64,000 nt of DNA from Paragemmobacter ruber (GTDB lineage: Bacteria > Pseudomonadota > Alphaproteobacteria > Rhodobacterales > Rhodobacteraceae): contig NZ_JAAATW010000001.1 in NCBI RefSeq assembly GCF_009908315.1, positions 1,054,001 through 1,118,000 on the forward strand, given 5' to 3'. Below, piece by piece: positions 1 to 64,000 of this stretch; the stretch's first letter is position 1, and each line of letters begins with the position of its first letter. Both the position numbers and the translations under genes were made by a program. The notes beneath the pieces are model-generated. The model made no database searches and had not been told where the DNA came from. It saw only the letters and a program-made list of their open reading frames with translations.

Positions 1-1
1 C

Positions 2-559
2 AAGGATCAGGCTGCCGCCCATGCCCTGAAAGATACCGACCGCGCCACGTTCGAGGCGCTGATCGACCGCATCACCGAGGCGACGGTGGAATACCTCTCC
101 GCCCAGGTGAATGCCGGGGCCGAGGTGGTGAAACTCTTCGATTCATGGGCAGGCTCGCTCAAAGGCAAGGATTTCAACGACTTCGCCGTCAAACCCGCCG
201 CGCGCATCATCGCCGCGATGAAAGACCGCCACCCCGGCCTGCCCATCATCGCCTTCCCGCGCGAAGCGGGCGATGGCTATATCGGCTTCGCCGCCAAGAC
301 CGGGGCCGATTGCGTGGCGATCGACAATTCGGTGACGCCGGAATGGGCGGCCGAACATGTCCAGCCGGGCGGCTGCGTGCAGGGCAACCTTGCGCCCGAA
401 CACATGGTCACGGGGGGCGAGGCGCTGGTGGCGGAGACCCGCCGCGTGGTCAACGCCTTCCGCAAGGGGCCGCATATCTTCAACCTCGGCCACGGCATTA
501 CACCGGATGCCGAACCGGCCCATGTGCAACTGATGATCGACACGGTCCGCGGGGCCTGA
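2..559 (+). CDS. hemE: Uroporphyrinogen decarboxylase, 3' part
   Basis: C-terminal part of uroporphyrinogen III decarboxylase, the cytoplasmic enzyme that removes four acetate carboxyls to give coproporphyrinogen III. The frame is open from the left edge, so the 5' half of the gene lies outside the window. About 185 residues are visible. They include the family segments [14 protein letters not shown], the GADCVAIDN strand, VQGNLAPEH and the C-terminal [13 protein letters not shown] motif. The gene is followed after 3 bases by an EamA exporter gene. It belongs to the same haem pathway as hemF and hemN further along. Identification is firm; only the missing start limits it. Confidence 0.95.
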
Positions 560-562
560 TCC

Positions 563-1462
563 ATGACGCTGCCGCTCTGGGTCTGGGCCGCGCTGATGGG
601 CGCCATCGCCCAGACCGGGCGCAATGCCACGCAGGCGGGGCTGACGGCGGCGCTCGGCACCGCCGGGGCCACGCAGGTGCGCTTTCTCTTCGGCCTGCCC
701 TTTGCGGTTCTTTTCCTCGTGATTCAAACCACTTGGACCGGATCACCCATCCCCATCCCCGGCCCGGCCACGCTGGGCTGGACGGCGCTCGGCGCCTGGG
801 GCCAGATCGCGGGCACCGCCCTCATGCTTCTCTTGATGAAGGATCAATCCTTCGGGGTCGCAACGGCATGGCTGAAGACAGAACCCGTCCTCGTGGCGCT
901 TCTTGGGATCTTGCTGCTGGGCGACCACCTCACCCCCGGCATCCTCGCCGCCATCGCCATCGCGACGCTGGGCGTCCTGATCCTGTCGATCAGGCCCGGC
1001 CCGCTACGCAACCTGTTCCAGACCCGCGCCGCAGCCCTTGGCCTGCTCTCGGGCATGGGCTACGGACTGGCCGCGATCGGCTTTCGCGGTGGCATTACCG
1101 CCCTGCCGGATGGCAGCTTTCTCACCCGCGCGCTGACCACGCTTGGCCTCGCGCTCGCGATCCAGACCGCCACGCTGCTGATCTGGCTGGCGCTCTTCAA
1201 CCGCGCCGCGCTGGTGGGGTCCTTCCGCGTCTGGCGCAGCTCGCTCGCCGCAGGCTTCCTCGGCGCCTTCGCCTCCGCCTGCTGGTTCACGGGGTTTTCC
1301 CTGACCTCTGCCGCGAATGTCCGCACGCTGGCCCTGATCGAGGTGCCGATGGCCCAGCTTGTCGCCCGCCTGCATTTCAAACAGACCACCACCCCGAGAC
1401 AATACCTCGGGATGGCGGTCATCCTTGCCGGGGTCGCCGCGCTGCTGATCCAGCAGGGCTAG
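563..1462 (+). CDS. EamA/DMT-family transporter
   Basis: Inner-membrane protein of 299 residues in the drug/metabolite transporter superfamily. The hydrophobic segments can be read as ten helices in two EamA repeats: the first repeat runs to about residue 145 (ending LSIRPGPL) and the second starts near residue 155 (AAALGLLSGMGYGLAAIGF). Such proteins export metabolites, and the substrate cannot be read from sequence. It begins 3 bases after hemE and is probably co-transcribed with it. It faces the next gene tail to tail. Confidence 0.85.
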   Translation: MTLPLWVWAALMGAIAQTGRNATQAGLTAALGTAGATQVRFLFGLPFAVLFLVIQTTWTGSPIPIPGPATLGWTALGAWGQIAGTALMLLLMKDQSFGVATAWLKTEPVLVALLGILLLGDHLTPGILAAIAIATLGVLILSIRPGPLRNLFQTRAAALGLLSGMGYGLAAIGFRGGITALPDGSFLTRALTTLGLALAIQTATLLIWLALFNRAALVGSFRVWRSSLAAGFLGAFASACWFTGFSLTSAANVRTLALIEVPMAQLVARLHFKQTTTPRQYLGMAVILAGVAALLIQQG

Positions 1463-1465
1463 GCG

Positions 1466-2170
1466 TCAAAGCCCCGGGATCAGGCTCAGCAGGCCACGCC
1501 GCCCGAAGGTGGCCTCCTCGCCCCCCATCTCGATCGACAGGCCGACGCCCACAAAGGCCTCACTCCCCGTCAGACCAAAGGCATCTGCCCGCACCGATCC
1601 CACTTCCGCAAAGACCGAAGACCCCTGCCCCAGCGCGTAGATCCCCTTCACGCCCAGACGCGTAACATCGACCGCCCCGTCGAAATCCGCATTGTCCAGC
1701 TTTACCCCAAGCCCGAACTGCTCTGACAGCGCGAACTTGCCCTCGACCCCGATCACGGTGCCCGTCACGCCGGCCTCTTTCCCGCGTGCCAGATAGACCT
1801 CCACCCCGCCCGTGCCGAAGCTCTGCCCGTATTCAACCCCGTAGAAGTTGACGCTCGACCCATCCACATCGTCCACGCCCAGAAAAGCCCCCGCCGATCC
1901 CTGCGGGTTCACATCATAGATCCCATGCAGAACAAGGTTGGTGCCTTCCGCATTGCTTGCCCCGAACCCGAACAGCCCAAGGTCCAGCTGAACAGACGCC
2001 CGATCCGACAGGCCAAACTCGAACGCGCCCTCGCCCGAGATACGATTGACCGACATTTCATCCCAGAACGCAGAATAGCCAAGGGTGATGTCCCCCTTGA
2101 ACTCCTGCGCCGACGCCACGCTGCAAAAAAGGGTCGCCGCGAATGCGGCGGTGATGATGTGCTTTTTCAT
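1466..2170 (-). CDS. Secreted outer-membrane beta-barrel-like protein
   Basis: A 234-residue protein with a clear Sec signal peptide (MKKHIITAAFAATLFCSVASA, cleaved before QEF). After it come alternating strands such as GDITLGYSAF, ASVQLDLGLFGFG, VNFYGVEYGQSF and LGVKGIYALGQGSSVFAEVG. The repeating amphipathic strand/turn pattern and absence of helices suggest a small outer-membrane barrel like those common in Rhodobacterales. The C-terminus does not end in the classical aromatic residue, so barrel insertion is an inference. No enzyme motif was seen. It is convergent with the EamA gene, and 147 bases separate its start from the next minus-strand gene. Confidence 0.55.
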   Translation of the reverse strand: MKKHIITAAFAATLFCSVASAQEFKGDITLGYSAFWDEMSVNRISGEGAFEFGLSDRASVQLDLGLFGFGASNAEGTNLVLHGIYDVNPQGSAGAFLGVDDVDGSSVNFYGVEYGQSFGTGGVEVYLARGKEAGVTGTVIGVEGKFALSEQFGLGVKLDNADFDGAVDVTRLGVKGIYALGQGSSVFAEVGSVRADAFGLTGSEAFVGVGLSIEMGGEEATFGRRGLLSLIPGL

Positions 2171-2317
2171 GATGCCCTATGCCTCAGGATTTTTGTTATT
2201 GCTAAAGGGTATCAAAATGATCGCCAGCCTGCCAAGTCGCTGATCCGGCACGGCACGGAATCGGATGCCTGTCGTTGCATCGCAGTCACAAACAAGCATA
2301 TGTAAACAAATGTAAAT

Positions 2318-2671
2318 TCAAGCGGCCGTCGGCCCTAGAACCTGCCTCAGGACAGCCAGCGCTGCGTGGCCGTCGGCATCGCCCGCATCCACAAAGACTG
2401 CGACCTCACCCACCATCCCCAGTTTCGCCATCATGGCGGGCCGGATCGCCACGACAAAGCCCGCCTCGGTGAAAGTCACCGCCTCCACCGCATCCTTCGC
2501 GGCGAAAATCTCGTCGCTCACCTCCAGATACAGCCCCTTCCGGTCGCCCGGACGCCCTTCGAAGACGACATAGCCATCCTCCGGATCCTCGCTCGCGGCA
2601 AAGCCCACGGCAAGGCTGTCGCCCTCCACGTCCGTCCAGAAAGCCCGCGCCCTGATCTCGATATCCGCCAT
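2318..2671 (-). CDS. Imm10-like small cytoplasmic protein
   Basis: A 117-residue acidic protein with no signal peptide or membrane segment. The layout FWTDVEGDSLAVGFAASED near residue 11, GLYLEVSDEIFAAKDAVE in the middle and a hydrophobic FVVAIRPAMMAKLG strand before the C-terminus resembles the Imm10 (immunity protein 10) family. In that family an N-terminal LxVGFA strand is followed by a binding loop and a terminal beta/alpha unit. This comparison is from memory of the family and is not certain. No polymorphic toxin gene is adjacent. Its neighbours are the outer-membrane-like gene and hemF, so it may serve another role here. Confidence 0.4.
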   Translation of the reverse strand: MADIEIRARAFWTDVEGDSLAVGFAASEDPEDGYVVFEGRPGDRKGLYLEVSDEIFAAKDAVEAVTFTEAGFVVAIRPAMMAKLGMVGEVAVFVDAGDADGHAALAVLRQVLGPTAA

Positions 2672-2719
2672 CGCCCGCCCCTTCGTCCCGCTGCGGCGCC
2701 TCTTACAGGGCGGACAGGA

Positions 2720-3595
2720 TCAAGTCCACTTGGCGATCGGCGGCAGGCTCATCAGCACGGCATTGGCGTCATGCCCCGTCTCCAGCCCGAACTTGGTGCC
2801 GCGGTCATAGACAAGGTTGTATTCCGCATAAAGCCCGCGATGCACCAGTTGCGCCTCGCGGTCGGCCTCGGTCCAGGGCGTGTTCACCCGCTGCTCCGTC
2901 ACCGGCACGAAAGCGGGCAGGAAATGCCGCCCCACCTCTTGCGTGAAGGCGAAATCCGCCTCCCAACTGTCGCCCGCCGCGCCGCCGCTGTTCAGGTCAT
3001 CATAGAAGATGCCGCCCACACCCCGCGCCCGCCCGCGATGCGGCACGAAGAAATACTCATCCGCCCAAGCCTTGAACCGCGGATAATAAGCTGCGTCATG
3101 CAGATCGCAGGCCGCCCGCATCTGGCCGTGGAAATGCGCCGTATCCTCCGCGTATTCGATCGCCGGGTTCAGGTCCGACCCGCCGCCGAACCACCAGGCA
3201 TGCGGTGTCCAGAACATCCGCGTGTTCATGTGCACCGCAGGCGCATGGGGGTTCACCATATGCGCCACCAGCGAAATCCCGCTCGCCCAGAAGCGCGGGT
3301 CCCGGTCCATGCCCGGCACGCCCCGCGCCGCCATCGCCTTCTGCGCCCGCTCGCCCAGCGTGCCATGCACCTCGGACACATTCACCCCAACCTTCTCGAA
3401 GACGCGCCCTCCGCGCATCACGCTCATCAGCCCGCCGCCGCCATCGGCGCGGGTGGTGGGCGTCACCTTGAACCGGCCCGGCGTCCCCGTCCCAAAGCGA
3501 TCCTCCAGCCCCTCGAAGGCCGCCACGATCTGGTCGCGCAAGTCGCGGAACCACGCGGCAGCACGGGCTTTGCGGGCATCGTACAGGTCAGTCAT
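2720..3595 (-). CDS. hemF: Aerobic coproporphyrinogen III oxidase
   Basis: Oxygen-dependent coproporphyrinogen III oxidase of 291 residues, a cytoplasmic homodimeric enzyme that decarboxylates two propionates to form protoporphyrinogen IX. Diagnostic segments are HMNTRMFWTPHAWWFGGG (substrate region), GVGGIFYDDLNSGG and the terminal block EYNLVYDRGTKFGLETG...SLPPIAKW. The ATG is preceded by a GGAGA sequence about 7 bases upstream. The oxygen-independent counterpart hemN lies at 19.6 kb under an FNR box, so the window holds both the aerobic and anaerobic versions of this step. Divergent from a small lipoprotein gene. Confidence 0.96.
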   Translation of the reverse strand: MTDLYDARKARAAAWFRDLRDQIVAAFEGLEDRFGTGTPGRFKVTPTTRADGGGGLMSVMRGGRVFEKVGVNVSEVHGTLGERAQKAMAARGVPGMDRDPRFWASGISLVAHMVNPHAPAVHMNTRMFWTPHAWWFGGGSDLNPAIEYAEDTAHFHGQMRAACDLHDAAYYPRFKAWADEYFFVPHRGRARGVGGIFYDDLNSGGAAGDSWEADFAFTQEVGRHFLPAFVPVTEQRVNTPWTEADREAQLVHRGLYAEYNLVYDRGTKFGLETGHDANAVLMSLPPIAKWT

Positions 3596-3712
3596 CGCTG
3601 TCTCTCCAGGTTTACACCGGCATGCCTAGCATTTGGGAAGGCCGCTCAACAACACGGCATTTGCAGCGGAAGGCAAAGGTCGTAAACTGCGCCCGATCAA
3701 AGGATACCGCCC

Positions 3713-4108
3713 ATGCGCCGCCTCGTCATTCCCGCCCTCCTGCTGCTCACTGCCTGCGGCACGCCGCAGGAACAGTGCATCAACCGCAACACCCGCGACC
3801 TGCGGACGATGCAGGGTCTGGTCGACGAAACGCAGGCCAACCTCGCCCGTGGCTACGCGATCGAGGAATACACCGTCTATGTCCCGGTCTGGCAGATCTG
3901 CGATTACGCCCCCTCAGGCGATCCGGCCAATCCCACGCCCGTGGCGCGCTACTGCTTTGAAGATGAACCGCAAACCCGCACCCGGCCCAAGGCCATCGAC
4001 CTGAACGCCGAACGGGCCAAGCTCGAAAGCCTGCTGCAGCGGCGCGACGAACTGGCGCGCGCGGCCGAACCCGTCATCGCCCAGTGCAAGGCGCAATACC
4101 CGGAATAA
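3713..4108 (+). CDS. Small putative lipoprotein
   Basis: A 131-residue protein beginning MRRLVIPALLLLTACGTPQ. This is a short type II signal peptide with a clean lipobox (LLTAC), so Cys16 is probably lipidated and the protein anchored facing the periplasm. The mature part has further cysteines (QEQCINRN, WQICDYAP, ARYCFED, IAQCKAQ) that could form disulfides, and an ERAKLESLLQRRDELARA helix near the end. An AAGGA sits 8 bases before the ATG. No family is recognised. It lies divergently from hemF, so the two may share a promoter region of about 117 bases. Confidence 0.7.
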   Translation: MRRLVIPALLLLTACGTPQEQCINRNTRDLRTMQGLVDETQANLARGYAIEEYTVYVPVWQICDYAPSGDPANPTPVARYCFEDEPQTRTRPKAIDLNAERAKLESLLQRRDELARAAEPVIAQCKAQYPE

Positions 4109-4121
4109 CGCAGGCCTGCGT
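4108..4121. terminator. Short palindrome between convergent genes
   Basis: ACGCAGGCCTGCGT is a perfect 14-base palindrome that starts in the lipoprotein stop codon and ends at the SDR stop codon. It sits exactly between two convergent genes, so a shared terminator is plausible, but there is no U-tract on either side. Confidence 0.35.
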
Positions 4122-4927
4122 CAGAAACTCGGGGCGGCGACCACATCCAGAAGGCCCCGCCCGCCATCCAGCGTCAGTACCTGCCCGGTCATGAACCCCG
4201 ACGCGTCCGAGGCGAGGAAATGCACCGCCTCCGCCACCTCGTCGGCGCTGGCGATCCGGCCCAGCGGCGTGCCGCGCTCGATCCGGTCCCGCCAGTCCGA
4301 ATTCTCGCGCAGCGCGCCCTGCAACGACGCGCTCATCACCGAACCGAAGGATACGGCGTTCACCCGGATGCCGCGTGGCGCCAAGGCCACCGCCAACGAC
4401 CGCGTCATCTGCTCCACCGCCGCCGAACTGATCGAATAGCCCAGAAGCTGCGGCTGCGTCCGCACCGCCGCCAGCGAGGACAGGTTCACGATCGACCCGA
4501 TCATCCCTTCGGCCTCTGCTTTCTCGGCCTTTTGGATCATCCGCTTGGCGGTCATCTGGCACAGGCGCAGGCTGGTCAGCAGGTTCTGCTCCAGCAATTC
4601 CTCCACCAGATCGCGTTCTGGGTCCAGCGCATCGGACACGCCGCATTGGCGGCTTGCGTTCACCAGAATGTCGATCCGTTCAAAGGCATCAACCGTGGCC
4701 GACAGAAGGTTCGCCATGGTCAGCTTCTGCCGCAGATCGCCCGCAAACATCCGCACCGGCCCTTCGGACCGGGCCTCTTCGCCCACCTCGTCCTCCAGCC
4801 GCGCCTCATCCATGTCGGCGAACATGACATTCGCCCCCTTGTCGACGAAATGCCGCGCGATCGCCAGCCCGATCCCGTTGGCCGCCCCGGTGATGATGGC
4901 CGTTTTGCCGGAAATGGAAAAACTCAT
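4121..4927 (-). CDS. SDR-fold protein with altered catalytic motif
   Basis: Short-chain dehydrogenase/reductase fold of 268 residues. The NAD(P) motif TGAANGIG lies near residue 14 and FADMDE near residue 38. The catalytic serine is present (NLSSLAAV). In the active-site Y-x3-K motif, the sequence reads YSISS, so the essential lysine is replaced by serine, and the usual NNAG motif reads NASR. It may therefore bind nucleotide without normal dehydrogenase chemistry, or use another residue. The C-terminus (GFMTGQVLTLDGGRG) is standard. It is downstream of the RsmC-like gene, 12 bases away on the same strand. Substrate unknown. Confidence 0.8.
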   Translation of the reverse strand: MSFSISGKTAIITGAANGIGLAIARHFVDKGANVMFADMDEARLEDEVGEEARSEGPVRMFAGDLRQKLTMANLLSATVDAFERIDILVNASRQCGVSDALDPERDLVEELLEQNLLTSLRLCQMTAKRMIQKAEKAEAEGMIGSIVNLSSLAAVRTQPQLLGYSISSAAVEQMTRSLAVALAPRGIRVNAVSFGSVMSASLQGALRENSDWRDRIERGTPLGRIASADEVAEAVHFLASDASGFMTGQVLTLDGGRGLLDVVAAPSF

Positions 4928-4939
4928 GGATCGTCCTGT

Positions 4940-5926
4940 CTAGCGCACCCGGATCGGATGCGACGCCCGTATAACCCGAAACCCCGTATCCCCGCCAATA
5001 TCCTGCACCTCGCGGAACAGGGTCGTCAGCACCCGATCATAGGGCAGGTGGCGGTTCGCGACCAGCCACAGCACGCCCTGCGGCTGCAGCATCCGCGCCG
5101 CCGCGCCGATGAAGGCGATGCCAAGCGCCGGGTCGGCGTCGCGTCCCTGATGGAAGGGCGGGTTCATCACCACATGATCCATCGCGCGGGGCAGCTTCAC
5201 CGTGGTCGCATCGGCCCAGTGGAACGCGGCCCGTGCATTGGTCACGTTCACCCGCGCGCAATCCAGCGCATCGGCCTCGGCCTCCACCAGATGACATTCC
5301 TTCACGCCCGCCCGGCCCAGCACCGCCCGCGCCAGATAGCCCCACCCGGCCCCCAGATCGGCCACACGCCCCTTCATCTCTTCCGGCAACGCGGCGGCCA
5401 GCAGGGCCGATCCCCGGTCCACCCCATCGGCCGAAAAGACCCCCGCCACGGTGCGGAACCCCTCCACCTCGGCCGGTGCGGGCCGCCAATCCTCAAGCCC
5501 CGGCCCGGCGGGAAAGACCGCCAGCTTGCCATGCGCCTTCGACAGCGCCTCCGACACCGCGGCCCGACCGCGCAACTCCTTCAGCATGGCATCCACACCG
5601 TCGGTCTTCTGCCCGTCCACCACCACAGGCCCGCCCGGCACCACCAGCGCCGCCGCCATGGCCACCAGCGCCCGCCCCTGCGCCCGCGCGCGCGGCAGAC
5701 AGACCACCGCCGCCGCATAGGGCCCCGCCCCCTCGCGCAGCACCGTCACACCGCGCGCGGCGAACCAGTCGAAATCCGGGCGAAAGCCGGTGATCACCTC
5801 TACCCGGTCTTTCGGCAGTTCCCCCAGATCATCCCCGATCCGGGGCCGGATCAGCGCCACCCGGCCCTCGGGCGGCACCACGAAAAGCCCTGCCTCCAGC
5901 GCCTGTGTCAGTCGGGCAGATCGCAT
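4940..5926 (-). CDS. RsmC-like class I SAM methyltransferase
   Basis: A 328-residue protein with a weakly conserved N-terminal half and a C-terminal Rossmann methyltransferase domain. The SAM-binding motif VADLGAGWG is near residue 193, the acidic strand VEAEADAL follows, and the catalytic NPPF motif (VMNPPFHQG) is near residue 258. Two-domain proteins with NPPF modify exocyclic amines of guanine in rRNA, and 16S rRNA m2G1207 methyltransferase RsmC is the nearest model. Whether it targets G1207 or another base (RlmG type) cannot be decided. An AAGGGGAT precedes the ATG. The SDR gene follows in the same direction. Confidence 0.8.
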   Translation of the reverse strand: MRSARLTQALEAGLFVVPPEGRVALIRPRIGDDLGELPKDRVEVITGFRPDFDWFAARGVTVLREGAGPYAAAVVCLPRARAQGRALVAMAAALVVPGGPVVVDGQKTDGVDAMLKELRGRAAVSEALSKAHGKLAVFPAGPGLEDWRPAPAEVEGFRTVAGVFSADGVDRGSALLAAALPEEMKGRVADLGAGWGYLARAVLGRAGVKECHLVEAEADALDCARVNVTNARAAFHWADATTVKLPRAMDHVVMNPPFHQGRDADPALGIAFIGAAARMLQPQGVLWLVANRHLPYDRVLTTLFREVQDIGGDTGFRVIRASHPIRVR

Positions 5927-5983
5927 CGCTTATCCCCTTGCAAATCGCCGCGCACCATAGGCAGCGCCCCGCCGGAACCCAAG

Positions 5984-6006
5984 GCGAAATCTGACGCAGA
6001 TTTCGC
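5984..6006. repeat. Palindrome with TGACGCA core
   Basis: GCGAAATCTG-acg-CAGATTTCGC, a perfect 10-3-10 inverted repeat in the clpS/rsmC intergenic space. It shares its central TGACGCA (TGCGTCA on the other strand) with the palindromes at 6057 and 9352, although the arms differ. Confidence 0.8.
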
Positions 6007-6032
6007 AGCGTTTACCGTCACAGGAAACGAAA

Positions 6033-6052
6033 AACCGCCCCTCGGGGCGGTT
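6033..6052 (-). terminator. Rho-independent terminator of clpS
   Basis: AACCGCCCC-tc-GGGGCGGTT is a perfect 9-bp stem with a 2-base loop. Reading the minus strand, it is followed by TTTTCGTTTCC, so it fits an intrinsic terminator about 70 bases beyond the clpS stop codon. Confidence 0.75.
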
Positions 6053-6056
6053 CAAT

Positions 6057-6103
6057 GCGGAACTTGCGTCAAATTCCGCCGCGATTTCTGCGTGCAGATA
6101 TCG
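6057..6103. repeat. Two adjacent TGCGT-centred inverted repeats
   Basis: The first unit, GCGGAACTTG-cgt-CAAATTCCGC, has one mismatch. Immediately next to it is GCGATTTCTG-cgtg-CAGATATCGC, also imperfect. They belong to the same sequence family as the elements at 5984 and 9352: the first differs from the 9352 copy by a single base. Confidence 0.7.
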
Positions 6104-6122
6104 CCCTGCCGGGCGGGACGGA

Positions 6123-6464
6123 TCACTCCTTCTCCATTGTGCATTGCAGCGGGTGCTGGTGGCGGCGCGCGAAATCCATCACCTGCGCCACCTTCGTCTC
6201 GGCCACCTCGAACGAAAAGACCCCCACCACCGCCAGCCCCTTCTTGTGAACCGTCAGCATGATGTCAAAGGCCTGCGCATGGCTCAGCCCAAAGAACCGC
6301 TCCAGCACATGGACCACAAACTCCATCGGCGTATAGTCGTCGTTCAGCAGCATCACCTTGTAAAGCGGCGGGCGCTGCGTCTTGGACTTCGTCTTCGTCA
6401 GAAGCCCGGAATCGCTCCCCGGACCCTCGGGGGTTCCAGACAGGGTGATCGGGCGCGAAGTCAC
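6123..6464 (-). CDS. clpS: ATP-dependent Clp protease adaptor ClpS
   Basis: Adaptor that delivers N-end-rule substrates to ClpA in the cytoplasm. The core [18 protein letters not shown], the HVLERFF helix, and [14 protein letters not shown] followed by the terminal helix match ClpS. I place the start at a GTG with a GGAGA 9 bases upstream, giving 113 residues, the normal length. The frame stays open 25 codons further, but that extension (arginine- and cysteine-rich) is unlike ClpS. The N-terminal tail before the core is acidic/flexible as usual. A terminator follows at 6033-6052. Confidence 0.93.
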
Positions 6465-6644
6465 GGGACGGTCTCTCCGATGGGGGCAGGGGATTCGGGC
6501 ATGTTGCCTGACGCAAGAATATAATCCTTTCGCGCGCAACGAAAAGGGGCCTGCCGCCCGCCCGCGCCCAAAGCTTGCGCCCGGCCGCGTCCCACGGCAT
6601 CACGGTGCCGCGATCCCGTGCAGCGCAACCCAGAAAGCAACGTC

Positions 6645-7352
6645 ATGCCCGCCAGCCCCCGCATCACCACCATCGGTTTCGATGCCGACGATACGCTCTG
6701 GCAGAACGAATCCTTCTTCCGCCTGACGCAGGACCGCTTCACCGCCCTGCTGGCCGATTACGCCGATCCTGACCATCTGCATGACCGCCTGCTCGCCGCC
6801 GAACGCCGCAATCTTGGCCATTACGGGTTTGGCGTGAAGGGCTTCACCCTGTCGATGATCGAAACCGCGATCGAGGTGACCGAAGGCCGCGTCCCCGCCG
6901 CCGTCATCGCCGATCTGATCGCCGCCGGGCGCGAGATGCTGGAACATCCGATCGAGCTTCTGCCCCATGCCCGCGCGACCGTGCAGACGCTGGCCGAAAC
7001 CCACCGTGTCCTGCTCATCACCAAGGGCGATCTTCTGGATCAAGAACGCAAGCTCGCCCAATCCGGCCTCGGCGATCTGTTCCACGGGGTGGAAATCGTG
7101 TCGAACAAGACCGCCCCGGTCTATGCCACAGTCTTCTCCCGCCACGGCGACGGCCCCGACCGCGCGCTCATGGTGGGCAACTCGCTCAAATCCGATGTCA
7201 TCCCCGTGATCGAAGCCGGCGGCTTCGGCGTCTATGTGCCGCATGGGCTGACATGGGCGCTGGAACAGGCCGATCCGCCACAGGATCACCCGCGTTTCGC
7301 CGCCCTCGATCATCTGGGCCTTCTCCCCGATCTGGTAGCCCGGCTGTCCTGA
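6645..7352 (+). CDS. HAD-superfamily hydrolase
   Basis: Cytoplasmic HAD phosphatase of about 235 residues. Motif I is GFDADDTLW (nucleophile and acid Asp), and motif II/III lies around LLITKGDLLDQERKL, with the lysine/threonine step seen as ITKGD. Motif IV is MVGNSLKSDVIP, in which the usual acidic pair is reduced to one Asp. A GTG 27 bases upstream would add nine residues, but neither start has a strong ribosome site. The ATG giving MPASPRITT is preferred because homology begins right after it. Substrate unknown. It is divergent from clpS. Confidence 0.8.
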   Translation: MPASPRITTIGFDADDTLWQNESFFRLTQDRFTALLADYADPDHLHDRLLAAERRNLGHYGFGVKGFTLSMIETAIEVTEGRVPAAVIADLIAAGREMLEHPIELLPHARATVQTLAETHRVLLITKGDLLDQERKLAQSGLGDLFHGVEIVSNKTAPVYATVFSRHGDGPDRALMVGNSLKSDVIPVIEAGGFGVYVPHGLTWALEQADPPQDHPRFAALDHLGLLPDLVARLS

Positions 7353-7533
7353 CCCACAAATCCTAGCGCCCCGCCCCGTCTCGCGGGCGGCTTTGCCACA
7401 GTGCAGCTTTCCGGTGAAAGTCATTGAAAAACGGGGGTTTTCCGGGCCACCCCCCTGTGCTAGTCTGCGACCAAGGCAGACAAGTCCCACCAAAAACCGG
7501 GGCACCCTGAGGCAGGAACAAGGAACCAGCGAC

Positions 7534-9276
7534 GTGGCATCGCTCATGGGGCATTACGCCCGTTTGCTTTCATTCGTTTTCGTCGCGGCCCTTCTGGCGC
7601 TTGTGTCCGCATCACCGCTGCGCGCCGCCCCCTATGCCGCGATCGTGATCGACGCCCGCAGCGGCGAGGTGCTTTATGCCGAAAACGCCGACACGCGCCT
7701 GCACCCCGCCTCTCTCACCAAGATGATGACGCTCTACATCGCGTTCGAGGAAATCCAGCGCGGCAATATCTCGCTCGACACGATGGTGACCATCTCCAAG
7801 CACGCCGCCGCACAGCCGCCCTCGCGGCTCGGCCTGCGCGCCGGGCAGAAAGTGTCGCTGCGCAACCTGATCCGCGCCGCCGCGATCAAATCCGCCAATG
7901 ATGCCGCCGCCGCCATCGGTGATGCCATCGCGGGCAACGAGGCCGATTTCGCCCGCCGCATGACCCGCACCGCCAAGGCGCTGGGGATGTCGAACACCAC
8001 CTTCAAGAACGCCCACGGCCTCACCGCCTCGGGGCATCTCTCCACCGCCCGCGACATGACGATCCTCGGGCGGCACCTGTTCTATGACTTCCCGCAATAC
8101 TACAACCTGTTCTCCCGCCGCTCCGCCGATGCGGGGCTGGCCACGGTGAACAACACCAACCGCCGCTTCCTCGATGCCTATGAAGGCGCCGACGGCATCA
8201 AGACCGGCTTCACCAATGCCGCGGGCTTCAACCTTACCGCCTCCGCCGAACGCGGCGGCAAGCGGCTGATCGCCACCGTCTTCGGTGGCAAATCCACCGC
8301 CGACCGCAACGCCCGCATGATGAAACTGCTCGACATGGGCTTCGGCAAGGCCCCGCGCAACGCGCCGGTGAACCCGCCCGCCCCGCCCAGCTATCAGGGC
8401 GGCGACGAAATGCTGGTCGCCGATGCCGATCTGCCGGAAACCGCCGATGGCGCGGGCAAGACGGTGCGCGTCTCGATGAACGTCACCACCTCGCCCCGGC
8501 CGCTGGCCCGCCCCGGCGCCGCTGCGCCCGAACCGCCCGCCGAAACCGTCGTCGCCACGGCCGAGGCGGTGGATGCCATGCAATCGGGCATCGAAGGCGC
8601 GCTCGCTGCCGCGCTGGCCCCAGAAGACAGCCTCGAATCGCAGGCCGCCGAACTCGCACAGGCCGCCGCACCCGCCGCGACCCTCGCCGTGGATGATGTG
8701 GAACTTGCCTCCGCCGGCACCACCGCGACCGATGCCCTGCCCGATGCCGATACGCTGGCCGCCGCCGTCGCCGCCCTGCCCGATGTGCCGCCGCAGGCCC
8801 GCCCCGGAACGGAACCGGGAACCGACGCCGAAACCGACGCCCTCGCCGCCGCCACCCTGCCCGAGGCCACGCCCACAGAGGCCGAACCCGAAATCATCCC
8901 CTTCCAGGTCGTCTCTGCCGCAGGCGTGGCCGTCTCGCCCCGCCCGCAGACGCGCAACGCCCCGATCTTCGACGATGTCGCCACCCCCGAAGCCACGGCC
9001 GCGGCCGAGCCCGAGGTGATCCTCTCCGTCTCCACCTCCGGCGAACGGCACTGGGGCGTGAACCTCGGCCGCTACGGTTCCAGCTACGAGGCCGAACGCG
9101 CCCTGCTCCGTCTGCAACTGGTGGAAACCGCCACGCTGAACGGGTCGCTCCGCAAGGTCATGCCGCGCAGCGGCGGGTTTGACGCCACTTTCGTGGGGCT
9201 GACACAGGATCAGGCCGATCTCGCCTGCCGCCGCTTTCAGGCCCGCGCGATCCAGTGCTTCACGATGGGGCCGTAA
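7534..9276 (+). CDS. D-alanyl-D-alanine carboxypeptidase with SPOR domain
   Basis: Penicillin-binding protein of the DacA/DacC type, about 580 residues, acting on peptidoglycan in the periplasm. A GTG with AGGA 9 bases upstream is the likely start, followed by a Sec signal (LLSFVFVAALLALVSASPLRA). The active-site triad is complete: SLTK, SAN (IKSANDAA) and KTG (GIKTGFTN). A very Ala/Pro/Glu-rich linker of about 220 residues joins the peptidase to a C-terminal SPOR domain (HWGVNLGRYGSSYEAERALL...IQCFTMGP), which binds denuded septal glycan. The enzyme is therefore probably recruited to the division site. The C-terminal amphipathic anchor of DacA is replaced by SPOR. Confidence 0.92.
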   Translation: MASLMGHYARLLSFVFVAALLALVSASPLRAAPYAAIVIDARSGEVLYAENADTRLHPASLTKMMTLYIAFEEIQRGNISLDTMVTISKHAAAQPPSRLGLRAGQKVSLRNLIRAAAIKSANDAAAAIGDAIAGNEADFARRMTRTAKALGMSNTTFKNAHGLTASGHLSTARDMTILGRHLFYDFPQYYNLFSRRSADAGLATVNNTNRRFLDAYEGADGIKTGFTNAAGFNLTASAERGGKRLIATVFGGKSTADRNARMMKLLDMGFGKAPRNAPVNPPAPPSYQGGDEMLVADADLPETADGAGKTVRVSMNVTTSPRPLARPGAAAPEPPAETVVATAEAVDAMQSGIEGALAAALAPEDSLESQAAELAQAAAPAATLAVDDVELASAGTTATDALPDADTLAAAVAALPDVPPQARPGTEPGTDAETDALAAATLPEATPTEAEPEIIPFQVVSAAGVAVSPRPQTRNAPIFDDVATPEATAAAEPEVILSVSTSGERHWGVNLGRYGSSYEAERALLRLQLVETATLNGSLRKVMPRSGGFDATFVGLTQDQADLACRRFQARAIQCFTMGP

Positions 9277-9328
9277 CGGCCCCGCCTTCCCCGCTTCATG
9301 CCGCCGCCGCGCATCCCGCAGGGATGCC

Positions 9329-9349
9329 CGTTTTCTGCGTAAGAAAACG
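9329..9349. repeat. Inverted repeat CGTTTTCT...AGAAAACG
   Basis: An 8-bp perfect stem around GCGTA, just after the carboxypeptidase stop codon and before the stop of ccoS on the other strand. Its centre TGCGTAA resembles the TGCGTCA centre of the next repeat. It may contribute to bidirectional termination. Confidence 0.6.
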
Positions 9350-9351
9350 AC

Positions 9352-9374
9352 GCGGAACTTGCGTCAAGTTCCGC
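9352..9374. repeat. Palindrome with TGCGTCA core
   Basis: GCGGAACTTG-cgt-CAAGTTCCGC, a perfect 10-3-10 inverted repeat ending 5 bases before the ccoS stop codon. It is the exact form of the imperfect copy at 6057. Confidence 0.8.
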
Positions 9375-9379
9375 CCGCC

Positions 9380-9538
9380 TCACGGCTTGGGGTGATCATC
9401 CCATTCCTTGGTCAGGATGCGCTGCGCATCCCCTTCCGGGTCGTCATACTGGCGGTGCCGCATCGTCCAGATGAACGCCACCAGCCCAAGCCCCCCCAGA
9501 AACAGCGATACGGGGATCAACAGGCCCAGAATTTCCAT
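9380..9538 (-). CDS. ccoS: cbb3 oxidase maturation protein CcoS
   Basis: A 52-residue single-span membrane protein, MEILGLLIPVSLFLGGLG..., with one hydrophobic helix near residues 4-24 and a charged tail containing the conserved RQYDDPEGDAQRIL segment. CcoS is needed for insertion of cofactors (haem b and CuB) into the cbb3 catalytic subunit. It is the last gene of ccoGHIS: the ATG lies 10 bases after the ccoI stop. It is short enough to be missed by length-filtered gene callers. Confidence 0.93.
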   Translation of the reverse strand: MEILGLLIPVSLFLGGLGLVAFIWTMRHRQYDDPEGDAQRILTKEWDDHPKP

Positions 9539-9548
9539 CGCGCTCCCC

Positions 9549-11753
9549 TCACTTCAACCGCAGTGCATTCAGCGACACGGTGATCGACGACAGGCTCATC
9601 GCCGCCGCCGCCGCAAGCGGCGTCGCCATCCCCACCAAGGCCAGCGGCACCGCGATCACGTTATAGGCCGCCGAGATCCCGAAATTCTCCACGATCCGGC
9701 GCGATGCCTGACGGCTGATCCGCAGCGCATCGCCGATGGGCGCCATATCCTGCCCCAAAAGCACGATGTCCGATGCCACCCGTGCCGCATCCAGCGCGCT
9801 GGCCGGCGACACCGACACATGCGCCGCCGCCAGCGCCGCCGTGTCGTTCAGCCCGTCACCCACCATCAGCACCCGCCGCCCCGCCTGCGTCCGAGCCTGC
9901 ACATCCGCCGCCTTCTCGGCGGGCAGCACCCCGGCCTTCCATTCCGCAATGCCCAGCCGCGCCGCCATGTCCGCCACCGCACCCTGCGCATCGCCCGACA
10001 GCAGCACCACATGCAACCCCTGCCCGCGCAAACTGGCCACCGCCGCCTCGGCCCCCGGGCGCAGGCTGTCGGCAAAGGTGAAGGCCCGCGCCGCCCCCTC
10101 ACCCGTGCACAGATAGCTCGCCGTCACGGCGCGCGGGTCCGCCCCGCACCACTCGGCCCGCCCCAGCCGCACCCGGCGGCCCTTCCAGACGCCCTCGACA
10201 CCGTAGCCGGGAACCTCGCGCAACGCCTCCACCCGCGCGGGATGAACCCCCGCCGCCCGCGCGCCCGCCACCAAAGCCTGCGCCAAAGGATGCGACGACG
10301 CCGCCGCCAGCGCCGCCGCCACCTCCACCGCCGCGCGGGGATGATCACCCAGATTGGTCACCTCCGGCGCGCCCATGGTCAGCGTCCCGGTCTTGTCGAA
10401 CACGACCGTATCCACCTCGGCCAGCCGCTCCAGCGCCGTGCCATGCTTGATGAGCAGCCCCTTGCGGAACAGCCGCCCGCTCGCCGCCGTCACCACCGCA
10501 GGCACCGCCAACCCCAGCGCACAGGGGCAGGTGATGATCAGAACCGCGGCCGAGATATTGACCGCATATCGAAGATCGCCCCCCGTCCTCCACATCCAGA
10601 AGCCAAAGGCGCTGAACGACAGGATATGCACCAGCGGCGAATAAAGCCGCGCCGCCCGCTCGGCGAGGCTGGTGTACCGCGTGCGCGCGCTTTCCGCGAC
10701 CGCCACCAGATCGGCCATCCGGTGCAGGCTGGACTCCCGCCCCGCCGCCGTCACCCGCACCACCAGCGGCCCGGTCAGGTTCCCCTCCCCTGCGGATACC
10801 ACTGCCCCCGGCCCGGCAAAGATGGGCAGGCTTTCCCCGGTCAGCAGCGACCGGTCCACCTCTGACTGCCCCTCCACCACCACACCATCCACCGGCATCC
10901 GCCCGCCCGGGCGCACGCGCACCAGATCGCCCGCCACCACCTCCGCCAAGGGCAGCACCACCTCGGCCCCATCGCGCAGCACGGTCGCGCGCGGCACCTC
11001 CAGCGCAGCCAGAACCGAAGCCGCCGACCGCGCCACCGCCCGCGTGCGGTGGTCCAGATAGCGCCCGGCCAGCAGAAAGAAGGCCAGCATCACAGCGGCA
11101 TCGAAATAGGCGTGATGGCCGCTGTTCCATGTCTCGAACAGCGAAATCCCCGATGCCAGGATCAGCGCCAGGCTGATCGGCACATCCATCCCCAGCCGCC
11201 CCACCCGCAAACTCGCCCATGCGCTGCGAAAGAACGGCTGCCCCGCGAACACCACCGTGGGCAGCGCAATGGCGGCGGAAATCCAGTGGAACAGATCCCG
11301 CGTCGCCTCCCCCGCGCCCGACCAGACGGCGACCGACAACAGCATGACATTCATCATGCTGAACCCCGCCACCCCCAGCCGCATCAGCAGGTCGCGCCCC
11401 TGCCGGTCCGTCTCGGTCGCGCTCAAGAGACCGGGGTCCAGCTCATGCGCCTCATACCCCACCGCCTGCAGCGCGGTGATCAGCGGCGCGGCGGTCACCT
11501 CCGGCGCGGCATCGACCGATGCCCGCCGCAGCGTCAGGTTCACCCGCGCCGACCGCACCCCCGGCACGGCGGCCAGCGCCTGCTCCACCGTCGCGATACA
11601 GGCCGCGCAATGCGCGCCGGGCAAGGACAGCATCAGCCCCGCGCCCTGCGCCCCGGCGGCGCGGGCGGCGATGTCCCCGGCATCCGGGGCCGCCACGCAG
11701 GCCGGGCAGGCCGCCAGCTGCGCATGTTCGGGGATAGGGGCAGACAGCGTCAT
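9549..11753 (-). CDS. ccoI: Copper P1B-type ATPase for cbb3 assembly
   Basis: Inner-membrane copper-exporting ATPase of 734 residues. It supplies copper to the CuB site of the cbb3 oxidase. The N-terminus has a CPAC pair and an HMA domain with GAHCAAC. The transmembrane CPC metal site reads [13 protein letters not shown]; the phosphorylation loop is [10 protein letters not shown]; the nucleotide-binding HP dipeptide is SSHPLAQAL; the hinge is [11 protein letters not shown]. Slow copper export by this CtpA/FixI type supports cuproenzyme assembly rather than resistance. The gene lies in the order ccoG-ccoH-ccoI-ccoS, 3 bases after ccoH. Confidence 0.95.
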
Positions 11754-11756
11754 GGA

Positions 11757-12221
11757 CTAACCCTGATCTGCATCGCTGATGAACAGTTCCAGCCGCTGGC
11801 GGAACGGCGTTCCATCCTGTGCCTCGGCCTCCACCAACACCATCCACTTGCCCCGCGCCAGCGCCAGATCGGCCTTCCAGACCCCGCCCACGCGCACCAG
11901 CGCGGGCCGCACATCCTGCCCGGTCTCCGTGGTCCGACCCACCAGCACCTCGAAGGACCGCGCCTCCGCCGGCAACCCTTGGGCATCCGTCACGGCCAGC
12001 GTCAGGCGACCCTCGTCATAGGCAGGCGCCACCCGCCAGCCCAGCGCCTCCTGTGCGCGGCGGTCCGCGTCAAAGCTCTGGCTCGCCACATAACCATTCG
12101 CCACCTCCAGCCCCGGAAATGTGGAAATCGCCTGCCAGGCCATCACCAGATTCACCGCGATGATCACGCCAAAGGCCCCCACCGCAATCCCCAGCACATG
12201 CCGCCCCGTCAGTTCGGCCAT
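11757..12221 (-). CDS. ccoH: cbb3 oxidase assembly protein CcoH (FixH)
   Basis: A 154-residue membrane protein with one N-terminal helix (VLGIAVGAFGVIIAVNLVMAW) and a periplasmic FixH domain. The domain contains NGYVASQSFD near residue 42 and ending with RLELFISDADQ. CcoH associates with the oxidase during assembly. The ATG follows the ccoG stop by one base (TGAgATG), so translation is probably coupled. The frame is open 59 codons upstream, but that part lies wholly inside ccoG and is unlike FixH. Confidence 0.92.
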   Translation of the reverse strand: MAELTGRHVLGIAVGAFGVIIAVNLVMAWQAISTFPGLEVANGYVASQSFDADRRAQEALGWRVAPAYDEGRLTLAVTDAQGLPAEARSFEVLVGRTTETGQDVRPALVRVGGVWKADLALARGKWMVLVEAEAQDGTPFRQRLELFISDADQG

Positions 12222-12222
12222 C

Positions 12223-13653
12223 TCACTGCCCCTTCCCGTTGAAGACCGTGTCATGATGCACCCGCGCCGTGCTGCCCGTATCGGCCACCCACAGGCGCAG
12301 CTCTGTCCGGTCCGCCACCGCCGCCGCCGATCCCGGCGCCGCCTCGACATAGACCCGCTGCTGCAGCGTCTCGTTCGCCGGCACCCGCACCAGCGCATCC
12401 GCGCTGCCCTCCAGCCGCAGCACCAGCCCCGCCTCCGAGGTCACCGAAATCGAATAGGTCTCGTCGCTGCCCGATTTGTTGCGCAGCCGGATGTCATAGG
12501 TGTTGCGGATCGTGCCATCCGACAGCGTCACAAAGGTCGGGTTGCGCACCGGCGATACGTTCACGTCGATCTCGGATCGCAGGAACAGCGCCACCACCAG
12601 CCCGATCCCCACCCCGGCCCAAAGCACGGTGTAAAGCACCGTCCGCAGCCGGAACACATGGCTCCAGACCGATTTCGGCGTCTGGCCTGCGCGTTCGCGC
12701 ACCTCATCGGTCAGCGCCATATAGCCGATCAGATCGCGCGGCTTGCCGATCCTGTCCATCGTGTCGTTGCAGGCGTCGATGCACAGCCCGCAGGTGATGC
12801 AGGCCAGTTGCTGGCCATTGCGGATATCGATCCCCATCGGGCAGACGTTCACGCAGGCCATGCAGTCGATGCAATCGCCCTGCCCCTCCGCAACCTCACC
12901 CTGATGCAGCTTGCCGCGCGGCTCGCCCCGCCAGTCGCGATAGGCGATGGTCAGCGTGTCCTCGTCCATCATGGCGGCCTGGATGCGCGGCCAGGGACAG
13001 GCGTAGATGCAGATCTGCTCCCGCGCGAACCCGCCAAAGGCAAAGGTCGTCAGCGTCAGGATCAGCATCGTCAGATAGGCAACCGGGTGGGCCGTGCCCT
13101 GCACCAGATCGGCGGCCAGCGTCGGCGCATCGGTGAAATAGAAGATCCACGCCCCGCCCGTCGCCAACCCGATCAACAGCCACAGCGTCCATTTCAGCGC
13201 GCGCTTGCGGATCTTCTCGCCATCCCAGCCCTGCCGGTGCAGACGGATGCGCGCGTTGCGATCCCCCTCCACCCAGCGTTCGACCAGGATGTAAAGGTCG
13301 GTCCACACCGTCTGCGGGCAGGCATAGCCACACCACACCCGCCCCGCCGCGCTGGTGAACAGAAACAGCCCGAGCCCCGCCATGATCAGCAACCCCGCCA
13401 CGAAGTAAAACTCGTGCGGCCAGATCTCGATCGTGAAGAAGAAGAACCGCCGGTTCGCCAGATCCACCAGCACCGCCTGATCGGGCAGGTTCGGCCCTCG
13501 GTCCCAGCGGATCCACGGCGTGAGGTAATAGATCCCCAGCGTCACCGCCATGATCCACCATTTCATCGTGCGGAACGCGCCTTTCACCCGGCGCGGAAAG
13601 ATCGGCTCGCGCGCGGTGTACAGGCTGGTGGGCTCGGCATCAGGGCTGGTCAC
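12223..13653 (-). CDS. ccoG: Cytochrome oxidase accessory ferredoxin-like protein CcoG (RdxB/FixG)
   Basis: Membrane iron-sulfur protein of 476 residues, with several transmembrane helices in the N-terminal half (for example FYFVAGLLIMAGLGLFLF). Two 4Fe-4S motifs lie around residues 265-300: CIDCMACVNVCP and CITCGLCIDAC. An isolated CGYACPQTVW lies near residue 108, and the C-terminus is an Ig-like FixG domain. CcoG is implicated in copper(II) reduction for cbb3 assembly, and RdxB of R. sphaeroides also affects oxygen signalling. First gene of ccoGHIS, 59 bases downstream of an FNR-type box. Confidence 0.95.
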   Translation of the reverse strand: MTSPDAEPTSLYTAREPIFPRRVKGAFRTMKWWIMAVTLGIYYLTPWIRWDRGPNLPDQAVLVDLANRRFFFFTIEIWPHEFYFVAGLLIMAGLGLFLFTSAAGRVWCGYACPQTVWTDLYILVERWVEGDRNARIRLHRQGWDGEKIRKRALKWTLWLLIGLATGGAWIFYFTDAPTLAADLVQGTAHPVAYLTMLILTLTTFAFGGFAREQICIYACPWPRIQAAMMDEDTLTIAYRDWRGEPRGKLHQGEVAEGQGDCIDCMACVNVCPMGIDIRNGQQLACITCGLCIDACNDTMDRIGKPRDLIGYMALTDEVRERAGQTPKSVWSHVFRLRTVLYTVLWAGVGIGLVVALFLRSEIDVNVSPVRNPTFVTLSDGTIRNTYDIRLRNKSGSDETYSISVTSEAGLVLRLEGSADALVRVPANETLQQRVYVEAAPGSAAAVADRTELRLWVADTGSTARVHHDTVFNGKGQ

Positions 13654-13711
13654 GGAAGGCTCCCGGGATTCGGATTGCCGTCAGGTATCGGCCAGCCGGG
13701 CTGGCGGCACC

Positions 13712-13725
13712 TTGACCTGCATCAA
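13712..13725 (-). promoter_or_regulatory. FNR/FnrL box upstream of ccoG
   Basis: TTGACCTGCATCAA matches the FNR consensus TTGAT-N4-ATCAA at 9 of 10 fixed positions. It lies 59 bases before the ccoG start codon, where an FnrL site is expected for ccoGHIS (rdxBHIS). Confidence 0.85.
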
Positions 13726-13774
13726 ACCCGGATCAGACCTGCATCTTTGTCGCAGATCGCCCGGCAGGGCAGCG

Positions 13775-13817
13775 GCGCAGCGCCAAGAATTTCCAAGGGA
13801 AATTCTTGGCGCTGCGC
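13775..13817. repeat. 20-3-20 perfect palindrome
   Basis: Perfect inverted repeat with 20-base arms (GCGCAGCGCCAAGAATTTCC) and the 3-base loop AAG, between the ccoG promoter and the ccoP terminator. The inner AAGAATTTCC is shared with the third palindrome of the stack. Confidence 0.92.
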
Positions 13818-13820
13818 CCT

Positions 13821-13848
13821 CAGAAAACTTTGCCCGCAAAGTTTTCTG
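13821..13848. repeat. 13-2-13 perfect palindrome
   Basis: CAGAAAACTTTGC-cc-GCAAAGTTTTCTG, three bases after the preceding palindrome. No mismatch. Confidence 0.92.
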
Positions 13849-13855
13849 CCCCCCG

Positions 13856-13885
13856 CCCGGAAATTCTTTCCAAAGAATTTCCGGG
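13856..13885. repeat. 14-2-14 perfect palindrome
   Basis: CCCGGAAATTCTTT-cc-AAAGAATTTCCGGG, seven bases after the second palindrome. It shares the GGAAATTCTT/AAGAATTTCC core with the first element of the stack. Confidence 0.92.
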
Positions 13886-13900
13886 CTTGGAACGAAAAGA

Positions 13901-13922
13901 GGCGGGGCCAGTCGGCCCCGCC
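13901..13922 (-). terminator. Terminator of ccoNOQP
   Basis: GGCGGGGCC-agtc-GGCCCCGCC is a perfect 9-bp stem about 29 bases past the ccoP stop. Reading the minus strand, it is followed by TCTTTTCGTTCC, a moderate U-tract, as expected for the end of the ccoNOQP transcript. Confidence 0.75.
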
Positions 13923-13950
13923 CTGTCCCGCACCTGCGGGGGCGTTGTGA

Positions 13951-14832
13951 TCACTCCCCGCCGCCGCGCGAGTGGACCCAGGCCGCGACCGCGCGGATCT
14001 CGTCCTCGGTCAGCCGCCCGGCCCAGGCGGGCATCACCCCAAAGCGCGCATAGACGACCGTTTCCTTGATCTTCTCGCGGCTCCCGCCATACAGCCAGAT
14101 CGCATCGTTCAGCGCGGGCGCACCTTGCGTGGGATCGCCCTCGCCCGCTTCCATATGGCAGCCCGTGCAGTTGTCGGCATAGACCGTGGCCCCCTCTGCT
14201 GCCAGCGCGGCATCATGCGCCTGTCCCGAGATGGCCAGCACATGTTCCACCACCGCGTCGATCTGGGCATCCTCCAGCAAGCCGTCCACGCCGAATTTCG
14301 GCATCTCCGAATAGCGGGCGTCGGGATCGGTCGTGTTGCGGATGCCGTGGGTGATGGTCAGATGGATATCCTCGATCGTCCCGCCCCACAGCCAGTCATC
14401 ATCCAGAAGGCTCGGATAGCCCTTGCCTTCCACCCCCGCCGCGCCCGACCCGTGGCAGGTTGCGCAATTGGTGCGGAACACCGATGCCCCCGCCGGTTCG
14501 GCATAGGCCATCAGCGTCTGGTCCGCGGGGATCGACGCCAGCGGCGCCGCCACAAGCTGCGCCTTGATCCCGGCATTGGCCTCGTCAAAGCGCTGGATCT
14601 CGGCGGCCACATCGGCGCGGGTGCTGGCGCCCAGCACCCCCGGCGTCGCCCCGCTGATCAGCGGCCAGGCCGGATAGGCGATCATGTAGCCCACCGCCCA
14701 GACAATCGTGGCGTAGAAGGTCCAGACCCACCAGCGCGGCATCGGGTTGTTGAATTCCTCGATCCCGTCCCATTCATGCCCCGTCGTCCCGACCGGTTCG
14801 CTGGGCTTTCGCGTCACTTGCTTGGCGCACAT
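13951..14832 (-). CDS. ccoP: cbb3-type cytochrome c oxidase subunit III, dihaem
   Basis: A 293-residue dihaem c subunit anchored by an N-terminal helix ([20 protein letters not shown]). It faces the periplasm, where it takes electrons from cytochrome c2 or the membrane cytochrome. Two haem motifs are present, CATCHGSG near residue 120 and CTGCHMEAG near residue 215. Distal methionines fit the segments YSEMPKFG and GVMPAWAG. The start at MCAKQV is set by a GGGAGG 6 bases upstream. An upstream in-frame ATG would add an arginine-rich stretch and overlap ccoQ. Last structural gene of ccoNOQP. Confidence 0.95.
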
Positions 14833-14833
14833 C

Positions 14834-15040
14834 TCACGCCTCCCTCTCGCTCGGGGCCGGGGCATCGCGCCCCGCGTCGGCCGGTTTCATCTCGTGGCGG
14901 AAGATCGACGCCGCCGCCGCATCATGCAGGGGCCGGCTTCCGGGCCGGAAGGCCCAGACCACCACGCCCAGAAAGATCAGCGTCAGCGCCACCAGCGCCC
15001 AGCTGTCGGCGAACTCTCTCAGAAAGCTGTAGGTTTCCAT
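14834..15040 (-). CDS. ccoQ: cbb3 oxidase subunit CcoQ
   Basis: A 68-residue protein with one transmembrane helix ([18 protein letters not shown]) and the conserved [16 protein letters not shown] segment after it, as in FixQ/CcoQ. The subunit stabilises the assembled oxidase, and in R. sphaeroides it also links the oxidase to oxygen signalling. It lies between ccoO and ccoP, 12 bases after the ccoO stop and 1 base before the ccoP start. Confidence 0.92.
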
Positions 15041-15052
15041 GCCCCACCCCCC

Positions 15053-15778
15053 TTACCGGCTCGCATCCGGGGTGAAAGTCGAGAAATCGACCATCGTCCC
15101 CAGCACCTGCAGATAGGCGATCAGCGCATCCATCTCGGTCAGTTGCGGCTGGCCGTCGAAGTTCGACACGTTGGCCTTGGCATAGCGTTCCTGCAGCCCC
15201 GCATAGTCGCTGTTCGGGTCCGCCTGCGCCAGGAAATCGGCCACGGCGTTTTCCATCATGGCGTCGTCATAGGGCACGCCCACCATGCGATGGGTAGCCA
15301 TGATCCCCTCGATATACCGCCCGTCCAGATCGCGGTTCAGCAGATAGCCGTATTTCGGCATCACCGATTCCGGCACCACGCTTTGGGGATCGGTCAGGTG
15401 ATCCACATGCCAGGCGTCGGAATAGCGCCCGCCCACCCGGGCCAAATCCGGCCCCGTGCGCTTTGATCCCCACTGGAACGGATGGTCATACATCGATTCC
15501 GCCGCGAGGCTGTAATGACCGTAGCGCTCCACCTCGTCGCGCATCGGGCGGATCATCTGGCTGTGGCAGACATAACACCCCTCGCGGATATAGATGTCCC
15601 GCCCCGCCAGTTCCAACGGGCTGTAGGGGCGCACGCCTTCGACCTTTTCGATCGTGTTCTCCAGATAGAACAGCGGCACGATCTGCACGATCCCCCCGAT
15701 GGTCACCACCAGAAAGGACAGGACCAGAAGCAGGGTCGCGTGGGTTTCAATCGCCTTGTGCTTGTCAAGAAAAGCCAT
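15053..15778 (-). CDS. ccoO: cbb3-type cytochrome c oxidase subunit II, monohaem
   Basis: A 241-residue membrane-anchored monohaem cytochrome. An N-terminal helix ([20 protein letters not shown]) precedes the haem c motif [11 protein letters not shown] near residue 70. The conserved [11 protein letters not shown] segment carries the distal methionine. It relays electrons from CcoP to the CcoN catalytic core. The start MAFLDKHK is chosen because homology and the Shine-Dalgarno (GGAG) are there. A longer frame overlaps the end of ccoN. Confidence 0.95.
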
Positions 15779-15792
15779 CTCTCCTGCCCCCC

Positions 15793-17397
15793 TCACTCGG
15801 CCGGAACAAAATTGTTGGCATTGACGGGCGCCTTGGCGGGCTGCGCGCGCACCGTCATCCAAAGGTTGTAGGCCATGATCAGCGCCCCCAGGAGGTACAT
15901 CCCCCCGCCCAGGCCGCGCACCACATACATCGGGAATTTCGCGGCCACCGTGTCGGCAAAGGCGTTCACAAGGAACCCGTTCGCATCCACCTCACGCCAC
16001 ATCAGCCCTTCCATGATGCCGGTCACCCACATCGACGACGCGTAAAGAACGATCCCGATCGTCGCCAACCAGAAATGCCAGCTCACCAGCTTCAGGCTAT
16101 ACAGCCGCTCGCGGTTCCACAGCCGCGGCGTCAGGAAGTACAGCGCCCCGAAGGTGATCATCCCGTTCCAGCCCAGCGCGCCGGAATGGACATGGCCGAT
16201 GGTCCAGTCCGTGTAATGGGACAGGGAATTCACGGCCTTGATGCTCATCATCGGGCCTTCGAAGGTGGACATGCCGTAGAAGCCCACCGACACCACCATC
16301 ATCCGGATGATCGGATCGGTGCGCAGCTTGTCCCATGCGCCCGACAGCGTCATCAGCCCGTTGATCATGCCGCCCCAGCTTGGCATCCACAGCATGATCG
16401 AAAAGGTCATGCCCAGCGTCGATGCCCAATCCGGCAGCGCGGTATAGTGCAGGTGGTGCGGACCCGCCCAGATATACAGAAAGATCAGCGCCCAGAAGTG
16501 GATGATCGACAGCTTGTAGGAATAGACCGGCCGCTCGGCCTGTTTGGGGATGAAGTAGTACATCATCCCCAGGAACCCGGCGGTCAGGAAGAAGCCCACC
16601 GCGTTATGGCCGTACCACCACTGGATCATCGCATCCTGCACGCCCGCCGTGACCTGCACGGATTGCGACGAAAAGATGGACACCGGGATCGCAAGGTTGT
16701 TGCCCACATGCAGCATCGCAATCGTCACGATGAAGGCCAGCAGGAACCAGTTCGCCACATAGATATGCGGCTCCTTGCGGTTGATCAGCGTGCCCATGAA
16801 CACCGCAAGGAAGGACAGCCAGACCACCACGATCCACCAGTCGATATACCAGACGGTTTCGGCATATTCCTTGGATTGCGTGCCGCCCAGAACATAGCTC
16901 GTCGCCGCCAGCACGATCATCAACTGCCAGCCCCAGAACACGAACCACGCCAGATTGCCCCCCCAAAGCCGCGCCGCGCTGGTGCGTTGCACGATGTAGA
17001 AAGACGACATGATCAGCGCATTGCCGCCAAAGGCAAAGATCACCGCGCTGGTGTGCAGCGGGCGCAGGCGGCCAAAGTTCAATATGCCCTGCGCCCATTC
17101 AAAGTTCAGCGCCGGAAAGGCCAGCTGAAAGGCGATGAACACACCCACCAGAAAGCCCACCACGCCCCAGAACGTCGTCGCGATCACGCCCGCGCGCACC
17201 ACGTCATCCATGTATTCGTTGGGCCTGGCCCGCTTCGGCTCGCCCATCCTGCGCAGCGTCCACAGGAATGTGCCCCCCGCGGCCAGCATCACCACCAGCG
17301 CATTGACCTGATAGGCCAGATCATGCGCGTAGTTCGTGGCGATGGCGGCAAACAGCGCGATCAGCCCCAGCACGATCAGTTTCGTGTAATCCCACAT
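15793..17397 (-). CDS. ccoN: cbb3-type cytochrome c oxidase subunit I
   Basis: Catalytic haem-copper subunit of 534 residues, with about twelve to fourteen transmembrane helices. It reduces oxygen to water with high affinity and pumps protons across the inner membrane. Recognisable pieces include [19 protein letters not shown] (CuB His), [15 protein letters not shown] (active-site His pair), [14 protein letters not shown] and LVSWHFWLA (haem ligands). The start MWDYTKL is preceded by AAGGGACGC. An upstream frame extension is rejected as non-homologous. Two FNR-type boxes lie 103 and 135 bases upstream in the divergent region shared with the usp gene. Confidence 0.96.
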
Positions 17398-17499
17398 TTT
17401 GCGTCCCTTCGTCTCGTGTCCCGCCGCGCATGGATGTCTCCGGTCACGCGGGGCCTCTTGCGACTGTTCCGCTTTTGCAGCGCCCGGCCGTCCCATGCC

Positions 17500-17513
17500 T
17501 TGATCCATGTCAA
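17500..17513 (-). promoter_or_regulatory. FNR/FnrL box on the ccoN side
   Basis: TTGATCCATGTCAA matches TTGAT-N4-ATCAA at 9 of 10 fixed positions. It lies 103 bases before the ccoN start codon in the ccoN-usp divergent region, a distance that fits activation of ccoNOQP. Confidence 0.82.
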
Positions 17514-17531
17514 CGTTCAGCGCCGTCCGGG

Positions 17532-17545
17532 TTGACCTCCGTCAA
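17532..17545 (+). promoter_or_regulatory. FNR/FnrL box on the usp side
   Basis: TTGACCTCCGTCAA matches the FNR consensus at 8 of 10 fixed positions and is itself a symmetric TTGAC/GTCAA dyad. It is centred 32 bases, about three helical turns, from the other box and lies 57 bases before the usp start. Confidence 0.75.
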
Positions 17546-17601
17546 GGACACCCGCCCCCGGCCCCCCCTAGACAGGTGTCATCCAAAGGAAGGAGGCACC
17601 C

Positions 17602-18450
17602 ATGGCCTACAAATCCCTGTTGACCGTCGCGACCGATCCAGATCGCTGCGACCTTGCGATTTCGGGCGCCGCGCAGATCGCGCTGGCCCATGACGCGCAT
17701 CTCGACATCCTCGCCCTTGGCGTGGATCGCACGCAGGTGGGCTATTCCTATGTGGGCTCGGGCGCCGTCATCCTCGCCGCCGCGGCCGAACGCGCCGAAC
17801 AGGATGCCCACACGATCGAGGCCGCCGCCCGCACCTCGCTGGCCCGGCAGGACCGCGCCCTGCGCCACGCGATGGAGGCCGCGATCACCCAGCTTGGCGC
17901 GCTGACCGATCTGGTGGCGCAACGCGCGCGCTTTGCCGATCTTGTGGTCCTGCCCCGGCCCTACGGCCCCGATCTGGGCCCCGAGGCCGAAGCCGTGGCC
18001 GAGGCCGCGCTGTTCGAAGGCCATGCCCCGGTCCTGATCCTGCCCGACACGGGCGGCAGCCGCGCCGCCGCCCCCCGCCGCATCCTCATCGCCTGGAACC
18101 AGAGCGCCGAGGCGATGGCCGCCGTGCGCCAGGCGCTGCCGCTCCTGAAGCAGGCCGATCTTGTGACCATCACGGTGATCGACCCGCCGCATCACGGGCC
18201 GGAACGGTCTGATCCGGGCGGGCTTTTGTGCCAGATGCTGGTGCGCCACGGCGTCAAGGCCGAGGTGACGGTGCTTGCCCGCACCCTGCCGCGTGTCTCG
18301 GACGTGCTGGCCCGGCAGCTGCGCGATACCGATGCCGATCTTCTGGTCATGGGCGCCTATGGCCATTCCCGCTTCCGCGAGGCGATCATGGGCGGCGCCA
18401 CGCGCAACATGCTGGAACAGGCCGAGGTGCCGGTGCTGATGGCCCATTGA
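17602..18450 (+). CDS. Tandem universal stress protein
   Basis: A 282-residue cytoplasmic protein with two UspA-like alpha/beta domains. The first runs to about residue 150 (MAYKSLLTVATDPDRCDLAI...APVLILPD). The second begins RRILIAWNQSAEAM and ends with the nucleotide-binding loop GAYGHSRFREAIMGG and VPVLMAH, close to the G-x2-G-x9-G pattern. Usp genes beside fnrL and cco are characteristic of Rhodobacter and Paracoccus (orf277 type), and an FNR box lies just upstream. The AAGGAGG is 6 bases before the ATG. A strong hairpin follows the stop. Confidence 0.9.
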   Translation: MAYKSLLTVATDPDRCDLAISGAAQIALAHDAHLDILALGVDRTQVGYSYVGSGAVILAAAAERAEQDAHTIEAAARTSLARQDRALRHAMEAAITQLGALTDLVAQRARFADLVVLPRPYGPDLGPEAEAVAEAALFEGHAPVLILPDTGGSRAAAPRRILIAWNQSAEAMAAVRQALPLLKQADLVTITVIDPPHHGPERSDPGGLLCQMLVRHGVKAEVTVLARTLPRVSDVLARQLRDTDADLLVMGAYGHSRFREAIMGGATRNMLEQAEVPVLMAH

Positions 18451-18453
18451 TCC

Positions 18454-18489
18454 GCGCCGCGCGCCCTGCCCCGGCAGGGCGCGCGGCGC
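18454..18489 (+). terminator. Strong hairpin after usp
   Basis: A 17-bp perfect stem (GCGCCGCGCGCCCTGCC) with the 2-base loop CC, three bases after the usp stop codon. It lacks a clear T-run but is the most stable hairpin nearby. Confidence 0.7.
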
Positions 18490-18729
18490 ACTTACACGTC
18501 AGCAACCAAGACATGCCCAGATGGCAGGGCAGGAAAGACCGCCGCATCACCGGCAGGCGGTCCCACCCGCCAATTCGTGCGCCAAAGCACCGTTAACCAC
18601 GATTAGCCACCCATATCTGCCGAAATCTGTATGCACACTGTATGCACACACGGCTGCACAGAAAGCTGCACGCAGGGTATACACGGAAGTCGGGAAAGGC
18701 AGTGAAATTAAACTATTTATTTCATAAGC

Positions 18730-19476
18730 TTAGTTCAGATAACCGCCATCGCTGTCATCGCCGGTCTGTTCCATCAGCCGATCAAAATCCGGCACGATCA
18801 CATGCCGCTTGCCTTCCAGAGTGATCACACCGTCCCGCTTCAGCGCGCTGATCTGGCGGCTCACCGTCTCCAGCGTCAGGCCAAGGTAATCGGCCATTTC
18901 CTCCCGCGTCAGCGGCAGGTCAAAGACGATCCCCCCCTTCGCCGATTTGGGCTTCAGCGCCGCATCCCGCCGCGCGATGATCGCCAACAGCGACGCGATC
19001 TTCTCCCGCGCCGTCTTGCGCCCCAGCAGCAGCATCCATTCCCGCGCCGCATCCAACTCGTCCAGCGTCATCTCCAGCAGGCGCTGCGCCACATGCGGCG
19101 TGGTCTGCATCATCTCTTCAAAGGGTTTCTTGCGGAAACAGCACATCACCAGATCGGTGGTCGCCGTCACGTCATAGGCCGCCGTTGCCCGCCCCGGGCG
19201 CCCCACGAAATCCGACGGTAGCAACAGCCCCACCATCTGCCGCCGCCCGTCCTCCATCGTCTGGGTCAGCGTGGCGATCCCCGTCACGACCGAAGCCACG
19301 AAATCCATCCGGTCGCCGGACCAGATCACCGTCTGCCCCGCCTCATAGCTGCGGTAGTATTTGATCTGCTCCAGCCGCGCCAATTCGTCCGCCTCGCAAC
19401 GCGAACAGACGGCGCGATGTCGTATCGGGCAATCACCGCACTGTTGAGACACCGCCTGCAGGTCATGATGTGCCAT
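18730..19476 (-). CDS. fnrL: Oxygen-sensing regulator FnrL
   Basis: Crp/Fnr-family activator of 248 residues. Starting at MAHHDLQ, the N-terminus holds the cysteine cluster CGDCPIRHRAVCSRC (residues 13-27), which with a later cysteine (MCC region) can hold an oxygen-labile 4Fe-4S cluster. A cyclic-nucleotide-type beta roll follows. The C-terminal helix-turn-helix LTREEMADYLGLTLETVSRQ carries the ETVSR recognition motif that reads TTGAT. A frame extension of 21 codons is rejected since it covers the FNR box. A perfect box lies upstream, so autoregulation is likely. It controls the neighbouring cco, usp and hemN promoters. Confidence 0.95.
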   Translation of the reverse strand: MAHHDLQAVSQQCGDCPIRHRAVCSRCEADELARLEQIKYYRSYEAGQTVIWSGDRMDFVASVVTGIATLTQTMEDGRRQMVGLLLPSDFVGRPGRATAAYDVTATTDLVMCCFRKKPFEEMMQTTPHVAQRLLEMTLDELDAAREWMLLLGRKTAREKIASLLAIIARRDAALKPKSAKGGIVFDLPLTREEMADYLGLTLETVSRQISALKRDGVITLEGKRHVIVPDFDRLMEQTGDDSDGGYLN

Positions 19477-19525
19477 GGCCAGCCCTTCTGTCCCTCGCCC
19501 CCGCGATCCCGCACCCTTGCAGGGT

Positions 19526-19539
19526 TTGATCTGCATCAA
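19526..19539. promoter_or_regulatory. Perfect FNR/FnrL box between fnrL and hemN
   Basis: TTGATCTGCATCAA fits TTGAT-N4-ATCAA exactly. It lies 49 bases before fnrL and 34 bases before hemN, so it can serve both: activation of hemN (hemZ) and autoregulation of fnrL. Confidence 0.92.
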
Positions 19540-19573
19540 GGCTCTTGTCTTCCCTAACGATCACGCTAGGGCA

Positions 19574-20929
19574 ATGACACAGGAATCGCAACTCACCCGT
19601 TTCGGACTCTTTGACGCGCGGGTTCCGCGCTATACCAGCTATCCCACCGCGCCCCATTTCGCGCCGGGCGTGGATGCGGCGCGGTTCGTGGATTGGGTGC
19701 AGTCCATCCCCGCCGGATCACGGATCTCGCTCTACCTGCACGTTCCCTTCTGCCGCAGGCTCTGCTGGTTCTGCGCCTGCCGCACGCAGGGCACCACCTC
19801 GGACGAACCCGTGCGCGCCTATGCCGCCACGCTGCGCGCCGAAATCGCGCTTCTGCGGCGCCACCTCGCCCCCGGGATCACGCTGTCGCGCCTGCACTGG
19901 GGCGGCGGCACGCCCACGCTCCTGTCGGCCGATCTGATGCGCGACCTTGCCGATACGATCCTTGCCGCCGTCCCGCTGGGGGCGGGTGCCGAATTCTCGG
20001 TCGAGATCGACCCGAACGAAATCGACGCCCCCCGCCTCGACGCGCTCTCCGCGGCAGGCATGAACCGCGCCTCCATCGGCGTGCAGGATTTCGATCCCGA
20101 AATCCAAAAGGCCATCGGCCGCGAACAGGGCTATGACCTCACCCGCCGCGTGGCCGACATGATCCGCGACCGGGGCATCCGCAGCTTGAACGCCGATATC
20201 CTCTACGGCCTGCCGCACCAGTCGCGGGCCCGCATCGCGAATTCGGTGCAAAAGCTCCTGACCCTGTCGCCAGATCGCGTGGCGCTCTATGGCTATGCCC
20301 ATGTCCCGTGGATGAGCCGCCGCCAGCAGATGATCCCCTCCGACGCCATGCCCACCCCGGAGGAACGGCTCGACCTGTTCGAAACCGCCCAGCAACTGTT
20401 CACATGGGACGGCTATCAGGAGATCGGGATCGACCATTTCGCCCGGCCTCAGGACGGGCTGGCCATCGCCGCCCGCACCGGCCGCCTGCGCCGGAATTTC
20501 CAAGGCTATACCGATGACACCGCACCCGTGCTGATCGGGCTGGGCGCCTCCTCCATCAGCCGCTTCCCGCAGGGCTATGCCCAGAACGCCTCTGGCACCG
20601 CCGACCATACCCGCGCCATCCGCGCGGGCCACTTTTCCACCCATCGGGGCCATGTCTTCGCGGGCGAAGACCTGCTGCGCGCCCGGATCATCGAGGCGCT
20701 GATGTCCGATTTCCGCGTCAGCCGGGCCGAGCTTCTGGCCCGATTCGCCACCACGGCCGACAGGCTCGACACCCTGTTCCGCAGCGCCGCTGATGCCTTC
20801 CCCGGCATGGTGGACGTCACACCCGACGGCCTTGCCATCCCACCCGGATCGCGGCCCCTGACGCGCATGATCGCCCGCGCCTTCGACGCCTATGACCAGT
20901 CGCGCGCCCAGCATTCCGCCGCGATCTGA
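19574..20929 (+). CDS. hemN: Oxygen-independent coproporphyrinogen III oxidase
   Basis: Radical SAM enzyme of 451 residues (called HemZ in R. sphaeroides). It makes protoporphyrinogen IX without oxygen in the cytoplasm. The N-terminal region has VPRYTSYPTAPHF, and the radical SAM cluster CRRLCWFCAC follows near residue 60. Other family marks are HWGGGTPTLL, SVEIDPNEID, SIGVQDFDPEIQKAIGR and YGYAHVPWM. The start MTQESQL sits 34 bases after the FNR box. The frame is open 33 codons upstream but that part covers the regulatory site. Paired functionally with aerobic hemF at 2.7 kb. Confidence 0.95.
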   Translation: MTQESQLTRFGLFDARVPRYTSYPTAPHFAPGVDAARFVDWVQSIPAGSRISLYLHVPFCRRLCWFCACRTQGTTSDEPVRAYAATLRAEIALLRRHLAPGITLSRLHWGGGTPTLLSADLMRDLADTILAAVPLGAGAEFSVEIDPNEIDAPRLDALSAAGMNRASIGVQDFDPEIQKAIGREQGYDLTRRVADMIRDRGIRSLNADILYGLPHQSRARIANSVQKLLTLSPDRVALYGYAHVPWMSRRQQMIPSDAMPTPEERLDLFETAQQLFTWDGYQEIGIDHFARPQDGLAIAARTGRLRRNFQGYTDDTAPVLIGLGASSISRFPQGYAQNASGTADHTRAIRAGHFSTHRGHVFAGEDLLRARIIEALMSDFRVSRAELLARFATTADRLDTLFRSAADAFPGMVDVTPDGLAIPPGSRPLTRMIARAFDAYDQSRAQHSAAI

Positions 20930-20944
20930 GCCGTGATCTGCCGG

Positions 20945-20970
20945 GTAGGATGGGCCGCGGCCCATCCTAC
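20945..20970. repeat. REP-like 12-2-12 palindrome
   Basis: GTAGGATGGGCC-gc-GGCCCATCCTAC is a perfect inverted repeat between two convergent genes. GTAGGATGGG/CCCATCCTAC hairpins are a widespread REP-like class in proteobacteria (family assignment from memory). It may act as a bidirectional terminator. Confidence 0.75.
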
Positions 20971-22190
20971 GGCGCGAAGCGCTCCACCATCGCCACCATG
21001 CGCGGCAGGCAGATGCCGCGCAGGTCATAGCGTTCCACCACCGTGCGCCGCGCCGCCGCGCGCAGCGGCGCGAAGCGCGCGGGATCGGCCAGCGCCGCGG
21101 TCATGGTCCTTGACCAGCCCGCGATGTCGAAGAAATCCACCAACAGCCCGTTCTCGCCATGCCGGATCACCTCGCGCACCGGGGCGGTGTCGGACCCGAT
21201 GACCAAGGCCCCCGCCGCCATCGATTCGAGCATCGACCAGGACAGCACGAAGGGATAGGTCAGATAGGCATGCGCCCGGCTGACCTGCATCAGCGAAACG
21301 AAAGTCGGATAGGGCACCTTGCCCATGAAATGCACTCGGGCCAGATCGAGCCTGTCCCGGACCTCATCCAGATAGATGTCCTTCCAGCGCCGCCCGTCCT
21401 TGGGCGCCGGGCCATAGCTTACCTCGTCGCCCCCCACGATCACCACCTGCGCTTGCGGGCGCGCCGCCAGCACATCGGGCAGCGCCCTGAGGAAGCTGTG
21501 ATAGCCGCGATAGGGTTCGAGGTTGCGGTTGACGAAGGTCAGCACCTCTTCGCCCGCCCGCAGCACCCGGCCATCCGGCAGGGTGACCTGCGCCGCCGGA
21601 TCCGGGCGCAGCGCGGCGGTATCCACCCCGTCAAAGATCACCTCGATCATCCGCCGCAGCGCGGGCGGATAGGTCGAGGCCTGCCACTCCGTCGGCGACA
21701 CGCCGGCATCGGCATGCAGCATCGCCTGCCCCAGATGCGCCGCCCGCCCCTGCGCGATCATCACCTGATCGAACCCGGCCTCGCCCGCCTCAGGGTCAAA
21801 GCCCACATCGGCCCCGCGCCCCTGATAGTAGAACTCGGCATAGACGATCAGCTTCGCCTCGGGCCAGACCTCCTTGAGGAAGAGCGTCTCGCCCCAGCCG
21901 GAATGACCGAAGATCACGTCGGGCACATAGCCCGTCTCCTTGCGCAACTGCAGGCAGGCGCGCGCCACGGTGACGCCCCGGTCGCTCTGCAGCGTGTAGT
22001 TGCGGCCCAGTCGGCACGCTGCCGGGTCCACCTTGGGCGCCTGATGGCGATAGCGCAGGGTGCGGATGCCCGTCTCGCGCTTGTTGACGGTATCGGTCAG
22101 CGCCAGCACCTCATGCCCGCGCCGGGCCAGTTCGGGCGCCAGATGCAGGAATTGGCCGGGAAAGTTCTGGTGTACGAAAAGAACCTTCAA
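20967..22190 (-). CDS. Family 4 glycosyltransferase
   Basis: A 407-residue GT-B glycosyltransferase, beginning [20 protein letters not shown]. The donor-binding domain holds NRNLEPYRGYHSFLRALP and VVIVGGDEVSYG near residues 220-260, then the retaining GT4 block SMLESMAAGALVIGSDTAPVREVI (E-x7-E type). The protein is cytoplasmic or membrane-peripheral, and the acceptor is unknown. The start is an unusual TTG overlapping the yejF stop as TTGA, with GGGGAG 8 bases upstream. A canonical N-terminus starts exactly there. It is translationally coupled to the peptide importer operon, without an evident functional link. Confidence 0.9.
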   Translation of the reverse strand: MKVLFVHQNFPGQFLHLAPELARRGHEVLALTDTVNKRETGIRTLRYRHQAPKVDPAACRLGRNYTLQSDRGVTVARACLQLRKETGYVPDVIFGHSGWGETLFLKEVWPEAKLIVYAEFYYQGRGADVGFDPEAGEAGFDQVMIAQGRAAHLGQAMLHADAGVSPTEWQASTYPPALRRMIEVIFDGVDTAALRPDPAAQVTLPDGRVLRAGEEVLTFVNRNLEPYRGYHSFLRALPDVLAARPQAQVVIVGGDEVSYGPAPKDGRRWKDIYLDEVRDRLDLARVHFMGKVPYPTFVSLMQVSRAHAYLTYPFVLSWSMLESMAAGALVIGSDTAPVREVIRHGENGLLVDFFDIAGWSRTMTAALADPARFAPLRAAARRTVVERYDLRGICLPRMVAMVERFAP

Positions 22191-23782
22191 AGCGCCCGCT
22201 CCCCGAAGGCCGCAGCCATCAGGGAACGCGTATAGGCACTTTTCGGCGCGCCAAAAACCTCATCCGCTGCGCCAGATTCGACCACATCACCCGATTTCAT
22301 CACCAACACCCTGTGCGACAACGCCTTCACGACCCGCAGGTCATGGCTGATGAAGATATAGGCCAGACCCCACTTGCGCTGCAACGATCGCAGCAGATCC
22401 ACGATCTGCACCTGCACCGTCATATCCAGCGCGCTGGTCGGCTCATCCAGCACCACCAGCTTGGGCCGCAGGATCATCGCCCGGGCGATGGCGATGCGCT
22501 GGCGCTGCCCGCCCGAAAACTCGTGCGGATAGCGCCCCATCCATGCGGGATCGAGACCCACCTCCGCCATGATCTCGGCCACCATCTCGCGCCGGTCGCG
22601 GCCCGGCTCCAGCCCGTGCACGCCCAACCCTTCGGCGATGATCTGCTCGGCGGTCATCCGGGGCGACAGGCTGCCGAAAGGATCTTGGAACACCACCTGC
22701 ATGTCGCGGCGCAGGGCGCGCAGCGCGGCACCGTGCACATCCTTCACCTCGCGCCCCAGAAAGACCACGCGGCCCTCTGACGGCGTCAGCCGCAGCACGG
22801 CCAGCGCCAGCGTCGTCTTGCCCGATCCGCTTTCGCCCACGATCCCCAGCGTCTCGCCCGCCCGGACGGACAGGCTGGCCTCGTTCACCGCCTTCACATG
22901 GCCCACGGTCCGGCGCAGGAACCCCTGCTGGATCGGGAACCAGACGCGCAGCTTTTCGGTCCGCACCACCTCGACCGCGTCCGCCGCCACCGGCTCGGGC
23001 GCACCCTGCGGCTCTGCCGCCAGCAGCTTCTGCGTGTAGGGGTGCTGCGGATTGGCGAAAATCTCCTTGGCCGCGCCCTGTTCCACGATCTCGCCGCCCT
23101 GCATCACGCAGACGCGGTCCGCGATCCGGCGCACGATGCCCAAGTCGTGGGTGATGAACAAAAGGCTCAGGCCTTCTTTCGCCTTCAACTCGGCCAGAAG
23201 ATCCAGGATCTGCGCCTGAATCGTCACATCCAGCGCCGTCGTCGGCTCATCCGCGATCAACAGCTCCGGCCCGTTGGCCAGCGCCATGGCAATCATCACC
23301 CGCTGCCGCTGCCCCCCTGACAGCTGGTGCGGATAGGCACCAAGGCGGCTTTCGGCATCCGCGATGCCCACCTTCTGCAGAAGATCCACGATCCGCGCCC
23401 GCGCCGCCGCACCCGACAGGCCCTGATGCAGCGCCAGGGATTCGCCCAACTGCCGCTCGATCGTGTGCAGGGGATTGAGACTCGTCATCGGCTCCTGAAA
23501 GATGAAGCTGATGTCATTGCCCCGCACCCGGCGCAGCTCGGCCTCGGACGCGCCCACCATCTCGCGCCCCAGATAGCGGATCGACCCGCTCACCTCGGCA
23601 CTGTCGGGCAGCAGCGCCACAGAGGACAGCGCAGTGACCGACTTGCCCGATCCGCTTTCGCCCACCAGCGCGACCGTCTCGCCCTTGCCGACGGTGAAGC
23701 TGACCCCCTTCACCGCGTGGATCACCCGGCCATCCTGACCAAAGCGGATGTTCAGCCCGTCTACCTCCAGCACCGCGGTCAT
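22187..23782 (-). CDS. yejF: Peptide ABC importer, double ATPase (YejF type)
   Basis: A 531-residue fusion of two ABC domains that energises oligopeptide import. Domain 1 has Walker A GESGSGKS, signature [15 protein letters not shown] and Walker [13 protein letters not shown]. Domain 2 repeats GESGSGKT near residue 315, [15 protein letters not shown] and [12 protein letters not shown]. Each ends with the oligopeptide-type extension ([21 protein letters not shown]). Its ATG overlaps the yejE stop (ATGA). Homologues import microcin C-like or antimicrobial peptides in enterobacteria and rhizobia. The actual peptide here is unknown. Confidence 0.92.
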
Positions 23783-24909
23783 CGGAAGGTCTTTCTCGGG
23801 TCAAAGGCATCGCGCACGCCTTCGAAGATGAAGACGAGCAGGCTCAGCATGATGGCGAATGTGAAGAACGCGGTGAAGCCCAACCACGGCGCCTGCAGGT
23901 TCTGTTTGGCTTGTTGGGTCAGTTCGCCAAGGCTGGGCGCGCTTTCGGGCAACCCGAAGCCAAGGAAATCCAGCGTGGCAAGGCTGCCGATGGTACCCGT
24001 GATGATGAAGGGCAGCATGGTCAGCGTGGCGACCATCGCATTGGGCAGCACATGGCGGAACATGATCACCGCATCCGACACGCCCAAGGCCCGTGCCGCG
24101 CGGACATATTCGAAATTCCGCGCCCGCAGGAATTCTGCCCGCACCACGCCCACCAGCGCCGTCCAGCCGAACAACACCATCAGCCCCACCAGCAGCCAGA
24201 AATCCATGGTGAAGATCGCGGCCACGATGATGATGATGTAAAGGCTGGGCGTCGCGCCCCAGATTTCGATCACCCGCTGGAAGATCAGGTCGGTCAGACC
24301 CCCGAAATAGCCCTGCACCGCCCCCGCCGCGATGCCCACGACCGATGTGATCAGCGTCACGATCAGCGCGAAACTGACCGAAAGGCGGAAACCATAGATC
24401 ACCCGCGCCAGAACGTCGCGCGCCGTGTCATCGGTGCCCAGCCAGTGGTTGGCATCCGGCGGTGAAGGGGCCGCGCCCGGCAGATCGTTGATCGTGTTGT
24501 AGCTGTAGGGAATGATCGGCCAGACGATCCAGCCTTCCACGAATTCCGGGTCCACCTCGGCCCGCGTCCCCGCCTCGACCTGCGCGATCACGCCTTCCGG
24601 ATCGTCCCAGCAATCAAGGCTTCCGCCCGATTTGATCAGACAGCGCACCTCGACATCGGAATATTTCGCCTCGGTTCGGAAATCGCCGCCAAAGGCGGTT
24701 TCGGGGTAAAAGGTCATGAAGGGCGTGTGCAACTCGCCCCGATAGCTGACCAGCAGGGGGCGGTCATTGGCGATCACCTCGGCGCAGAGCGTGATCCCGT
24801 AGAGCACGAGGAAAATCCACAGCGACCAATAGGCCCGGCGGTTGGCCTTGAAATTGCGCCAGCGGCGCTGGTTCAGCGGAGACAGTTTCAGCGACATGGC
24901 GGCCATCAT
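23779..24909 (-). CDS. yejE: Peptide ABC importer permease YejE
   Basis: Inner-membrane permease of about 372-376 residues with an N-terminal helix ([20 protein letters not shown]), a large periplasmic loop (residues 50-140, with [13 protein letters not shown] and [16 protein letters not shown]), and a BPD_transp domain whose EAA loop reads [22 protein letters not shown]. Three in-frame ATGs lie within 13 bases. The first overlaps the yejB stop; the third ([13 protein letters not shown]) matches the usual N-terminus. It forms the transmembrane pair with YejB. Confidence 0.92.
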
Positions 24910-26057
24910 GTCCCCCGCGTGCCGAAATCAATCCGGGGATCAATCCAGACATACATCAGGTCTGAAATCAGCCCCATCAGCAGCCCGATCAGGCCGAAAA
25001 AGAACAGCGTGCCGAAGATCACCGGATAATCCCGCTCCACCGCCGCGCGGAACCCCAACTGCCCCAACCCATCCAGCGAAAAGATCGTCTCGATGATCAG
25101 GCTGCCGCCAAAGAAGACGGATACGAACAGCGCCGGAAAGCCCGCGATCACGATCAGCATCGCATTGCGGAACACATGGCCATAAAGCACCCGGCTCTCG
25201 CTCAGGCCCTTGGCGCGGGCGGTCATGACATATTGCTTCTTGATCTCGTCCAGAAAGCTGTTCTTCGTCAGCAGCGTCAGCGTGGCAAAGCTGGATATGG
25301 TCGATGCGATCACCGGCAGCGCGATGTGCCACAGGTAATCTGCCACCTTGCCCAACATCGACAGGTCTTCCCAATTGTCCGACGTCAGCCCCCGCAGCGG
25401 GAAGATGCGGAAATAGGACCCGCCGGCGAACAGCACCAAAAGCAGGATGGCGAACAGGAAGCCGGGGATCGCATAGCCCACGATGATCGCCCCGGATGTC
25501 CATGTGTCAAAGGGCGTGCCGTCCCGCACGGCCTTGCGGATGCCCAGCGGGATCGAGATCAGATAGGCAATCAGCGTGGACCACAGGCCCAGCGTGATCG
25601 ACACCGGCATCTTTTCAAGCACGAGATCGACCACTTCGATCGACCGGAAATAGCTCTCGCCGAAATCGAAACGGATGTAGTTCCACATCATGATGAAGAA
25701 GCGTTCCGTCGCCGGGATCATCTCCTTCTGACATTCCGGTGCGGTAACCGACGGCGCACCGGTAAAGCCCTCGTCACAGACGATGCGGGCAAAGCCGAAC
25801 TGCACCTCAAGCTGCGCCAGAAACTCGGGCGGCAGGCCGCGCGCGCCGATATAGCCGTCATCCTGCCCCTGTGACCCGGACCCGGCATCGCCGCCGCCCG
25901 ACACGACCTCCATCGCATCGCCATCGCCTTCCAGCCGCGCCGCCACCTGTTCGATGGGGCCGCCCGGCACGAATTGCGTGAGCGCAAAGTTGATGACCAT
26001 GATCCCGACGAGGGTCGGGATGATCAGCAAAAGCCGACGCAGGATGTAGGCGCCCAT
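24906..26057 (-). CDS. yejB: Peptide ABC importer permease YejB
   Basis: Inner-membrane permease of 383 residues, beginning [30 protein letters not shown] periplasmic insert of about 100 residues ([15 protein letters not shown]...) is typical of YejB. The EAA loop is [22 protein letters not shown], and the C-terminus ends [14 protein letters not shown]. The upstream frame extension overlaps the yejA end and is not homologous. Sits between yejA and yejE. Confidence 0.92.
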
Positions 26058-26076
26058 TCGGAATTGTGCCTTCCGT

Positions 26077-28011
26077 TTACCTGATCGCGCCCGCAGCGCG
26101 CAGGGCTTCGGCCTTTTCGGCGTTGAACCACCAGAAATCAAGCTCGCCCAGCGCGTAGGGCGGCAGATTTGCCGGGTGTTCATACATGTCGAGATAGGCC
26201 ACCCAATCCGCCGCCTTGTACCATTGCGGCACCCAGAACCGTTCCGCCCGCAGCACCCGGTCCAGCGCCTTGGTCGCCACCGTCAGCTCGTCCATCGACT
26301 GGGCGCCCATCACCACATCAATCATGCGGTCCACGGCGGGCGATTTCAGGCCCATGATGTTGAAAGCCGACACATCCGCCGTCGCAGACCCGTAGAACTG
26401 CTTCAGCTCCGATCCCGACAGATAGCCCGACCGCGCATTGCCCACGACGATATCGAAATCATAGGCGGGCGGGCGCGTGCGGCTTTCCATCTGCGCATTG
26501 TCGATCCCCGTCAGCACGGCATCCACGCCCAGCGCCTTCAGGTTTTCTACAAAGGGGATGATCACCCGGTCGAAACTGGGCGAGTCGTTCAGGAACTCCA
26601 CCCGCAGCACCTCGCCGGCCGCATTGCGGCGCAACCCGTCATCGCCCACGGCCCAGCCTGCCTCGTCCAGCAGGGCGGATGCCGCGCGCAGATTGCGGCG
26701 GTCCAACTGCCGCTCGCCACTGGTGGGCGCGGGAACCGGCGGATCGGTCAGGATGGCGGCGGGCAGCAGCCCCTCGTCCACCAGGGGCTGCAAGAGCGCC
26801 ACTTCCTCAGGCGACGGCGGCCCCTCGGGTTCCATCATCGAGTTTTCCCAGACCGAATCGATCCGGTCATAAAGCCCGTAGAACAGCGTGGCGTTCGACC
26901 ATTCAAAGTTGAACATCAGACCGATCGCTTCCCGCACCCGCGGATCCGTGAACTTGTCGCGCCGCAGGTTGAACATGAAGGCCTGACCGCTGGCCTTCGC
27001 GCCCGACGGGACCTCTTCCTTTTTCACCCAGCCACTGGCCATCGCCGGAAAGTCATAGCGCGTGGCCCATGTGATCGACGATGCCTCGGTGCGGAAGGTG
27101 TAGTCACCGCCCTTGAAGCCCTCAAAAGCCGCGTCATAGTCGGCGTAATATTCAAAGCGGATGGTGTCGAAATTGCCCCGCCCGCGATTGATGGGCAGGT
27201 CCGCACCCCAGTAATCCGGGTTGCGCCGCCAGGTGATCGACTTGCCCACATCCACGCGGTCCAGAACGTATTGCCCGGTGCCGAGGAAGGGGGTCATGCT
27301 GGATTTCTCAAGGTCCAGACCATTCGCCTCGTAATGCGCCTTCGAGATCACGGGCAGACCGCCCACCTCGGACGGCAGGTCGCGGGTGGGAATACCGGTC
27401 TTGAAGGTGAACTTGATCTGCTGGGGACCCAGAACCTCGGCCGTTTCCACCTGTTCTGCCAGAACCGTGCGGAAATCGGTCAGGCCCTTGGTCAGGAAGG
27501 TCTGGTACGAGAACAGCACATCCTCGGCCGTCATCGGGGTGCCATCGGCAAAGGTCACATCGGGCCGCAGGTTGAAGATGACCCAGGATCGGTCGGCCGG
27601 ATACTCCATCGTCTCGCACAGCAGGCAGTAAGAGGTGCCGATCTCGTCTGCCGTGGCCGTCAGGATGGATTCATACGGCGCCGAGGCCAGCGCGGCGGCG
27701 CGGCCCTGCACGGAATAGGGGTTCAGGCTGTCGAACCCGCCAAAAGCCCATTGCGATATCTCGCCGCCCTTGGGCGCATCGGGATTGACGTAGTCGAGAT
27801 GGGGGAAGTCGGCCGGATACTTGGGCGGATCGCCGAAGGTGGTGATCGCGTGGCTGACGGTGACATCGCCCTGCGCCTTGGCCGCCACGCCCCAAGCGGC
27901 CAGTGCCAGCGCCACAAACCCCGCCCCGATCCATCGAAAGCCGGACCCTGCCTGCTGTGCCGCCCGTGCTGCAACCTTCGCCTGACCCGCACCGCCACCG
28001 CGTCTGATCAT
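26077..28011 (-). CDS. yejA: Peptide ABC importer binding protein YejA
   Basis: Periplasmic solute-binding protein of family 5, 644 residues. An unusually long, basic N-terminus (about 30 residues) precedes the hydrophobic signal segment [17 protein letters not shown]. Mature features are [58 protein letters not shown] and [14 protein letters not shown], all typical of the YejA/DppA branch for large peptides. Start MIRRGGG is chosen because longer versions add an arginine-rich stretch. First gene of the yejABEF unit. Confidence 0.9.
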
Positions 28012-28139
28012 CCCGTACTCCCCTGCCACGGACGGCTGACCCGTCCATCGTCTTGATCGGAAGCTAGACCGCCTTGCCGCAAAGTCACAAGTTGCGTTTG
28101 CGTGAAAGGCCGCGCGCGGGGGGCCTTCGCAAAGCAAAA

Positions 28140-28165
28140 GGCCGTCTCCCCAACGGGAAACGGCC
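28140..28165 (-). terminator. Terminator of the cytochrome c gene
   Basis: GGCCGTCTCCC-caac-GGGAAACGGCC has a single G-T type pair in an 11-bp stem. On the minus strand TTTTGCTTTG follows. It lies between the cytochrome c stop and the yejA promoter. A T-run (CCTTTTTTC) on the plus side suggests it can work both ways. Confidence 0.7.
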
Positions 28166-28191
28166 CCTTTTTTCGGCATGACGCCCGTCGC

Positions 28192-28716
28192 TTACTGCAC
28201 GGTCGCCAGATAGGCGATGAGGTTTGCACGCTCTTCGACGTCAGGCAGACCCGCGAACGACATCTTGGTGCCCGGCATATAACCCTTGGGGTTCTCAAGG
28301 AAGCCGTTCAGGTTCTCGGGCGTCCACACTTCGCCCGTCAGAGCGGCCAGCGCGTCGGAATAGGCATAGCCCGCCGACGTGCCCTTGTTCTTGTCCACGA
28401 TCCCGTTCAGGTGCGGGCCCACGCCATCCGACCCGTCCAGCTTGTGGCAGGAGCGGCACTTGGCGAAGACCTTCTCGCCATCGGCGGGCACCGCAGCGGC
28501 GTAGACAGTGGCAAAGTCGGGCGCGGCCTCGGCATCGGCGCTGGCGGTTTCAGAGGCGCCCGTGTCGATCGAATAGGCCTGCGCGATCTCTTCGCCGCCA
28601 TGCGAGTCATGCCCGACGTGGTAGAGGCCTTCCCCCGCCCACGCTGCAAGAAGATAAACCAGCAGCGACCCGCAAACCGCACCCGTTGCCTTGGTCAGAG
28701 TCATCGTGTCGAACAT
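28192..28716 (-). CDS. cycM: Membrane-anchored cytochrome c (CycM/c552, cy type)
   Basis: A 174-residue cytochrome c. An uncleaved N-terminal helix ([21 protein letters not shown], residues 11-31) is followed by a flexible Ala/Glu linker of about 45 residues and a class I haem domain. The domain has the haem motif [19 protein letters not shown] and the distal methionine segment [11 protein letters not shown]. Such cytochromes carry electrons from bc1 to cbb3 or aa3 oxidase without release into the periplasm. The short linker is like Paracoccus CycM and R. sphaeroides cy. Functionally tied to the ccoNOQP oxidase 11 kb away. Divergent from pheA. Confidence 0.92.
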
Positions 28717-28841
28717 GTCGCGCCTTCCTTTGGCCGTCCTTTGGCGGGGTATGTATCCGCTTCCCCCATCAGGTTTCAAGGTATACTAGCGCGACCAATC
28801 GCCCCTCTGCCGGGGTTTTTTGCTGACGGAGCCTGCCACAA

Positions 28842-29675
28842 ATGACGGGACGCATCGCCTTTCAGGGGGAACCCGGGGCCTATTCGCATCAGGCCTGCAT
28901 GCAGGCCCGCCCGGGGATGGAGGTCGTGCCCTGCCAGACCTTCGAGGATGTGGTGGAACTCACCCGCTCGGGCGAGGTGGAGTTGGGCATGCTGGCGGTG
29001 GAGAATTCCACCTATGGCCGGGTGGCCGATGTCCACAGCCTTTTGCCCAAGGCCGGGCTGCATATCGTGGACGAGGCGTTCGTCCGCGTGCATGTGAACC
29101 TGCTGGGCGTGCGCGGCGCACGGCTGGACCAGATCACCGAGGCGCATGGCCATGTCGTGATCATCCCGCAATGCGCGGCCTTCCTCAAGGCGCATGGCAT
29201 CAAGGGCCGTGTCAGCAGCGACAATGCCCGCGCCGCGCGCGAGGTGGCCGAGGCTGGCGATCCCGCCCGCGCCGCGCTGGCCAGCGAACTGGCGGCCGAG
29301 ATCTACGGTCTGGACGTGATCGCCCGGCATATCGAGGATCACGCCAACAACACCACCCGTTTCCTTGTGATGTCGCGCGACCTGAACCCCGCGCGGCGCG
29401 GTGCGGGCAAGATGATGACGACCTTCACCTTCCGCGTCCGCAACATCCCCGCCGCGCTGTACAAGGCGCTGGGGGGCTTTGCCACGAACGGCGTGAACAT
29501 GACCAAGCTGGAAAGCTACATGGTGGGCGGCAGCTTCACCGCGACCGAGTTCTATGCCGATATCGAAGGCCATCCCGACGATGCCAACGTCAAGCTGGCG
29601 CTGGACGAGCTGCAGTACTTCACCACTTCGTTCAACATCCTTGGCATCTACCCGGCCGACAGGGAGCGCGGCTGA
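28842..29675 (+). CDS. pheA: Prephenate dehydratase
   Basis: Cytoplasmic enzyme of 277 residues that converts prephenate to phenylpyruvate for phenylalanine synthesis. The dehydratase domain includes IAFQGEPGAYSHQAC, ENSTYGRVADV and the conserved TRF motif in HANNTTRFLVMSRD. The C-terminal ACT domain (TFRVRNIPAALYKALGGFA...NMTKLESYMVGG) carries the ESxP-like region for phenylalanine feedback control. There is no chorismate mutase domain, so mutase activity must be elsewhere. Adjacent to the cytochrome gene, as in other Rhodobacterales. Confidence 0.95.
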   Translation: MTGRIAFQGEPGAYSHQACMQARPGMEVVPCQTFEDVVELTRSGEVELGMLAVENSTYGRVADVHSLLPKAGLHIVDEAFVRVHVNLLGVRGARLDQITEAHGHVVIIPQCAAFLKAHGIKGRVSSDNARAAREVAEAGDPARAALASELAAEIYGLDVIARHIEDHANNTTRFLVMSRDLNPARRGAGKMMTTFTFRVRNIPAALYKALGGFATNGVNMTKLESYMVGGSFTATEFYADIEGHPDDANVKLALDELQYFTTSFNILGIYPADRERG

Positions 29676-29703
29676 GGGGGAGCGCGGCTGATAGGGAAGG
29701 CGG

Positions 29704-30177
29704 CTACAGCGTCGGCTGGCCGATGAAACGCTGCTCGATATCACGGGCGACAGCCTGCAACCGGGCGTCATACTTGCGCTGCACCCGGCCCTTGGCCAGA
29801 CGCATCGACTGAATGAACAGCCGCGCGGCCAGCGTGCGCGGCTTCATGTCCACCTGCATGAGCATCCGGGTCCGCTTGGCGGCGAGTTCGACCAGTTCGA
29901 TGTTCATCACACCCTCGACCGACGGGCCGTCAAAGGCGAGGGAAAGGTTCAGGTTGGGTTGCAGCTTTGTCAGCCGCACCTGCAATTGCCGCTCGCGCCC
30001 GCGCCACGCGAAACGGGCCTGCCATGTCATGCCGGGGCCGGCCGCGCGCAGCTTGTCGGTGCGATGCACGTCCGCGCCGCGCCGCATGGCCGAACGCTCC
30101 CACGCCTCGAAATCCGAGAGCGCCGCGAAGACAAAGGCGATGGGCGCCCCGATATCCGTCCTGCCGCTAAGCTTCAT
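29704..30177 (-). CDS. SRPBCC-family protein
   Basis: A 157-residue protein with the START/SRPBCC layout. It begins with the strand MKLSGRTDIGAPIAFVFAALSDFEAWER, continues with a beta sheet (QARFAWRGRERQLQVRLTKLQPN) and ends with a long C-terminal helix (AARLFIQSMRLAKGRVQRKYDARLQAVARDIE). No catalytic motif is evident, and hydrophobic ligand binding is the family trend. It is convergent with pheA, 28 bases apart. No Shine-Dalgarno is clear before the ATG. Confidence 0.75.
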   Translation of the reverse strand: MKLSGRTDIGAPIAFVFAALSDFEAWERSAMRRGADVHRTDKLRAAGPGMTWQARFAWRGRERQLQVRLTKLQPNLNLSLAFDGPSVEGVMNIELVELAAKRTRMLMQVDMKPRTLAARLFIQSMRLAKGRVQRKYDARLQAVARDIEQRFIGQPTL

Positions 30178-30258
30178 TCCAGCCCTGACCTGCCAATGGC
30201 AACCACTTTACCCACCTCACTTTTCAACCGTGGACCGCCTTATCCGGCCAAGGTGGGC

Positions 30259-31203
30259 CTAATCAAGCCTGTCGGCAAGCCAGTTCGCAATCAGGAAATG
30301 CGCAATCGCACCGCGACGGGCCGGTTTGAGGCGCGGATGCTGCCCTGCCATCACGGCGACCATCTCTTCCCGGCTGACCCAGAGCGCATCCTGCAACTCG
30401 TCAGGATCAAGGGTGATCTCCTCGCTCAACGCTTCGCCCGCGCAGCCGAGCATGAGGCTGGCCGGAAAGGGCCAGGGCTGGCTGGCCAGATAACGCACCG
30501 CCCCCACGCGGATGCCCGCCTCTTCCAGCACCTCGCGCCGGACGGCGGCTTCGACCGTCTCGCCGGGTTCGACGAAACCGGCCAGAAGCGAATACATCCC
30601 TTCGGGCCAGTTTCCGTTGCGCCCGACCAGCACGCTGTTGCCGCGCGTGATCAGCATGATGACCACCGGATCGGTGCGCGGGAAATGTGATGCGCCACAG
30701 GCCGGGCAGACCCGCTGCCATCCCCCCTGCGCCATATCCGTGGCCGCGCCGCAAGCAGCGCAGAAGCCGTGGCTGCGGTGCCAGTGCAGCAGGGCCTTGG
30801 CGGTGGCGGCAAGTTCGGCATCAAGCGGCGTCAGCGCCGCCATCACCGCCCGCAACTCGCGATAGGCGTAAGGGTCCGGCAGCGCCGGATGGCGCTGTTC
30901 GGAAGTGTCGAGAAACCCTTGCTCCACCCCTGCCGCCCCTGCCTCGGGCGACCAGGTCGAGGTGTCGCTGGCAAAAAGCGCCTGCCCCTCGACCCGCCCC
31001 AGAAAGACCGGCTCGGACGCAGCCGCCAGCACCGGGCTGTCTGGCGGGACCCAACCCAGCGCCTCGGGCCCCGCGCAAAGCGGCTTGCCGCGCCACAAGG
31101 GCAGGACACGCGCCCCGGGCAACAGCGCCGCGGCATCGCCGCGCAGGGCGGCCGCGCGATCATAGCCCGCGCCTCCAAAGGTCACCGTCTCTGCGATCCG
31201 CAT
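30259..31203 (-). CDS. nudC: NAD(+)/NADH pyrophosphatase
   Basis: Nudix hydrolase of 314 residues that cleaves NADH (and deNADs RNA caps in E. coli) to NMNH and AMP. The zinc ribbon is CAACGAATDMAQGG...CPACG near residue 170. The Nudix box reads GFVEPGETVEAAVRREVLEEAGI, and the NudC signature SQPWPFPASLM follows. The start MRIAETVTFGG has GGAGG 5 bases upstream. A longer frame of 56 codons upstream lacks homology. Confidence 0.93.
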   Translation of the reverse strand: MRIAETVTFGGAGYDRAAALRGDAAALLPGARVLPLWRGKPLCAGPEALGWVPPDSPVLAAASEPVFLGRVEGQALFASDTSTWSPEAGAAGVEQGFLDTSEQRHPALPDPYAYRELRAVMAALTPLDAELAATAKALLHWHRSHGFCAACGAATDMAQGGWQRVCPACGASHFPRTDPVVIMLITRGNSVLVGRNGNWPEGMYSLLAGFVEPGETVEAAVRREVLEEAGIRVGAVRYLASQPWPFPASLMLGCAGEALSEEITLDPDELQDALWVSREEMVAVMAGQHPRLKPARRGAIAHFLIANWLADRLD

Positions 31204-31445
31204 CCGATCCTCCGCACCGCCCGGGCCATCAGCGCCGACAGGCGCCCTCATGCCATGCCCGCCGCAGCAAGGCAAACCCACAGGCCCGGCGCGGCTAAAC
31301 CGACATAGAAACAAAGCGGGTGGGGCGACCGACTGACCCAGCGTAAACTTCGCTTGCGCATATTCACGCAAGGGTTGTAAACTAAACCTTACAGGGTGCG
31401 GACACCAACCCGCGGCCCTGCTTTACGATTTTGGGGAGTGCGCCC

Positions 31446-33260
31446 ATGCCCACGCTTGTGGCCATGCTCAGATTGCTTGCGACGTCGGATCTGCACGCGC
31501 ATGCCTTTGGCTGGGATTACCACGGCGACAAGCCGCAATCGGGCCTGGGCCTTTCCGATCTGGCGCATCTGATTGATACCGCGCGGGCGGAATGTCCCAA
31601 TACCTTGCTCGTGGACAATGGCGATTTCCTGCAGGGCAGCCCGCTGGGCGACTGGGCCGCAGAACAAGGCAGCGACCGGACCCATCCGATGATCTCGGCC
31701 ATGAACGTGCTGGGCTATGATGCGGCAACGCTGGGCAACCATGAATTCAGCCATGGCCTGCCGCTTCTGCGCCGGGCGATCAGGGATGCGGATTTTCCCT
31801 TCGTTTCGGCCAATCTGCGCCCCCTCGACAACGGGCCTTTCGCGGAACGGTCGATCCTGATCGACCGCGTCCTGTCGGATGGCCAAGGCAAGAGCCGCCC
31901 GATCCGCATCGGGATCACCGGCGTCGCGCCGCCGCAAACGGTGGTCTGGGAGGCGAATAGGATCGACGGGCAGGTCGCCGCCTGCGATGCCGTGCCCGCC
32001 GCGACACATGCCGTCAACGCGCTGCGCGATGCCGGGGCAGATGTGGTGATCCTGCTTGCCCATACCGGGCTGGGCGAGGTGACCCACCACCCCGGAATGG
32101 AGAACGTGGCCCAGCCGCTTGCACGCCTGTCGGGGGCGGATGCCATGGTGATGGGCCACACCCACCTGATCTTTCCCGCGCCAGAGGATGGATCGGGGCC
32201 GACCGGTGAAGATCATCTCGGCGGAACCCCGGCCGTGATGCCGGGCTTCTTCGGATCGCATCTGGGGCTTATCGACCTGACGATGCGGCACGATGGCAGC
32301 CAGTGGTCGCTGTCGGGCGGCAGTGCGACCCTTCTGCCCACGGCGCCCGCCGCGCGCCCCCATCATGGCCTGCAACGCGCCTGCGGCGCCGCGCATGAAG
32401 CCACGCGAAACTGGCTGAGCCGCCAGATCGGGCATAGCGATATCGGCCTGCAAAGCTATTTCGCGCAGATCGCCCCCTGTCACACCATGCGCCTCGTCGC
32501 AGCGGCGCAGGCCTGGCATGTGCGCCAGCGGCTGGCGGAAACCCCCTTGGGCGACCTGCCGATCCTGTCATCGACGGCCCCGTTCCGCGCGGGGGGCCGG
32601 GGCGGGCCGGACAACTTTACCGATATCCCCCCCGGACCGTTGGAGTTGCGGCACGCGACGGACATCTATCCCTTTCCGAACACCGTGGTCGCGCTGCGGG
32701 TGACGGGCGCCGAACTGGAAGGCTGGCTGGAGCGCGCGGTGATCCAGTTCGCAACGATCGACCCGGACCAGACCGATCAGCCGCTTGTCCGCCCGGACAG
32801 CCCAAGCTTCGACCTCGATCTGATTGCCGGGTTGACCTTCGCCATCGACGTGACCGAACCGCCGCGTTTCGATGCGCGCGGGGTCTGTGTCAATGCGCAG
32901 GCGCATCGGATCCGCGATCTCACCCGCAACGGGCGGCCGATCGCGCCGGATGAGGTGTTTATCCTTGCCACCAACAGCTATCGCGCGGCGGGCAGCGGTG
33001 GCTTTCCCGGCTGCTGGGCAGAGCGCATCGTGCTGGACGACAAGACCGCCACCCGCGCGGCGCTGGTGGACTATCTTGCTGGGGCCAACAAGCAGGACAC
33101 GATGGCCGAATATGACTGGACGTTCCGCCCTGTGGGAACGCGCGTGACCTTTGACACCTCGCCCCGCGCGGCGGCGCATCTGCGGCACATCGCCCGCCTG
33201 AACCCCGAACCCGCCGCGGGGGCAGGACCGGGATACCTTCGCTTTCACCTGCATCTGTAA
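31446..33260 (+). CDS. CpdB/5'-nucleotidase-like phosphoesterase without signal peptide
   Basis: A 604-residue two-domain protein. The N-terminal metallophosphoesterase has the dimetal motifs SDLHAH, DNGDF, GNHEFSHG, AHTGLGE and GHTHLIFP. The C-terminal 5'-nucleotidase domain contains NFTDIPPGPLELRHATDIYPFPN and LATNSYRAAGSGGFPG. The layout matches 2',3'-cyclic-nucleotide 2'-phosphodiesterase/3'-nucleotidase. Periplasmic CpdB is normally exported, yet here the metal motif begins 8 residues after MPTLVAMLRL with no signal peptide, so it looks cytoplasmic. The start is set by GGGGAG 7 bases upstream. Followed by a HAD phosphatase gene. Confidence 0.85.
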   Translation: MPTLVAMLRLLATSDLHAHAFGWDYHGDKPQSGLGLSDLAHLIDTARAECPNTLLVDNGDFLQGSPLGDWAAEQGSDRTHPMISAMNVLGYDAATLGNHEFSHGLPLLRRAIRDADFPFVSANLRPLDNGPFAERSILIDRVLSDGQGKSRPIRIGITGVAPPQTVVWEANRIDGQVAACDAVPAATHAVNALRDAGADVVILLAHTGLGEVTHHPGMENVAQPLARLSGADAMVMGHTHLIFPAPEDGSGPTGEDHLGGTPAVMPGFFGSHLGLIDLTMRHDGSQWSLSGGSATLLPTAPAARPHHGLQRACGAAHEATRNWLSRQIGHSDIGLQSYFAQIAPCHTMRLVAAAQAWHVRQRLAETPLGDLPILSSTAPFRAGGRGGPDNFTDIPPGPLELRHATDIYPFPNTVVALRVTGAELEGWLERAVIQFATIDPDQTDQPLVRPDSPSFDLDLIAGLTFAIDVTEPPRFDARGVCVNAQAHRIRDLTRNGRPIAPDEVFILATNSYRAAGSGGFPGCWAERIVLDDKTATRAALVDYLAGANKQDTMAEYDWTFRPVGTRVTFDTSPRAAAHLRHIARLNPEPAAGAGPGYLRFHLHL

Positions 33261-33296
33261 TGGGATAAGCAGGCCGCGACCGGAACGGAGCGTCCC

Positions 33297-33923
33297 ATGT
33301 TCGATGCCATCTTCTTCGACCTCGACGGCACCCTTGTCGATACGGAAAGCCTTGCCCTGACATCAGGGCTGAAGGCTTTTGCCGATCTGGGCCATCCCGT
33401 GGATCTGGCCTTCATGCACGGGCTGGTGGGCAAATCGCAGCCACAGACGGCGGCGATCATCGTCGGGGCCTTTCCGACGCTGGACCTCGGCCAGTTCCAC
33501 AGCGCCTGGAATACCGGGTTCGAGGCGCTGATGCAGAACGGGGTGCCGCTCAAGCCGGGCGCGGCAGAGCTGCTGGAGATGCTTGAACATCCGCTTGGCC
33601 TTGTGACGTCGAGCGGGCGCGCCGGCGCGCATCACAAGCTGGGTCTGGCGGGCCTTGCGCATCATTTCCGGACCGTGGTCACCTTCGATGACGTGGCGGC
33701 GCCGAAACCCGCGCCGGAACCCTATCTGGTGGCGGCCGAACGGCTGGGCGTGGACGCCGCGCGCTGCCTCGTGTTCGAAGACAGCGACATCGGCGCGGAA
33801 GCCGCGCATCGGGCCGGGTGCACCGTGGTGCAGGTGCCGGATGTGGCGCCGACCGACGGGCGTTTCGCACGGCACCTGGCGGCTGATCTGCTGGCCGGGG
33901 CGCGGGCCGCCGGGATCATCTGA
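33297..33923 (+). CDS. HAD hydrolase, beta-phosphoglucomutase-like
   Basis: A 208-residue HAD phosphatase with a helical cap. Motif I is FFDLDGTLVDTE, motif II LVTSSGRAG, motif III in KPAPEPYLVAAERLG and motif IV VFEDSDIGAEAA. The set is complete, so it should be active on a small phosphorylated metabolite. GGAG lies 9 bases before the ATG. It follows the nucleotidase gene by 36 bases and may be co-transcribed. It ends 74 bases before the SRP RNA. Confidence 0.88.
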   Translation: MFDAIFFDLDGTLVDTESLALTSGLKAFADLGHPVDLAFMHGLVGKSQPQTAAIIVGAFPTLDLGQFHSAWNTGFEALMQNGVPLKPGAAELLEMLEHPLGLVTSSGRAGAHHKLGLAGLAHHFRTVVTFDDVAAPKPAPEPYLVAAERLGVDAARCLVFEDSDIGAEAAHRAGCTVVQVPDVAPTDGRFARHLAADLLAGARAAGII

Positions 33924-33997
33924 CGCCGGCCCCGCATCCCCCGGTCGCGCGGCCCGTGGCGCCGCTTGCGAATCCGGGATCATGCGCCTATGTAGGC

Positions 33998-34096
33998 GGC
34001 GAGAGGTTGGCGCGGGCAGGCGCCTCGCCAACCCGGTCAGGACCGGAAGGTAGCAGCCGTAACGAGCCCCGCTTGGGTCGTTGTCCAGCCTCTCAC
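33998..34096 (+). ncRNA. ffs: Signal recognition particle RNA, small bacterial (4.5S) type
   Basis: The apical domain GGTCAGGACCGGAAGGTAGC followed by AGCCGTAACGAGC is the near-invariant SRP RNA hairpin with its GGAA loop and asymmetric internal loop. The outer helix pairs GAGAGGTTGG with CCAGCCTCTC. The product is about 99 nt, as in other alphaproteobacteria. It binds Ffh for co-translational membrane targeting. The ends are approximate: a pyrimidine-rich CCTTTCCCCTTC follows. In many bacteria this gene sits next to dnaX, but here dnaX is 10.5 kb away. Confidence 0.95.
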
Positions 34097-34539
34097 CCTT
34101 TCCCCTTCATGCCGTTGAGATCTGGGGAACCCCTTGCAGGCAAGGCGTTTGGCCGGGGGTTTGGCAGGCGCTTGCGCGACATTCGCTGCGGTAACACGGG
34201 GTTTCGGACAGCACGCAGAACGCGCCCTTGGTTCGCGAAAGATGGCGTGTGCGGATCGTCGCGCCAGAAGACCTGCGCCACATCCTCGGACGCGACATCA
34301 TCATCGAGATCGGCCGTCCCGATCACATCCGCGCCTTGACATGTCTGGATCCCCCGATCGGGGGGAGATCGGCAGCAGTCCAAGTCACCCCGAAACCCTT
34401 CATCAGGCTGGAGAGGAGCCCAGAGTCTACGCCAGGGCCATGAAGCCGTGCTTCACAAACTGTAAACAGAACATAACGGACTTTGCAGCCTGTCCCGGTT
34501 TAACTGCCCATAAGCGGTTCGCCGCGCAGGGAGGAGTCT
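34097..34539. other. Unassigned 443-base gap
   Basis: No gene is recognised between the SRP RNA and the transketolase pair. Short open frames on both strands (96 codons minus, 71 codons plus) have no ribosome site and no family I know. The sequence contains the palindrome CCCCCGATCGGGGG at 34351-34364. The last 90 bases are AT-richer (AACTGTAAACAGAACATAACGG) and probably hold the operon promoter before GGAGG at the transketolase start. Confidence 0.6.
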
Positions 34540-35394
34540 ATGACAGATCATGGCCGCATTGCTGCGGCGTCCAACGTTTCGTTGGCGCTGCGTGCATGGA
34601 ACATTCGCCGAAAATCGCTGCTCATGGGCGAGGTTCAGGGGCAGGGCTATATCGGCCAGGCGCTGGGTGTGGCCGACGTTCTGGCCGCCTCCTATTTCCA
34701 CGCCCTGAGGTATGATCCGAAGGATCCGGAATGGGAAGGGCGCGACCGGTTCCTCCTGTCGATCGGTCACTACGCCATCGCCCTTTATGCCGTCCTGATG
34801 GAAGCGGGGATCCTGCCTGAGGACGAGTTGGAAACCTATGGCATGGATGACAGCCGGATGCCCATGTCTGGCATGGCCTCTTACACGCCGGGGATGGAGA
34901 TCACAGGCGGGTCGCTGGGCCAAGGCCTCGGCATTGCGGTCGGCATGGCGATGGGGTTGAAGCGCAAGGGCAATCCGGCCTTCGTCTACAATCTGATGTC
35001 GGATGGGGAGCTGGGCGAAGGGTCCACTTGGGAAGCCGTCATGTCCGCGGTCCAGCACCGGCTGGACAATCTGATCTGCCTTGTCGATTTCAACGACCAG
35101 CAGGCCGATGGCAAGACAACAGCCGCGCTGGCCACCGGCGATGAACGAGCGAAATGGGAAACCTTCGGCTGGCACGCCCAACGGGTGGACGGCAACGATC
35201 TTGATGCCGTGGTCGCCGCCTTCGATGCCGCCCGCGCCGTGACCGAGGCAAAACCGCGCGTGATCATCTTCGACACGACCATGTGCAAGGGCGTTCCCTT
35301 TCTGGAAACGCGCGAGATCACCCATTTCGTCCGCGTGGAGGCGGATGAATGGTCCAAGGCGCTGGCCGTTCTGGAAGAAGGAAAACCGGCATGA
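34540..35394 (+). CDS. Transketolase, N-terminal (TPP-binding) subunit
   Basis: A 284-residue protein equal to the thiamine-diphosphate-binding half of transketolase. Landmarks are GQGYIGQALGVADVLAASYF, DRFLLSIGHYAIALYAVL, GSLGQGLGIAVGMAMG and the TPP/metal motif SDGELGEGSTWEA, ending DFNDQQADGKTT. The usual GDGE motif reads SDGE. Split transketolases in catabolic operons act on sugar phosphates (for example apulose-4-phosphate or sulfofructose types), so it is probably pathway-specific rather than the pentose-phosphate enzyme. Its stop overlaps the next ATG (ATGA). Confidence 0.9.
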   Translation: MTDHGRIAAASNVSLALRAWNIRRKSLLMGEVQGQGYIGQALGVADVLAASYFHALRYDPKDPEWEGRDRFLLSIGHYAIALYAVLMEAGILPEDELETYGMDDSRMPMSGMASYTPGMEITGGSLGQGLGIAVGMAMGLKRKGNPAFVYNLMSDGELGEGSTWEAVMSAVQHRLDNLICLVDFNDQQADGKTTAALATGDERAKWETFGWHAQRVDGNDLDAVVAAFDAARAVTEAKPRVIIFDTTMCKGVPFLETREITHFVRVEADEWSKALAVLEEGKPA

Positions 35395-36422
35395 CCCTCG
35401 CCTCAATGGTCCGCAAATACGAACCTCGGCGCGTCCCCGAGGTGAAGGTCGCCACCACAGCGATGATCGCAAGCCTTGCCGCGGAAGGCTATGACACGGT
35501 GACCGCCCCCTTCGGCGCGGCACTGGTCGATCTGGCGAAACAGGATGATAGGATCGTCGGGCTTTCGGCGGATCTGGCGAAATACACCGACCTGCACATC
35601 TTCGCCCAGGCCATGCCCGACCGCTTTTATCAGATGGGTATGGCCGAACAGGTGCTGATGTCGGCAGCGGCCGGACTGGCGCGCGAAGGCTTCATCCCCT
35701 TTGCCACCACCTATGCGGTCTTTGCCAGCCGCCGCGCCTATGACTTCATCGCTATGGCGATCGCCGAAGAGAACCTTCCGGTCAAGATCGTCTGCGCCCT
35801 GCCCGGCCTGACCACCGGATACGGGCCGAGCCATCAGGCAACCGAGGATCTGGCGATCTTCCGCGGCCTGCCGAACATGACGCTGATCGACCCCTGCGAT
35901 GCGACGGATGTCGCGCAGATGGTGCCTGCAATGGTGGCGCATCCCGGGCCGGTCTATGCGCGCCTGCTGCGTGGCAAGGTGCCTTCGGTCCTGAACCGCT
36001 ACAAGCCGGACTACCAGTTCCAGCTGGGCCGCGCGCAGACGATCCGCGCGGGGCGGGATGTCCTTGTCATCTCGACCGGCATCATGACGATGCGGGCTCT
36101 GGATGCGGCCGAGGTCCTTGCCAAGGACGGTGTCGATGTGGCGGTCCTGCACGTCCCGACGATCAAGCCGCTGGATCGCGAGACGATCATGGCCGAGGTT
36201 GCGCGCGGGGGCCGACTGGTCGTGACCGCCGAGAACCACAGCGTTGTCGGCGGACTGGGCGAGGCGGTGGCCGGCACCCTGCTGCAGAACCGGCTTGCGC
36301 CGCGCTTTGGCATGATCGGCCTGCCCGACGCCTTTCTCGAGGCCGGCGCCCTGCCGACGCTGCACGAAATGTACGGCCTGTCGGTCAGCAAGGTTGCCGA
36401 AAAGATCAAGGGCTGGCTCTGA
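35391..36422 (+). CDS. Transketolase, C-terminal subunit
   Basis: A 343-residue partner carrying the pyrimidine-binding and C-terminal domains. The central glutamate motif is MGMAEQVLMSAAAGLAREG. The region PFATTYAVFASRRAYDF and the substrate-site GLTTGYGPSHQATEDLAI (conserved His) follow, then the C-terminal fold from VISTGIMTMRALDAAE. The start is the ATG overlapping the first subunit's stop. A 14-codon longer frame is rejected. The two subunits should form an alpha2beta2 enzyme in the cytoplasm. An SDR gene follows 53 bases later. Confidence 0.9.
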   Translation: MTLASMVRKYEPRRVPEVKVATTAMIASLAAEGYDTVTAPFGAALVDLAKQDDRIVGLSADLAKYTDLHIFAQAMPDRFYQMGMAEQVLMSAAAGLAREGFIPFATTYAVFASRRAYDFIAMAIAEENLPVKIVCALPGLTTGYGPSHQATEDLAIFRGLPNMTLIDPCDATDVAQMVPAMVAHPGPVYARLLRGKVPSVLNRYKPDYQFQLGRAQTIRAGRDVLVISTGIMTMRALDAAEVLAKDGVDVAVLHVPTIKPLDRETIMAEVARGGRLVVTAENHSVVGGLGEAVAGTLLQNRLAPRFGMIGLPDAFLEAGALPTLHEMYGLSVSKVAEKIKGWL

Positions 36423-36475
36423 GGCCCGCCACAAGCCCCGCAAGGGCAAATCAAGAACGAGGGAGGAAAGGGTCC

Positions 36476-37228
36476 ATGGGCCTGCTGGACGGACGTATCG
36501 CGATCATCACAGGGGCCGCGTCACCGCGCGGTCTTGGCAAGGCCACCGCGCGGCTCTTTGCCGAACATGGCGCCAGGGTGGTCATTCTTGACCTCGATGC
36601 CGATCAGGCGTCCGCTGCCGCCGCCGATCTGGGCGGGGGGCATCTGGGCCTTGCCTGCAATGTGACCGACAAGGCCCAATGCGAGGCGGCGGCGGCAGCG
36701 GTGACCGAAAAATGGGGCCGGATTGATGTGCTGGTTAACAATGCAGGCATCACCCAACCCCTGAAGATCATGGATATCGGCCCGGCAAACTATGATGCCG
36801 TGCTGGATGTGAACCTGCGCGGGACGCTTTACATGACCCAGGCCTGCATCCCGCAAATGCGCAACCAGAAAGCGGGCAGCGTGGTCAATATGTCGTCGGT
36901 CTCGGCGCAGCGTGGGGGCGGCATCTTTGGCGGCCCGCATTATTCGGCGGCCAAGGCCGGGGTGCTGGGCCTGACCAAGGCGATGGCGCGGGAACTTGCC
37001 CCGGCCAATATCCGCGTGAATGCGATCTGCCCGGGGTTCATTTCGACGGACATCACCGCCGGCAAACTGACGCCCGAAATGATGAAAGGCATTCTGGACG
37101 GCATTCCGATGGGCCGTGCGGGCGAGGCGTCGGATGTGGCGGGTTGTGCGCTGTTCCTTGCCTCGGATCTTTCGGCCTATTGCACCGGGACCGAGGTGGA
37201 TGTGAACGGCGGGTCGCTGATCCACTAG
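36476..37228 (+). CDS. SDR oxidoreductase, FabG-like
   Basis: Classical SDR of 250 residues: GAASPRGLGKA nucleotide motif near residue 14, DLDADQ, NNAG (VLVNNAGITQP), catalytic serine NMSSVSAQ and YSAAK (HYSAAKAGVLG), ending TEVDVNGGSLIH. All catalytic residues are present. FabG-like annotation is generic. In this operon, after a split transketolase and before a ruined TRAP transporter, it more likely oxidises or reduces a sugar or polyol. GGAGGAAAGGG precedes the ATG. Confidence 0.88.
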   Translation: MGLLDGRIAIITGAASPRGLGKATARLFAEHGARVVILDLDADQASAAAADLGGGHLGLACNVTDKAQCEAAAAAVTEKWGRIDVLVNNAGITQPLKIMDIGPANYDAVLDVNLRGTLYMTQACIPQMRNQKAGSVVNMSSVSAQRGGGIFGGPHYSAAKAGVLGLTKAMARELAPANIRVNAICPGFISTDITAGKLTPEMMKGILDGIPMGRAGEASDVAGCALFLASDLSAYCTGTEVDVNGGSLIH

Positions 37229-37302
37229 GCCGGGCCAAACCGACCTTAGCAGTCTGATCCTGCACGGGACCAACACGGCATTTTTCGCCGTGCTGGAGAG
37301 GC

Positions 37303-38155
37303 ATGAAGTTTTCAACCGCTTACCTCCACCAAATCCGGCGTGATCCAGATGACCGCGAACAGCCAATGGGCGACCGGGCAGATCGTGCCGGAAATCAACG
37401 CCATCGGCCTGCCCTTCCTGTTCGCGGACGCCCCCACGGCCTGGCGTGTGCTGGACGGCGATGCCGGCGCGATGATTGACGAAAAGGCACAGGCGGCCGG
37501 TCTTGAGGGTCTTGCCTTCCGGGACAACGGCATCCGCCATGTCAGCCACATGTCGAAATCCATCGCGACGCCTGCCGATCTGGCCGGGATGAAGATCCGC
37601 ACCCCGCCGGATGACATGACCATCGCGATCTTCACCGCCCTTGGCGCGAACCCGGCTCCGCTGGCCTTCGCCGAACTGCCGACCGCCCTTCAGTCGGGCG
37701 TTTTCGGAGGGCAGGAGAACCCGATGACGAACATCTATTCATCAAAGATCCACGAGATCACGAAGTGCATCAGCCTGACGGGCCATAAATCCGAAAGCGC
37801 GCCGCTGCTGGCGTCGCTGGCGTGGTGGTCGTCGCTTTCGCCGGAAAATCGGGGCTGCGTCCAGAAATCGGCGACAGCCGCAATGTGGTATCAGCGCGGG
37901 CTGTCCTGGGAGGCCTCTTCGGCCCTGATGGAGCCGCCGGAGGCCGTGGCCTTTGCCCTGCTGATCGGCGCCTTTTTCCATCGCGACCTGTCGATCGGGC
38001 TGTACACCCCGCCCGTCGGGACGACGTTGTTCATTTCCTCGGCGATTGCCCGCACGGGCATCGGGGAAACGACGCGGGCGCTGCTGCCCTTCTATCTTGC
38101 GGCGATCCTTGTCCTGCTGGCGTTTTCCTACATACCGGCCCTGACGATCTACTGA
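37303..38155 (+). pseudogene. Collapsed TRAP transporter: truncated dctP fused to dctM fragments
   Basis: Remnant of a dctP-dctQ-dctM operon. A ribosome site (GGAGAGGC) and ATG at 37303 begin MKFSTAY. The frame is then lost, and DctP homology resumes in another frame near 37335 (QMTANSQWATGQIVPEINAIG). That frame stays open through typical DctP motifs (RTPPDDMTIAIF, GQENPMTNIYS) to about 37930. It then continues directly into a short DctM piece (EAVAFALLIGAFFHRDL) and, from about 37990, the DctM C-terminus (YTPPVGTTLFISSAIA...YIPALTIY). The N-terminus of DctP, all of DctQ and most of DctM are missing. A terminator follows. It cannot make a transporter. Confidence 0.85.
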
Positions 38156-38174
38156 CGATCCCGCCAGCGCGGGG

Positions 38175-38208
38175 AGAGGGCGGCCCGCCATCCAGGCCGC
38201 CCTCTTTC
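38175..38208. terminator. Terminator after the TRAP remnant
   Basis: AGAGGGCGGCC-N9-GGCCGCCCTCT, an 11-bp perfect stem followed by TTTCG, between the pseudogene and the convergent LysR gene. It can serve both strands. Confidence 0.75.
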
Positions 38209-38210
38209 GT

Positions 38211-39206
38211 TCAGGCCCCTTCCATGCTGCCGTCGGGATCGCTGAAACCCGCCCGGCGTTCAAACCGCATGCGATGCCCTCGCTCCTGCAGCCAGACGCG
38301 GGCGACATCCGTGTCGCGGCTTCCCACCCCTTCCACCCAGTTCGAGAAGAGCTTGACCGACCGTCGGCCCATCTGACGTGCCGGACAGACCAGCCAATAG
38401 GCAGGAAACTCGATCGTTTCAAACTCTGTCGACAGCGGCACAAGTTCGCCCCGGCGCAGTTCTTCGAAGGCAAGTGTCGTGCTTTCCAGGATCACCCCGC
38501 CGCCATCCTTGGCCAGTTGCACCGACATGGACGACCGGTCGAAACGATAGGGATAGGACATCGTCACCCCCTGCACGCCATTGCGCGGCAACCAGTAATC
38601 CCACCGGAAATAGGCCTTCACGCTGTCGATCAGCCTTGCCCGCGCCAATTGCACCCGCGGATCGGGCGAGATGCTGCGCAACTCTTCCAGATAGGCGGGC
38701 GAACACATCGGCAGGATCAGGTCATGGACCACGCATTGGGAATACAGCCCGGACCACCCGCCTTCGCCATAGCGCAGGTCCAGATCAATGATCTCTGTCT
38801 CGAATTCGGAAAAGCTCGGGGTGGCATCGACCCGCAAGTCCCAGTTGGGGTACTGGCGCACGAATTCGATCAGCCGCGGCGCAAGCCAGCGCACCCCAAA
38901 GGACGGGCTGACGCGGATCAACAGGTTGAAGCTTTCGCGCTGCCGGACGATCGCGGCCCGCACCTCGCGGATGGATTGAAAGGCCTGACTGGTGGTCTGG
39001 AACAGACGTTCGCCATCAATGGTCAGACGCAGATGCCGCTTTTCCCGATGGAACAGCTTTACGCCCAGCTGCTGCTCCAGAAGCCGGATCTGCTGACTGA
39101 CCGCCGAGGCAGAGACCTGCAGTTCCCCGGACGCGCGGGAGATGCCGCCCAAACGGGCGACCGCCTCGAAATGCGCCATCGAGTTCAGGTTCAGGTCACG
39201 CGCCAT
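38211..39206 (-). CDS. LysR-family transcriptional regulator
   Basis: A 331-residue LTTR. The N-terminal winged helix reads NSMAHFEAVARLGGISRASGELQVSASAVSQQIRLLEQQLG (residues 8-48), followed by the linker helix TTSQAFQSIREVRAAI. The effector domain has SFGVRWLAPRLIEFVRQYPN and LDLRYGEGGW, the style of the GcvA branch. The C-terminus is about 25 residues longer than usual. It is divergent from the ribose-type ABC operon, so it probably controls it. TGCAT-tg-ATGCA at 39248-39259 is a candidate half of its binding site. AAGGA precedes the ATG. Confidence 0.9.
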   Translation of the reverse strand: MARDLNLNSMAHFEAVARLGGISRASGELQVSASAVSQQIRLLEQQLGVKLFHREKRHLRLTIDGERLFQTTSQAFQSIREVRAAIVRQRESFNLLIRVSPSFGVRWLAPRLIEFVRQYPNWDLRVDATPSFSEFETEIIDLDLRYGEGGWSGLYSQCVVHDLILPMCSPAYLEELRSISPDPRVQLARARLIDSVKAYFRWDYWLPRNGVQGVTMSYPYRFDRSSMSVQLAKDGGGVILESTTLAFEELRRGELVPLSTEFETIEFPAYWLVCPARQMGRRSVKLFSNWVEGVGSRDTDVARVWLQERGHRMRFERRAGFSDPDGSMEGA

Positions 39207-39306
39207 GATCCATCCTTAAGCTGTGCTTCATAGTTTTAGAAGAATACTGCATTGATGCAACGCTCCTTTGTCCCCACCATGATCGCGGGGTGGAGGAGAT
39301 AATCCC

Positions 39307-39378
39307 ATGAAATTCAAGTATATCGCCTTTAGCGGGGCGAGACCGGCCGCCCGTTTGCCATATGGGCGGGCCGCGTGA
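39307..39378 (+). CDS. 23-codon leader-like open frame
   Basis: A strong GGAGGAG is followed 9 bases later by ATG and a 23-residue frame (MKFKYIAFSGARPA...). Its TGA overlaps the ATG of the next gene (TGATG). Either it is a leader peptide that couples translation of the ABC ATPase, or it is the joined start and end of a gene lost by internal deletion. Deletion is plausible because the neighbouring TRAP genes are also collapsed. The ATPase gene has no ribosome site of its own. Confidence 0.45.
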   Translation: MKFKYIAFSGARPAARLPYGRAA

Positions 39379-40853
39379 TGCGCGATGCAAGGGCCACTCC
39401 CCTGCTGGCGGCGCGGGATGTGCAGAAAAGCTATGGCGCAACGCATGTGTTGCGGGGTGTGGACTTCACGCTGCGCGCCGGGGAGATCCACGCGCTTCTG
39501 GGTGGAAATGGTGCGGGCAAGAGCACGCTGATCCGCATCCTGACCGGCAAGATCCCGCGTGACGCAGGCGAGATTACCACGGCATCACACCGCCGCCCCG
39601 GAACCGATCCGGTCATCGCTGTAGTGCATCAAGAGCTGGCCCTACTGCCCAATCTGACCGTGGCGGAAAACATCGGGATCGTCCATGGCAGGCGCGTCTT
39701 CGGGCTGCACAGCCCGGCGCGCCAGGCGCAGATCGCCTTTGATGCGCTGCGCGTGCTGGATGCGGACCTCGCGACGCGGGCCCTGCATCTGCCTGCCTCG
39801 GGGTTGAGCCTGCACGAAGCGCAGATCGTCGAGATCGCACGCGCCCTGTCGATCGGCGCAGAGGTTCTTCTGCTGGATGAACCGACAGCCAATCTGACGG
39901 CGCAGGAAACCGCGCTGTTCTTCGGCGTGCTTCGCAAGCTGGTTGCCGACCAGGGCATCGCCATCGTTTTCGTATCGCACCGCATGAAGGAGATCCGCCA
40001 GCTTTGCGATCGCTGCACGATCCTGCGCGATGGCAGAAGCGTTGTGGAAGACCGTTCCCTGTCGGACCTGAGCGATGCCGAGATCGTGGCCCAGATGGGC
40101 CAATCGGACCGGCGTGAACCGGTGGCTGCGACACGGGCGCAGATGTCGGACCAACGCGATGTCGTGCTGGCCGGACCGGACGGCGCGGAAATCGCGCTGG
40201 CGGCCGGAACCATCCTTGGCCTTGCTGGCGCGCCAACAGGCCCCATGGCCCTGATCACCGCCCTGACGGGCGGGGCACGCCACCCCCAGTGGCGGATCAC
40301 GGCCGAAGGGATGCCGTCCAGCTTTTCAAGTCCCGGGACGGCCGTGAAGCACGGGATTGGCTACATCTCGGGCGATCGGGCCGGCAAGGGTGTGCTGGCC
40401 GACCTGCCGATCCTCGACAATGTGATGGCGGCACGCCGCATCCGGCAAGGCCGCCATGTCATCCATGCGAAGGAATTGGTGGACTGTGCCGCGCTTGTCG
40501 GGTCGCTGAAGCTGAAGGCGGCATCGCTTCACGATCTGCCGCGCACGCTTTCGGGCGGAAACCAGCAGAAGCTGCTTGTGGCGCGCTGGCTTGGCCTGCC
40601 GCTTCGGGTGCTTGTGCTGGAGGAGCCGACGCGCGGCGTCGATATCGGGACGAAGCGGGACATCTACGGCCTTATCCGACAGATGGCCGCGACGGGGGCC
40701 ATCGTCATCTGGTGGTCCACCGAGAACGCCGAATTGCTTGAACTTTGCGATCGGATTTTCGCCTTCGACACGCAGGGACGACCGGCGGGCGATCTTTCCG
40801 CTGATCGCTTTACCGAAGAAGGCATTGCAGAACGAACGGGAATGGCAGCATGA
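39378..40853 (+). CDS. Ribose-type sugar ABC importer, ATPase
   Basis: RbsA/MglA-type double ATPase of 491 residues. The first domain has Walker A GGNGAGKST, a degenerate signature (LSLHEAQIVEIARAL) and Walker B LLLDEPTANL. The second has a degenerate Walker A (AGAPTGPMAL), a full signature LSGGNQQKLLVARWL and Walker B VLVLEEPTRGVDIG, where the usual Asp is Glu. This asymmetry is common in sugar importers. Cytoplasmic face of the membrane. Start ATG overlaps the leader stop; the gene overlaps the permease by 4 bases. Confidence 0.9.
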   Translation: MRDARATPLLAARDVQKSYGATHVLRGVDFTLRAGEIHALLGGNGAGKSTLIRILTGKIPRDAGEITTASHRRPGTDPVIAVVHQELALLPNLTVAENIGIVHGRRVFGLHSPARQAQIAFDALRVLDADLATRALHLPASGLSLHEAQIVEIARALSIGAEVLLLDEPTANLTAQETALFFGVLRKLVADQGIAIVFVSHRMKEIRQLCDRCTILRDGRSVVEDRSLSDLSDAEIVAQMGQSDRREPVAATRAQMSDQRDVVLAGPDGAEIALAAGTILGLAGAPTGPMALITALTGGARHPQWRITAEGMPSSFSSPGTAVKHGIGYISGDRAGKGVLADLPILDNVMAARRIRQGRHVIHAKELVDCAALVGSLKLKAASLHDLPRTLSGGNQQKLLVARWLGLPLRVLVLEEPTRGVDIGTKRDIYGLIRQMAATGAIVIWWSTENAELLELCDRIFAFDTQGRPAGDLSADRFTEEGIAERTGMAA

Positions 40854-41845
40854 GCGACACAACTAGAGACAGCCCGGCCGAGAGCGCCCTGCAGGCGCGT
40901 CCCCCGGCCATCTGGACGGGCTATCGCACCGAGATCGCCATCCTGCTGGCCATCATCGTGCTGATGCTTTCGGTCGGGGCCTTTGTTCCGCAGGCGCTGA
41001 GCGGGGGGAACTTCCGCAACATCCTGCAGGCGGCGGCCCCCCTTATCATCATGTCGCTCGGGGTGCTGCTTGTGGTGCTGACGGGGGGGATCGACCTGTC
41101 GGTCGGTTCTGTCTTTTCGCTGACGGGGATGGTCGTCGCCCTTGCGATGGATCAGGGGGCGGGCGCGCTTGGGGCCACGGCGCTGGGTCTGGCGGTCGGG
41201 CTGACCTTCGGCGCGATCAACGGCGCGCTGGTCACGCTGGTGGGACTGGCGCCCTTTGTCGTGACACTCATCACCTATGCCGTTGCGGGAAGCCTTGCCT
41301 TCATCGTGACGAACGGGCGGTCGATGCCGATCGGGGCGCCGGATTACTGGCTGATCAATTCAGGCCAGATCATCCCCGGGCTGCGCAACCACATCCTTTA
41401 CTGCATCGTGCTGATGGTGCTGATCGAATTTGCCCTGCGCAAGCTGGTGGTCGGGCGCTGGTTCTATGCGGTCGGCACATCGGCCCCGGCGGCGCGACTT
41501 CTGGGCATCCCGGTGCAGCGCACGCGCTTTGCGGCCTATGTGATTTCGGGCCTGCTCGCCTCTTTCGCGGGGATCGTCACTGTCAGCTACATCCTGAACG
41601 CCGAAGCGATGGCGGGCGCCAGCCTGATGCTGCAGGCCATCGCCGCCGTGGTGATCGGCGGGGCAAGCCTTGCCGGGGGAACCGGCAGCGCCATCGGCGC
41701 CGTGCTGGGCGCGCTGATGATCACCTGCATCCAGAACGCGGTGAACCTGATCGGAGTGAACAGCTTCTGGCAGGGCTCCGTCACCGGCATGGCGATCCTG
41801 ATTGCCGTGCTGATCGACCGGTTCGGCAAAGCGGACCGGACCTGA
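40850..41845 (+). CDS. Ribose-type sugar ABC importer, permease
   Basis: RbsC-type inner-membrane permease of 331 residues with about ten helices. Family segments are [20 protein letters not shown] near residue 80, [21 protein letters not shown], and [28 protein letters not shown] with [18 protein letters not shown] in the C-terminal half. It works with the upstream ATPase and the downstream binding protein. ATGA overlap with the ATPase indicates coupling. Confidence 0.92.
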
Positions 41846-41880
41846 ACAACAAGACTCATCGAAACGGGAGGAAACCAACG

Positions 41881-42840
41881 ATGATGAAGACAGCCCTACT
41901 TGCCACGACCCTCGTCGCCGGCCTGACCGGTGCCGCATCGGCGCAGGACAAGTTCACCGTGGCCTATCTGGCCCCCTCTCTCGATATCTCCTACTGGCAG
42001 TGGGTGGGCTATGGCGTCAGCCAGAAAGCCGCCGAACTGGGGATGGAGTATGTCGAATACACGTCAGACAATTCGCCCGCCAAGCAGATGGACAATGCGC
42101 GCACGGCGGTGACGGCGGGCGTGGATGCCATCGTGATCGGGCCGGTCAGTTCGACCTCGACCCCGCCGCTGCTGGATTACCTTGCAGCGGAGAATATCCC
42201 CGTGGCCTTTGCCGGCATCGGCCCGCAACCGGGGCTGACGAACTACACGTCCTCGGTCACCGCCAACAACTATGAAACCGGCCGTGCTCAGGCCGCGTTC
42301 ACCTGCGAACTGGCCAAGGAACGTGGCGGCACCAAGGTGGGCATGTTGTCGCTGCCGCAGGACCGCGAGAATGCCCAGAAATATCTGGCCGGGGCCAAGG
42401 AGGCCTTTGCCGAGAACGGTTGCGAGCTGGTCCAGATGCTTGAAACCCGCGGGTTGACGATCAACGAGGCGGTGACGCAGGCCAATGACCTGATGACGGC
42501 GCATCCCGACATCAAGGCGATCTACGGCATGTATGACGAGGCCGGCACCGGCGCTGCCAAGGTTCTGGAAACGATGGGCCTGACCGGCAAGGTCGGCATC
42601 ACGGTGGCGGATGGAAGCCCCACGACCATCGGTCTGCTGAAGGCGGGGGCGATCAACGGCATCTTCTTTCAGGAAGCGGTCGGTCAGGGGATCGACGGCA
42701 CCCAGCAGGTCTACAATGCCCTGACGGGTGCCGAGGTGACGCAGGACCTTGCGCTGGTGATGCCGCTGGTCACCGCCGACAAGATCGACACGCCCGAAGC
42801 GCAGGCCGTTATCGCCCGCGTCTTCCCGCCGTCGAACTAA
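41881..42840 (+). CDS. Sugar ABC importer, periplasmic binding protein
   Basis: Periplasmic binding protein 1-like (RbsB family), 319 residues. A signal peptide ending GLTGAASAQ is cleaved before DKFTV. The type I fold shows [40 protein letters not shown] and [17 protein letters not shown]. The ligand-binding aromatic YW near residue 38 fits a sugar or polyol, whose identity is unknown. GGGAGG lies before the ATG. A 9-bp hairpin after the stop probably stabilises its mRNA. Confidence 0.92.
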
Positions 42841-42851
42841 AGCGCCAGACT

Positions 42852-42882
42852 GTCGGCGGCGCCTTGCCCGGCTGCCGCCGAC
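42852..42882 (+). other. Intra-operon hairpin after the binding-protein gene
   Basis: GTCGGCGGC-N13-GCCGCCGAC lies 11 bases after the stop codon and before the amidohydrolase ribosome site. It has no U-tract. Such hairpins often protect binding-protein mRNA from 3' decay. Confidence 0.6.
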
Positions 42883-42903
42883 CGCATGCCCAAGGAGGAA
42901 CCC

Positions 42904-43797
42904 ATGACCGACATCCCGATCATCGACCCCCATTTCCACCTGTGGGATCTGGAGACGAATTACTATCCCTGGCTGTCGGACGGGGTGAAGCCTTCGGCCT
43001 TTGGCGACTATACGGCGATCAACAAGACCTATCTCATCGGCGATTTCCTGGCCGACGCCAAAGGGCAGAACCTGGTGAAGGCGGTCCACCTCGATGTGGG
43101 ATACGATCCCCGGGATCCGGCGGGTGAAACCCGCTGGCTGCAAGGCGTAGCGGACAAGTCCGGCTTTCCCCACGGGATTGTCGGCTACGCCGATTTCCGC
43201 AAGGCGGATGTAGCCGATCTGCTGGACGAACACCGGCAATATGCCAATTTCCGTGGCATCCGGCAGTCGATGAACTTTCACCCCGATCCCGCCAAGACCT
43301 ATCTGTCCGAACCCTTCGTCAGCCGCACGCCGGAATGGCGGCGCGGCTTCCGGGAATTGGCCAGGCGCGATCTGTCTTATGACCTGCAGCTTTACTTCTG
43401 GCAGATCGACGAATTCATCGACCTCGCTCACGCCTTTCCGGACACGCAGATCATCCTGAACCACACGGGCATGCAGGTGGACGGGCCGCAGCTTTTCGAC
43501 GGGTGGCGCAAGGCGATGCACCGGCTCTCCGACTGTCCGAACGTGGCTTGCAAGATTTCGGGTCTGGGGATGGGGGACTGGACCTGGACGACCGAAAGCA
43601 TCCGCCCCTATGTCGAGGCGGCGATCGACGCTTTCGGCACGGATCGGTGCATGTTTGCGTCGAACTTTCCGGTGGACAAGCTGTTTTCAAGCTATGGCGC
43701 CATCTTCGATGCCTTCAAGGCGATCACCGCAGGCTATAGCGAGGCCGAGCGGCGGGCGCTGTTCCACGACAACTCCGCACGGATCTACAGGCTGTAG
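42904..43797 (+). CDS. Amidohydrolase-2 family lactonase-like enzyme
   Basis: A 297-residue TIM-barrel hydrolase related to L-fuconolactonase and 2-pyrone-4,6-dicarboxylate lactonase. The metal motif is IIDPHFHLWD at the N-terminus, with YADFRKADVADLL, FRGIRQSMNFHPD, LNHTGMQVDGPQ (conserved NH) and a terminal MFASNFPVDKLF that carries the catalytic Asp. Acting after a sugar importer, it probably opens a sugar lactone. The start is fixed by AAGGAGG 7 bases upstream; an ATG 18 bases earlier is inside the ribosome site. It is the last gene of this unit. Confidence 0.88.
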   Translation: MTDIPIIDPHFHLWDLETNYYPWLSDGVKPSAFGDYTAINKTYLIGDFLADAKGQNLVKAVHLDVGYDPRDPAGETRWLQGVADKSGFPHGIVGYADFRKADVADLLDEHRQYANFRGIRQSMNFHPDPAKTYLSEPFVSRTPEWRRGFRELARRDLSYDLQLYFWQIDEFIDLAHAFPDTQIILNHTGMQVDGPQLFDGWRKAMHRLSDCPNVACKISGLGMGDWTWTTESIRPYVEAAIDAFGTDRCMFASNFPVDKLFSSYGAIFDAFKAITAGYSEAERRALFHDNSARIYRL

Positions 43798-44174
43798 CGA
43801 GAAAGGGCCGGTCCCGCCCGGGCGGGCAGATCACCGGCCCTGCCCCCCGGAATTCATGCGCGGAACGGGTGCGGCGCATCTTCATAAAAATGCACAATGG
43901 AGGTGCAGGGTGCAGATCGCGCCACCTTTTCGCACGTCAGGCACATAGATTTTACAAAGCCGTAACAGGAAACGGGCGGTTTTCGTCCTTTTCGGCCGGG
44001 TCTGCAGGCCCCTACGAAGAAAAAGGCCCATGTTTCAGTAACTCTCGCACATTTTCCGGTGATCAGCCGCGATCAATCGGTGATTTCACAAACCGGGGGG
44101 GGCGACCCTATCTGCCTTTCATCTGATCGCGACTGCCGATCAGCAACTGATAAAATGGTATGAAGGAAAAGATC
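43798..44174. other. Intergenic region with terminator and promoter
   Basis: The first part holds a compound hairpin at 43804-43841: AGGGCCGGT...ACCGGCCCT enclosing CCCGCC-cg-GGCGGG, the likely terminator of the amidohydrolase unit. The rest is AT-richer (ATTTTACAAAGCCGTAAC, CAACTGATAAAATGG) and probably carries the promoter of the small secreted protein. No coding frame is supported. Confidence 0.6.
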
Positions 44175-44432
44175 ATGAAAAACGTCATCGCGACTTCCGC
44201 TCTGCTGATCCTCGTGGCTGGCGCCGCTTCGGCAGCGGGCAACGACAGCCGCCAGCGCGCCGACTTCAACCCGGCGCCCGTCACGCCCGCCCAGACGGTG
44301 CAGGTCGAGGCTGGTGCGATCTACAAGAGCAACAAGGAACTGAACCGCGCCGGTGTGTCGGCGGATGAGAGCGTCCAAGTGACGGTCATCCCGAGCTCGG
44401 GCCTTGTTGACAAGCGCGACGGCGACAACTGA
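44175..44432 (+). CDS. Small secreted protein of unknown function
   Basis: An 85-residue protein with a Sec signal peptide (MKNVIATSALLILVAGAASA, then AGNDSRQ). The short mature part includes NPAPVTPAQTVQVEAGAIYKSNKELNR and VQVTVIPSSGLVDKR. No domain is recognised, and there are no cysteines. The start is chosen for GAAGGA 9 bases upstream; an ATG five codons earlier lies within that site. An 8-bp inverted repeat (GATCGGTC-ct-GACCGATC) overlaps the stop codon. It precedes dnaX in the same direction, but its own upstream gap suggests a separate transcript. Confidence 0.65.
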   Translation: MKNVIATSALLILVAGAASAAGNDSRQRADFNPAPVTPAQTVQVEAGAIYKSNKELNRAGVSADESVQVTVIPSSGLVDKRDGDN

Positions 44433-44448
44433 TCGGTCCTGACCGATC
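44431..44448 (+). terminator. Hairpin overlapping the stop of the small secreted protein gene
   Basis: GATCGGTC-ct-GACCGATC is a perfect 8-bp stem beginning in the stop codon. Only a short GTTTG follows, so its terminator strength is uncertain. Confidence 0.5.
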
Positions 44449-44592
44449 CAGTTTGACGCCTACGGGGATTGGGGGTGTCCGCGCGCTGCGGGCGCCCCCA
44501 AAACTTTTGCCGACGCACCGTTTGCCAAGGCACCGGGCGATATTGCCCCCGCCTCCGATGTCGCACTAAGTTGGCAACAACAAGGAGCGACC

Positions 44593-46347
44593 ATGTCCGA
44601 CACGCCCGACAAGGCCTATCAGGTTCTTGCCCGCAAGTACCGGCCCGAAACCTTTGCCGATCTGGTGGGGCAAGAGGCGATGGTGCGCACGTTGAAGAAC
44701 GCCTTTGCCGCCGATCGGATCGCCCATGCCTTTGTGATGACGGGCATCCGGGGGACCGGCAAGACGACCACGGCGCGGATCATCGCCAAGGGGCTGAACT
44801 GTGTGGGCCTTGATGGCACGGGCGGGCCGACGACCGAGCCTTGCGGGCAGTGCGAACCCTGCCGCGCGATTGCCGAAGGCCGCCATGTTGACGTGATGGA
44901 GATGGACGCCGCCAGCCGGACCGGGGTGGGCGACATCCGCGAGATCATCGACAGCGTGCATTATCGGGCGGCCAGCGCGCGCTACAAAATCTATATCATC
45001 GACGAGGTTCACATGCTGTCGAACAGCGCGTTCAACGCGCTGCTAAAGACGCTGGAGGAACCGCCCGCGCATGTGAAATTCATCTTCGCCACGACCGAGA
45101 TCCGCAAGGTGCCCGTCACCGTGCTGTCGCGCTGCCAGCGGTTCGATCTGAAGCGGATCGAGCCCGAGGTGATGATGGGCCTTTTGCGCAAGATCGCCAC
45201 GGCGGAAGGCGCGCAGATCACCGATGGGGCGCTGGCCCTGATCACCCGCGCGGCGGAAGGATCGGCGCGGGATGCGACGTCGCTGCTGGATCAGGCGATT
45301 TCCAATGGCGCGGGCGAGGTGACGGCGGATCAGCTGCGCGCCATGCTGGGGCTGGCGGATCGCGGGCGCGTGCTGGACCTGTTCGATCTGATCGTGACGG
45401 GGGATGCAGCCGGGGCCTTGGCGGAACTGGCGGGGCAATATGCCGACGGGGCCGATCCGATGGCCGTGCTGCGCGATCTGGCCGAGATCACGCATTGGAT
45501 TTCCGTGATCAAGATCACCCCCGCCGCCGCCGAAGACCCGACCACCCCGCCCGATGAACGCGCGCGGGGCAGCGACATGGCGGCGCGGCTGCCGATGCGG
45601 GTGCTGACGCGGATGTGGCAGATGCTGCTGAAGGCGCTGGAAGAGGTGGCGCTGGCGCCAAATGCGATGATGGCCGCCGAGATGGCGGTGATCCGGCTGA
45701 CGCATGTGGCCGACCTGCCCGATCCCGAAACCCTGATCCGCAAGCTGCAATCGGCCCCGCAACCCGGGCCGGGCGCGGGGGGCGCGCCTGCGGGCGGTGG
45801 CGGGGGGGGCCGCGTTGTCCATGCCCCGGCGATGCGGATGGCGCCGGCGGCGCCCGCGCGCGGGCCGGTGATGCAGGGGGGACAGGCCCTGGCCGTGGCG
45901 GAAGGGACGCTGCAGGTCTATGCCAGCTTTGATCAGGTGGTCGAACTGATCCGTGAAAAGCGCGACATGAAGCTGCTGTACGAAGTGGAAAGCGGTGTCC
46001 GGCTGGTGCGCTATGCGCCCGGGCGGATCGAGTTCCAGCCCGCGCCGGAGGCGCGGCCCGATCTGGCCGCACAGCTTGGCCAGCGGTTGCAGATGTGGAC
46101 CGGCGCGCGCTGGGGCGTATCGGTGGTGAATGAGGGCGGCGCCCCGACGATTGCCGAGGAACGTGACCGCGCGCGGCTGGAGGCCGAGGCGGCCGCGATG
46201 CAGAACCCGCTGGTGCAGGCGGTGATGGCGGCCTTTCCCGGCGCGAAGATCGCAGAGATCCGCACCCCCGCCGCGCTGGCCGCCGCCGCAGAGGCCGAGG
46301 CGCTGCCCGAGGTCGAGGACGAATGGGACCCGTTCGAGGACGGCTGA
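44593..46347 (+). CDS. dnaX: DNA polymerase III subunits gamma/tau
   Basis: Clamp-loader ATPase of 584 residues. Walker A is GIRGTGKTT near residue 50. The zinc cysteines lie in CVGLDGTGGPTTEPCGQCEPC, Walker B is YIIDEVHML and the SRC sensor is TVLSRCQRF. After domain III comes a glycine/proline-rich linker (PGPGAGGAPAGGGGGG, residues 390-410) and the tau C-terminal part ending EVEDEWDPFEDG. GGAG is 6 bases before the ATG. It heads the conserved dnaX-ybaB-recR order, with an extra small gene inserted between dnaX and ybaB. Confidence 0.95.
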   Translation: MSDTPDKAYQVLARKYRPETFADLVGQEAMVRTLKNAFAADRIAHAFVMTGIRGTGKTTTARIIAKGLNCVGLDGTGGPTTEPCGQCEPCRAIAEGRHVDVMEMDAASRTGVGDIREIIDSVHYRAASARYKIYIIDEVHMLSNSAFNALLKTLEEPPAHVKFIFATTEIRKVPVTVLSRCQRFDLKRIEPEVMMGLLRKIATAEGAQITDGALALITRAAEGSARDATSLLDQAISNGAGEVTADQLRAMLGLADRGRVLDLFDLIVTGDAAGALAELAGQYADGADPMAVLRDLAEITHWISVIKITPAAAEDPTTPPDERARGSDMAARLPMRVLTRMWQMLLKALEEVALAPNAMMAAEMAVIRLTHVADLPDPETLIRKLQSAPQPGPGAGGAPAGGGGGGRVVHAPAMRMAPAAPARGPVMQGGQALAVAEGTLQVYASFDQVVELIREKRDMKLLYEVESGVRLVRYAPGRIEFQPAPEARPDLAAQLGQRLQMWTGARWGVSVVNEGGAPTIAEERDRARLEAEAAAMQNPLVQAVMAAFPGAKIAEIRTPAALAAAAEAEALPEVEDEWDPFEDG

Positions 46348-46739
46348 TCGCCGCGCTGGCGCTGCTTGCCGCATCCATGCTGGCCGGGCCTGCAAGGGCC
46401 GGGGTCTGCGCCGATCTGCGCCCGGATTGGGTGGCCGGGGAAGGTACGTTCGGGGCGCTGGCAGAGGCGGGCTATGTGCTGGGATCCCCGATCGGGATGA
46501 TCCTGCTGGCGCTGGTGGGGCTGGCGCTGATCTGGCCGCGCCGGTGGCTGGCGGTGGTCGTGGCGCTGCCGGTTCTGGGTTTGGCGGGGCTGTTGTTCCT
46601 GTCGCGGCAGGCCGAGACGGCGGCGCAGGCGATGGCCGAGGGGTGCATCGGCGGGATCGGGCCGACGGTGGTGTTTCTGGTGCTGCTGGCAGCGGCGGTT
46701 CTGGTGCGCGGGTTCCGGCCACGCCGCCGCGCGGCTTGA
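46323..46739 (+). CDS. Small membrane protein overlapping dnaX
   Basis: A 138-residue hydrophobic protein with a signal-like first helix (LIAALALLAASMLAGPARA), two or three later helices (SPIGMILLALVGLALIWPRRW, WLAVVVALPVLGLAGLLFL, GPTVVFLVLLAAAVLVRGF) and a basic end RPRRRAA. The ATG lies inside the end of dnaX, 25 bases before its stop codon is complete. No family is recognised. G-rich codon use matches dnaX, so it is probably a real gene of this operon. Confidence 0.6.
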   Translation: MGPVRGRLIAALALLAASMLAGPARAGVCADLRPDWVAGEGTFGALAEAGYVLGSPIGMILLALVGLALIWPRRWLAVVVALPVLGLAGLLFLSRQAETAAQAMAEGCIGGIGPTVVFLVLLAAAVLVRGFRPRRRAA

Positions 46740-46796
46740 AGCCCGGGGGGCCAGCCCCTATCACTGGGGTAGGCGTGGCATGGAAGGAGCGGGCGG

Positions 46797-47150
46797 ATGC
46801 TGAAGGGATTGGGCGGTCTGGGCGGGCTTGGCGACATGGCCAAGATGATGAAGGCCGCGCAGGAGATGCAGACGAAGATGGCCGAGATGCAGGAGCAACT
46901 GGCCAGCACCGTGGTGATGGGCGAGGCCGGGGCGGGGCTGGTGAAGGCGCGCGTCACGGCGAAGGGCGAGGTGACGGGGCTGGACATCGACCCGTCGATC
47001 CTTGTCGCGTCCGAAAAAGAGGTGGTGGAGGATCTGATCGTCGCCGCGATCAAGGATGCCCAGGCCAAGGGCCAGCAGAAGATGGCCGATGAGATGCGCC
47101 GCATGACCGAGGCGCTGGGTCTGCCCGCCGACATGAAGCTGCCGTTCTAA
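46797..47150 (+). CDS. ybaB: Nucleoid-associated protein YbaB/EbfC
   Basis: A 117-residue DNA-binding protein: glycine-rich [16 protein letters not shown], helix [20 protein letters not shown], central sheet [16 protein letters not shown] and C-terminal helix. YbaB dimers bind DNA and are normally encoded between dnaX and recR, as here. GAAGGAG precedes the ATG by 9 bases, and the gene ends 1 base before recR. Confidence 0.93.
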
Positions 47151-47151
47151 G

Positions 47152-47760
47152 ATGCCGCCCCCCGGCGATGGCCCGCGCGAGATCGAGGCGCTGATCGACC
47201 TGATGGCGCGGCTGCCGGGGCTTGGCCCCCGGTCGGCGCGGCGGGCGGTGCTTGTGCTGCTGAAACGCCGCGGGGCGCTGATGGCGCCTTTGGCGCAGGC
47301 CATGGCGCAGGTGGCGCTGTCGGCGCGGGATTGCCGGGTGTGCGGCAATATCGGCACGGCGGATATCTGCGCCATCTGCAGCGACGACCGCCGCGCGACG
47401 GGCGAGATCTGCGTGGTCGAGGATGTAGCGGACCTTTGGGCGCTGGAACGGGCGGGGGTGTTCCGGGGGCGCTATCACGTGCTGGGCGGCACGCTGTCGG
47501 CGCTGGATGCCGTGGGACCCGAGGAATTGCGCATCCCCGCGCTGATCGACCGGGTGGGATCCGAGGGCGCGCGCGAGGTGATCCTTGCGCTGAACGCCAC
47601 GGTGGACGGGCAGACGACGGCGCATTACATCGCCGATGCGCTGGCGGGGACCGGGGTCACGGTCACGTCGCTGGCCCAAGGGGTGCCGATCGGGGGAGAG
47701 TTGGATTACCTCGACGACGGCACGCTGGGCGCGGCGCTGCGGGCGCGGAAGTCGTTCTGA
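47152..47760 (+). CDS. recR: Recombination protein RecR
   Basis: RecFOR-pathway mediator of 202 residues. The helix-hairpin-helix is [17 protein letters not shown], the zinc finger [16 protein letters not shown] near residue 60, and the Toprim domain begins [15 protein letters not shown] and includes [18 protein letters not shown]. It loads RecA on gapped DNA together with RecO. The ATG follows the ybaB stop by one base. The protein is of normal length. Confidence 0.95.
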
Positions 47761-48117
47761 GGGCGGAAAGGAATAGGGCACGGGATACGCCTCACGCATC
47801 CTGTCCAGCAGGATACGGATCGGTCTTAGGACAATTGGACGAAGCCTGCTGCGGTAGTCCGGTGGGGATCACTTGGGCTATTTGCGCCAAGTCTGAGATA
47901 AGCGACGGGCGGGAGGCGGATGTTCTCTGCACCACTCAACAACGTCCGCTATCGGGACGAAGCGGACGTTTGCTGTTGCAGCATAGATAGTTCCTCCACT
48001 CGTGGTAGACGCGCTGTTCAAGGCCCTTAGCGGATGTTCGTCTTGGCCTGGGAAGGATTTGTTGTTTCAACCTAGTCATTTGGCTGAAGCAGTAGGTTTG
48101 GCCGGCTCAAGTTTGCT
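47761..48117. other. Intergenic region with a 10-10-10 inverted repeat
   Basis: The gap between convergent recR and the maleylacetate reductase gene contains AACGTCCGCT-N10-AGCGGACGTT at 47941-47970, a perfect stem of 10 bases. Such AGCGGACGTT hairpins recur in intergenic DNA of Rhodobacterales (recollection, not checked). The base composition is lower in GC than both neighbours. A short open frame at 48002-48196 runs into the next gene antisense and is not supported. Confidence 0.6.
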
Positions 48118-49185
48118 CTATGGCTCTCGGCCTTCCAAAGCATCTTGCAACAGCCTGCGCAGCGCGGTGGGGGTAACTGAGCGGGGGTTCCAGTAGGGGT
48201 TTCGTGTGGCTAGATCCACGGCGCGGTCGAGGTCGGCTTCCCTGAGACCGAGGTCGCGGAGCGCCGTTGGCGCCTTCATGCTGGTGGCGAAAGCGTGGAG
48301 GGCTTGGCCTGGGCGGATTCCTCCGAAGATTTCGTTGATCGGTGCCAGTTCGCGTGCCGCTGCGGTTTCGTTATAGGCGATGGCGTGGGGCAGGATGATG
48401 GCGTGGGTTTCGGCGTGGGGCAAGTCGAAGCTGCCGCCGAGGGTGTGGCAGAGTTTGTGATGCAGCGCCATGCCGACCGTGCCAAGGACGGTGCCACAGA
48501 GCCACGCGCCATAGAGCGTTTCGCCGCGGGCGTGCAGATCGTCAGGGGTGTCGAGGACGCGGGGCAGGGCATCATGAAAGGCGCGCAGGCCTTCGATCGC
48601 CATGAGGGTGGAGACGGGCGAGCGGTTCTGGGCATAAAGGCCTTCTGCCGCATGGGCCATAGCGTTGAGCGCGCTGGTGACCGTCATGGATACGGGCAGG
48701 GTGCGGACAAGCTCGGCATCATAGAGGATGACTTCGGGCCGAACCTTGGGGGTGGTGATCGTGGTTTTCTGGCCATTCTCTGTCTGGCCAAGGATGGCGG
48801 TCGCCTCGGACCCGGCATAGGTGGTGGGGATGACGATCTGCGGCAGATCGGTGCGCAGGGCGATGGCCTTGCCGAGCCCCGTGGTGGAGCCGCCCCCGAT
48901 CGCGAGAAGGCAATCCGCGCCACTTTCGAGGGCGAGCGCTGTCGCCTCTTCGCTGATCGCGATGGGGGTGTGCATCGCCGCCTTGGGAAAGACGCCCGCG
49001 GCGCGGGGGCCGAGCAGGGCTGCGAATTCGGCGCCCGTGTCGGCCTGTTGCGGGGTGGTCAGGATCAAGGCACGGCTCAGGCCGAGGGTGTCCATCTCTT
49101 CGCCGACCTTGTGGCGGACCCCCGCGCCAAAGCGGACGCGCATGCCGGGAAGGGTGGTCGTGAACTGATCGAGGAAGAGGGACAT
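48118..49185 (-). CDS. Iron-containing alcohol dehydrogenase family, maleylacetate reductase type
   Basis: A 355-residue member of the maleylacetate reductase branch. The reaction is NAD(P)H-dependent reduction of maleylacetate to 3-oxoadipate in the cytoplasm. It has the nucleotide segment LLAIGGGSTTGLGKAIAL near residue 90, IPTTYAGSEATAILGQT, and the metal/His region HHKLCHTLGGSFDLPHAETHAIILPHAIAYN. The neighbours pcaF and pcaIJ handle exactly the product. The start MSLFLDQF is preferred over a longer frame of 29 low-complexity codons. Last gene of the minus-strand unit. Confidence 0.85.
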   Translation of the reverse strand: MSLFLDQFTTTLPGMRVRFGAGVRHKVGEEMDTLGLSRALILTTPQQADTGAEFAALLGPRAAGVFPKAAMHTPIAISEEATALALESGADCLLAIGGGSTTGLGKAIALRTDLPQIVIPTTYAGSEATAILGQTENGQKTTITTPKVRPEVILYDAELVRTLPVSMTVTSALNAMAHAAEGLYAQNRSPVSTLMAIEGLRAFHDALPRVLDTPDDLHARGETLYGAWLCGTVLGTVGMALHHKLCHTLGGSFDLPHAETHAIILPHAIAYNETAAARELAPINEIFGGIRPGQALHAFATSMKAPTALRDLGLREADLDRAVDLATRNPYWNPRSVTPTALRRLLQDALEGREP

Positions 49186-49214
49186 GGGGCCTGTCTTTCG
49201 GTTCTTGGTGTGGG

Positions 49215-50414
49215 TTAGACCCGTTCCAGCGCGATGCTGATGCCTTGGCCCACGCCGATGCACATGGTGCAAAGGGCGCGTCTGCCGCCGGTGAGGGTCA
49301 GTTCCAGTGCGGCTGTTCCGGTGATGCGGGCGCCTGACATGCCCAGCGGGTGGCCAAGCGCGATGGCCCCGCCGTTGCGGTTCACGCGGGGGTCATCATC
49401 CGCGATGCCAAGCTGGCGCAGGGTGGCGATGCCTTGGGCGGCGAAAGCCTCGTTCAACTCGATCACATCGAAATCGGCCTGGGTCAGGCCGAGGCGGGCA
49501 ATCAGCTTTTGGCTGGCCGGTGCAGGGCCGATGCCCATGATGCGCGGCGGCACGCCGGCCGTGGCACCGCCGAGGATGCGGGCGATGGGGTGGAGGTTGT
49601 GGCGCCTTGCTGCCTCTTCAGAAGCGAGGATAAGGGCCGCCGCCCCGTCATTGACGCCCGAGGCGTTGCCCGCCGTTACAGAGCCGTTGGGGAAAAGCGG
49701 CCTGAGCTTGGCCAGCGCCTCTGGCGTGGTGGCGCGGGGGTGTTCGTCGCGGTCCACGGTGACGGGATCGCCCTTGCGCTGGGGCAGGGTGACGGGGGTG
49801 ATTTCCCGTGCAAGCCGACCATTGGCCTGCGCGGCGGCGGCCTTGGCTTGGCTGGCCAGCGCCATGGCATCCTGTGCCTCGCGGGGGATGCCGTAGTCGT
49901 CGGCGACGTTCTGGCCGGTCTGCGGCATGGAGTCGGTGCCGTAGGCCGCCTGCAGGGCGGGGTTGATGAAGCGCCAGCCGATGGTGGTGTCGTGGATCTC
50001 GGCGTGACGGGAAAAGGCTGTGTCGGCCTTTGGCATGACGAAAGGCGCGCGCGACATGGATTCCACGCCGCCCGCGATCATCAGGTCTGCCTCGCCCGAG
50101 GCGATCTGGCGCGCCGCAGTGAGAACGGCATCCATGCCAGAGCCGCAAAGGCGGTTGATGGTCGTGCCGGTGACAGTGACGGGCAACCCCGCCAGAAGGA
50201 GCGACATGCGCGCCACGTTGCGGTTATCCTCGCCCGCCTGATTGGCACAGCCGAAGATGACGTCGTCGACCGCCTGCCAGTCCACGCCCGCGTTGCGCTC
50301 CACAAGCGCGCGGAGGGCAATGGCGCCGAGGTCATCGGGCCGGACCGAGGCAAGCGCGCCGCCGAAGCGGCCGATGGGGGTGCGGATGTAGTCGCAGATA
50401 TAGACGGGGGGCAT
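49215..50414 (-). CDS. pcaF: 3-oxoadipyl-CoA thiolase
   Basis: Thiolase of 399 residues. It cleaves 3-oxoadipyl-CoA to succinyl-CoA and acetyl-CoA in the cytoplasm. The active-site Cys is in NRLCGSGMDAV near residue 90; other marks are GGVESMSRAPFV, ELNEAFAAQ (NEAF), GHPLGMSGARI and the second cysteine in CTMCIGVGQG. MSRAPFVM and the context with pcaIJ favour the beta-ketoadipate enzyme over plain acetoacetyl-CoA thiolase. It lies 2 bases after pcaJ. Confidence 0.9.
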   Translation of the reverse strand: MPPVYICDYIRTPIGRFGGALASVRPDDLGAIALRALVERNAGVDWQAVDDVIFGCANQAGEDNRNVARMSLLLAGLPVTVTGTTINRLCGSGMDAVLTAARQIASGEADLMIAGGVESMSRAPFVMPKADTAFSRHAEIHDTTIGWRFINPALQAAYGTDSMPQTGQNVADDYGIPREAQDAMALASQAKAAAAQANGRLAREITPVTLPQRKGDPVTVDRDEHPRATTPEALAKLRPLFPNGSVTAGNASGVNDGAAALILASEEAARRHNLHPIARILGGATAGVPPRIMGIGPAPASQKLIARLGLTQADFDVIELNEAFAAQGIATLRQLGIADDDPRVNRNGGAIALGHPLGMSGARITGTAALELTLTGGRRALCTMCIGVGQGISIALERV

Positions 50415-50416
50415 GG

Positions 50417-51088
50417 TCAGATCTCCGGCACGGTCAGATCGGCAGGCGGGGCGGGGATCAGCAGTTCGGCCCCGGTCATGGACTGGAGTTCATCCACCGA
50501 GAGCGCAGGCAGTTTTTCCCGCAGGACGAAGCGGCCACCTTCGACGTCGATCACAGCGAGGCTGGAATAGATGCGGGTGACGCAGCCGACACCGGTCAGC
50601 GGCAGATTGCAGCGTTTCAGGAGCTTGGGCTTGCCATCCTTGGTGACATGGTCGGTGATGACCGCCACACGCTTTGCGCCGTGGACGAGGTCCATCGCTC
50701 CGCCCACGGCAGGCACGCCTTTCGGCCCGGTGGACCAGTTGGCAAGATCGCCGTTTTCGGCCACCTCATAGGCGCCGAGGATCGCCACATCGAGATGCCC
50801 GCCGCGCACCATGGCGAAGCTGTCGGCGTGATGGAAGAAGGCGGTCCCGGGTTTGAGGGTGACGGCCTTCTTGCCGGCGTTGATCAGGTCCCAATCCTCT
50901 TGCCCGGCAGCGGGGGCCTCTCCAAAGCCGAGGATGCCGTTTTCGGTGTGGAAGATGGCCTGACGCCCCGGAGGCTGGAACCGTGCCACCATTTCCGGAA
51001 AGCCGATGCCGAGGTTCACATAGGCACCATCCGCGATGTCCTGTGCGGCGCGCCATGCCATCTGGGTGGGAGTGAGTTTCGGGGTCAT
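50417..51088 (-). CDS. pcaJ: 3-oxoadipate CoA-transferase, subunit B
   Basis: Beta subunit of 223 residues of a family I CoA-transferase that moves CoA from succinyl-CoA to 3-oxoadipate. The catalytic glutamate is in HTENGILGFGEAP near residue 48. Also present are NLGIGFPEMVA, VRGGHLDVAILGAYEV and LPLTGVGCVTRIYSSLAVIDVEGG. The ATG overlaps the pcaI stop by 4 bases (ATGA). A longer His/Arg-rich frame upstream lies inside pcaI and is rejected. Confidence 0.92.
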   Translation of the reverse strand: MTPKLTPTQMAWRAAQDIADGAYVNLGIGFPEMVARFQPPGRQAIFHTENGILGFGEAPAAGQEDWDLINAGKKAVTLKPGTAFFHHADSFAMVRGGHLDVAILGAYEVAENGDLANWSTGPKGVPAVGGAMDLVHGAKRVAVITDHVTKDGKPKLLKRCNLPLTGVGCVTRIYSSLAVIDVEGGRFVLREKLPALSVDELQSMTGAELLIPAPPADLTVPEI

Positions 51089-51819
51089 TCTGCCACCTGC
51101 GGGTAACGGGCGTTGGCGCGGTTGAGCGTTTCTTCCTGTGCGGGGTTTTCGACCTGCACCACGCCCTGGACGAAGATGCCGGGGGTTATGACGGCTTCGG
51201 GGTCGATGCTTCCGGGGGCCATGATGCGCGAGACCTGCACAATGGTGGTGGTGGCGGCCATGCACATGAGCGGGTTGAAGTTGCGTGCGGCCATCCGGTA
51301 GGTGAGGTTGCCGAGCCGGTCGCCCAGATGCGCCTTGATGAGCGCATAGTCGGCCTTAAGCCAGCGTTCCTGCAAGTAAGGCCGCCCCTCGAACATCTCG
51401 ACCGGTTTGCCCTTGGCAAGGTCGGTGCCATAACTGGTGGGGGTGTAGAAGGCGGGGATGCCTGCGCCGCCCGCGCGGATGCGTTCGGCTAGGGTGCCTT
51501 GGGGGACAAGTTCCAGTTCGATCTGGCCTGCGAGGTAGCGGTCGGTGAAGACCACCGGATCGACAGAGCGGGGGAAGGAGCAGATGAGTTTGCACACCAT
51601 TCCCGCCTCGATCAGCGCGGCAAGGCCGATGTGGCCATTGCCGGCGTTGTTGTTCACCACCGTCAGGTCACGGGGATGGCCGGTCGCGTGGAAGCGGTCG
51701 ATCAGCGCATGGATCAGTTCGATCGGCGCGCCGGAGCCGCCGAAACCGCCGATCATCACGGTCATGCCATCCTGTATGCCCGCCACGGCAGTGGCGAGAT
51801 CGGGAAGCGTCTTGTCCAT
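51085..51819 (-). CDS. pcaI: 3-oxoadipate CoA-transferase, subunit A
   Basis: Alpha subunit of 244 residues. It has the CoA-binding glycine loop GMTVMIGGFGGSGAPIELIHALI near the N-terminus, NNNAGNGHIGLAALIEAGMV, LVPQGTLAERIRAGGAGIPAF and the C-terminal ITPGIFVQGVVQVENP. It pairs with pcaJ. It starts 26 bases after the regulator-like gene's stop, on the same strand. Confidence 0.92.
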   Translation of the reverse strand: MDKTLPDLATAVAGIQDGMTVMIGGFGGSGAPIELIHALIDRFHATGHPRDLTVVNNNAGNGHIGLAALIEAGMVCKLICSFPRSVDPVVFTDRYLAGQIELELVPQGTLAERIRAGGAGIPAFYTPTSYGTDLAKGKPVEMFEGRPYLQERWLKADYALIKAHLGDRLGNLTYRMAARNFNPLMCMAATTTIVQVSRIMAPGSIDPEAVITPGIFVQGVVQVENPAQEETLNRANARYPQVAE

Positions 51820-51845
51820 CCTTTGGTCTCCGATGTCTGGGGTCC

Positions 51846-53573
51846 TCAGGTCGCGTTCACCAATCTGAGGATGCTGTTTTCCGCATCGCGCAGCGCCTGC
51901 TTGGGGTTCTTGCCATGGAATACGGCGTCATGGATTTCGGTGCCCAGAACCTGTTCGATCAGACTGAATTCCTTGATGGGCGGGCGGGCCCAGGTCACCA
52001 GTTCATTGCGGCGGGCCAATTGATCGACCATGCTGACGATGGGCGAGGAGGCCAGCGCCTCGGGATCCGCGCAGACCGAAAAGCGGGGGGCGACGGGGAA
52101 GCCGTTTTTGACATGGGCTTTCATCGCCTCGGGCGAGACCATCCAGGCGATGGCGTCGATGATCTGCTTTTGCCGGGCTGGTTTGACGGTGGCGGGGATC
52201 GTCATAAGGAAGCCGCCGATGGGGGCTGCGATCTGGCGCATCCGGCGCGAGGGCGGCGGCAGATAGGCCACGCGGCGGGTGACCTGCGAGCTGAGTTCGT
52301 GTTCGAAGCGAGCGGCACGCATTGTCCAGCAATAGACCATGCCCGCACGGCCCGACATGAAGCACTGGGTGTGCTTTTCCCAATCCATCGTGGCGATATC
52401 GGGGGGCGAGACTTCGACAAGCTGTTTCATGTAGTCGATCACCTCGAGCGCGTCAGTGGTGTCGAGCTGAAGCTTCAGCTTTTCGAAGCGCGGGAAATCC
52501 CAGCCTTCGGGATTGTGCATCGGCACGTCGATGATGGTCTTTTGGCAGGCGGCAAGAAAGAACATGAAGGAATGCGCAATGGGCATGCCGCGATGGCCGT
52601 TCCAGGCGATGCCGTAGAATTCCTGCGCCGGGCGGTGCAGGGCGCGGGCGGCAGCGATGGTTTCATCGAAGGTGCGCGGGAAGATGAGGCCCTTGTCTTC
52701 GAATAGGTCGCGGCGGGCGGCGAGGATCTCAATCGTGCAGTAGAGCGGGATGCCGTATTGCCTGCCTTTCCAGTTGCCGGTGCCCCAGACGGAGGGGTGG
52801 AAGTCGAGCGGGTTGATGGCGGCATCCTGCAACAGATCGTCGAGGGGGGCGAGGTAGCCCTTCTCGGCGAATTCCCCAAGCCAAGGCATGTTGATGGAGA
52901 TGACGTCGTATTCGGCGGCGGGCTTCTGGAAGGTGGCATGCGCGCTGGCATAGAGGTCCGGCAGGCGCTGCAGATCGAAGCTGCTTTTGCGGCTGAGGTC
53001 GTTGCGGAAATCCGACCACATGTTGCGCATGGACGAAAAGTAGTTGTCGTCGTTCAGCAGGAAGCGGATGTCGCCGGGCACCTTGCCTTCGATGTCGTCG
53101 CCGCGGATGGGCGAGATGATCTGCGCGGCGAAGTAGCTGCCGCCGAAGTAGTATTCATCCGCCTCGGTCCCCTTGCGCAGGCCGAAGGTGCGGGCGAGGT
53201 GACCTTTGACATGGTTGGCGAAGTCCATGAAGCTGTCGAGCAGCGTGTCGGTGGGTTCAAGGAAATGGGTCTTGAGCCCGCCGCCGCGCGGCACCTGCCG
53301 GATCAGACCGTCTTCGATCATCTTGGTCACGGCGCGGTTGCCTGTGCTGTAGGGCACCCCCGAAAGCGTGATGAGGCCTGACTTGTCGATGGGGCGGCGG
53401 CGCAGATGGGCATCCACCAGTTCCAGCACGATGTTCCAGAACGTGTCCTTCGATGCGCCGGGAACGCCCGTATCAAAAGGGGCGCGGAGTTTGCGCAGGA
53501 AGTCCACGATGCGCGACAATTCGTGCGGGGTCAGTTCCCTGCGCGCCGTGATCTGCGTGTTCTGTTGCTGCAC
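51846..53573 (-). CDS. Winged-helix domain fused to an ABC solute-binding (family 1) domain
   Basis: A 575-residue protein of unusual layout. Residues 1-115 have no signal peptide. They hold a helix-rich unit with a wing-like strand pair (LTPHELSRIVDFLRKLRAPF, LITLSGVPYSTGNRAVTKMIEDGLIRQVPRGGGLKT), a typical winged helix-turn-helix. Residues 130-570 match the extracellular solute-binding family 1 fold: AEYDVISINMPWLGEFAEKGYLAPLDDLL, GIPLYCTIEILAARRDLFEDKG, MSGRAGMVYCWTMRA, IGGFLMTIPATVKP. Without export it should stay in the cytoplasm, so a ligand-sensing transcription factor is the simplest reading. It lies between the beta-hydroxyacid dehydrogenase gene and pcaI. Confidence 0.75.
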   Translation of the reverse strand: MQQQNTQITARRELTPHELSRIVDFLRKLRAPFDTGVPGASKDTFWNIVLELVDAHLRRRPIDKSGLITLSGVPYSTGNRAVTKMIEDGLIRQVPRGGGLKTHFLEPTDTLLDSFMDFANHVKGHLARTFGLRKGTEADEYYFGGSYFAAQIISPIRGDDIEGKVPGDIRFLLNDDNYFSSMRNMWSDFRNDLSRKSSFDLQRLPDLYASAHATFQKPAAEYDVISINMPWLGEFAEKGYLAPLDDLLQDAAINPLDFHPSVWGTGNWKGRQYGIPLYCTIEILAARRDLFEDKGLIFPRTFDETIAAARALHRPAQEFYGIAWNGHRGMPIAHSFMFFLAACQKTIIDVPMHNPEGWDFPRFEKLKLQLDTTDALEVIDYMKQLVEVSPPDIATMDWEKHTQCFMSGRAGMVYCWTMRAARFEHELSSQVTRRVAYLPPPSRRMRQIAAPIGGFLMTIPATVKPARQKQIIDAIAWMVSPEAMKAHVKNGFPVAPRFSVCADPEALASSPIVSMVDQLARRNELVTWARPPIKEFSLIEQVLGTEIHDAVFHGKNPKQALRDAENSILRLVNAT

Positions 53574-53583
53574 GGCTGTGATC

Positions 53584-54507
53584 CTATTGCGCGGAAATCC
53601 CTGAATGCCATTTGATCAGGGCAAAGAAGTCATCCTGATCATGGCCGGTATTGGCGGCCGCGCGATACAGTTCGAGGATCAGCCCTGCCGTCAGCAGCGG
53701 CACACCCTTGGCGCGCCCGGCATCGCTGATCAGGGTGAAATCCTTGATCATCTGCTGCACCGTGAAGGCGGGTTTGTAATCCCCCGACACGATGAGGGAT
53801 GATTTATACTTGAACAACGGCGAGGCAACGGCGCTTTCGTTGATCACCTCGACCATCTTCTCGGCGCTCAGGCCACCGCTTGCCCCCAGCGACAGCGCCT
53901 CGGCAAGGATGGCGGCGTTGGCACCGACGAGCGTGTTGATCACAAGCTTCATGTAGCGCGCCTCTTCGCCGGGGCCGAGGTAGAACTGGCGCGTGGAGAA
54001 GTGGCGGATGAGGGGAAGCGCTTCGTCCCACCCGGCCGGATCGCCAGAGGCGAGGACAGTCAGGGCGCCCTGCTGCGCGGTGGTGGTGCTGCCCGAGACG
54101 GGGGCGCGGACATAGCGAATTCCCGCCGCGTCCAGCGCTGCTGCCACGTCGGCAGAGGCATCGGGAGAGACGGTGCTCATGTCCACGAAGGTGGCGCCGC
54201 GCGCGAGCACGCCCGCAAGGCCGGGCTCTGTGTCGCTGCCAAGAACCACAGCGCGCAAGGCGTGATCGTTTGGCAGGGTTGCAAAGACGATGTCACAGCG
54301 CGAGACTGCCGAAAGGTCGGCTGATGTGGCGGCCCCGGCTTGCTGTAGTGCGGCGCGCGCGTCCGGATCGGGTTCTGAAACCGCGACCGGATATCCGGCG
54401 CCGAGAAGGCGGAGCGACATCGGCGCGCCCATCTTGCCCGCCCCGACCCAGCCTGCCTGCAGGGCGTTCTCGGGCGCCACGTCCGCCCGTGCCAGATGCG
54501 ACTCCAT
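53584..54507 (-). CDS. NAD(P)-dependent beta-hydroxyacid dehydrogenase
   Basis: A 307-residue member of the 3-hydroxyisobutyrate dehydrogenase family: Rossmann motif AGWVGAGKMGAPMSLRLL near residue 20, DMSTVSPDASADV, substrate loop RAPVSGSTTTAQQGALTVLASGD, and the catalytic lysine in ARYMKLVINTLVGAN. Reversible oxidation of a hydroxyacid such as tartronate or hydroxyisobutyrate is the family role; the substrate here is unknown. GGAGGAG precedes the ATG by about 10 bases. First gene of the minus-strand unit, divergent from the MDR dehydrogenase gene. Confidence 0.88.
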   Translation of the reverse strand: MESHLARADVAPENALQAGWVGAGKMGAPMSLRLLGAGYPVAVSEPDPDARAALQQAGAATSADLSAVSRCDIVFATLPNDHALRAVVLGSDTEPGLAGVLARGATFVDMSTVSPDASADVAAALDAAGIRYVRAPVSGSTTTAQQGALTVLASGDPAGWDEALPLIRHFSTRQFYLGPGEEARYMKLVINTLVGANAAILAEALSLGASGGLSAEKMVEVINESAVASPLFKYKSSLIVSGDYKPAFTVQQMIKDFTLISDAGRAKGVPLLTAGLILELYRAAANTGHDQDDFFALIKWHSGISAQ

Positions 54508-54549
54508 CCCTGTGACCCTCCTCCTTGGCCTTACCGACAATAGGGGAAT

Positions 54550-54585
54550 CACTTCGGCGGTTCTTCTGTCGATTTGTCCGAAGTG
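54550..54585. promoter_or_regulatory. Candidate operator dyad CACTTCGG-N20-CCGAAGTG
   Basis: Two perfect 8-base inverted half-sites, 28 bases centre to centre, lie in the only long divergent gap of the cluster. They are 43 bases before the minus-strand first gene and 218 bases before the plus-strand first gene. The spacing places both on nearly the same helical face. Possible target of the winged-helix/solute-binding regulator. Confidence 0.5.
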
Positions 54586-54802
54586 GATAAATTAACGCGA
54601 AATGTTCCCAGATGGTTTTGTTATGCCTACTGGAGAGGAGACGAGTCGCTTTTGCGCGGGCGTTGCCCGGCAGAGCGGTGAGGCGAGAAAAAGGGTCGCA
54701 CAAATCAGGATGGTTCAGACGCTGTCGCACGGTCGGCGGCGATCGGATGAGCCTTGCCGCCGAACGGGCGGGGTGCGGCGGTGGAGACGGAGGAGGCGGG
54801 TC

Positions 54803-55870
54803 ATGCGTGCAGTAAGGTTTCACGGGGCAAAGGACATCCGGGTGGAGGATGTGGCCGAGCCGTCGGATCGGCTTGCCCATGATGACGTGCTGATCGCGCC
54901 GGTGGTTTCTGGGATCTGCGGAACGGACCTGCATGAATACATCGCGGGCCCGATCGTCACGCCAAAGACGCCGCATGCCTACACGGGCGCGACCAATCCG
55001 CAGATCCTTGGGCACGAATTTTCGGCGCTTGTCCTGAAGGTTGGTGATGCGGTCAGCCATGTGAAGGCGGGCGATCGTATCTCGATCCAGCCGCTTTTGT
55101 CGCCGCGCGACGATTATTATGGCCGGCGCGGGCTGTTCCATCTGTCGCCCAGCATGGGTTGCGTCGGGCTGAGCTGGGCCTGGGGCGGGATGGGCGAGAA
55201 GGCGGTGATCAAGGATTACAACGCCCAGCCGGTGCCGGACGGGATCACGGATGAGCAGGCCGCGATGATCGAGCCTGCCGCAGTGGCGCTTTACGGGGTG
55301 GATCGTGGGCGCGTGGAGGCGGGATCGACGGTTCTTGTGTCGGGTGCGGGTCCCATCGGGGCGCTGACGGTGCTTGCGGCAAAGGCGGCGGGCGCGGCAA
55401 CGATCATCGTGGCAGAGCCTAACCCCAATCGCCGCCGCATCATTTCGGACATAGCGCCCTATGCCCATGTAGCGGATACCCGAAGCGGAGAAATTGCGAA
55501 GATCGTAGCCGATCTGACCGAGGAGGGCGTTGGAGTGGACGTGGCGCTGGAATGTGTCGGGTTGGAAGCGTCTCTTAACACCTGTGCCGAGGCGGTGCGT
55601 CGTCAAGGGCGGGTGGTGCAGGTGGGCCTGCACATGGCGCCCGCGCGCGTGGATGCCATGCTTTGGGCGCTGAAGGATATCACGGTCGAGGCGACGTGGT
55701 GCTACCCGACGCAGATCTGGCCGCGCATCGCTCGTATGATCGCGGCGGGTATTTTCCCGGTCGAGAAGGTCATCACCGCCCGGATCGACGCCAAGGATGT
55801 GGTCGCCAAGGGGTTCGAGGCGCTGCTCGACCCGTCGGGTGAGCATCTGAAGATCCTTGTCCGCACGTGA
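54803..55870 (+). CDS. MDR alcohol dehydrogenase, butanediol dehydrogenase-like, lacking structural zinc cysteines
   Basis: A 355-residue medium-chain dehydrogenase. Catalytic zinc ligands fit GICGTDLHEY (Cys near 40) and GHEFSALV (His-Glu). The nucleotide fold is VLVSGAGPIGALTVLAAKAAGA. In the lobe where 2,3-butanediol dehydrogenases carry four structural-zinc cysteines, the sequence reads LLSPRDDYYGRRGLFHLSPS, and none remain. It should oxidise a secondary alcohol or polyol in the cytoplasm. The start follows GGAGGAGG by 6 bases; a longer upstream frame is low-complexity. It opens the plus-strand unit. Confidence 0.87.
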   Translation: MRAVRFHGAKDIRVEDVAEPSDRLAHDDVLIAPVVSGICGTDLHEYIAGPIVTPKTPHAYTGATNPQILGHEFSALVLKVGDAVSHVKAGDRISIQPLLSPRDDYYGRRGLFHLSPSMGCVGLSWAWGGMGEKAVIKDYNAQPVPDGITDEQAAMIEPAAVALYGVDRGRVEAGSTVLVSGAGPIGALTVLAAKAAGAATIIVAEPNPNRRRIISDIAPYAHVADTRSGEIAKIVADLTEEGVGVDVALECVGLEASLNTCAEAVRRQGRVVQVGLHMAPARVDAMLWALKDITVEATWCYPTQIWPRIARMIAAGIFPVEKVITARIDAKDVVAKGFEALLDPSGEHLKILVRT

Positions 55871-55898
55871 AACCGGATACCGCAGAGAGAGACCGAGA

Positions 55899-56969
55899 AT
55901 GAGCACGAAGAACGTAGCCCTGATCGTGGGGGCGACCGGCCTGTCCGGCAGTTACACGGGCCGCCTGCTGAAGGAAAATGGCTGGACCGTAGTGACGCTG
56001 TCGCGTGGTGTGGCGGACCTTGAATTCTCGGACCGTCATATCGCGGCGGACCTCACGGATGGGGCTGGCAGCAAGGCGGCACTGGCGGCGGCGCAGGACG
56101 TGACGCATGTGTTCTTCTGCACCTGGTCGCGGCAGCCGAACGAGGCCGAGAATGTACGCGTGAACGGCGCGATGATCCGGCATCTGTTCGAGGGGCTGGA
56201 GGGCGCGGCCCTGAAACACGCCGCGCTGGTGACGGGGTTGAAGCATTACCTGGGGTCGTTCGACGACTATGCGAAGGTGAAGCCTTACACCCCCTTCCTT
56301 GAATCCAGCCCGCGCCTGCCGGGGCTGAACTTCTATTACGCGCAAGAGGATGTGCTGTTCGAATTCGCGGCAAAGCGCGGCTTTACCTGGTCGGTGCATC
56401 GCCCGCATACGATGATCGGTTTCGTCATCGGCAATGCGATGAACATGGCGGTGACGCTGGCCTGCTATGCCGTGATCTGCAAGCATACGGGGCGGCCCTT
56501 CGTCTATCCGGGGTCAACCGAGCAGTACAACGCCGTCACCGATGTGACGGATGCGCGTCTGCTGGCCCGGCAGTTGCTTTGGACGGTCGATACGCCCGCC
56601 GCGGCCGATACGCCCTTCAACACGGCCAATGGCGACGTGTTCCGCTGGACATGGCTGTGGCAGCAGATCGCGGATTACTTCGGGCTGGAGGTCGCGCCGC
56701 ATCCGGGCCATCCCACCCCGCTTGTCGCGCAGATGGCGGATTCGCCCAAGATCTGGGCCGAGATCGTGGCGCAGCACGGGCTGCAGGACATCCCGGTCGA
56801 TCGGCTGGCGTCGTGGTGGCACAGCGACGCCGATCTGGGACGGACGCTGGAATGTTTTACCGACATGACCAACAGCCGGACGCTTGGCTTTGCCGCCTAT
56901 CAGTCCACCCGCAACAGCTTCACTGACGTCTTCGATGAATTGAAGGCGCGCAAGATCATCCCCGCCTGA
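55899..56969 (+). CDS. PRISE-family enone reductase (progesterone 5-beta-reductase-like SDR)
   Basis: An atypical SDR of 356 residues. Nucleotide motif VGATGLSGSYTGRLL near residue 10; the PRISE catalytic lysine motif VTGLKHYLGSF near residue 112; the tyrosine motif NFYYAQEDVLFE near residue 148; then FTWSVHRPHTMIGF and YNAVTDVTDARLLARQLLW. PRISE enzymes reduce the double bond of 1,4-enones such as progesterone or iridoid precursors. In bacteria they are rarely characterised. Here it sits amid sugar-type oxidoreductases, implying an unsaturated keto intermediate. The start is the ATG after GAGAGAGACCGAGA. Confidence 0.85.
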   Translation: MSTKNVALIVGATGLSGSYTGRLLKENGWTVVTLSRGVADLEFSDRHIAADLTDGAGSKAALAAAQDVTHVFFCTWSRQPNEAENVRVNGAMIRHLFEGLEGAALKHAALVTGLKHYLGSFDDYAKVKPYTPFLESSPRLPGLNFYYAQEDVLFEFAAKRGFTWSVHRPHTMIGFVIGNAMNMAVTLACYAVICKHTGRPFVYPGSTEQYNAVTDVTDARLLARQLLWTVDTPAAADTPFNTANGDVFRWTWLWQQIADYFGLEVAPHPGHPTPLVAQMADSPKIWAEIVAQHGLQDIPVDRLASWWHSDADLGRTLECFTDMTNSRTLGFAAYQSTRNSFTDVFDELKARKIIPA

Positions 56970-56986
56970 GCCCTGCGGAGTTCACA

Positions 56987-57271
56987 ATGCACTATGTCGT
57001 TCACTGCCTTGACCATGAGGGGGCCGTCGGCACCCGTCTGGCGAATTACGAGGCCCACAAAGCCTATCTCGCGGCTGCCACGGTGAGGACCGTGATTTCC
57101 GGCCCGCTGCTGGCCGATGACAACGAGACGATGATCGGATCCTGCTTCGTGCTGGAAGCCGACAGCCTTGCCGATGTGCAGGCGTTCAACAGCAATGATC
57201 CGTTCAACAAGGTGGGTCTTTGGAAGACCGTGTCGATTCGGCCCTTCCTCAAGCGCGTGGATAACCGGTGA
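56987..57271 (+). CDS. YciI-family protein
   Basis: A 94-residue dimeric alpha/beta-barrel protein: MHYVVHCLDHEGAVGTRLANYEAHKAYL, then ISGPLLADDNETMIGSCFVLEADSLADVQAFNSNDPF and KTVSIRPF. Family members include TftG of 2,4,5-trichlorophenoxyacetate breakdown, which acts next to a maleylacetate reductase, and muconolactone-isomerase-like proteins. A lyase or isomerase role on a cyclic intermediate is possible. The stop overlaps the next ATG (TGATG). Confidence 0.85.
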   Translation: MHYVVHCLDHEGAVGTRLANYEAHKAYLAAATVRTVISGPLLADDNETMIGSCFVLEADSLADVQAFNSNDPFNKVGLWKTVSIRPFLKRVDNR

Positions 57272-58278
57272 TGGCGGGTCCGGTGAAGATCGCCCTCGTG
57301 GGCATGGGGTGGTGGGGCCAGAAGATGCTGGCCGTGCTTGAGGCCGCGCCCGAGGATATCCGCGTGGTTCGTGCGGTGGAGCCGAATGTCGACGGCGTGC
57401 GCGCGCTGTGTGACGGCAAGGGCATCCCTCTTTCGGCCGATTACGCCGATGCGCTGGCCGATCCGGAGGTGGAGGCGGTGGTGCTGGCCACGCCCCATTC
57501 GCTGCATACCGCGCAGATCGCGGCGGCGGTGGCGGCGGGCAAGCACATCTTTTGCGAAAAGCCACTGGCGCTGACCAAGGCCGAGGCAGAGCAGTCGGTC
57601 GCGCTGTGCCGGGATGCGGGGCTGGTGCTGGGCATGGGGCACGAGCGGCGGTGGGAACCGCCGGTGGCCGAGATGCTGGCACTGGCGGATGCCGGGACTT
57701 TGGGCCGCATCCACCAGATCGAGGCGAATTTCAGCCACGACAAGTTCCTGTCGCTGGATCGCGGCAATTGGCGGCTGAAGGCGGATCAGGCCCCGGCGGG
57801 GGGCATGACGGCCACCGGCATCCATCTGCTGGACCTTTCGGTGCGGTTGCTTGGTCCCGCGGAAAGCGTGCTTTGCATTTGCGAACAGCTGTCTTCTGAC
57901 CTGCCGCAGGGCGACACGGTCGCGGCCTATGTGAAGTTCAAGGGCGGCGGGACCTCCTATGTCTCGGCCTCGCTGGCCAATCCGTTCATGTCGCGCTTCA
58001 CGGTCTATGGATCGGGCGGCTGGATCGACATCCGCGACAAGGCCCACGTCGAGGCGCCGGATGGCTGGATCGTGACCTCCGCCATGAAGGGCGGGCCGAT
58101 CATGACGACCGAGGTCGGAAAGGCCGAACCCGTGAAGGACAATCTGGTGGCCTTTGCCCGCGCCGTGCGGGGCGGGGCGGCCTATCCGATCACCGCAGAC
58201 CATCTGGTGAACAATATCGCACTGCTTGAGGCGGTGTTCCGCTCGGCCCTGTCGGGCCGGATCGAAACCGTTGCCTGA
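57271..58278 (+). CDS. Gfo/Idh/MocA-family oxidoreductase
   Basis: A 335-residue sugar or polyol dehydrogenase family member. N-terminal Rossmann motif VKIALVGMGWWGQKML; the family EKP motif FCEKPLAL near residue 96 (catalytic lysine); GLVLGMGHERRWEPPVAEML; and the histidine GIHLLDLSVRL near residue 182. Homologues oxidise inositols, glucose-6-type sugars or 1,5-anhydro sugars with NAD(P). The ATG overlaps the YciI stop. A GTG three bases earlier is the alternative start. Confidence 0.9.
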   Translation: MAGPVKIALVGMGWWGQKMLAVLEAAPEDIRVVRAVEPNVDGVRALCDGKGIPLSADYADALADPEVEAVVLATPHSLHTAQIAAAVAAGKHIFCEKPLALTKAEAEQSVALCRDAGLVLGMGHERRWEPPVAEMLALADAGTLGRIHQIEANFSHDKFLSLDRGNWRLKADQAPAGGMTATGIHLLDLSVRLLGPAESVLCICEQLSSDLPQGDTVAAYVKFKGGGTSYVSASLANPFMSRFTVYGSGGWIDIRDKAHVEAPDGWIVTSAMKGGPIMTTEVGKAEPVKDNLVAFARAVRGGAAYPITADHLVNNIALLEAVFRSALSGRIETVA

Positions 58279-58293
58279 GAAAGGGAGACAGAC

Positions 58294-59274
58294 ATGAAGG
58301 CGCTCATCTTCGATCAGCCGAACAAGCCCGTGGTGACGGATGTCCAGACCCCGGGGATCACCGAGAACGAGGTCCTCGTCCGGTCGCGGCGTGTCGGTAT
58401 CTGTCATTCGGATTACGAATTGTTGGCGGGCAAATACATCATCCCAATCAGCTATCCGGTCACGCCCGGCCATGAATGGGTGGGCGAGGTGGTCGAGGTG
58501 GGTCGCAACGTCAAGGGGTTCCGGCCCGGCGACCGTGTGGTGGGCGAATGCGTGATCCGCACACCCGAACGCATCCACCATTTCGGCTTTTCGATGGACG
58601 GGGCGAACCGCGAGTATTTCGCGGCACGGCCGGAATGGCTGCACAAGTTGCCGGAGGCCGTGGATGACGCCAAGGGCGCGCTGATCGAACCGTTTACCTG
58701 CGGGTACTACGCCGTGCTGCGGCATGGCGGTGTGAACCCGTCGCATCGGGTGGTGGTGTCGGGCGGCGGGACAATCGGTCTGGTGACGGCTGCGGCCGCC
58801 ATCGGGATGGGGGCCGAGGTGATCGTGGTCGATCCCGTGCCGCTGCGCCGCGAGATCGCGATGAAACTGGGTTGCGTGGGCACGGTTGACCCGATGAACG
58901 GCAATCCGGTCGAGGCGGTGACAGAGATGACGAAGGGTGGCGCCGACCTCGTGGTCGAGGCGGCGGGTCATGCGGCGTCTTTGGCAAACGTGTTCGACTA
59001 TGCGCGGCCCGAGGGCTGTGTGTCGATGGTGGGGATCAGCATCGGCCAGAAGATCCCGGTGGAGCTGGGCAAGATCCAAATCAAGGATCTGGACGTGAAG
59101 GGCTGCATCGGGTCGCCCGGTGTGTGGCCTTCGGCCATCCGGTTCCTCGAGCGGACGGGGTTCGACCTGTCGCCGATCCAGACGCACAGCTTTGCGCTGG
59201 ATGACGCGCTGACGGCCTATGAGCTGGGCAAGGACCCGACCAAGGCCGTGAAGATCACGCTGGAAATCGCCTGA
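58294..59274 (+). CDS. Zinc-type alcohol dehydrogenase, sugar-acid/polyol branch
   Basis: A 326-residue MDR enzyme: catalytic ligands in RVGICHSDYELLAGK and GHEWVGEVVEVG, GDRVVGECVIRTPERIHHFGFSMDGANREYF, nucleotide motif VVVSGGGTIGLVTAAAAIGMGA, and SMVGISIGQKIPVELGKIQIKDL. It resembles L-idonate/galactonate-type and RspB-like dehydrogenases. Structural-zinc cysteines are absent here as well. It lies 15 bases after the Gfo/Idh gene with GGGAGA before its ATG. Confidence 0.87.
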   Translation: MKALIFDQPNKPVVTDVQTPGITENEVLVRSRRVGICHSDYELLAGKYIIPISYPVTPGHEWVGEVVEVGRNVKGFRPGDRVVGECVIRTPERIHHFGFSMDGANREYFAARPEWLHKLPEAVDDAKGALIEPFTCGYYAVLRHGGVNPSHRVVVSGGGTIGLVTAAAAIGMGAEVIVVDPVPLRREIAMKLGCVGTVDPMNGNPVEAVTEMTKGGADLVVEAAGHAASLANVFDYARPEGCVSMVGISIGQKIPVELGKIQIKDLDVKGCIGSPGVWPSAIRFLERTGFDLSPIQTHSFALDDALTAYELGKDPTKAVKITLEIA

Positions 59275-59304
59275 GGCGGGACCGGGATCGGGGGGAGCGG
59301 GACC

Positions 59305-60309
59305 ATGCTGGACAATCCGGGGACGGCGACGATGCAGGGTGCTGCGCCCGACTGGCGGTCGGTGCGGTTGGCGCGCGGTTTCGTCACGGTGGTCGTCTCC
59401 ACCGTCGCGCTGCTGGTCCTGTGCTGGGCTGTCGCGCCGTCGGCTGTTTCGGCGGGGGCGCTGGCGGGAAGCCTGCCCTTCGCGGCGATCATCGCCATCG
59501 TGGGGCTGGGGCAGATGCTGGTCGTGCAGCAGGGCGGGTTCGACCTGTCGCTGGCGGGCGGTGTGTCGTTGGCCGTGGTGATCACGACCCATTTGCCGTC
59601 GGGGAATGATGCGGCGCTGCCGTCGGCGATCCTGCTTGCGCTGGCCTTTGCCACGGTGGCGGGGGTGGCGAACGGCATCCTGGTCGGCGTTATGCGGCTG
59701 AATGCGATCATCGCGACGATCGGGATTAATGCGGTTCTTTACGGGGCTGTGTTTGCGGTCTCGGGCGGTGTGCCGCGCATCACGACCCCTCTGATGTCTG
59801 CGATTGCCGGGGGCAAGACGGCGGGCATCCCGAACTCGGTCCTGTTTGCGCTTGCGCTGATGCTGTTGGTCAGTTTCGTGCTGAAGAAAACGGTCGTCGG
59901 GCGCCGGTTCGAGGCGATCGGTGCCAACCCTGCCGCTGCGCATGCTGCAGGGCTGCGGGTGCGGCTGCATCAGACGATGGCCTATGTCTATGCGCAACTG
60001 CTCTACTGCGTGGCCGGTATCCTGATCTCCGGGATCACGCGCGAACCCACCGCCTTTCAGGGGGATAGCCTGCTGCTGCCGTCGGTAGCCGTCGTGGTGC
60101 TGGCGGGGACATCGCTGCTGGGCGGTCGGGGGTATCCGATTTCGACGGTGGTCGCTGCGTTCTTCCTGAACCAGCTGAGCCAATTCGCCCTTGCCGTCGG
60201 AGTGCCGTTCTCGGCCCAGACCATCATCCAGGCCTTGGCCCTGGTCTGTGGGATCGGCGTCTACTCGGTCCGCTGGAAGCGGTCCGCAAGAACTCGTGCA
60301 TCAAAGTAA
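59305..60309 (+). CDS. Ribose-type ABC importer, stand-alone permease
   Basis: RbsC-like permease of 334 residues: AIIAIVGLGQMLVVQQGGFDLSLAGGVSLAVV, GVANGILVGVMRLNAIIATIGINAVLYG, AIGANPAAAHAAGLRVRLHQTMAYVYAQ and LAGTSLLGGRGYPISTVVAAFFL. Helices number about ten. It probably pairs with the permease half of the fused protein two genes later to make the full pore. The start ATG (MLDNPGTATM) has GGGGGAGCGG upstream. Confidence 0.9.
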   Translation: MLDNPGTATMQGAAPDWRSVRLARGFVTVVVSTVALLVLCWAVAPSAVSAGALAGSLPFAAIIAIVGLGQMLVVQQGGFDLSLAGGVSLAVVITTHLPSGNDAALPSAILLALAFATVAGVANGILVGVMRLNAIIATIGINAVLYGAVFAVSGGVPRITTPLMSAIAGGKTAGIPNSVLFALALMLLVSFVLKKTVVGRRFEAIGANPAAAHAAGLRVRLHQTMAYVYAQLLYCVAGILISGITREPTAFQGDSLLLPSVAVVVLAGTSLLGGRGYPISTVVAAFFLNQLSQFALAVGVPFSAQTIIQALALVCGIGVYSVRWKRSARTRASK

Positions 60310-60333
60310 GTCCAAACTCGGAGGATACGGACA

Positions 60334-61395
60334 ATGTCTATGGCAAAACCGATGAAGGCGGCTCTGGCAGCCTTTGCACTGACTACCGCCGTTGGCGCGA
60401 CGGCCGCGATGGCGGAAACGCCGTCCTGGTGCGGGCCGAACGAGGCCTCGCTCGCCCTGCTGGACGGGTTTGGCGGGAACAGCTGGCGTCTGGTGACGAC
60501 GGCATCCGGCGCGGAAGAGGCGGCGAAGTGCCCGACCATCACGCAGTATGAATATGCCGACGGTCAGGGCAACACGCAGAAGGCGATTTCGGACATCAAC
60601 TCGATGGCTGCGCGCGGGATCAACGCGCTGGTGGTGTTCGGCGATGCCGGCCCCGCCGTGCTGCCCGCGCTGACCAATGCGCATCGTTCCGGTGCGGTCG
60701 TGGTGCCCTACCGCGTCGACGTGGGTGGCGCGGAAGGCGAGAACTACGCCAAGTTCATTGGGTCGTCCTTCGTCGAGGACGGCAAGAGCTGGGGCAATTG
60801 GATCAAGGAAATCCTGCCCGAGGGCGGCAACATCCTGTTCCTGTCCGGCCCGGCGGGCAACAGCCAGGGACTGGACGAGCTGAAGGGGATGAAGGAGGTT
60901 CTGGACGACAAGTATGTCTTCGTGAACCCTGAACCCTTTGCCGTCACCAACTGGGACCCGGCGCTGACGCAGCAGGTCCTGTCGGCCGAGATCGCGAAGA
61001 ACGACAAGATCGACGTGATCGTGTCCGACTTCGGCCCGTCTCTGGTGGGCGCGCTGCCGGTGTTCAAGGAATATGGCCGCTCGATCCCGGCGCTCGCCAC
61101 CTCGGACGGCAACTCGCTGGCCTGCTTCTGGGAGCAGAACAAGGACGCCAACCCGGACTTCAAACTCTTCACCGTCGCGACCGGCAACGACAACGTGCGT
61201 CTGGCCGTGCAGTGGGCGGTCGCGCTGGCGACCGGTGGCACGCCGCCTGCGGACAACATCTTCAAGGCGCCGGTCTACGAGAACTCCGTCACGGGTCAGC
61301 CGAACCCTGTCACCTGCCGTCCCGACCTGCCGGGCGCGATCTACCTGTCCGCCGAGCTGGCGGATGACGCGCAGGCCAAGGCGGTCGGCCAGTAA
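60334..61395 (+). CDS. Sugar-type ABC importer, periplasmic binding protein
   Basis: Type I periplasmic binding protein of 353 residues with signal peptide AALAAFALTTAVGATAAMAET. The mature protein starts with a region rich in cysteine and tryptophan (PSWCGPNEASLALLDGFGGNSWRLV). It continues with QGNTQKAISDINSMAARGINALVVFGDAGPAV and RSGAVVVPYRVDVGGAEGENYA. The N-terminal cysteine may pair with one in AAKCPTI. The branch is seen with importers for unusual sugars; the ligand is unknown. AGGA lies 7 bases before the ATG. Confidence 0.9.
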   Translation: MSMAKPMKAALAAFALTTAVGATAAMAETPSWCGPNEASLALLDGFGGNSWRLVTTASGAEEAAKCPTITQYEYADGQGNTQKAISDINSMAARGINALVVFGDAGPAVLPALTNAHRSGAVVVPYRVDVGGAEGENYAKFIGSSFVEDGKSWGNWIKEILPEGGNILFLSGPAGNSQGLDELKGMKEVLDDKYVFVNPEPFAVTNWDPALTQQVLSAEIAKNDKIDVIVSDFGPSLVGALPVFKEYGRSIPALATSDGNSLACFWEQNKDANPDFKLFTVATGNDNVRLAVQWAVALATGGTPPADNIFKAPVYENSVTGQPNPVTCRPDLPGAIYLSAELADDAQAKAVGQ

Positions 61396-61403
61396 GGAGA
61401 ACC

Positions 61404-61431
61404 GGGCCCGGGGGCGCGTTCCCCCGGGCCC
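61404..61431 (+). other. Intra-operon hairpin after the binding-protein gene
   Basis: GGGCCCGGGGG-cgcgtt-CCCCCGGGCCC, a perfect 11-bp stem 8 bases beyond the stop codon, with no U-tract. It parallels the hairpin after the other binding-protein gene at 42852 and probably stabilises mRNA for the abundant binding protein. Confidence 0.7.
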
Positions 61432-61470
61432 ATCCAATCGTTGCGGACCCTCATTGATCGAGGCCGACCC

Positions 61471-63999
61471 ATGCCCGAGGCAGAGCCGATGATGCACATG
61501 AACGCGCCGCAGGCGACCGATCCCGCCCATGCAGAGCCGATCCTGCGGCTGTCGAACATCACCAAGGAATTTTCGGGGGTCGTGGCCCTTTCGGAGGCGT
61601 CGGTGGACATCTTCCCCGGCGAGGTTCACGCCATCCTTGGCGAGAATGGTGCGGGCAAGTCGACGATGATGAATATCATCTCGGGTGTTTTTCCTCCCAC
61701 ACGCGGGACCATTTCCGTCGAGGGCGACGTGATCGCCGCCATGACGCCGGAAAAGGCGGCGGCGCTGGGCGTCGCGATTTCCTATCAGCATCCGGCCGTG
61801 CTGGATGATCTTTCGGTGCTTGAGAACTTGCGCGTTGCCTTGCCGGATCGCGTCTTTGCGGGCGGCGATCCACATGTGATCGCGAAGGGGATGCTGGAGG
61901 ATGTCGGGCTTCATGTGCCGCTGATGGCGCGGGCGGACGGGTTGACCGTCGCGCAGAAGCACCTGCTGGAGATTGCGAAGGCGCTGGCGGTGCAACCGCG
62001 CATCCTGATCCTTGACGAGCCTACCGCTGCCCTTGACCAAGAGGCGACGGACATGCTCTTCGACCGCATCCGTGCGGTCGTGGCAAAGGGGACGGCGGTG
62101 ATCTACATCACGCACCGGCTGGCGGAGCTGCGCCAGATCGCGCGGCGCGTGACGGTGCTGCGCGACGGGCGGGTCGAGGGGCGCGCGCTGGTTGCGGATG
62201 TGTCCGACGACGACCTTCTGGGAATGATCGTGGGGCGCAGCCTTGCCTCGGCCTTTCCGCCGAAATGCGCGGAGGCTGCGCCGCCCGTGAATTTCACCGT
62301 TCGCGGGCTGACGGGGCGCAAGGTGCGCGACGTGTCCTTCGAGGTCGGACGAGGCCAGATCATCGGGATCGCCGGGGTCGAGGGGAACGGTCAGGCCGAG
62401 GTGATGCGCGCGCTGGCCGGGCTGGAAAGCTGGCAGGGCGAGGTGGTGCTGAACGGGGCATCGCTGGCACCGGCCGCGGTTAAGGCCAAGGCGGCCTACA
62501 TGCCGTCAGATCGCCATTCCGAAGGGATCGCGTCGGAACTGACGGTGCGCGAGAATGCGACGTTTTCGGCGGTGGACCGCTTTGCAAGCGCAGGGATCGT
62601 GGATCGTCGCCGCGAACTGGCCGAAGTCGGGCGCATTTTCGGATCGCTGGCGGTCAAGGCACCGGGGATGGAGGCGGGCATCCTGTCGCTGTCCGGCGGA
62701 AACCAGCAGAAGGTGGTGATGGCGCGCGCGCTGCTGTCGCAGCCGGGCTTCATTCTGGCCGACGAGCCGACGCAGGGCGTGGACGTTGGCGCGCGGTTCG
62801 AGATCTATCGCATCCTGCGCGAGGTTTCGGCCTCGGGCGTGCCGGTGATCGTCAACTCATCGGACGCGGCGGAGCTGGAGGGGCTGTGCGACGTGGTCGT
62901 CGTGCTGTCGCGGGGCCGCGTGGCCGAGACGCTGCGCGGCGATGAGGTGACCGAGGATCGCATCGTCGCGGCGGCGGTGAAGGCGCAGTCGCATGTGACG
63001 GGCGACGGAGCGTCAACGCGCGCCGTGTCGGACCGTAAGGCGGGGCTGCGGCAGCTGATCGACAGCGACAATGCGACGGTCTATCCGCTGGCGGCGGTGA
63101 TCGTGGCGCTGGCGCTTTATGTGTTCAGCCAGAACGGGAATTACCTTTCTTCCTTCAACATCTCGAACATCCTGCTTCTGGCGACAGCGCTGGGCTTCAT
63201 CGCGTTGGGGCAGACGGTGGCGCTGCTGATGGGGGGGATCGACCTGTCGGTCGGGCCTCTGGCCGGGTTCCTTGTCGTGGTGGCGTCGTTCTTCATCAAT
63301 GACGGGCAGGCCCCGCAGACCATCGCGCTGGGCTTTGCGTTGATGTTCGGGGTGGCGGTTGTCGTGGGGGCGGTGAACGGGTGCCTGATCCGGTTCGCCC
63401 ATTTCACCCCGATCGCGGCCACTCTGGCCATGTATATCGGCCTGCAAGGCATGAGTTTCGTGCTGCGGGATGGCCCGGACGGGTACATCAACTTTGCCGT
63501 GATGGATTTCATCGGCTGGAAGCTTGGGCCGATCCCGCTGGCCTTTGTCGTTCTGGTGATCGTCGCGCTGGTGGCCGAGCGGGTGTTGAGGCATCGCCGC
63601 GCGGGCTGGCAACTGCGTGCGATCGGATCGGACGAGGGCGCGGCGCGGCGCATGGGCATCCGCATCGACCGCACGGTGATCGCGGGCTACGTCGCGGTGT
63701 CGCTGTTCACGGCTCTGGGGGCGGTGATGCTGATGGCGCAGATCGGCGTCGGTGATCCGCAGCAGGGCGTCAGCTACACGCTGGCTTCCATTACGGCGGT
63801 GGTTCTGGGCGGAACGAGCCTGCGGGGCGGGCGCGGCACCTTCATCGGGACGCTCATGGGGGCGGTCCTGCTGACCGAGGTGTTGAACGCGGTATCGTTC
63901 CTCGGGCTGTCCCAGATGTGGCAGTACCTGTTCCAAGGCGCGCTGATCCTTGCCGCAGCTCTGGTCTATTCGACCGCTCGCAGTCGCGCGCAGGCCTGA
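61471..63999 (+). CDS. Fused ABC ATPase-permease of a ribose-type importer
   Basis: An 842-residue fusion of RbsA and RbsC types. The first ATPase domain has GENGAGKST, a degenerate signature (LTVAQKHLLEIAKAL) and LILDEPTAALDQ. The second has GVEGNGQAE in place of Walker A, LSGGNQQKVVMARALL and FILADEPTQGVDVG near residue 430. From about residue 520 a complete ten-helix permease follows ([69 protein letters not shown]). With the separate permease gene this would give two NBDs and two membrane domains per transporter. GAGG precedes the ATG; ten more codons upstream are possible. It stops one base before the window end. Confidence 0.9.
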   Translation: MPEAEPMMHMNAPQATDPAHAEPILRLSNITKEFSGVVALSEASVDIFPGEVHAILGENGAGKSTMMNIISGVFPPTRGTISVEGDVIAAMTPEKAAALGVAISYQHPAVLDDLSVLENLRVALPDRVFAGGDPHVIAKGMLEDVGLHVPLMARADGLTVAQKHLLEIAKALAVQPRILILDEPTAALDQEATDMLFDRIRAVVAKGTAVIYITHRLAELRQIARRVTVLRDGRVEGRALVADVSDDDLLGMIVGRSLASAFPPKCAEAAPPVNFTVRGLTGRKVRDVSFEVGRGQIIGIAGVEGNGQAEVMRALAGLESWQGEVVLNGASLAPAAVKAKAAYMPSDRHSEGIASELTVRENATFSAVDRFASAGIVDRRRELAEVGRIFGSLAVKAPGMEAGILSLSGGNQQKVVMARALLSQPGFILADEPTQGVDVGARFEIYRILREVSASGVPVIVNSSDAAELEGLCDVVVVLSRGRVAETLRGDEVTEDRIVAAAVKAQSHVTGDGASTRAVSDRKAGLRQLIDSDNATVYPLAAVIVALALYVFSQNGNYLSSFNISNILLLATALGFIALGQTVALLMGGIDLSVGPLAGFLVVVASFFINDGQAPQTIALGFALMFGVAVVVGAVNGCLIRFAHFTPIAATLAMYIGLQGMSFVLRDGPDGYINFAVMDFIGWKLGPIPLAFVVLVIVALVAERVLRHRRAGWQLRAIGSDEGAARRMGIRIDRTVIAGYVAVSLFTALGAVMLMAQIGVGDPQQGVSYTLASITAVVLGGTSLRGGRGTFIGTLMGAVLLTEVLNAVSFLGLSQMWQYLFQGALILAAALVYSTARSRAQA

Positions 64000-64000
64000 C

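Follow-up and report, generated by a model that had tools for sequence, protein, structure and literature searches.

Paragemmobacter ruber carries a gene cluster in which a sugar-type importer and NAD(P)-dependent oxidoreductases stand beside genes of the maleylacetate/3-oxoadipate route, which raises the question of what compound such a combination would degrade. The analysis points to a probable ring-shaped, sugar-like substrate that would first be converted into an aromatic ring and then degraded.

Extent and setting of the cluster

The cluster comprises 18 genes in two divergent, tightly packed runs with gaps of −8 to 79 bp, one on each side of a 295-bp intergenic region. Pfam and NCBIfam profiles bore out the gene inventory of the first-pass annotation, which was made on the window (the whole 64,000-nucleotide stretch that was analysed). 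The window cuts the operon, with everything but the final four genes inside, and the earlier statement that there is no ring-cleavage dioxygenase proved to be an edge effect: a dioxygenase gene (HQD; plus strand, L004:1079-1939; Dioxygenase_N/C) starts 79 bp past the ATPase-permease gene of the importer, on the same strand and beyond the window end. A congener lacks a 33.5-kb stretch holding the cluster, the absence being located after recR.

Four genes have no place in the pathway proposed below. KPR exceeds the broad PanE subfamily cut-off alone (144 vs 141 bits), and the others encode VOC, the beta-hydroxyacid dehydrogenase BHAD (minus strand, 53584-54507; NAD_binding_2 and NAD_binding_11) and a small protein (L004:3016-3354). 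The last matches no Pfam or NCBIfam family, a description of it as tautomerase-like is unsupported, and its homologues (31-40%) occur in four of the seven control HQD loci considered below.

Dioxygenase and lower pathway

The solved chain nearest to HQD is 8r2x, a 6-chlorohydroxyquinol-1,2-dioxygenase (423 bits), and 1tmx and PnpC come next, ahead of the catechol dioxygenases. HQD contains the motifs VLGPF, GFYD, SYPIP and AHMH, which we take to be those of intradiol dioxygenases. It falls below every NCBIfam equivalog cut-off (best, chlorocatechol dioxygenase, 160 vs 359 bits), and its predicted identity as an intradiol dioxygenase of hydroxyquinol type follows the specificity of its nearest structures. 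Because the operon encodes such an enzyme, ring opening most likely proceeds through hydroxyquinol. The idea of a cyclic, non-aromatic substrate, put forward in the first-pass annotation, is still the best reading, but the direct opening of that ring to a C6 keto-acid, proposed with it, is not supported.

The enzymes expected below hydroxyquinol are predicted on the minus strand: maleylacetate reductase (MAR, Fe-ADH fold; 48118-49185, profile matches), the 3-oxoadipyl-CoA thiolase PcaF (49215-50414; TIGR02430, 666 bits with the cut-off at 597) and the CoA-transferase subunits B (PcaJ, 50417-51088) and A (PcaI, 51085-51819), both matching Pfam CoA_trans. MAR exceeds no NCBIfam cut-off and is named after annotated MAR proteins, with which it shares 51-54% identity. 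The starts of MAR and of BDH, the first gene of the plus-strand run, were judged plausible.

Recurrence of the gene set

Similar clusters were found in Rhodobacterales and in rhizobia and their relatives, and a partial one in one Paraburkholderia. The best 80 loci found with the Gfo/Idh protein divide into 23 with a Gfo match of at least 60% and 57 others. Among the 23, BDH was present in 20, MDR2 in 21, a CUT2-type ABC importer in 20, YciI in 15 and HQD in 11; at the thresholds used (YciI 60%, PRISE 50%, HQD 48%), and with some contigs short, YciI was not found in 8, PRISE in 11 and HQD in 12. The other 57 loci, scored at identical thresholds, gave an ABC match in 2 and nothing else. A co-occurrence figure of 4e-10 was set aside, as it ignores kinship and depends on the thresholds chosen. 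The importer, the polyol-type dehydrogenases, YciI and maleylacetate reductase are supported as a recurring set. The first-pass annotation had also named two findings that would refute its interpretation, a hydroxyquinol dioxygenase gene just past the window with conserved linkage to the minus-strand unit alone, and units that never travel together. Neither applies: HQD sits in the plus-strand unit, and the minus-strand genes for the wHTH-SBP protein and BHAD accompany 12/23 and 14/23 of the Gfo-positive loci, respectively. Because PcaI and PcaF at 60% or more were each found in just one of these 23 loci (L033 and L037), pcaIJF looks like a probable local addition; in L033 a PcaI homologue (87%) closes the plus run.

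Across a sample of 198 family genomes, one and the same set of five carries Gfo at no less than 85%, PRISE at no less than 80% and HQD at no less than 72%, and in each of the five HQD and Gfo are ∼6-11 kb apart; for HQD the identity gap is thin (72% with the cluster vs 71% without). Where a source is recorded, carriers came from wheat leaf, a Rubus tumour, soybean/soil and a pond metagenome.

Two kinds of variant were seen. In the Mesorhizobium and Kaistia versions, MAR was not found at 48% in the stretches examined, and a FAH-like gene is present instead. In Ruegeria (L038, L128), related BDH, PRISE, Gfo and MDR2 genes lie beside genes resembling the E1, E2 and E3 components of 2-oxoacid dehydrogenases, with no HQD nearby and only a 40% HQD relative on a different contig. 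This arrangement would be expected if the shared intermediate were not aromatic but a ring of the acyloin or diketone kind.

Possible source of the proposed hydroxyquinol ring

Hydroxyquinol could also be made in the ordinary way from an aromatic or hydroaromatic compound by a hydroxylase encoded elsewhere, the sugar-type genes then belonging to a separate pathway that shares the operon and island. HQD is 67-71% identical to HQDs from hydroxylase-type loci, and MAR is closest to the MAR proteins of such loci, at 66-71% for three of them (L114, L116, L119) and 58-61% for four more (L115, L117, L118, L121), against 49-58% in sister clusters. PF01494 proteins are also encoded elsewhere in the genome, the nearest longer match lying ∼141 kb off with 26% identity to a control hydroxylase. 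Against this, HQD and the importer share one packed run, and both Rhodobacterales and Hyphomicrobiales have HQD repeatedly in company with the importer and dehydrogenases, while a Paraburkholderia has the dehydrogenases and HQD. Moreover, related dioxygenases outside the cluster have a flavin hydroxylase close by in 7/7 control loci, a set that leaves out G142 (67% HQD, at a contig end) and family genomes at 62% or below. Probes from two control hydroxylases detected this gene in all seven control loci and in 0/32 cluster loci, the latter including short or divergent ones such as L047, L049 and L051. The control loci also carry ABC genes resembling a branched-chain-type importer. We regard an ordinary aromatic origin as unlikely; by the distribution of the hydroxylase, one lower pathway appears to combine with two upper modules.

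Importer and dehydrogenases

The importer is of the CUT2 type, with a permease (59305-60309; BPD_transp_2), a periplasmic binding protein (60334-61395; Peripla_BP_4) and a fused double ATPase-permease (61441-63999; two ABC_tran domains and BPD_transp_2), all on the plus strand. The model of the binding protein (pLDDT 70) has an RbsB-like (ribose-binding-protein) fold, and a fold search returned ribose-type matches, with the inositol-binding protein 4irx ranked 43rd; the same protein ranked first by single sequence and sixth by profile. A ligand assignment from this model was dropped, as the fold shows no preference. Cyclic polyols are possible ligands for the class, as illustrated by the CUT2 binding protein SMb20712, which is reported to bind myo-inositol (PMC3454389).

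Three plus-strand dehydrogenases accompany the importer: BDH, a butanediol/sorbitol-type zinc MDR enzyme (54803-55870), a Gfo/Idh/MocA protein (57268-58278, profile matches) and MDR2, a second polyol-type MDR enzyme (58294-59274). Both MDR proteins were assigned from profiles and from their Cys, His-Glu and Glu motifs. Against the IolM profile they scored 141 and 165 bits, short of the cut-off of 450. In the Gfo/Idh protein, Ala182 occupies the position at which inositol dehydrogenases carry a catalytic Asp.

DgpA, a Gfo/Idh-family protein with a role on glycosides, is among the weaker PDB matches of the Gfo/Idh protein. This match, like the CUT2 importer, is compatible with uptake of a phenol-type conjugate such as an aryl glycoside, from which the importer and dehydrogenases would handle the sugar and the dioxygenase the freed hydroxyquinol-type ring. 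We consider this quite unlikely: the 18 genes contain no match to a glycosidase, lyase or hydroxylase family (the small protein being matchless), and Ruegeria keeps the dehydrogenases with no HQD nearby, its 40% HQD relative lying on another contig.

YciI, PRISE and the regulator

The YciI-family protein (plus strand, 56987-57271; PF03795) has the dehydrochlorinase TftG (4lbh) as its nearest solved relative. Its His24 and Asp71 are invariant in our alignment and align with the His and Asp of TftG, which is reported to require a His-Asp dyad (PMC7641849). The earlier description of the protein as TftG-like thus holds. A tft-like pathway for a halogenated ring compound, in which YciI would remove halide, is highly improbable despite the proximity of YciI to TftG and of HQD to 8r2x, which with MAR recall the tft set, as no halophenol hydroxylase is recognised in the 18 genes, such a substrate is at odds with the CUT2 importer and the polyol dehydrogenases, and the recorded sources are of the kinds listed above.

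The PRISE-type enone reductase (plus strand, 55899-56969) exceeds the gathering score of PF22917 (73.6 bits vs 27), contains the motifs GLKHY and FYYAQED, and is nearest among solved chains to steroid/progesterone 5-beta-reductases. The wHTH-SBP protein (minus strand, 51846-53573; SBP_bac_8/1) gave a model usable only in its N-terminal part (pLDDT 68-95 for the block of residues 21-130, 63 overall), in which we read a putative wHTH domain. Its N-terminus has no strongly hydrophobic segment, and the protein is presumed to be a cytoplasmic regulator.

Proposed pathway

We judge evenly balanced between right and wrong the proposal that the cluster encodes one catabolic system converting an alicyclic polyol through hydroxyquinol and maleylacetate to succinyl-CoA and acetyl-CoA. 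The polyol would be imported by the CUT2 system, and BDH, Gfo/Idh and MDR2 would oxidise ring hydroxyls to ketones, which would make loss of water easier. Elimination may then be carried out by the TftG-like YciI protein, while PRISE, or another reductase, would remove a C=C bond or reduce a quinone, so that no oxygenase would be needed for the ring to reach hydroxyquinol. Its opening to maleylacetate would fall to hydroxyquinol 1,2-dioxygenase, maleylacetate reductase would form 3-oxoadipate, and PcaIJ with PcaF would yield succinyl-CoA and acetyl-CoA; the wHTH-SBP protein is the probable substrate sensor. The formulas balance for inositol (C6H12O6 − 3 H2O = hydroxyquinol, C6H6O3) and for quercitol (C6H12O5 − 2 H2O − 2 H = C6H6O3). 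Counting against the proposal is that no known dehydratase family of Pfam or NCBIfam matches the cluster genes, and dehydration is assigned to a 94-aa YciI protein of putative activity. Ala182 of the Gfo/Idh protein, the low rank of 4irx in the fold search, the loci in which YciI, PRISE or HQD was not found, the thin identity gap for HQD, the variants with no MAR match and the four genes left over also weigh against it.

Because an iolD above cut-off lies elsewhere in the genome (C3:51209, on another contig), beside frames that read like iolC, iolE and iolB (L125; labels by reading), myo-inositol is less likely as the main substrate, which is probably another cyclitol. The narrower proposal, that a cyclitol such as a quercitol-type deoxy-inositol is aromatised to hydroxyquinol without an oxygenase and with YciI as the dehydratase, is tentative and to us slightly more doubtful than credible.

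If correct, the proposal joins sugar or polyol uptake to aromatic ring cleavage, normally separate parts of metabolism. Carbohydrate would enter the aromatic funnel by an enzymatic path from a polyol to a trihydroxybenzene, with a possible function for YciI proteins and bacterial PRISE proteins that have so far not been characterised. Named carriers in which a short list of substrates can be tested are Loktanella salsilacus, Rhizobium sp. WL3, Sinorhizobium sp. B11 and Ruegeria atlantica.

Comparison with known systems

Such a cluster is undescribed, judged by title, among the matches listed from the open-licence literature searched. Resorcinol- and tft-type hydroxyquinol clusters have HQD and MAR in common with it, and the tft type also YciI/TftG, but they form hydroxyquinol by a hydroxylase, whose place is taken here by a CUT2 importer together with NAD(P)-dependent oxidoreductases. 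The canonical iol pathway shares the Gfo/Idh and CUT2 classes and likewise has a ring hydroxyl oxidised as its first step, but the iolD of this host is outside the cluster; the MDR enzymes resemble IolM, the scyllo-inosose 3-dehydrogenase of the oxidative inositol route, while scoring far under its cut-off. In the quinate/shikimate route, oxidation and dehydration convert a cyclic polyol into the aromatic compound protocatechuate, which then undergoes intradiol cleavage. The quinate dehydrogenase and dehydroshikimate dehydratase families have no match in the 18 genes; the likeness lies in the sequence of cyclic polyol, aromatic ring and intradiol cleavage, and with hydroxyquinol as its expected end compound the system would run parallel to the quinate-to-protocatechuate route, but without the carboxyl group.

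Gene content and layout of the cluster

Profile searches confirmed all of the gene families named in the first-pass annotation, and the joint system that it proposed, sugar-type uptake coupled to the maleylacetate/3-oxoadipate route, is real. Two gene runs diverge from a single 295-bp gap. The minus-strand run contains six genes, encoding maleylacetate reductase (MAR), PcaF, PcaJ, PcaI, a wHTH-SBP protein, and a β-hydroxyacid dehydrogenase (BHAD); the plus-strand run has eight genes in the window, encoding a butanediol/sorbitol-type MDR dehydrogenase (BDH), a PRISE reductase, a YciI protein, a Gfo/Idh dehydrogenase (Gfo), a second polyol-type MDR (MDR2), a permease, a binding protein, and an ATPase-permease. 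The wHTH-SBP protein (51846-53573) fuses a wHTH-like domain to a solute-binding-protein-type domain, has no evident signal peptide, and possibly belongs to a regulator class that uses the binding-protein fold as a ligand sensor.

The earlier statement that a ring-cleavage dioxygenase is missing proved to be an effect of the window edge; the window spans G000:C1:1054001-1118000. On L004, the stretch read on past the window's right end, the plus-strand run continues 79 bp after the ATPase-permease gene with a hydroxyquinol-type intradiol dioxygenase (HQD, L004:1079-1939), a ketopantoate-reductase-like protein (L004:1950-3023), a small protein without a profile match (L004:3016-3354), and a VOC-type protein (L004:3390-3908). 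With these four genes included, intergenic gaps within both runs are -8 to 79 bp. The closest PDB chain to HQD is 6-chlorohydroxyquinol-1,2-dioxygenase (8r2x, 423 bits), followed by hydroxyquinol dioxygenase 1tmx and PnpC, with catechol dioxygenases ranking behind; HQD passed none of the NCBIfam equivalog cut-offs.

Recurrence across genomes

Similar divergent layouts are found on plasmids of Loktanella salsilacus (L024), Rhizobium tumorigenes and Rhizobium sp. WL3 (L112, L113), on Sinorhizobium sp. B11 p1 (L029), and in four more genomes of the window's family (L025-L028; gene order differs in L026). In these relatives MAR lies beside HQD, in the importer run or next to it (in L026, by coordinates); the R. 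tumorigenes stretch lacks an annotated PRISE.

A genome collection with one genome per species (84,980 species) was scanned by Gfo alignment and the best 80 loci were taken, a top-ranked set and not a census. Gfo reached at least 60% identity in 23 of these, several of them on short contigs. Within the 23 stretches, BDH (20), MDR2 (21), YciI (15), and the window-type binding protein (7) recurred at 60% or more, PRISE at 50% or more in 12, HQD and MAR at 48% or more in 11 and 9, BHAD at 38% or more in 14, and wHTH-SBP and a CUT2-type ATPase at 30% or more in 12 and 20; PcaI and PcaF each reached 60% in one. Under these thresholds, the remaining 57 loci gave only the ATPase, in two of them. Some matches fall under the thresholds or beyond the stretches: PcaI/PcaJ at 52-55% at locus L077, a 61% HQD ~10 kb from Gfo beside L048 (by coordinates), and, in Mesorhizobium/Kaistia variants, HQD-like genes of 43-47% identity some 11-14 kb downstream of Gfo; those of L040 and L052 were read in the sequence itself, and those of L039 and L065 were placed by coordinates only. 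Unassigned frames recurring in cluster loci, as surveyed with crude ORF calling, comprise another CUT2 binding protein, putative antisense shadows, and a few Mesorhizobium/Kaistia-variant genes (old-yellow-enzyme-like and others).

Among 198 family genomes, PRISE (at least 80%), Gfo (at least 85%), and HQD (at least 72%) share the same five (G000, the window's own, and G005, G077, G144, G192), with HQD and Gfo ~6-11 kb apart. The next best matches are 53% over its length for PRISE (with one 56% fragment), 44% for Gfo, and 71% for HQD; the drop is wide for PRISE and Gfo and narrow for HQD, and 148 of the 198 genomes have an intradiol match of some kind.

Genomic setting and probable origin of the lower pathway

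In the one congener compared (G104), recR is followed directly by what lies ~33.5 kb further on in the window's genome; in window numbering, the alignment breaks off near 47790 and starts again near 81325, with the right end close to L004:18325. The ~33.5-kb stretch after dnaX-ybaB-recR is likely a genomic island, through insertion here or loss in G104. Besides the cluster it holds a second sugar-type cluster and a tyrosine-recombinase-like gene (L004:4201-4833), 73% identical to an annotated tyrosine-type recombinase ~4 kb from the Loktanella cluster. In the second cluster (L004:5089-16720), some frames resemble a sugar-type regulator, E1/E2-like parts of a 2-oxoacid dehydrogenase, and CUT1-type ABC genes, and Pfam identifies a DRL-type oxidoreductase and a PfkB kinase. 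The Loktanella cluster is followed (L024:25978-29068) by an annotated shikimate dehydrogenase, a sugar isomerase/4-hydroxyphenylpyruvate-domain protein, and a TRAP binding protein, a set resembling genes for quinate/shikimate use.

The window's MAR is 49-58% identical to those of sister clusters; against seven hydroxylase-type loci it shows 66-71% to three (L114, L116, L119) and 58-61% to the other four. In Cypionkella (L033) the plus run ends with PcaI (87%) and PcaJ (86%), and at L037 PcaF (73%) accompanies MAR a few genes past HQD. At L032, the nearest relative, HQD is present and no PcaI was found within 2.2 kb past the wHTH-SBP gene. The MAR-PcaFJI block, which would supply the same last steps, was probably acquired locally.

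Proposed upper pathway and substrate

By sequence, the upper module is built from polyol-type dehydrogenases. The two MDR proteins are similar to butanediol and sorbitol dehydrogenases and keep the Cys, His-Glu, and Glu motifs, which we take to be the zinc ligands of polyol dehydrogenases. One rhizobial version has an additional SDR that falls just short of the acetoin reductase cut-off (301 bits against 304). The best solved-structure match of YciI is TftG, with His and Asp aligned. TftG is described as converting chlorohydroxyhydroquinone to hydroxybenzoquinone, with reduction and cleavage of this product to follow (PMC3975901). The YciI protein of the cluster may, by analogy, carry out an elimination of water. 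PRISE enzymes are described as reducing the activated C=C bonds of 1,4-enones (PMC11643720). Dehydrogenation, elimination, and C=C reduction on a cyclitol could in sum give hydroxyquinol.

A hydroxyquinol glycoside would be an alternative source of the ring. In Ruegeria atlantica (L038, L128), BDH (74%), PRISE (61%), Gfo (74%), and MDR2 (79%) occur with BHAD (44%), VOC (52%), and a gene that reads as aldehyde dehydrogenase, and are flanked by genes reading as E1-/E2-like on one side and E3-like on the other; the only HQD relative (40%) is on another contig. The same upper dehydrogenases are there coupled to an E1/E2/E3-like set in place of HQD. Since this variant has no nearby HQD, the shared upper module is not bound to yield an aromatic compound; this favours a non-aromatic cyclic intermediate and argues against the glycoside. 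Besides a divergent HQD, the Mesorhizobium/Kaistia variants (L129, L130) have a second Gfo (41%), YciI (38-43%), FAH-like and amidohydrolase-like genes, and, in the same region, old-yellow-enzyme-like genes; they probably act on a related but different substrate.

The first-pass guess at the substrate class was sensible. The binding protein has a ribose-binding-protein-type fold, which does not name the ligand. Another contig of the window's genome encodes iolD above the curated cut-off; a dedicated cluster is therefore likelier to serve a cyclitol other than that of the iol route.

Comparison with hydroxylase-linked loci

Seven HQD relatives outside the cluster served as controls. Six come from family genomes (L114-L119, 67-71%); the seventh, L121 (69%), is from a Kaistia genome that also has a Gfo cluster. 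At L115 the 69% match was masked by ORF choice, the tabulated 42% being a neighbour. All seven have flavin-hydroxylase-like frames within ~7 kb of HQD and MAR-like genes (58-71% to the window's MAR), and their ABC genes read like a branched-chain-type importer. Probes made from two control hydroxylases, whose reach does not extend to unrelated oxygenases, matched at all seven controls; the 32 cluster loci, among them 83 kb from the window's own genome, gave no match. The cluster remains unusual in that its hydroxyquinol cleavage draws on a sugar-type importer and dehydrogenases, with no hydroxylase linked to it; among the matches listed, one open-licence library yielded no account of such an arrangement.
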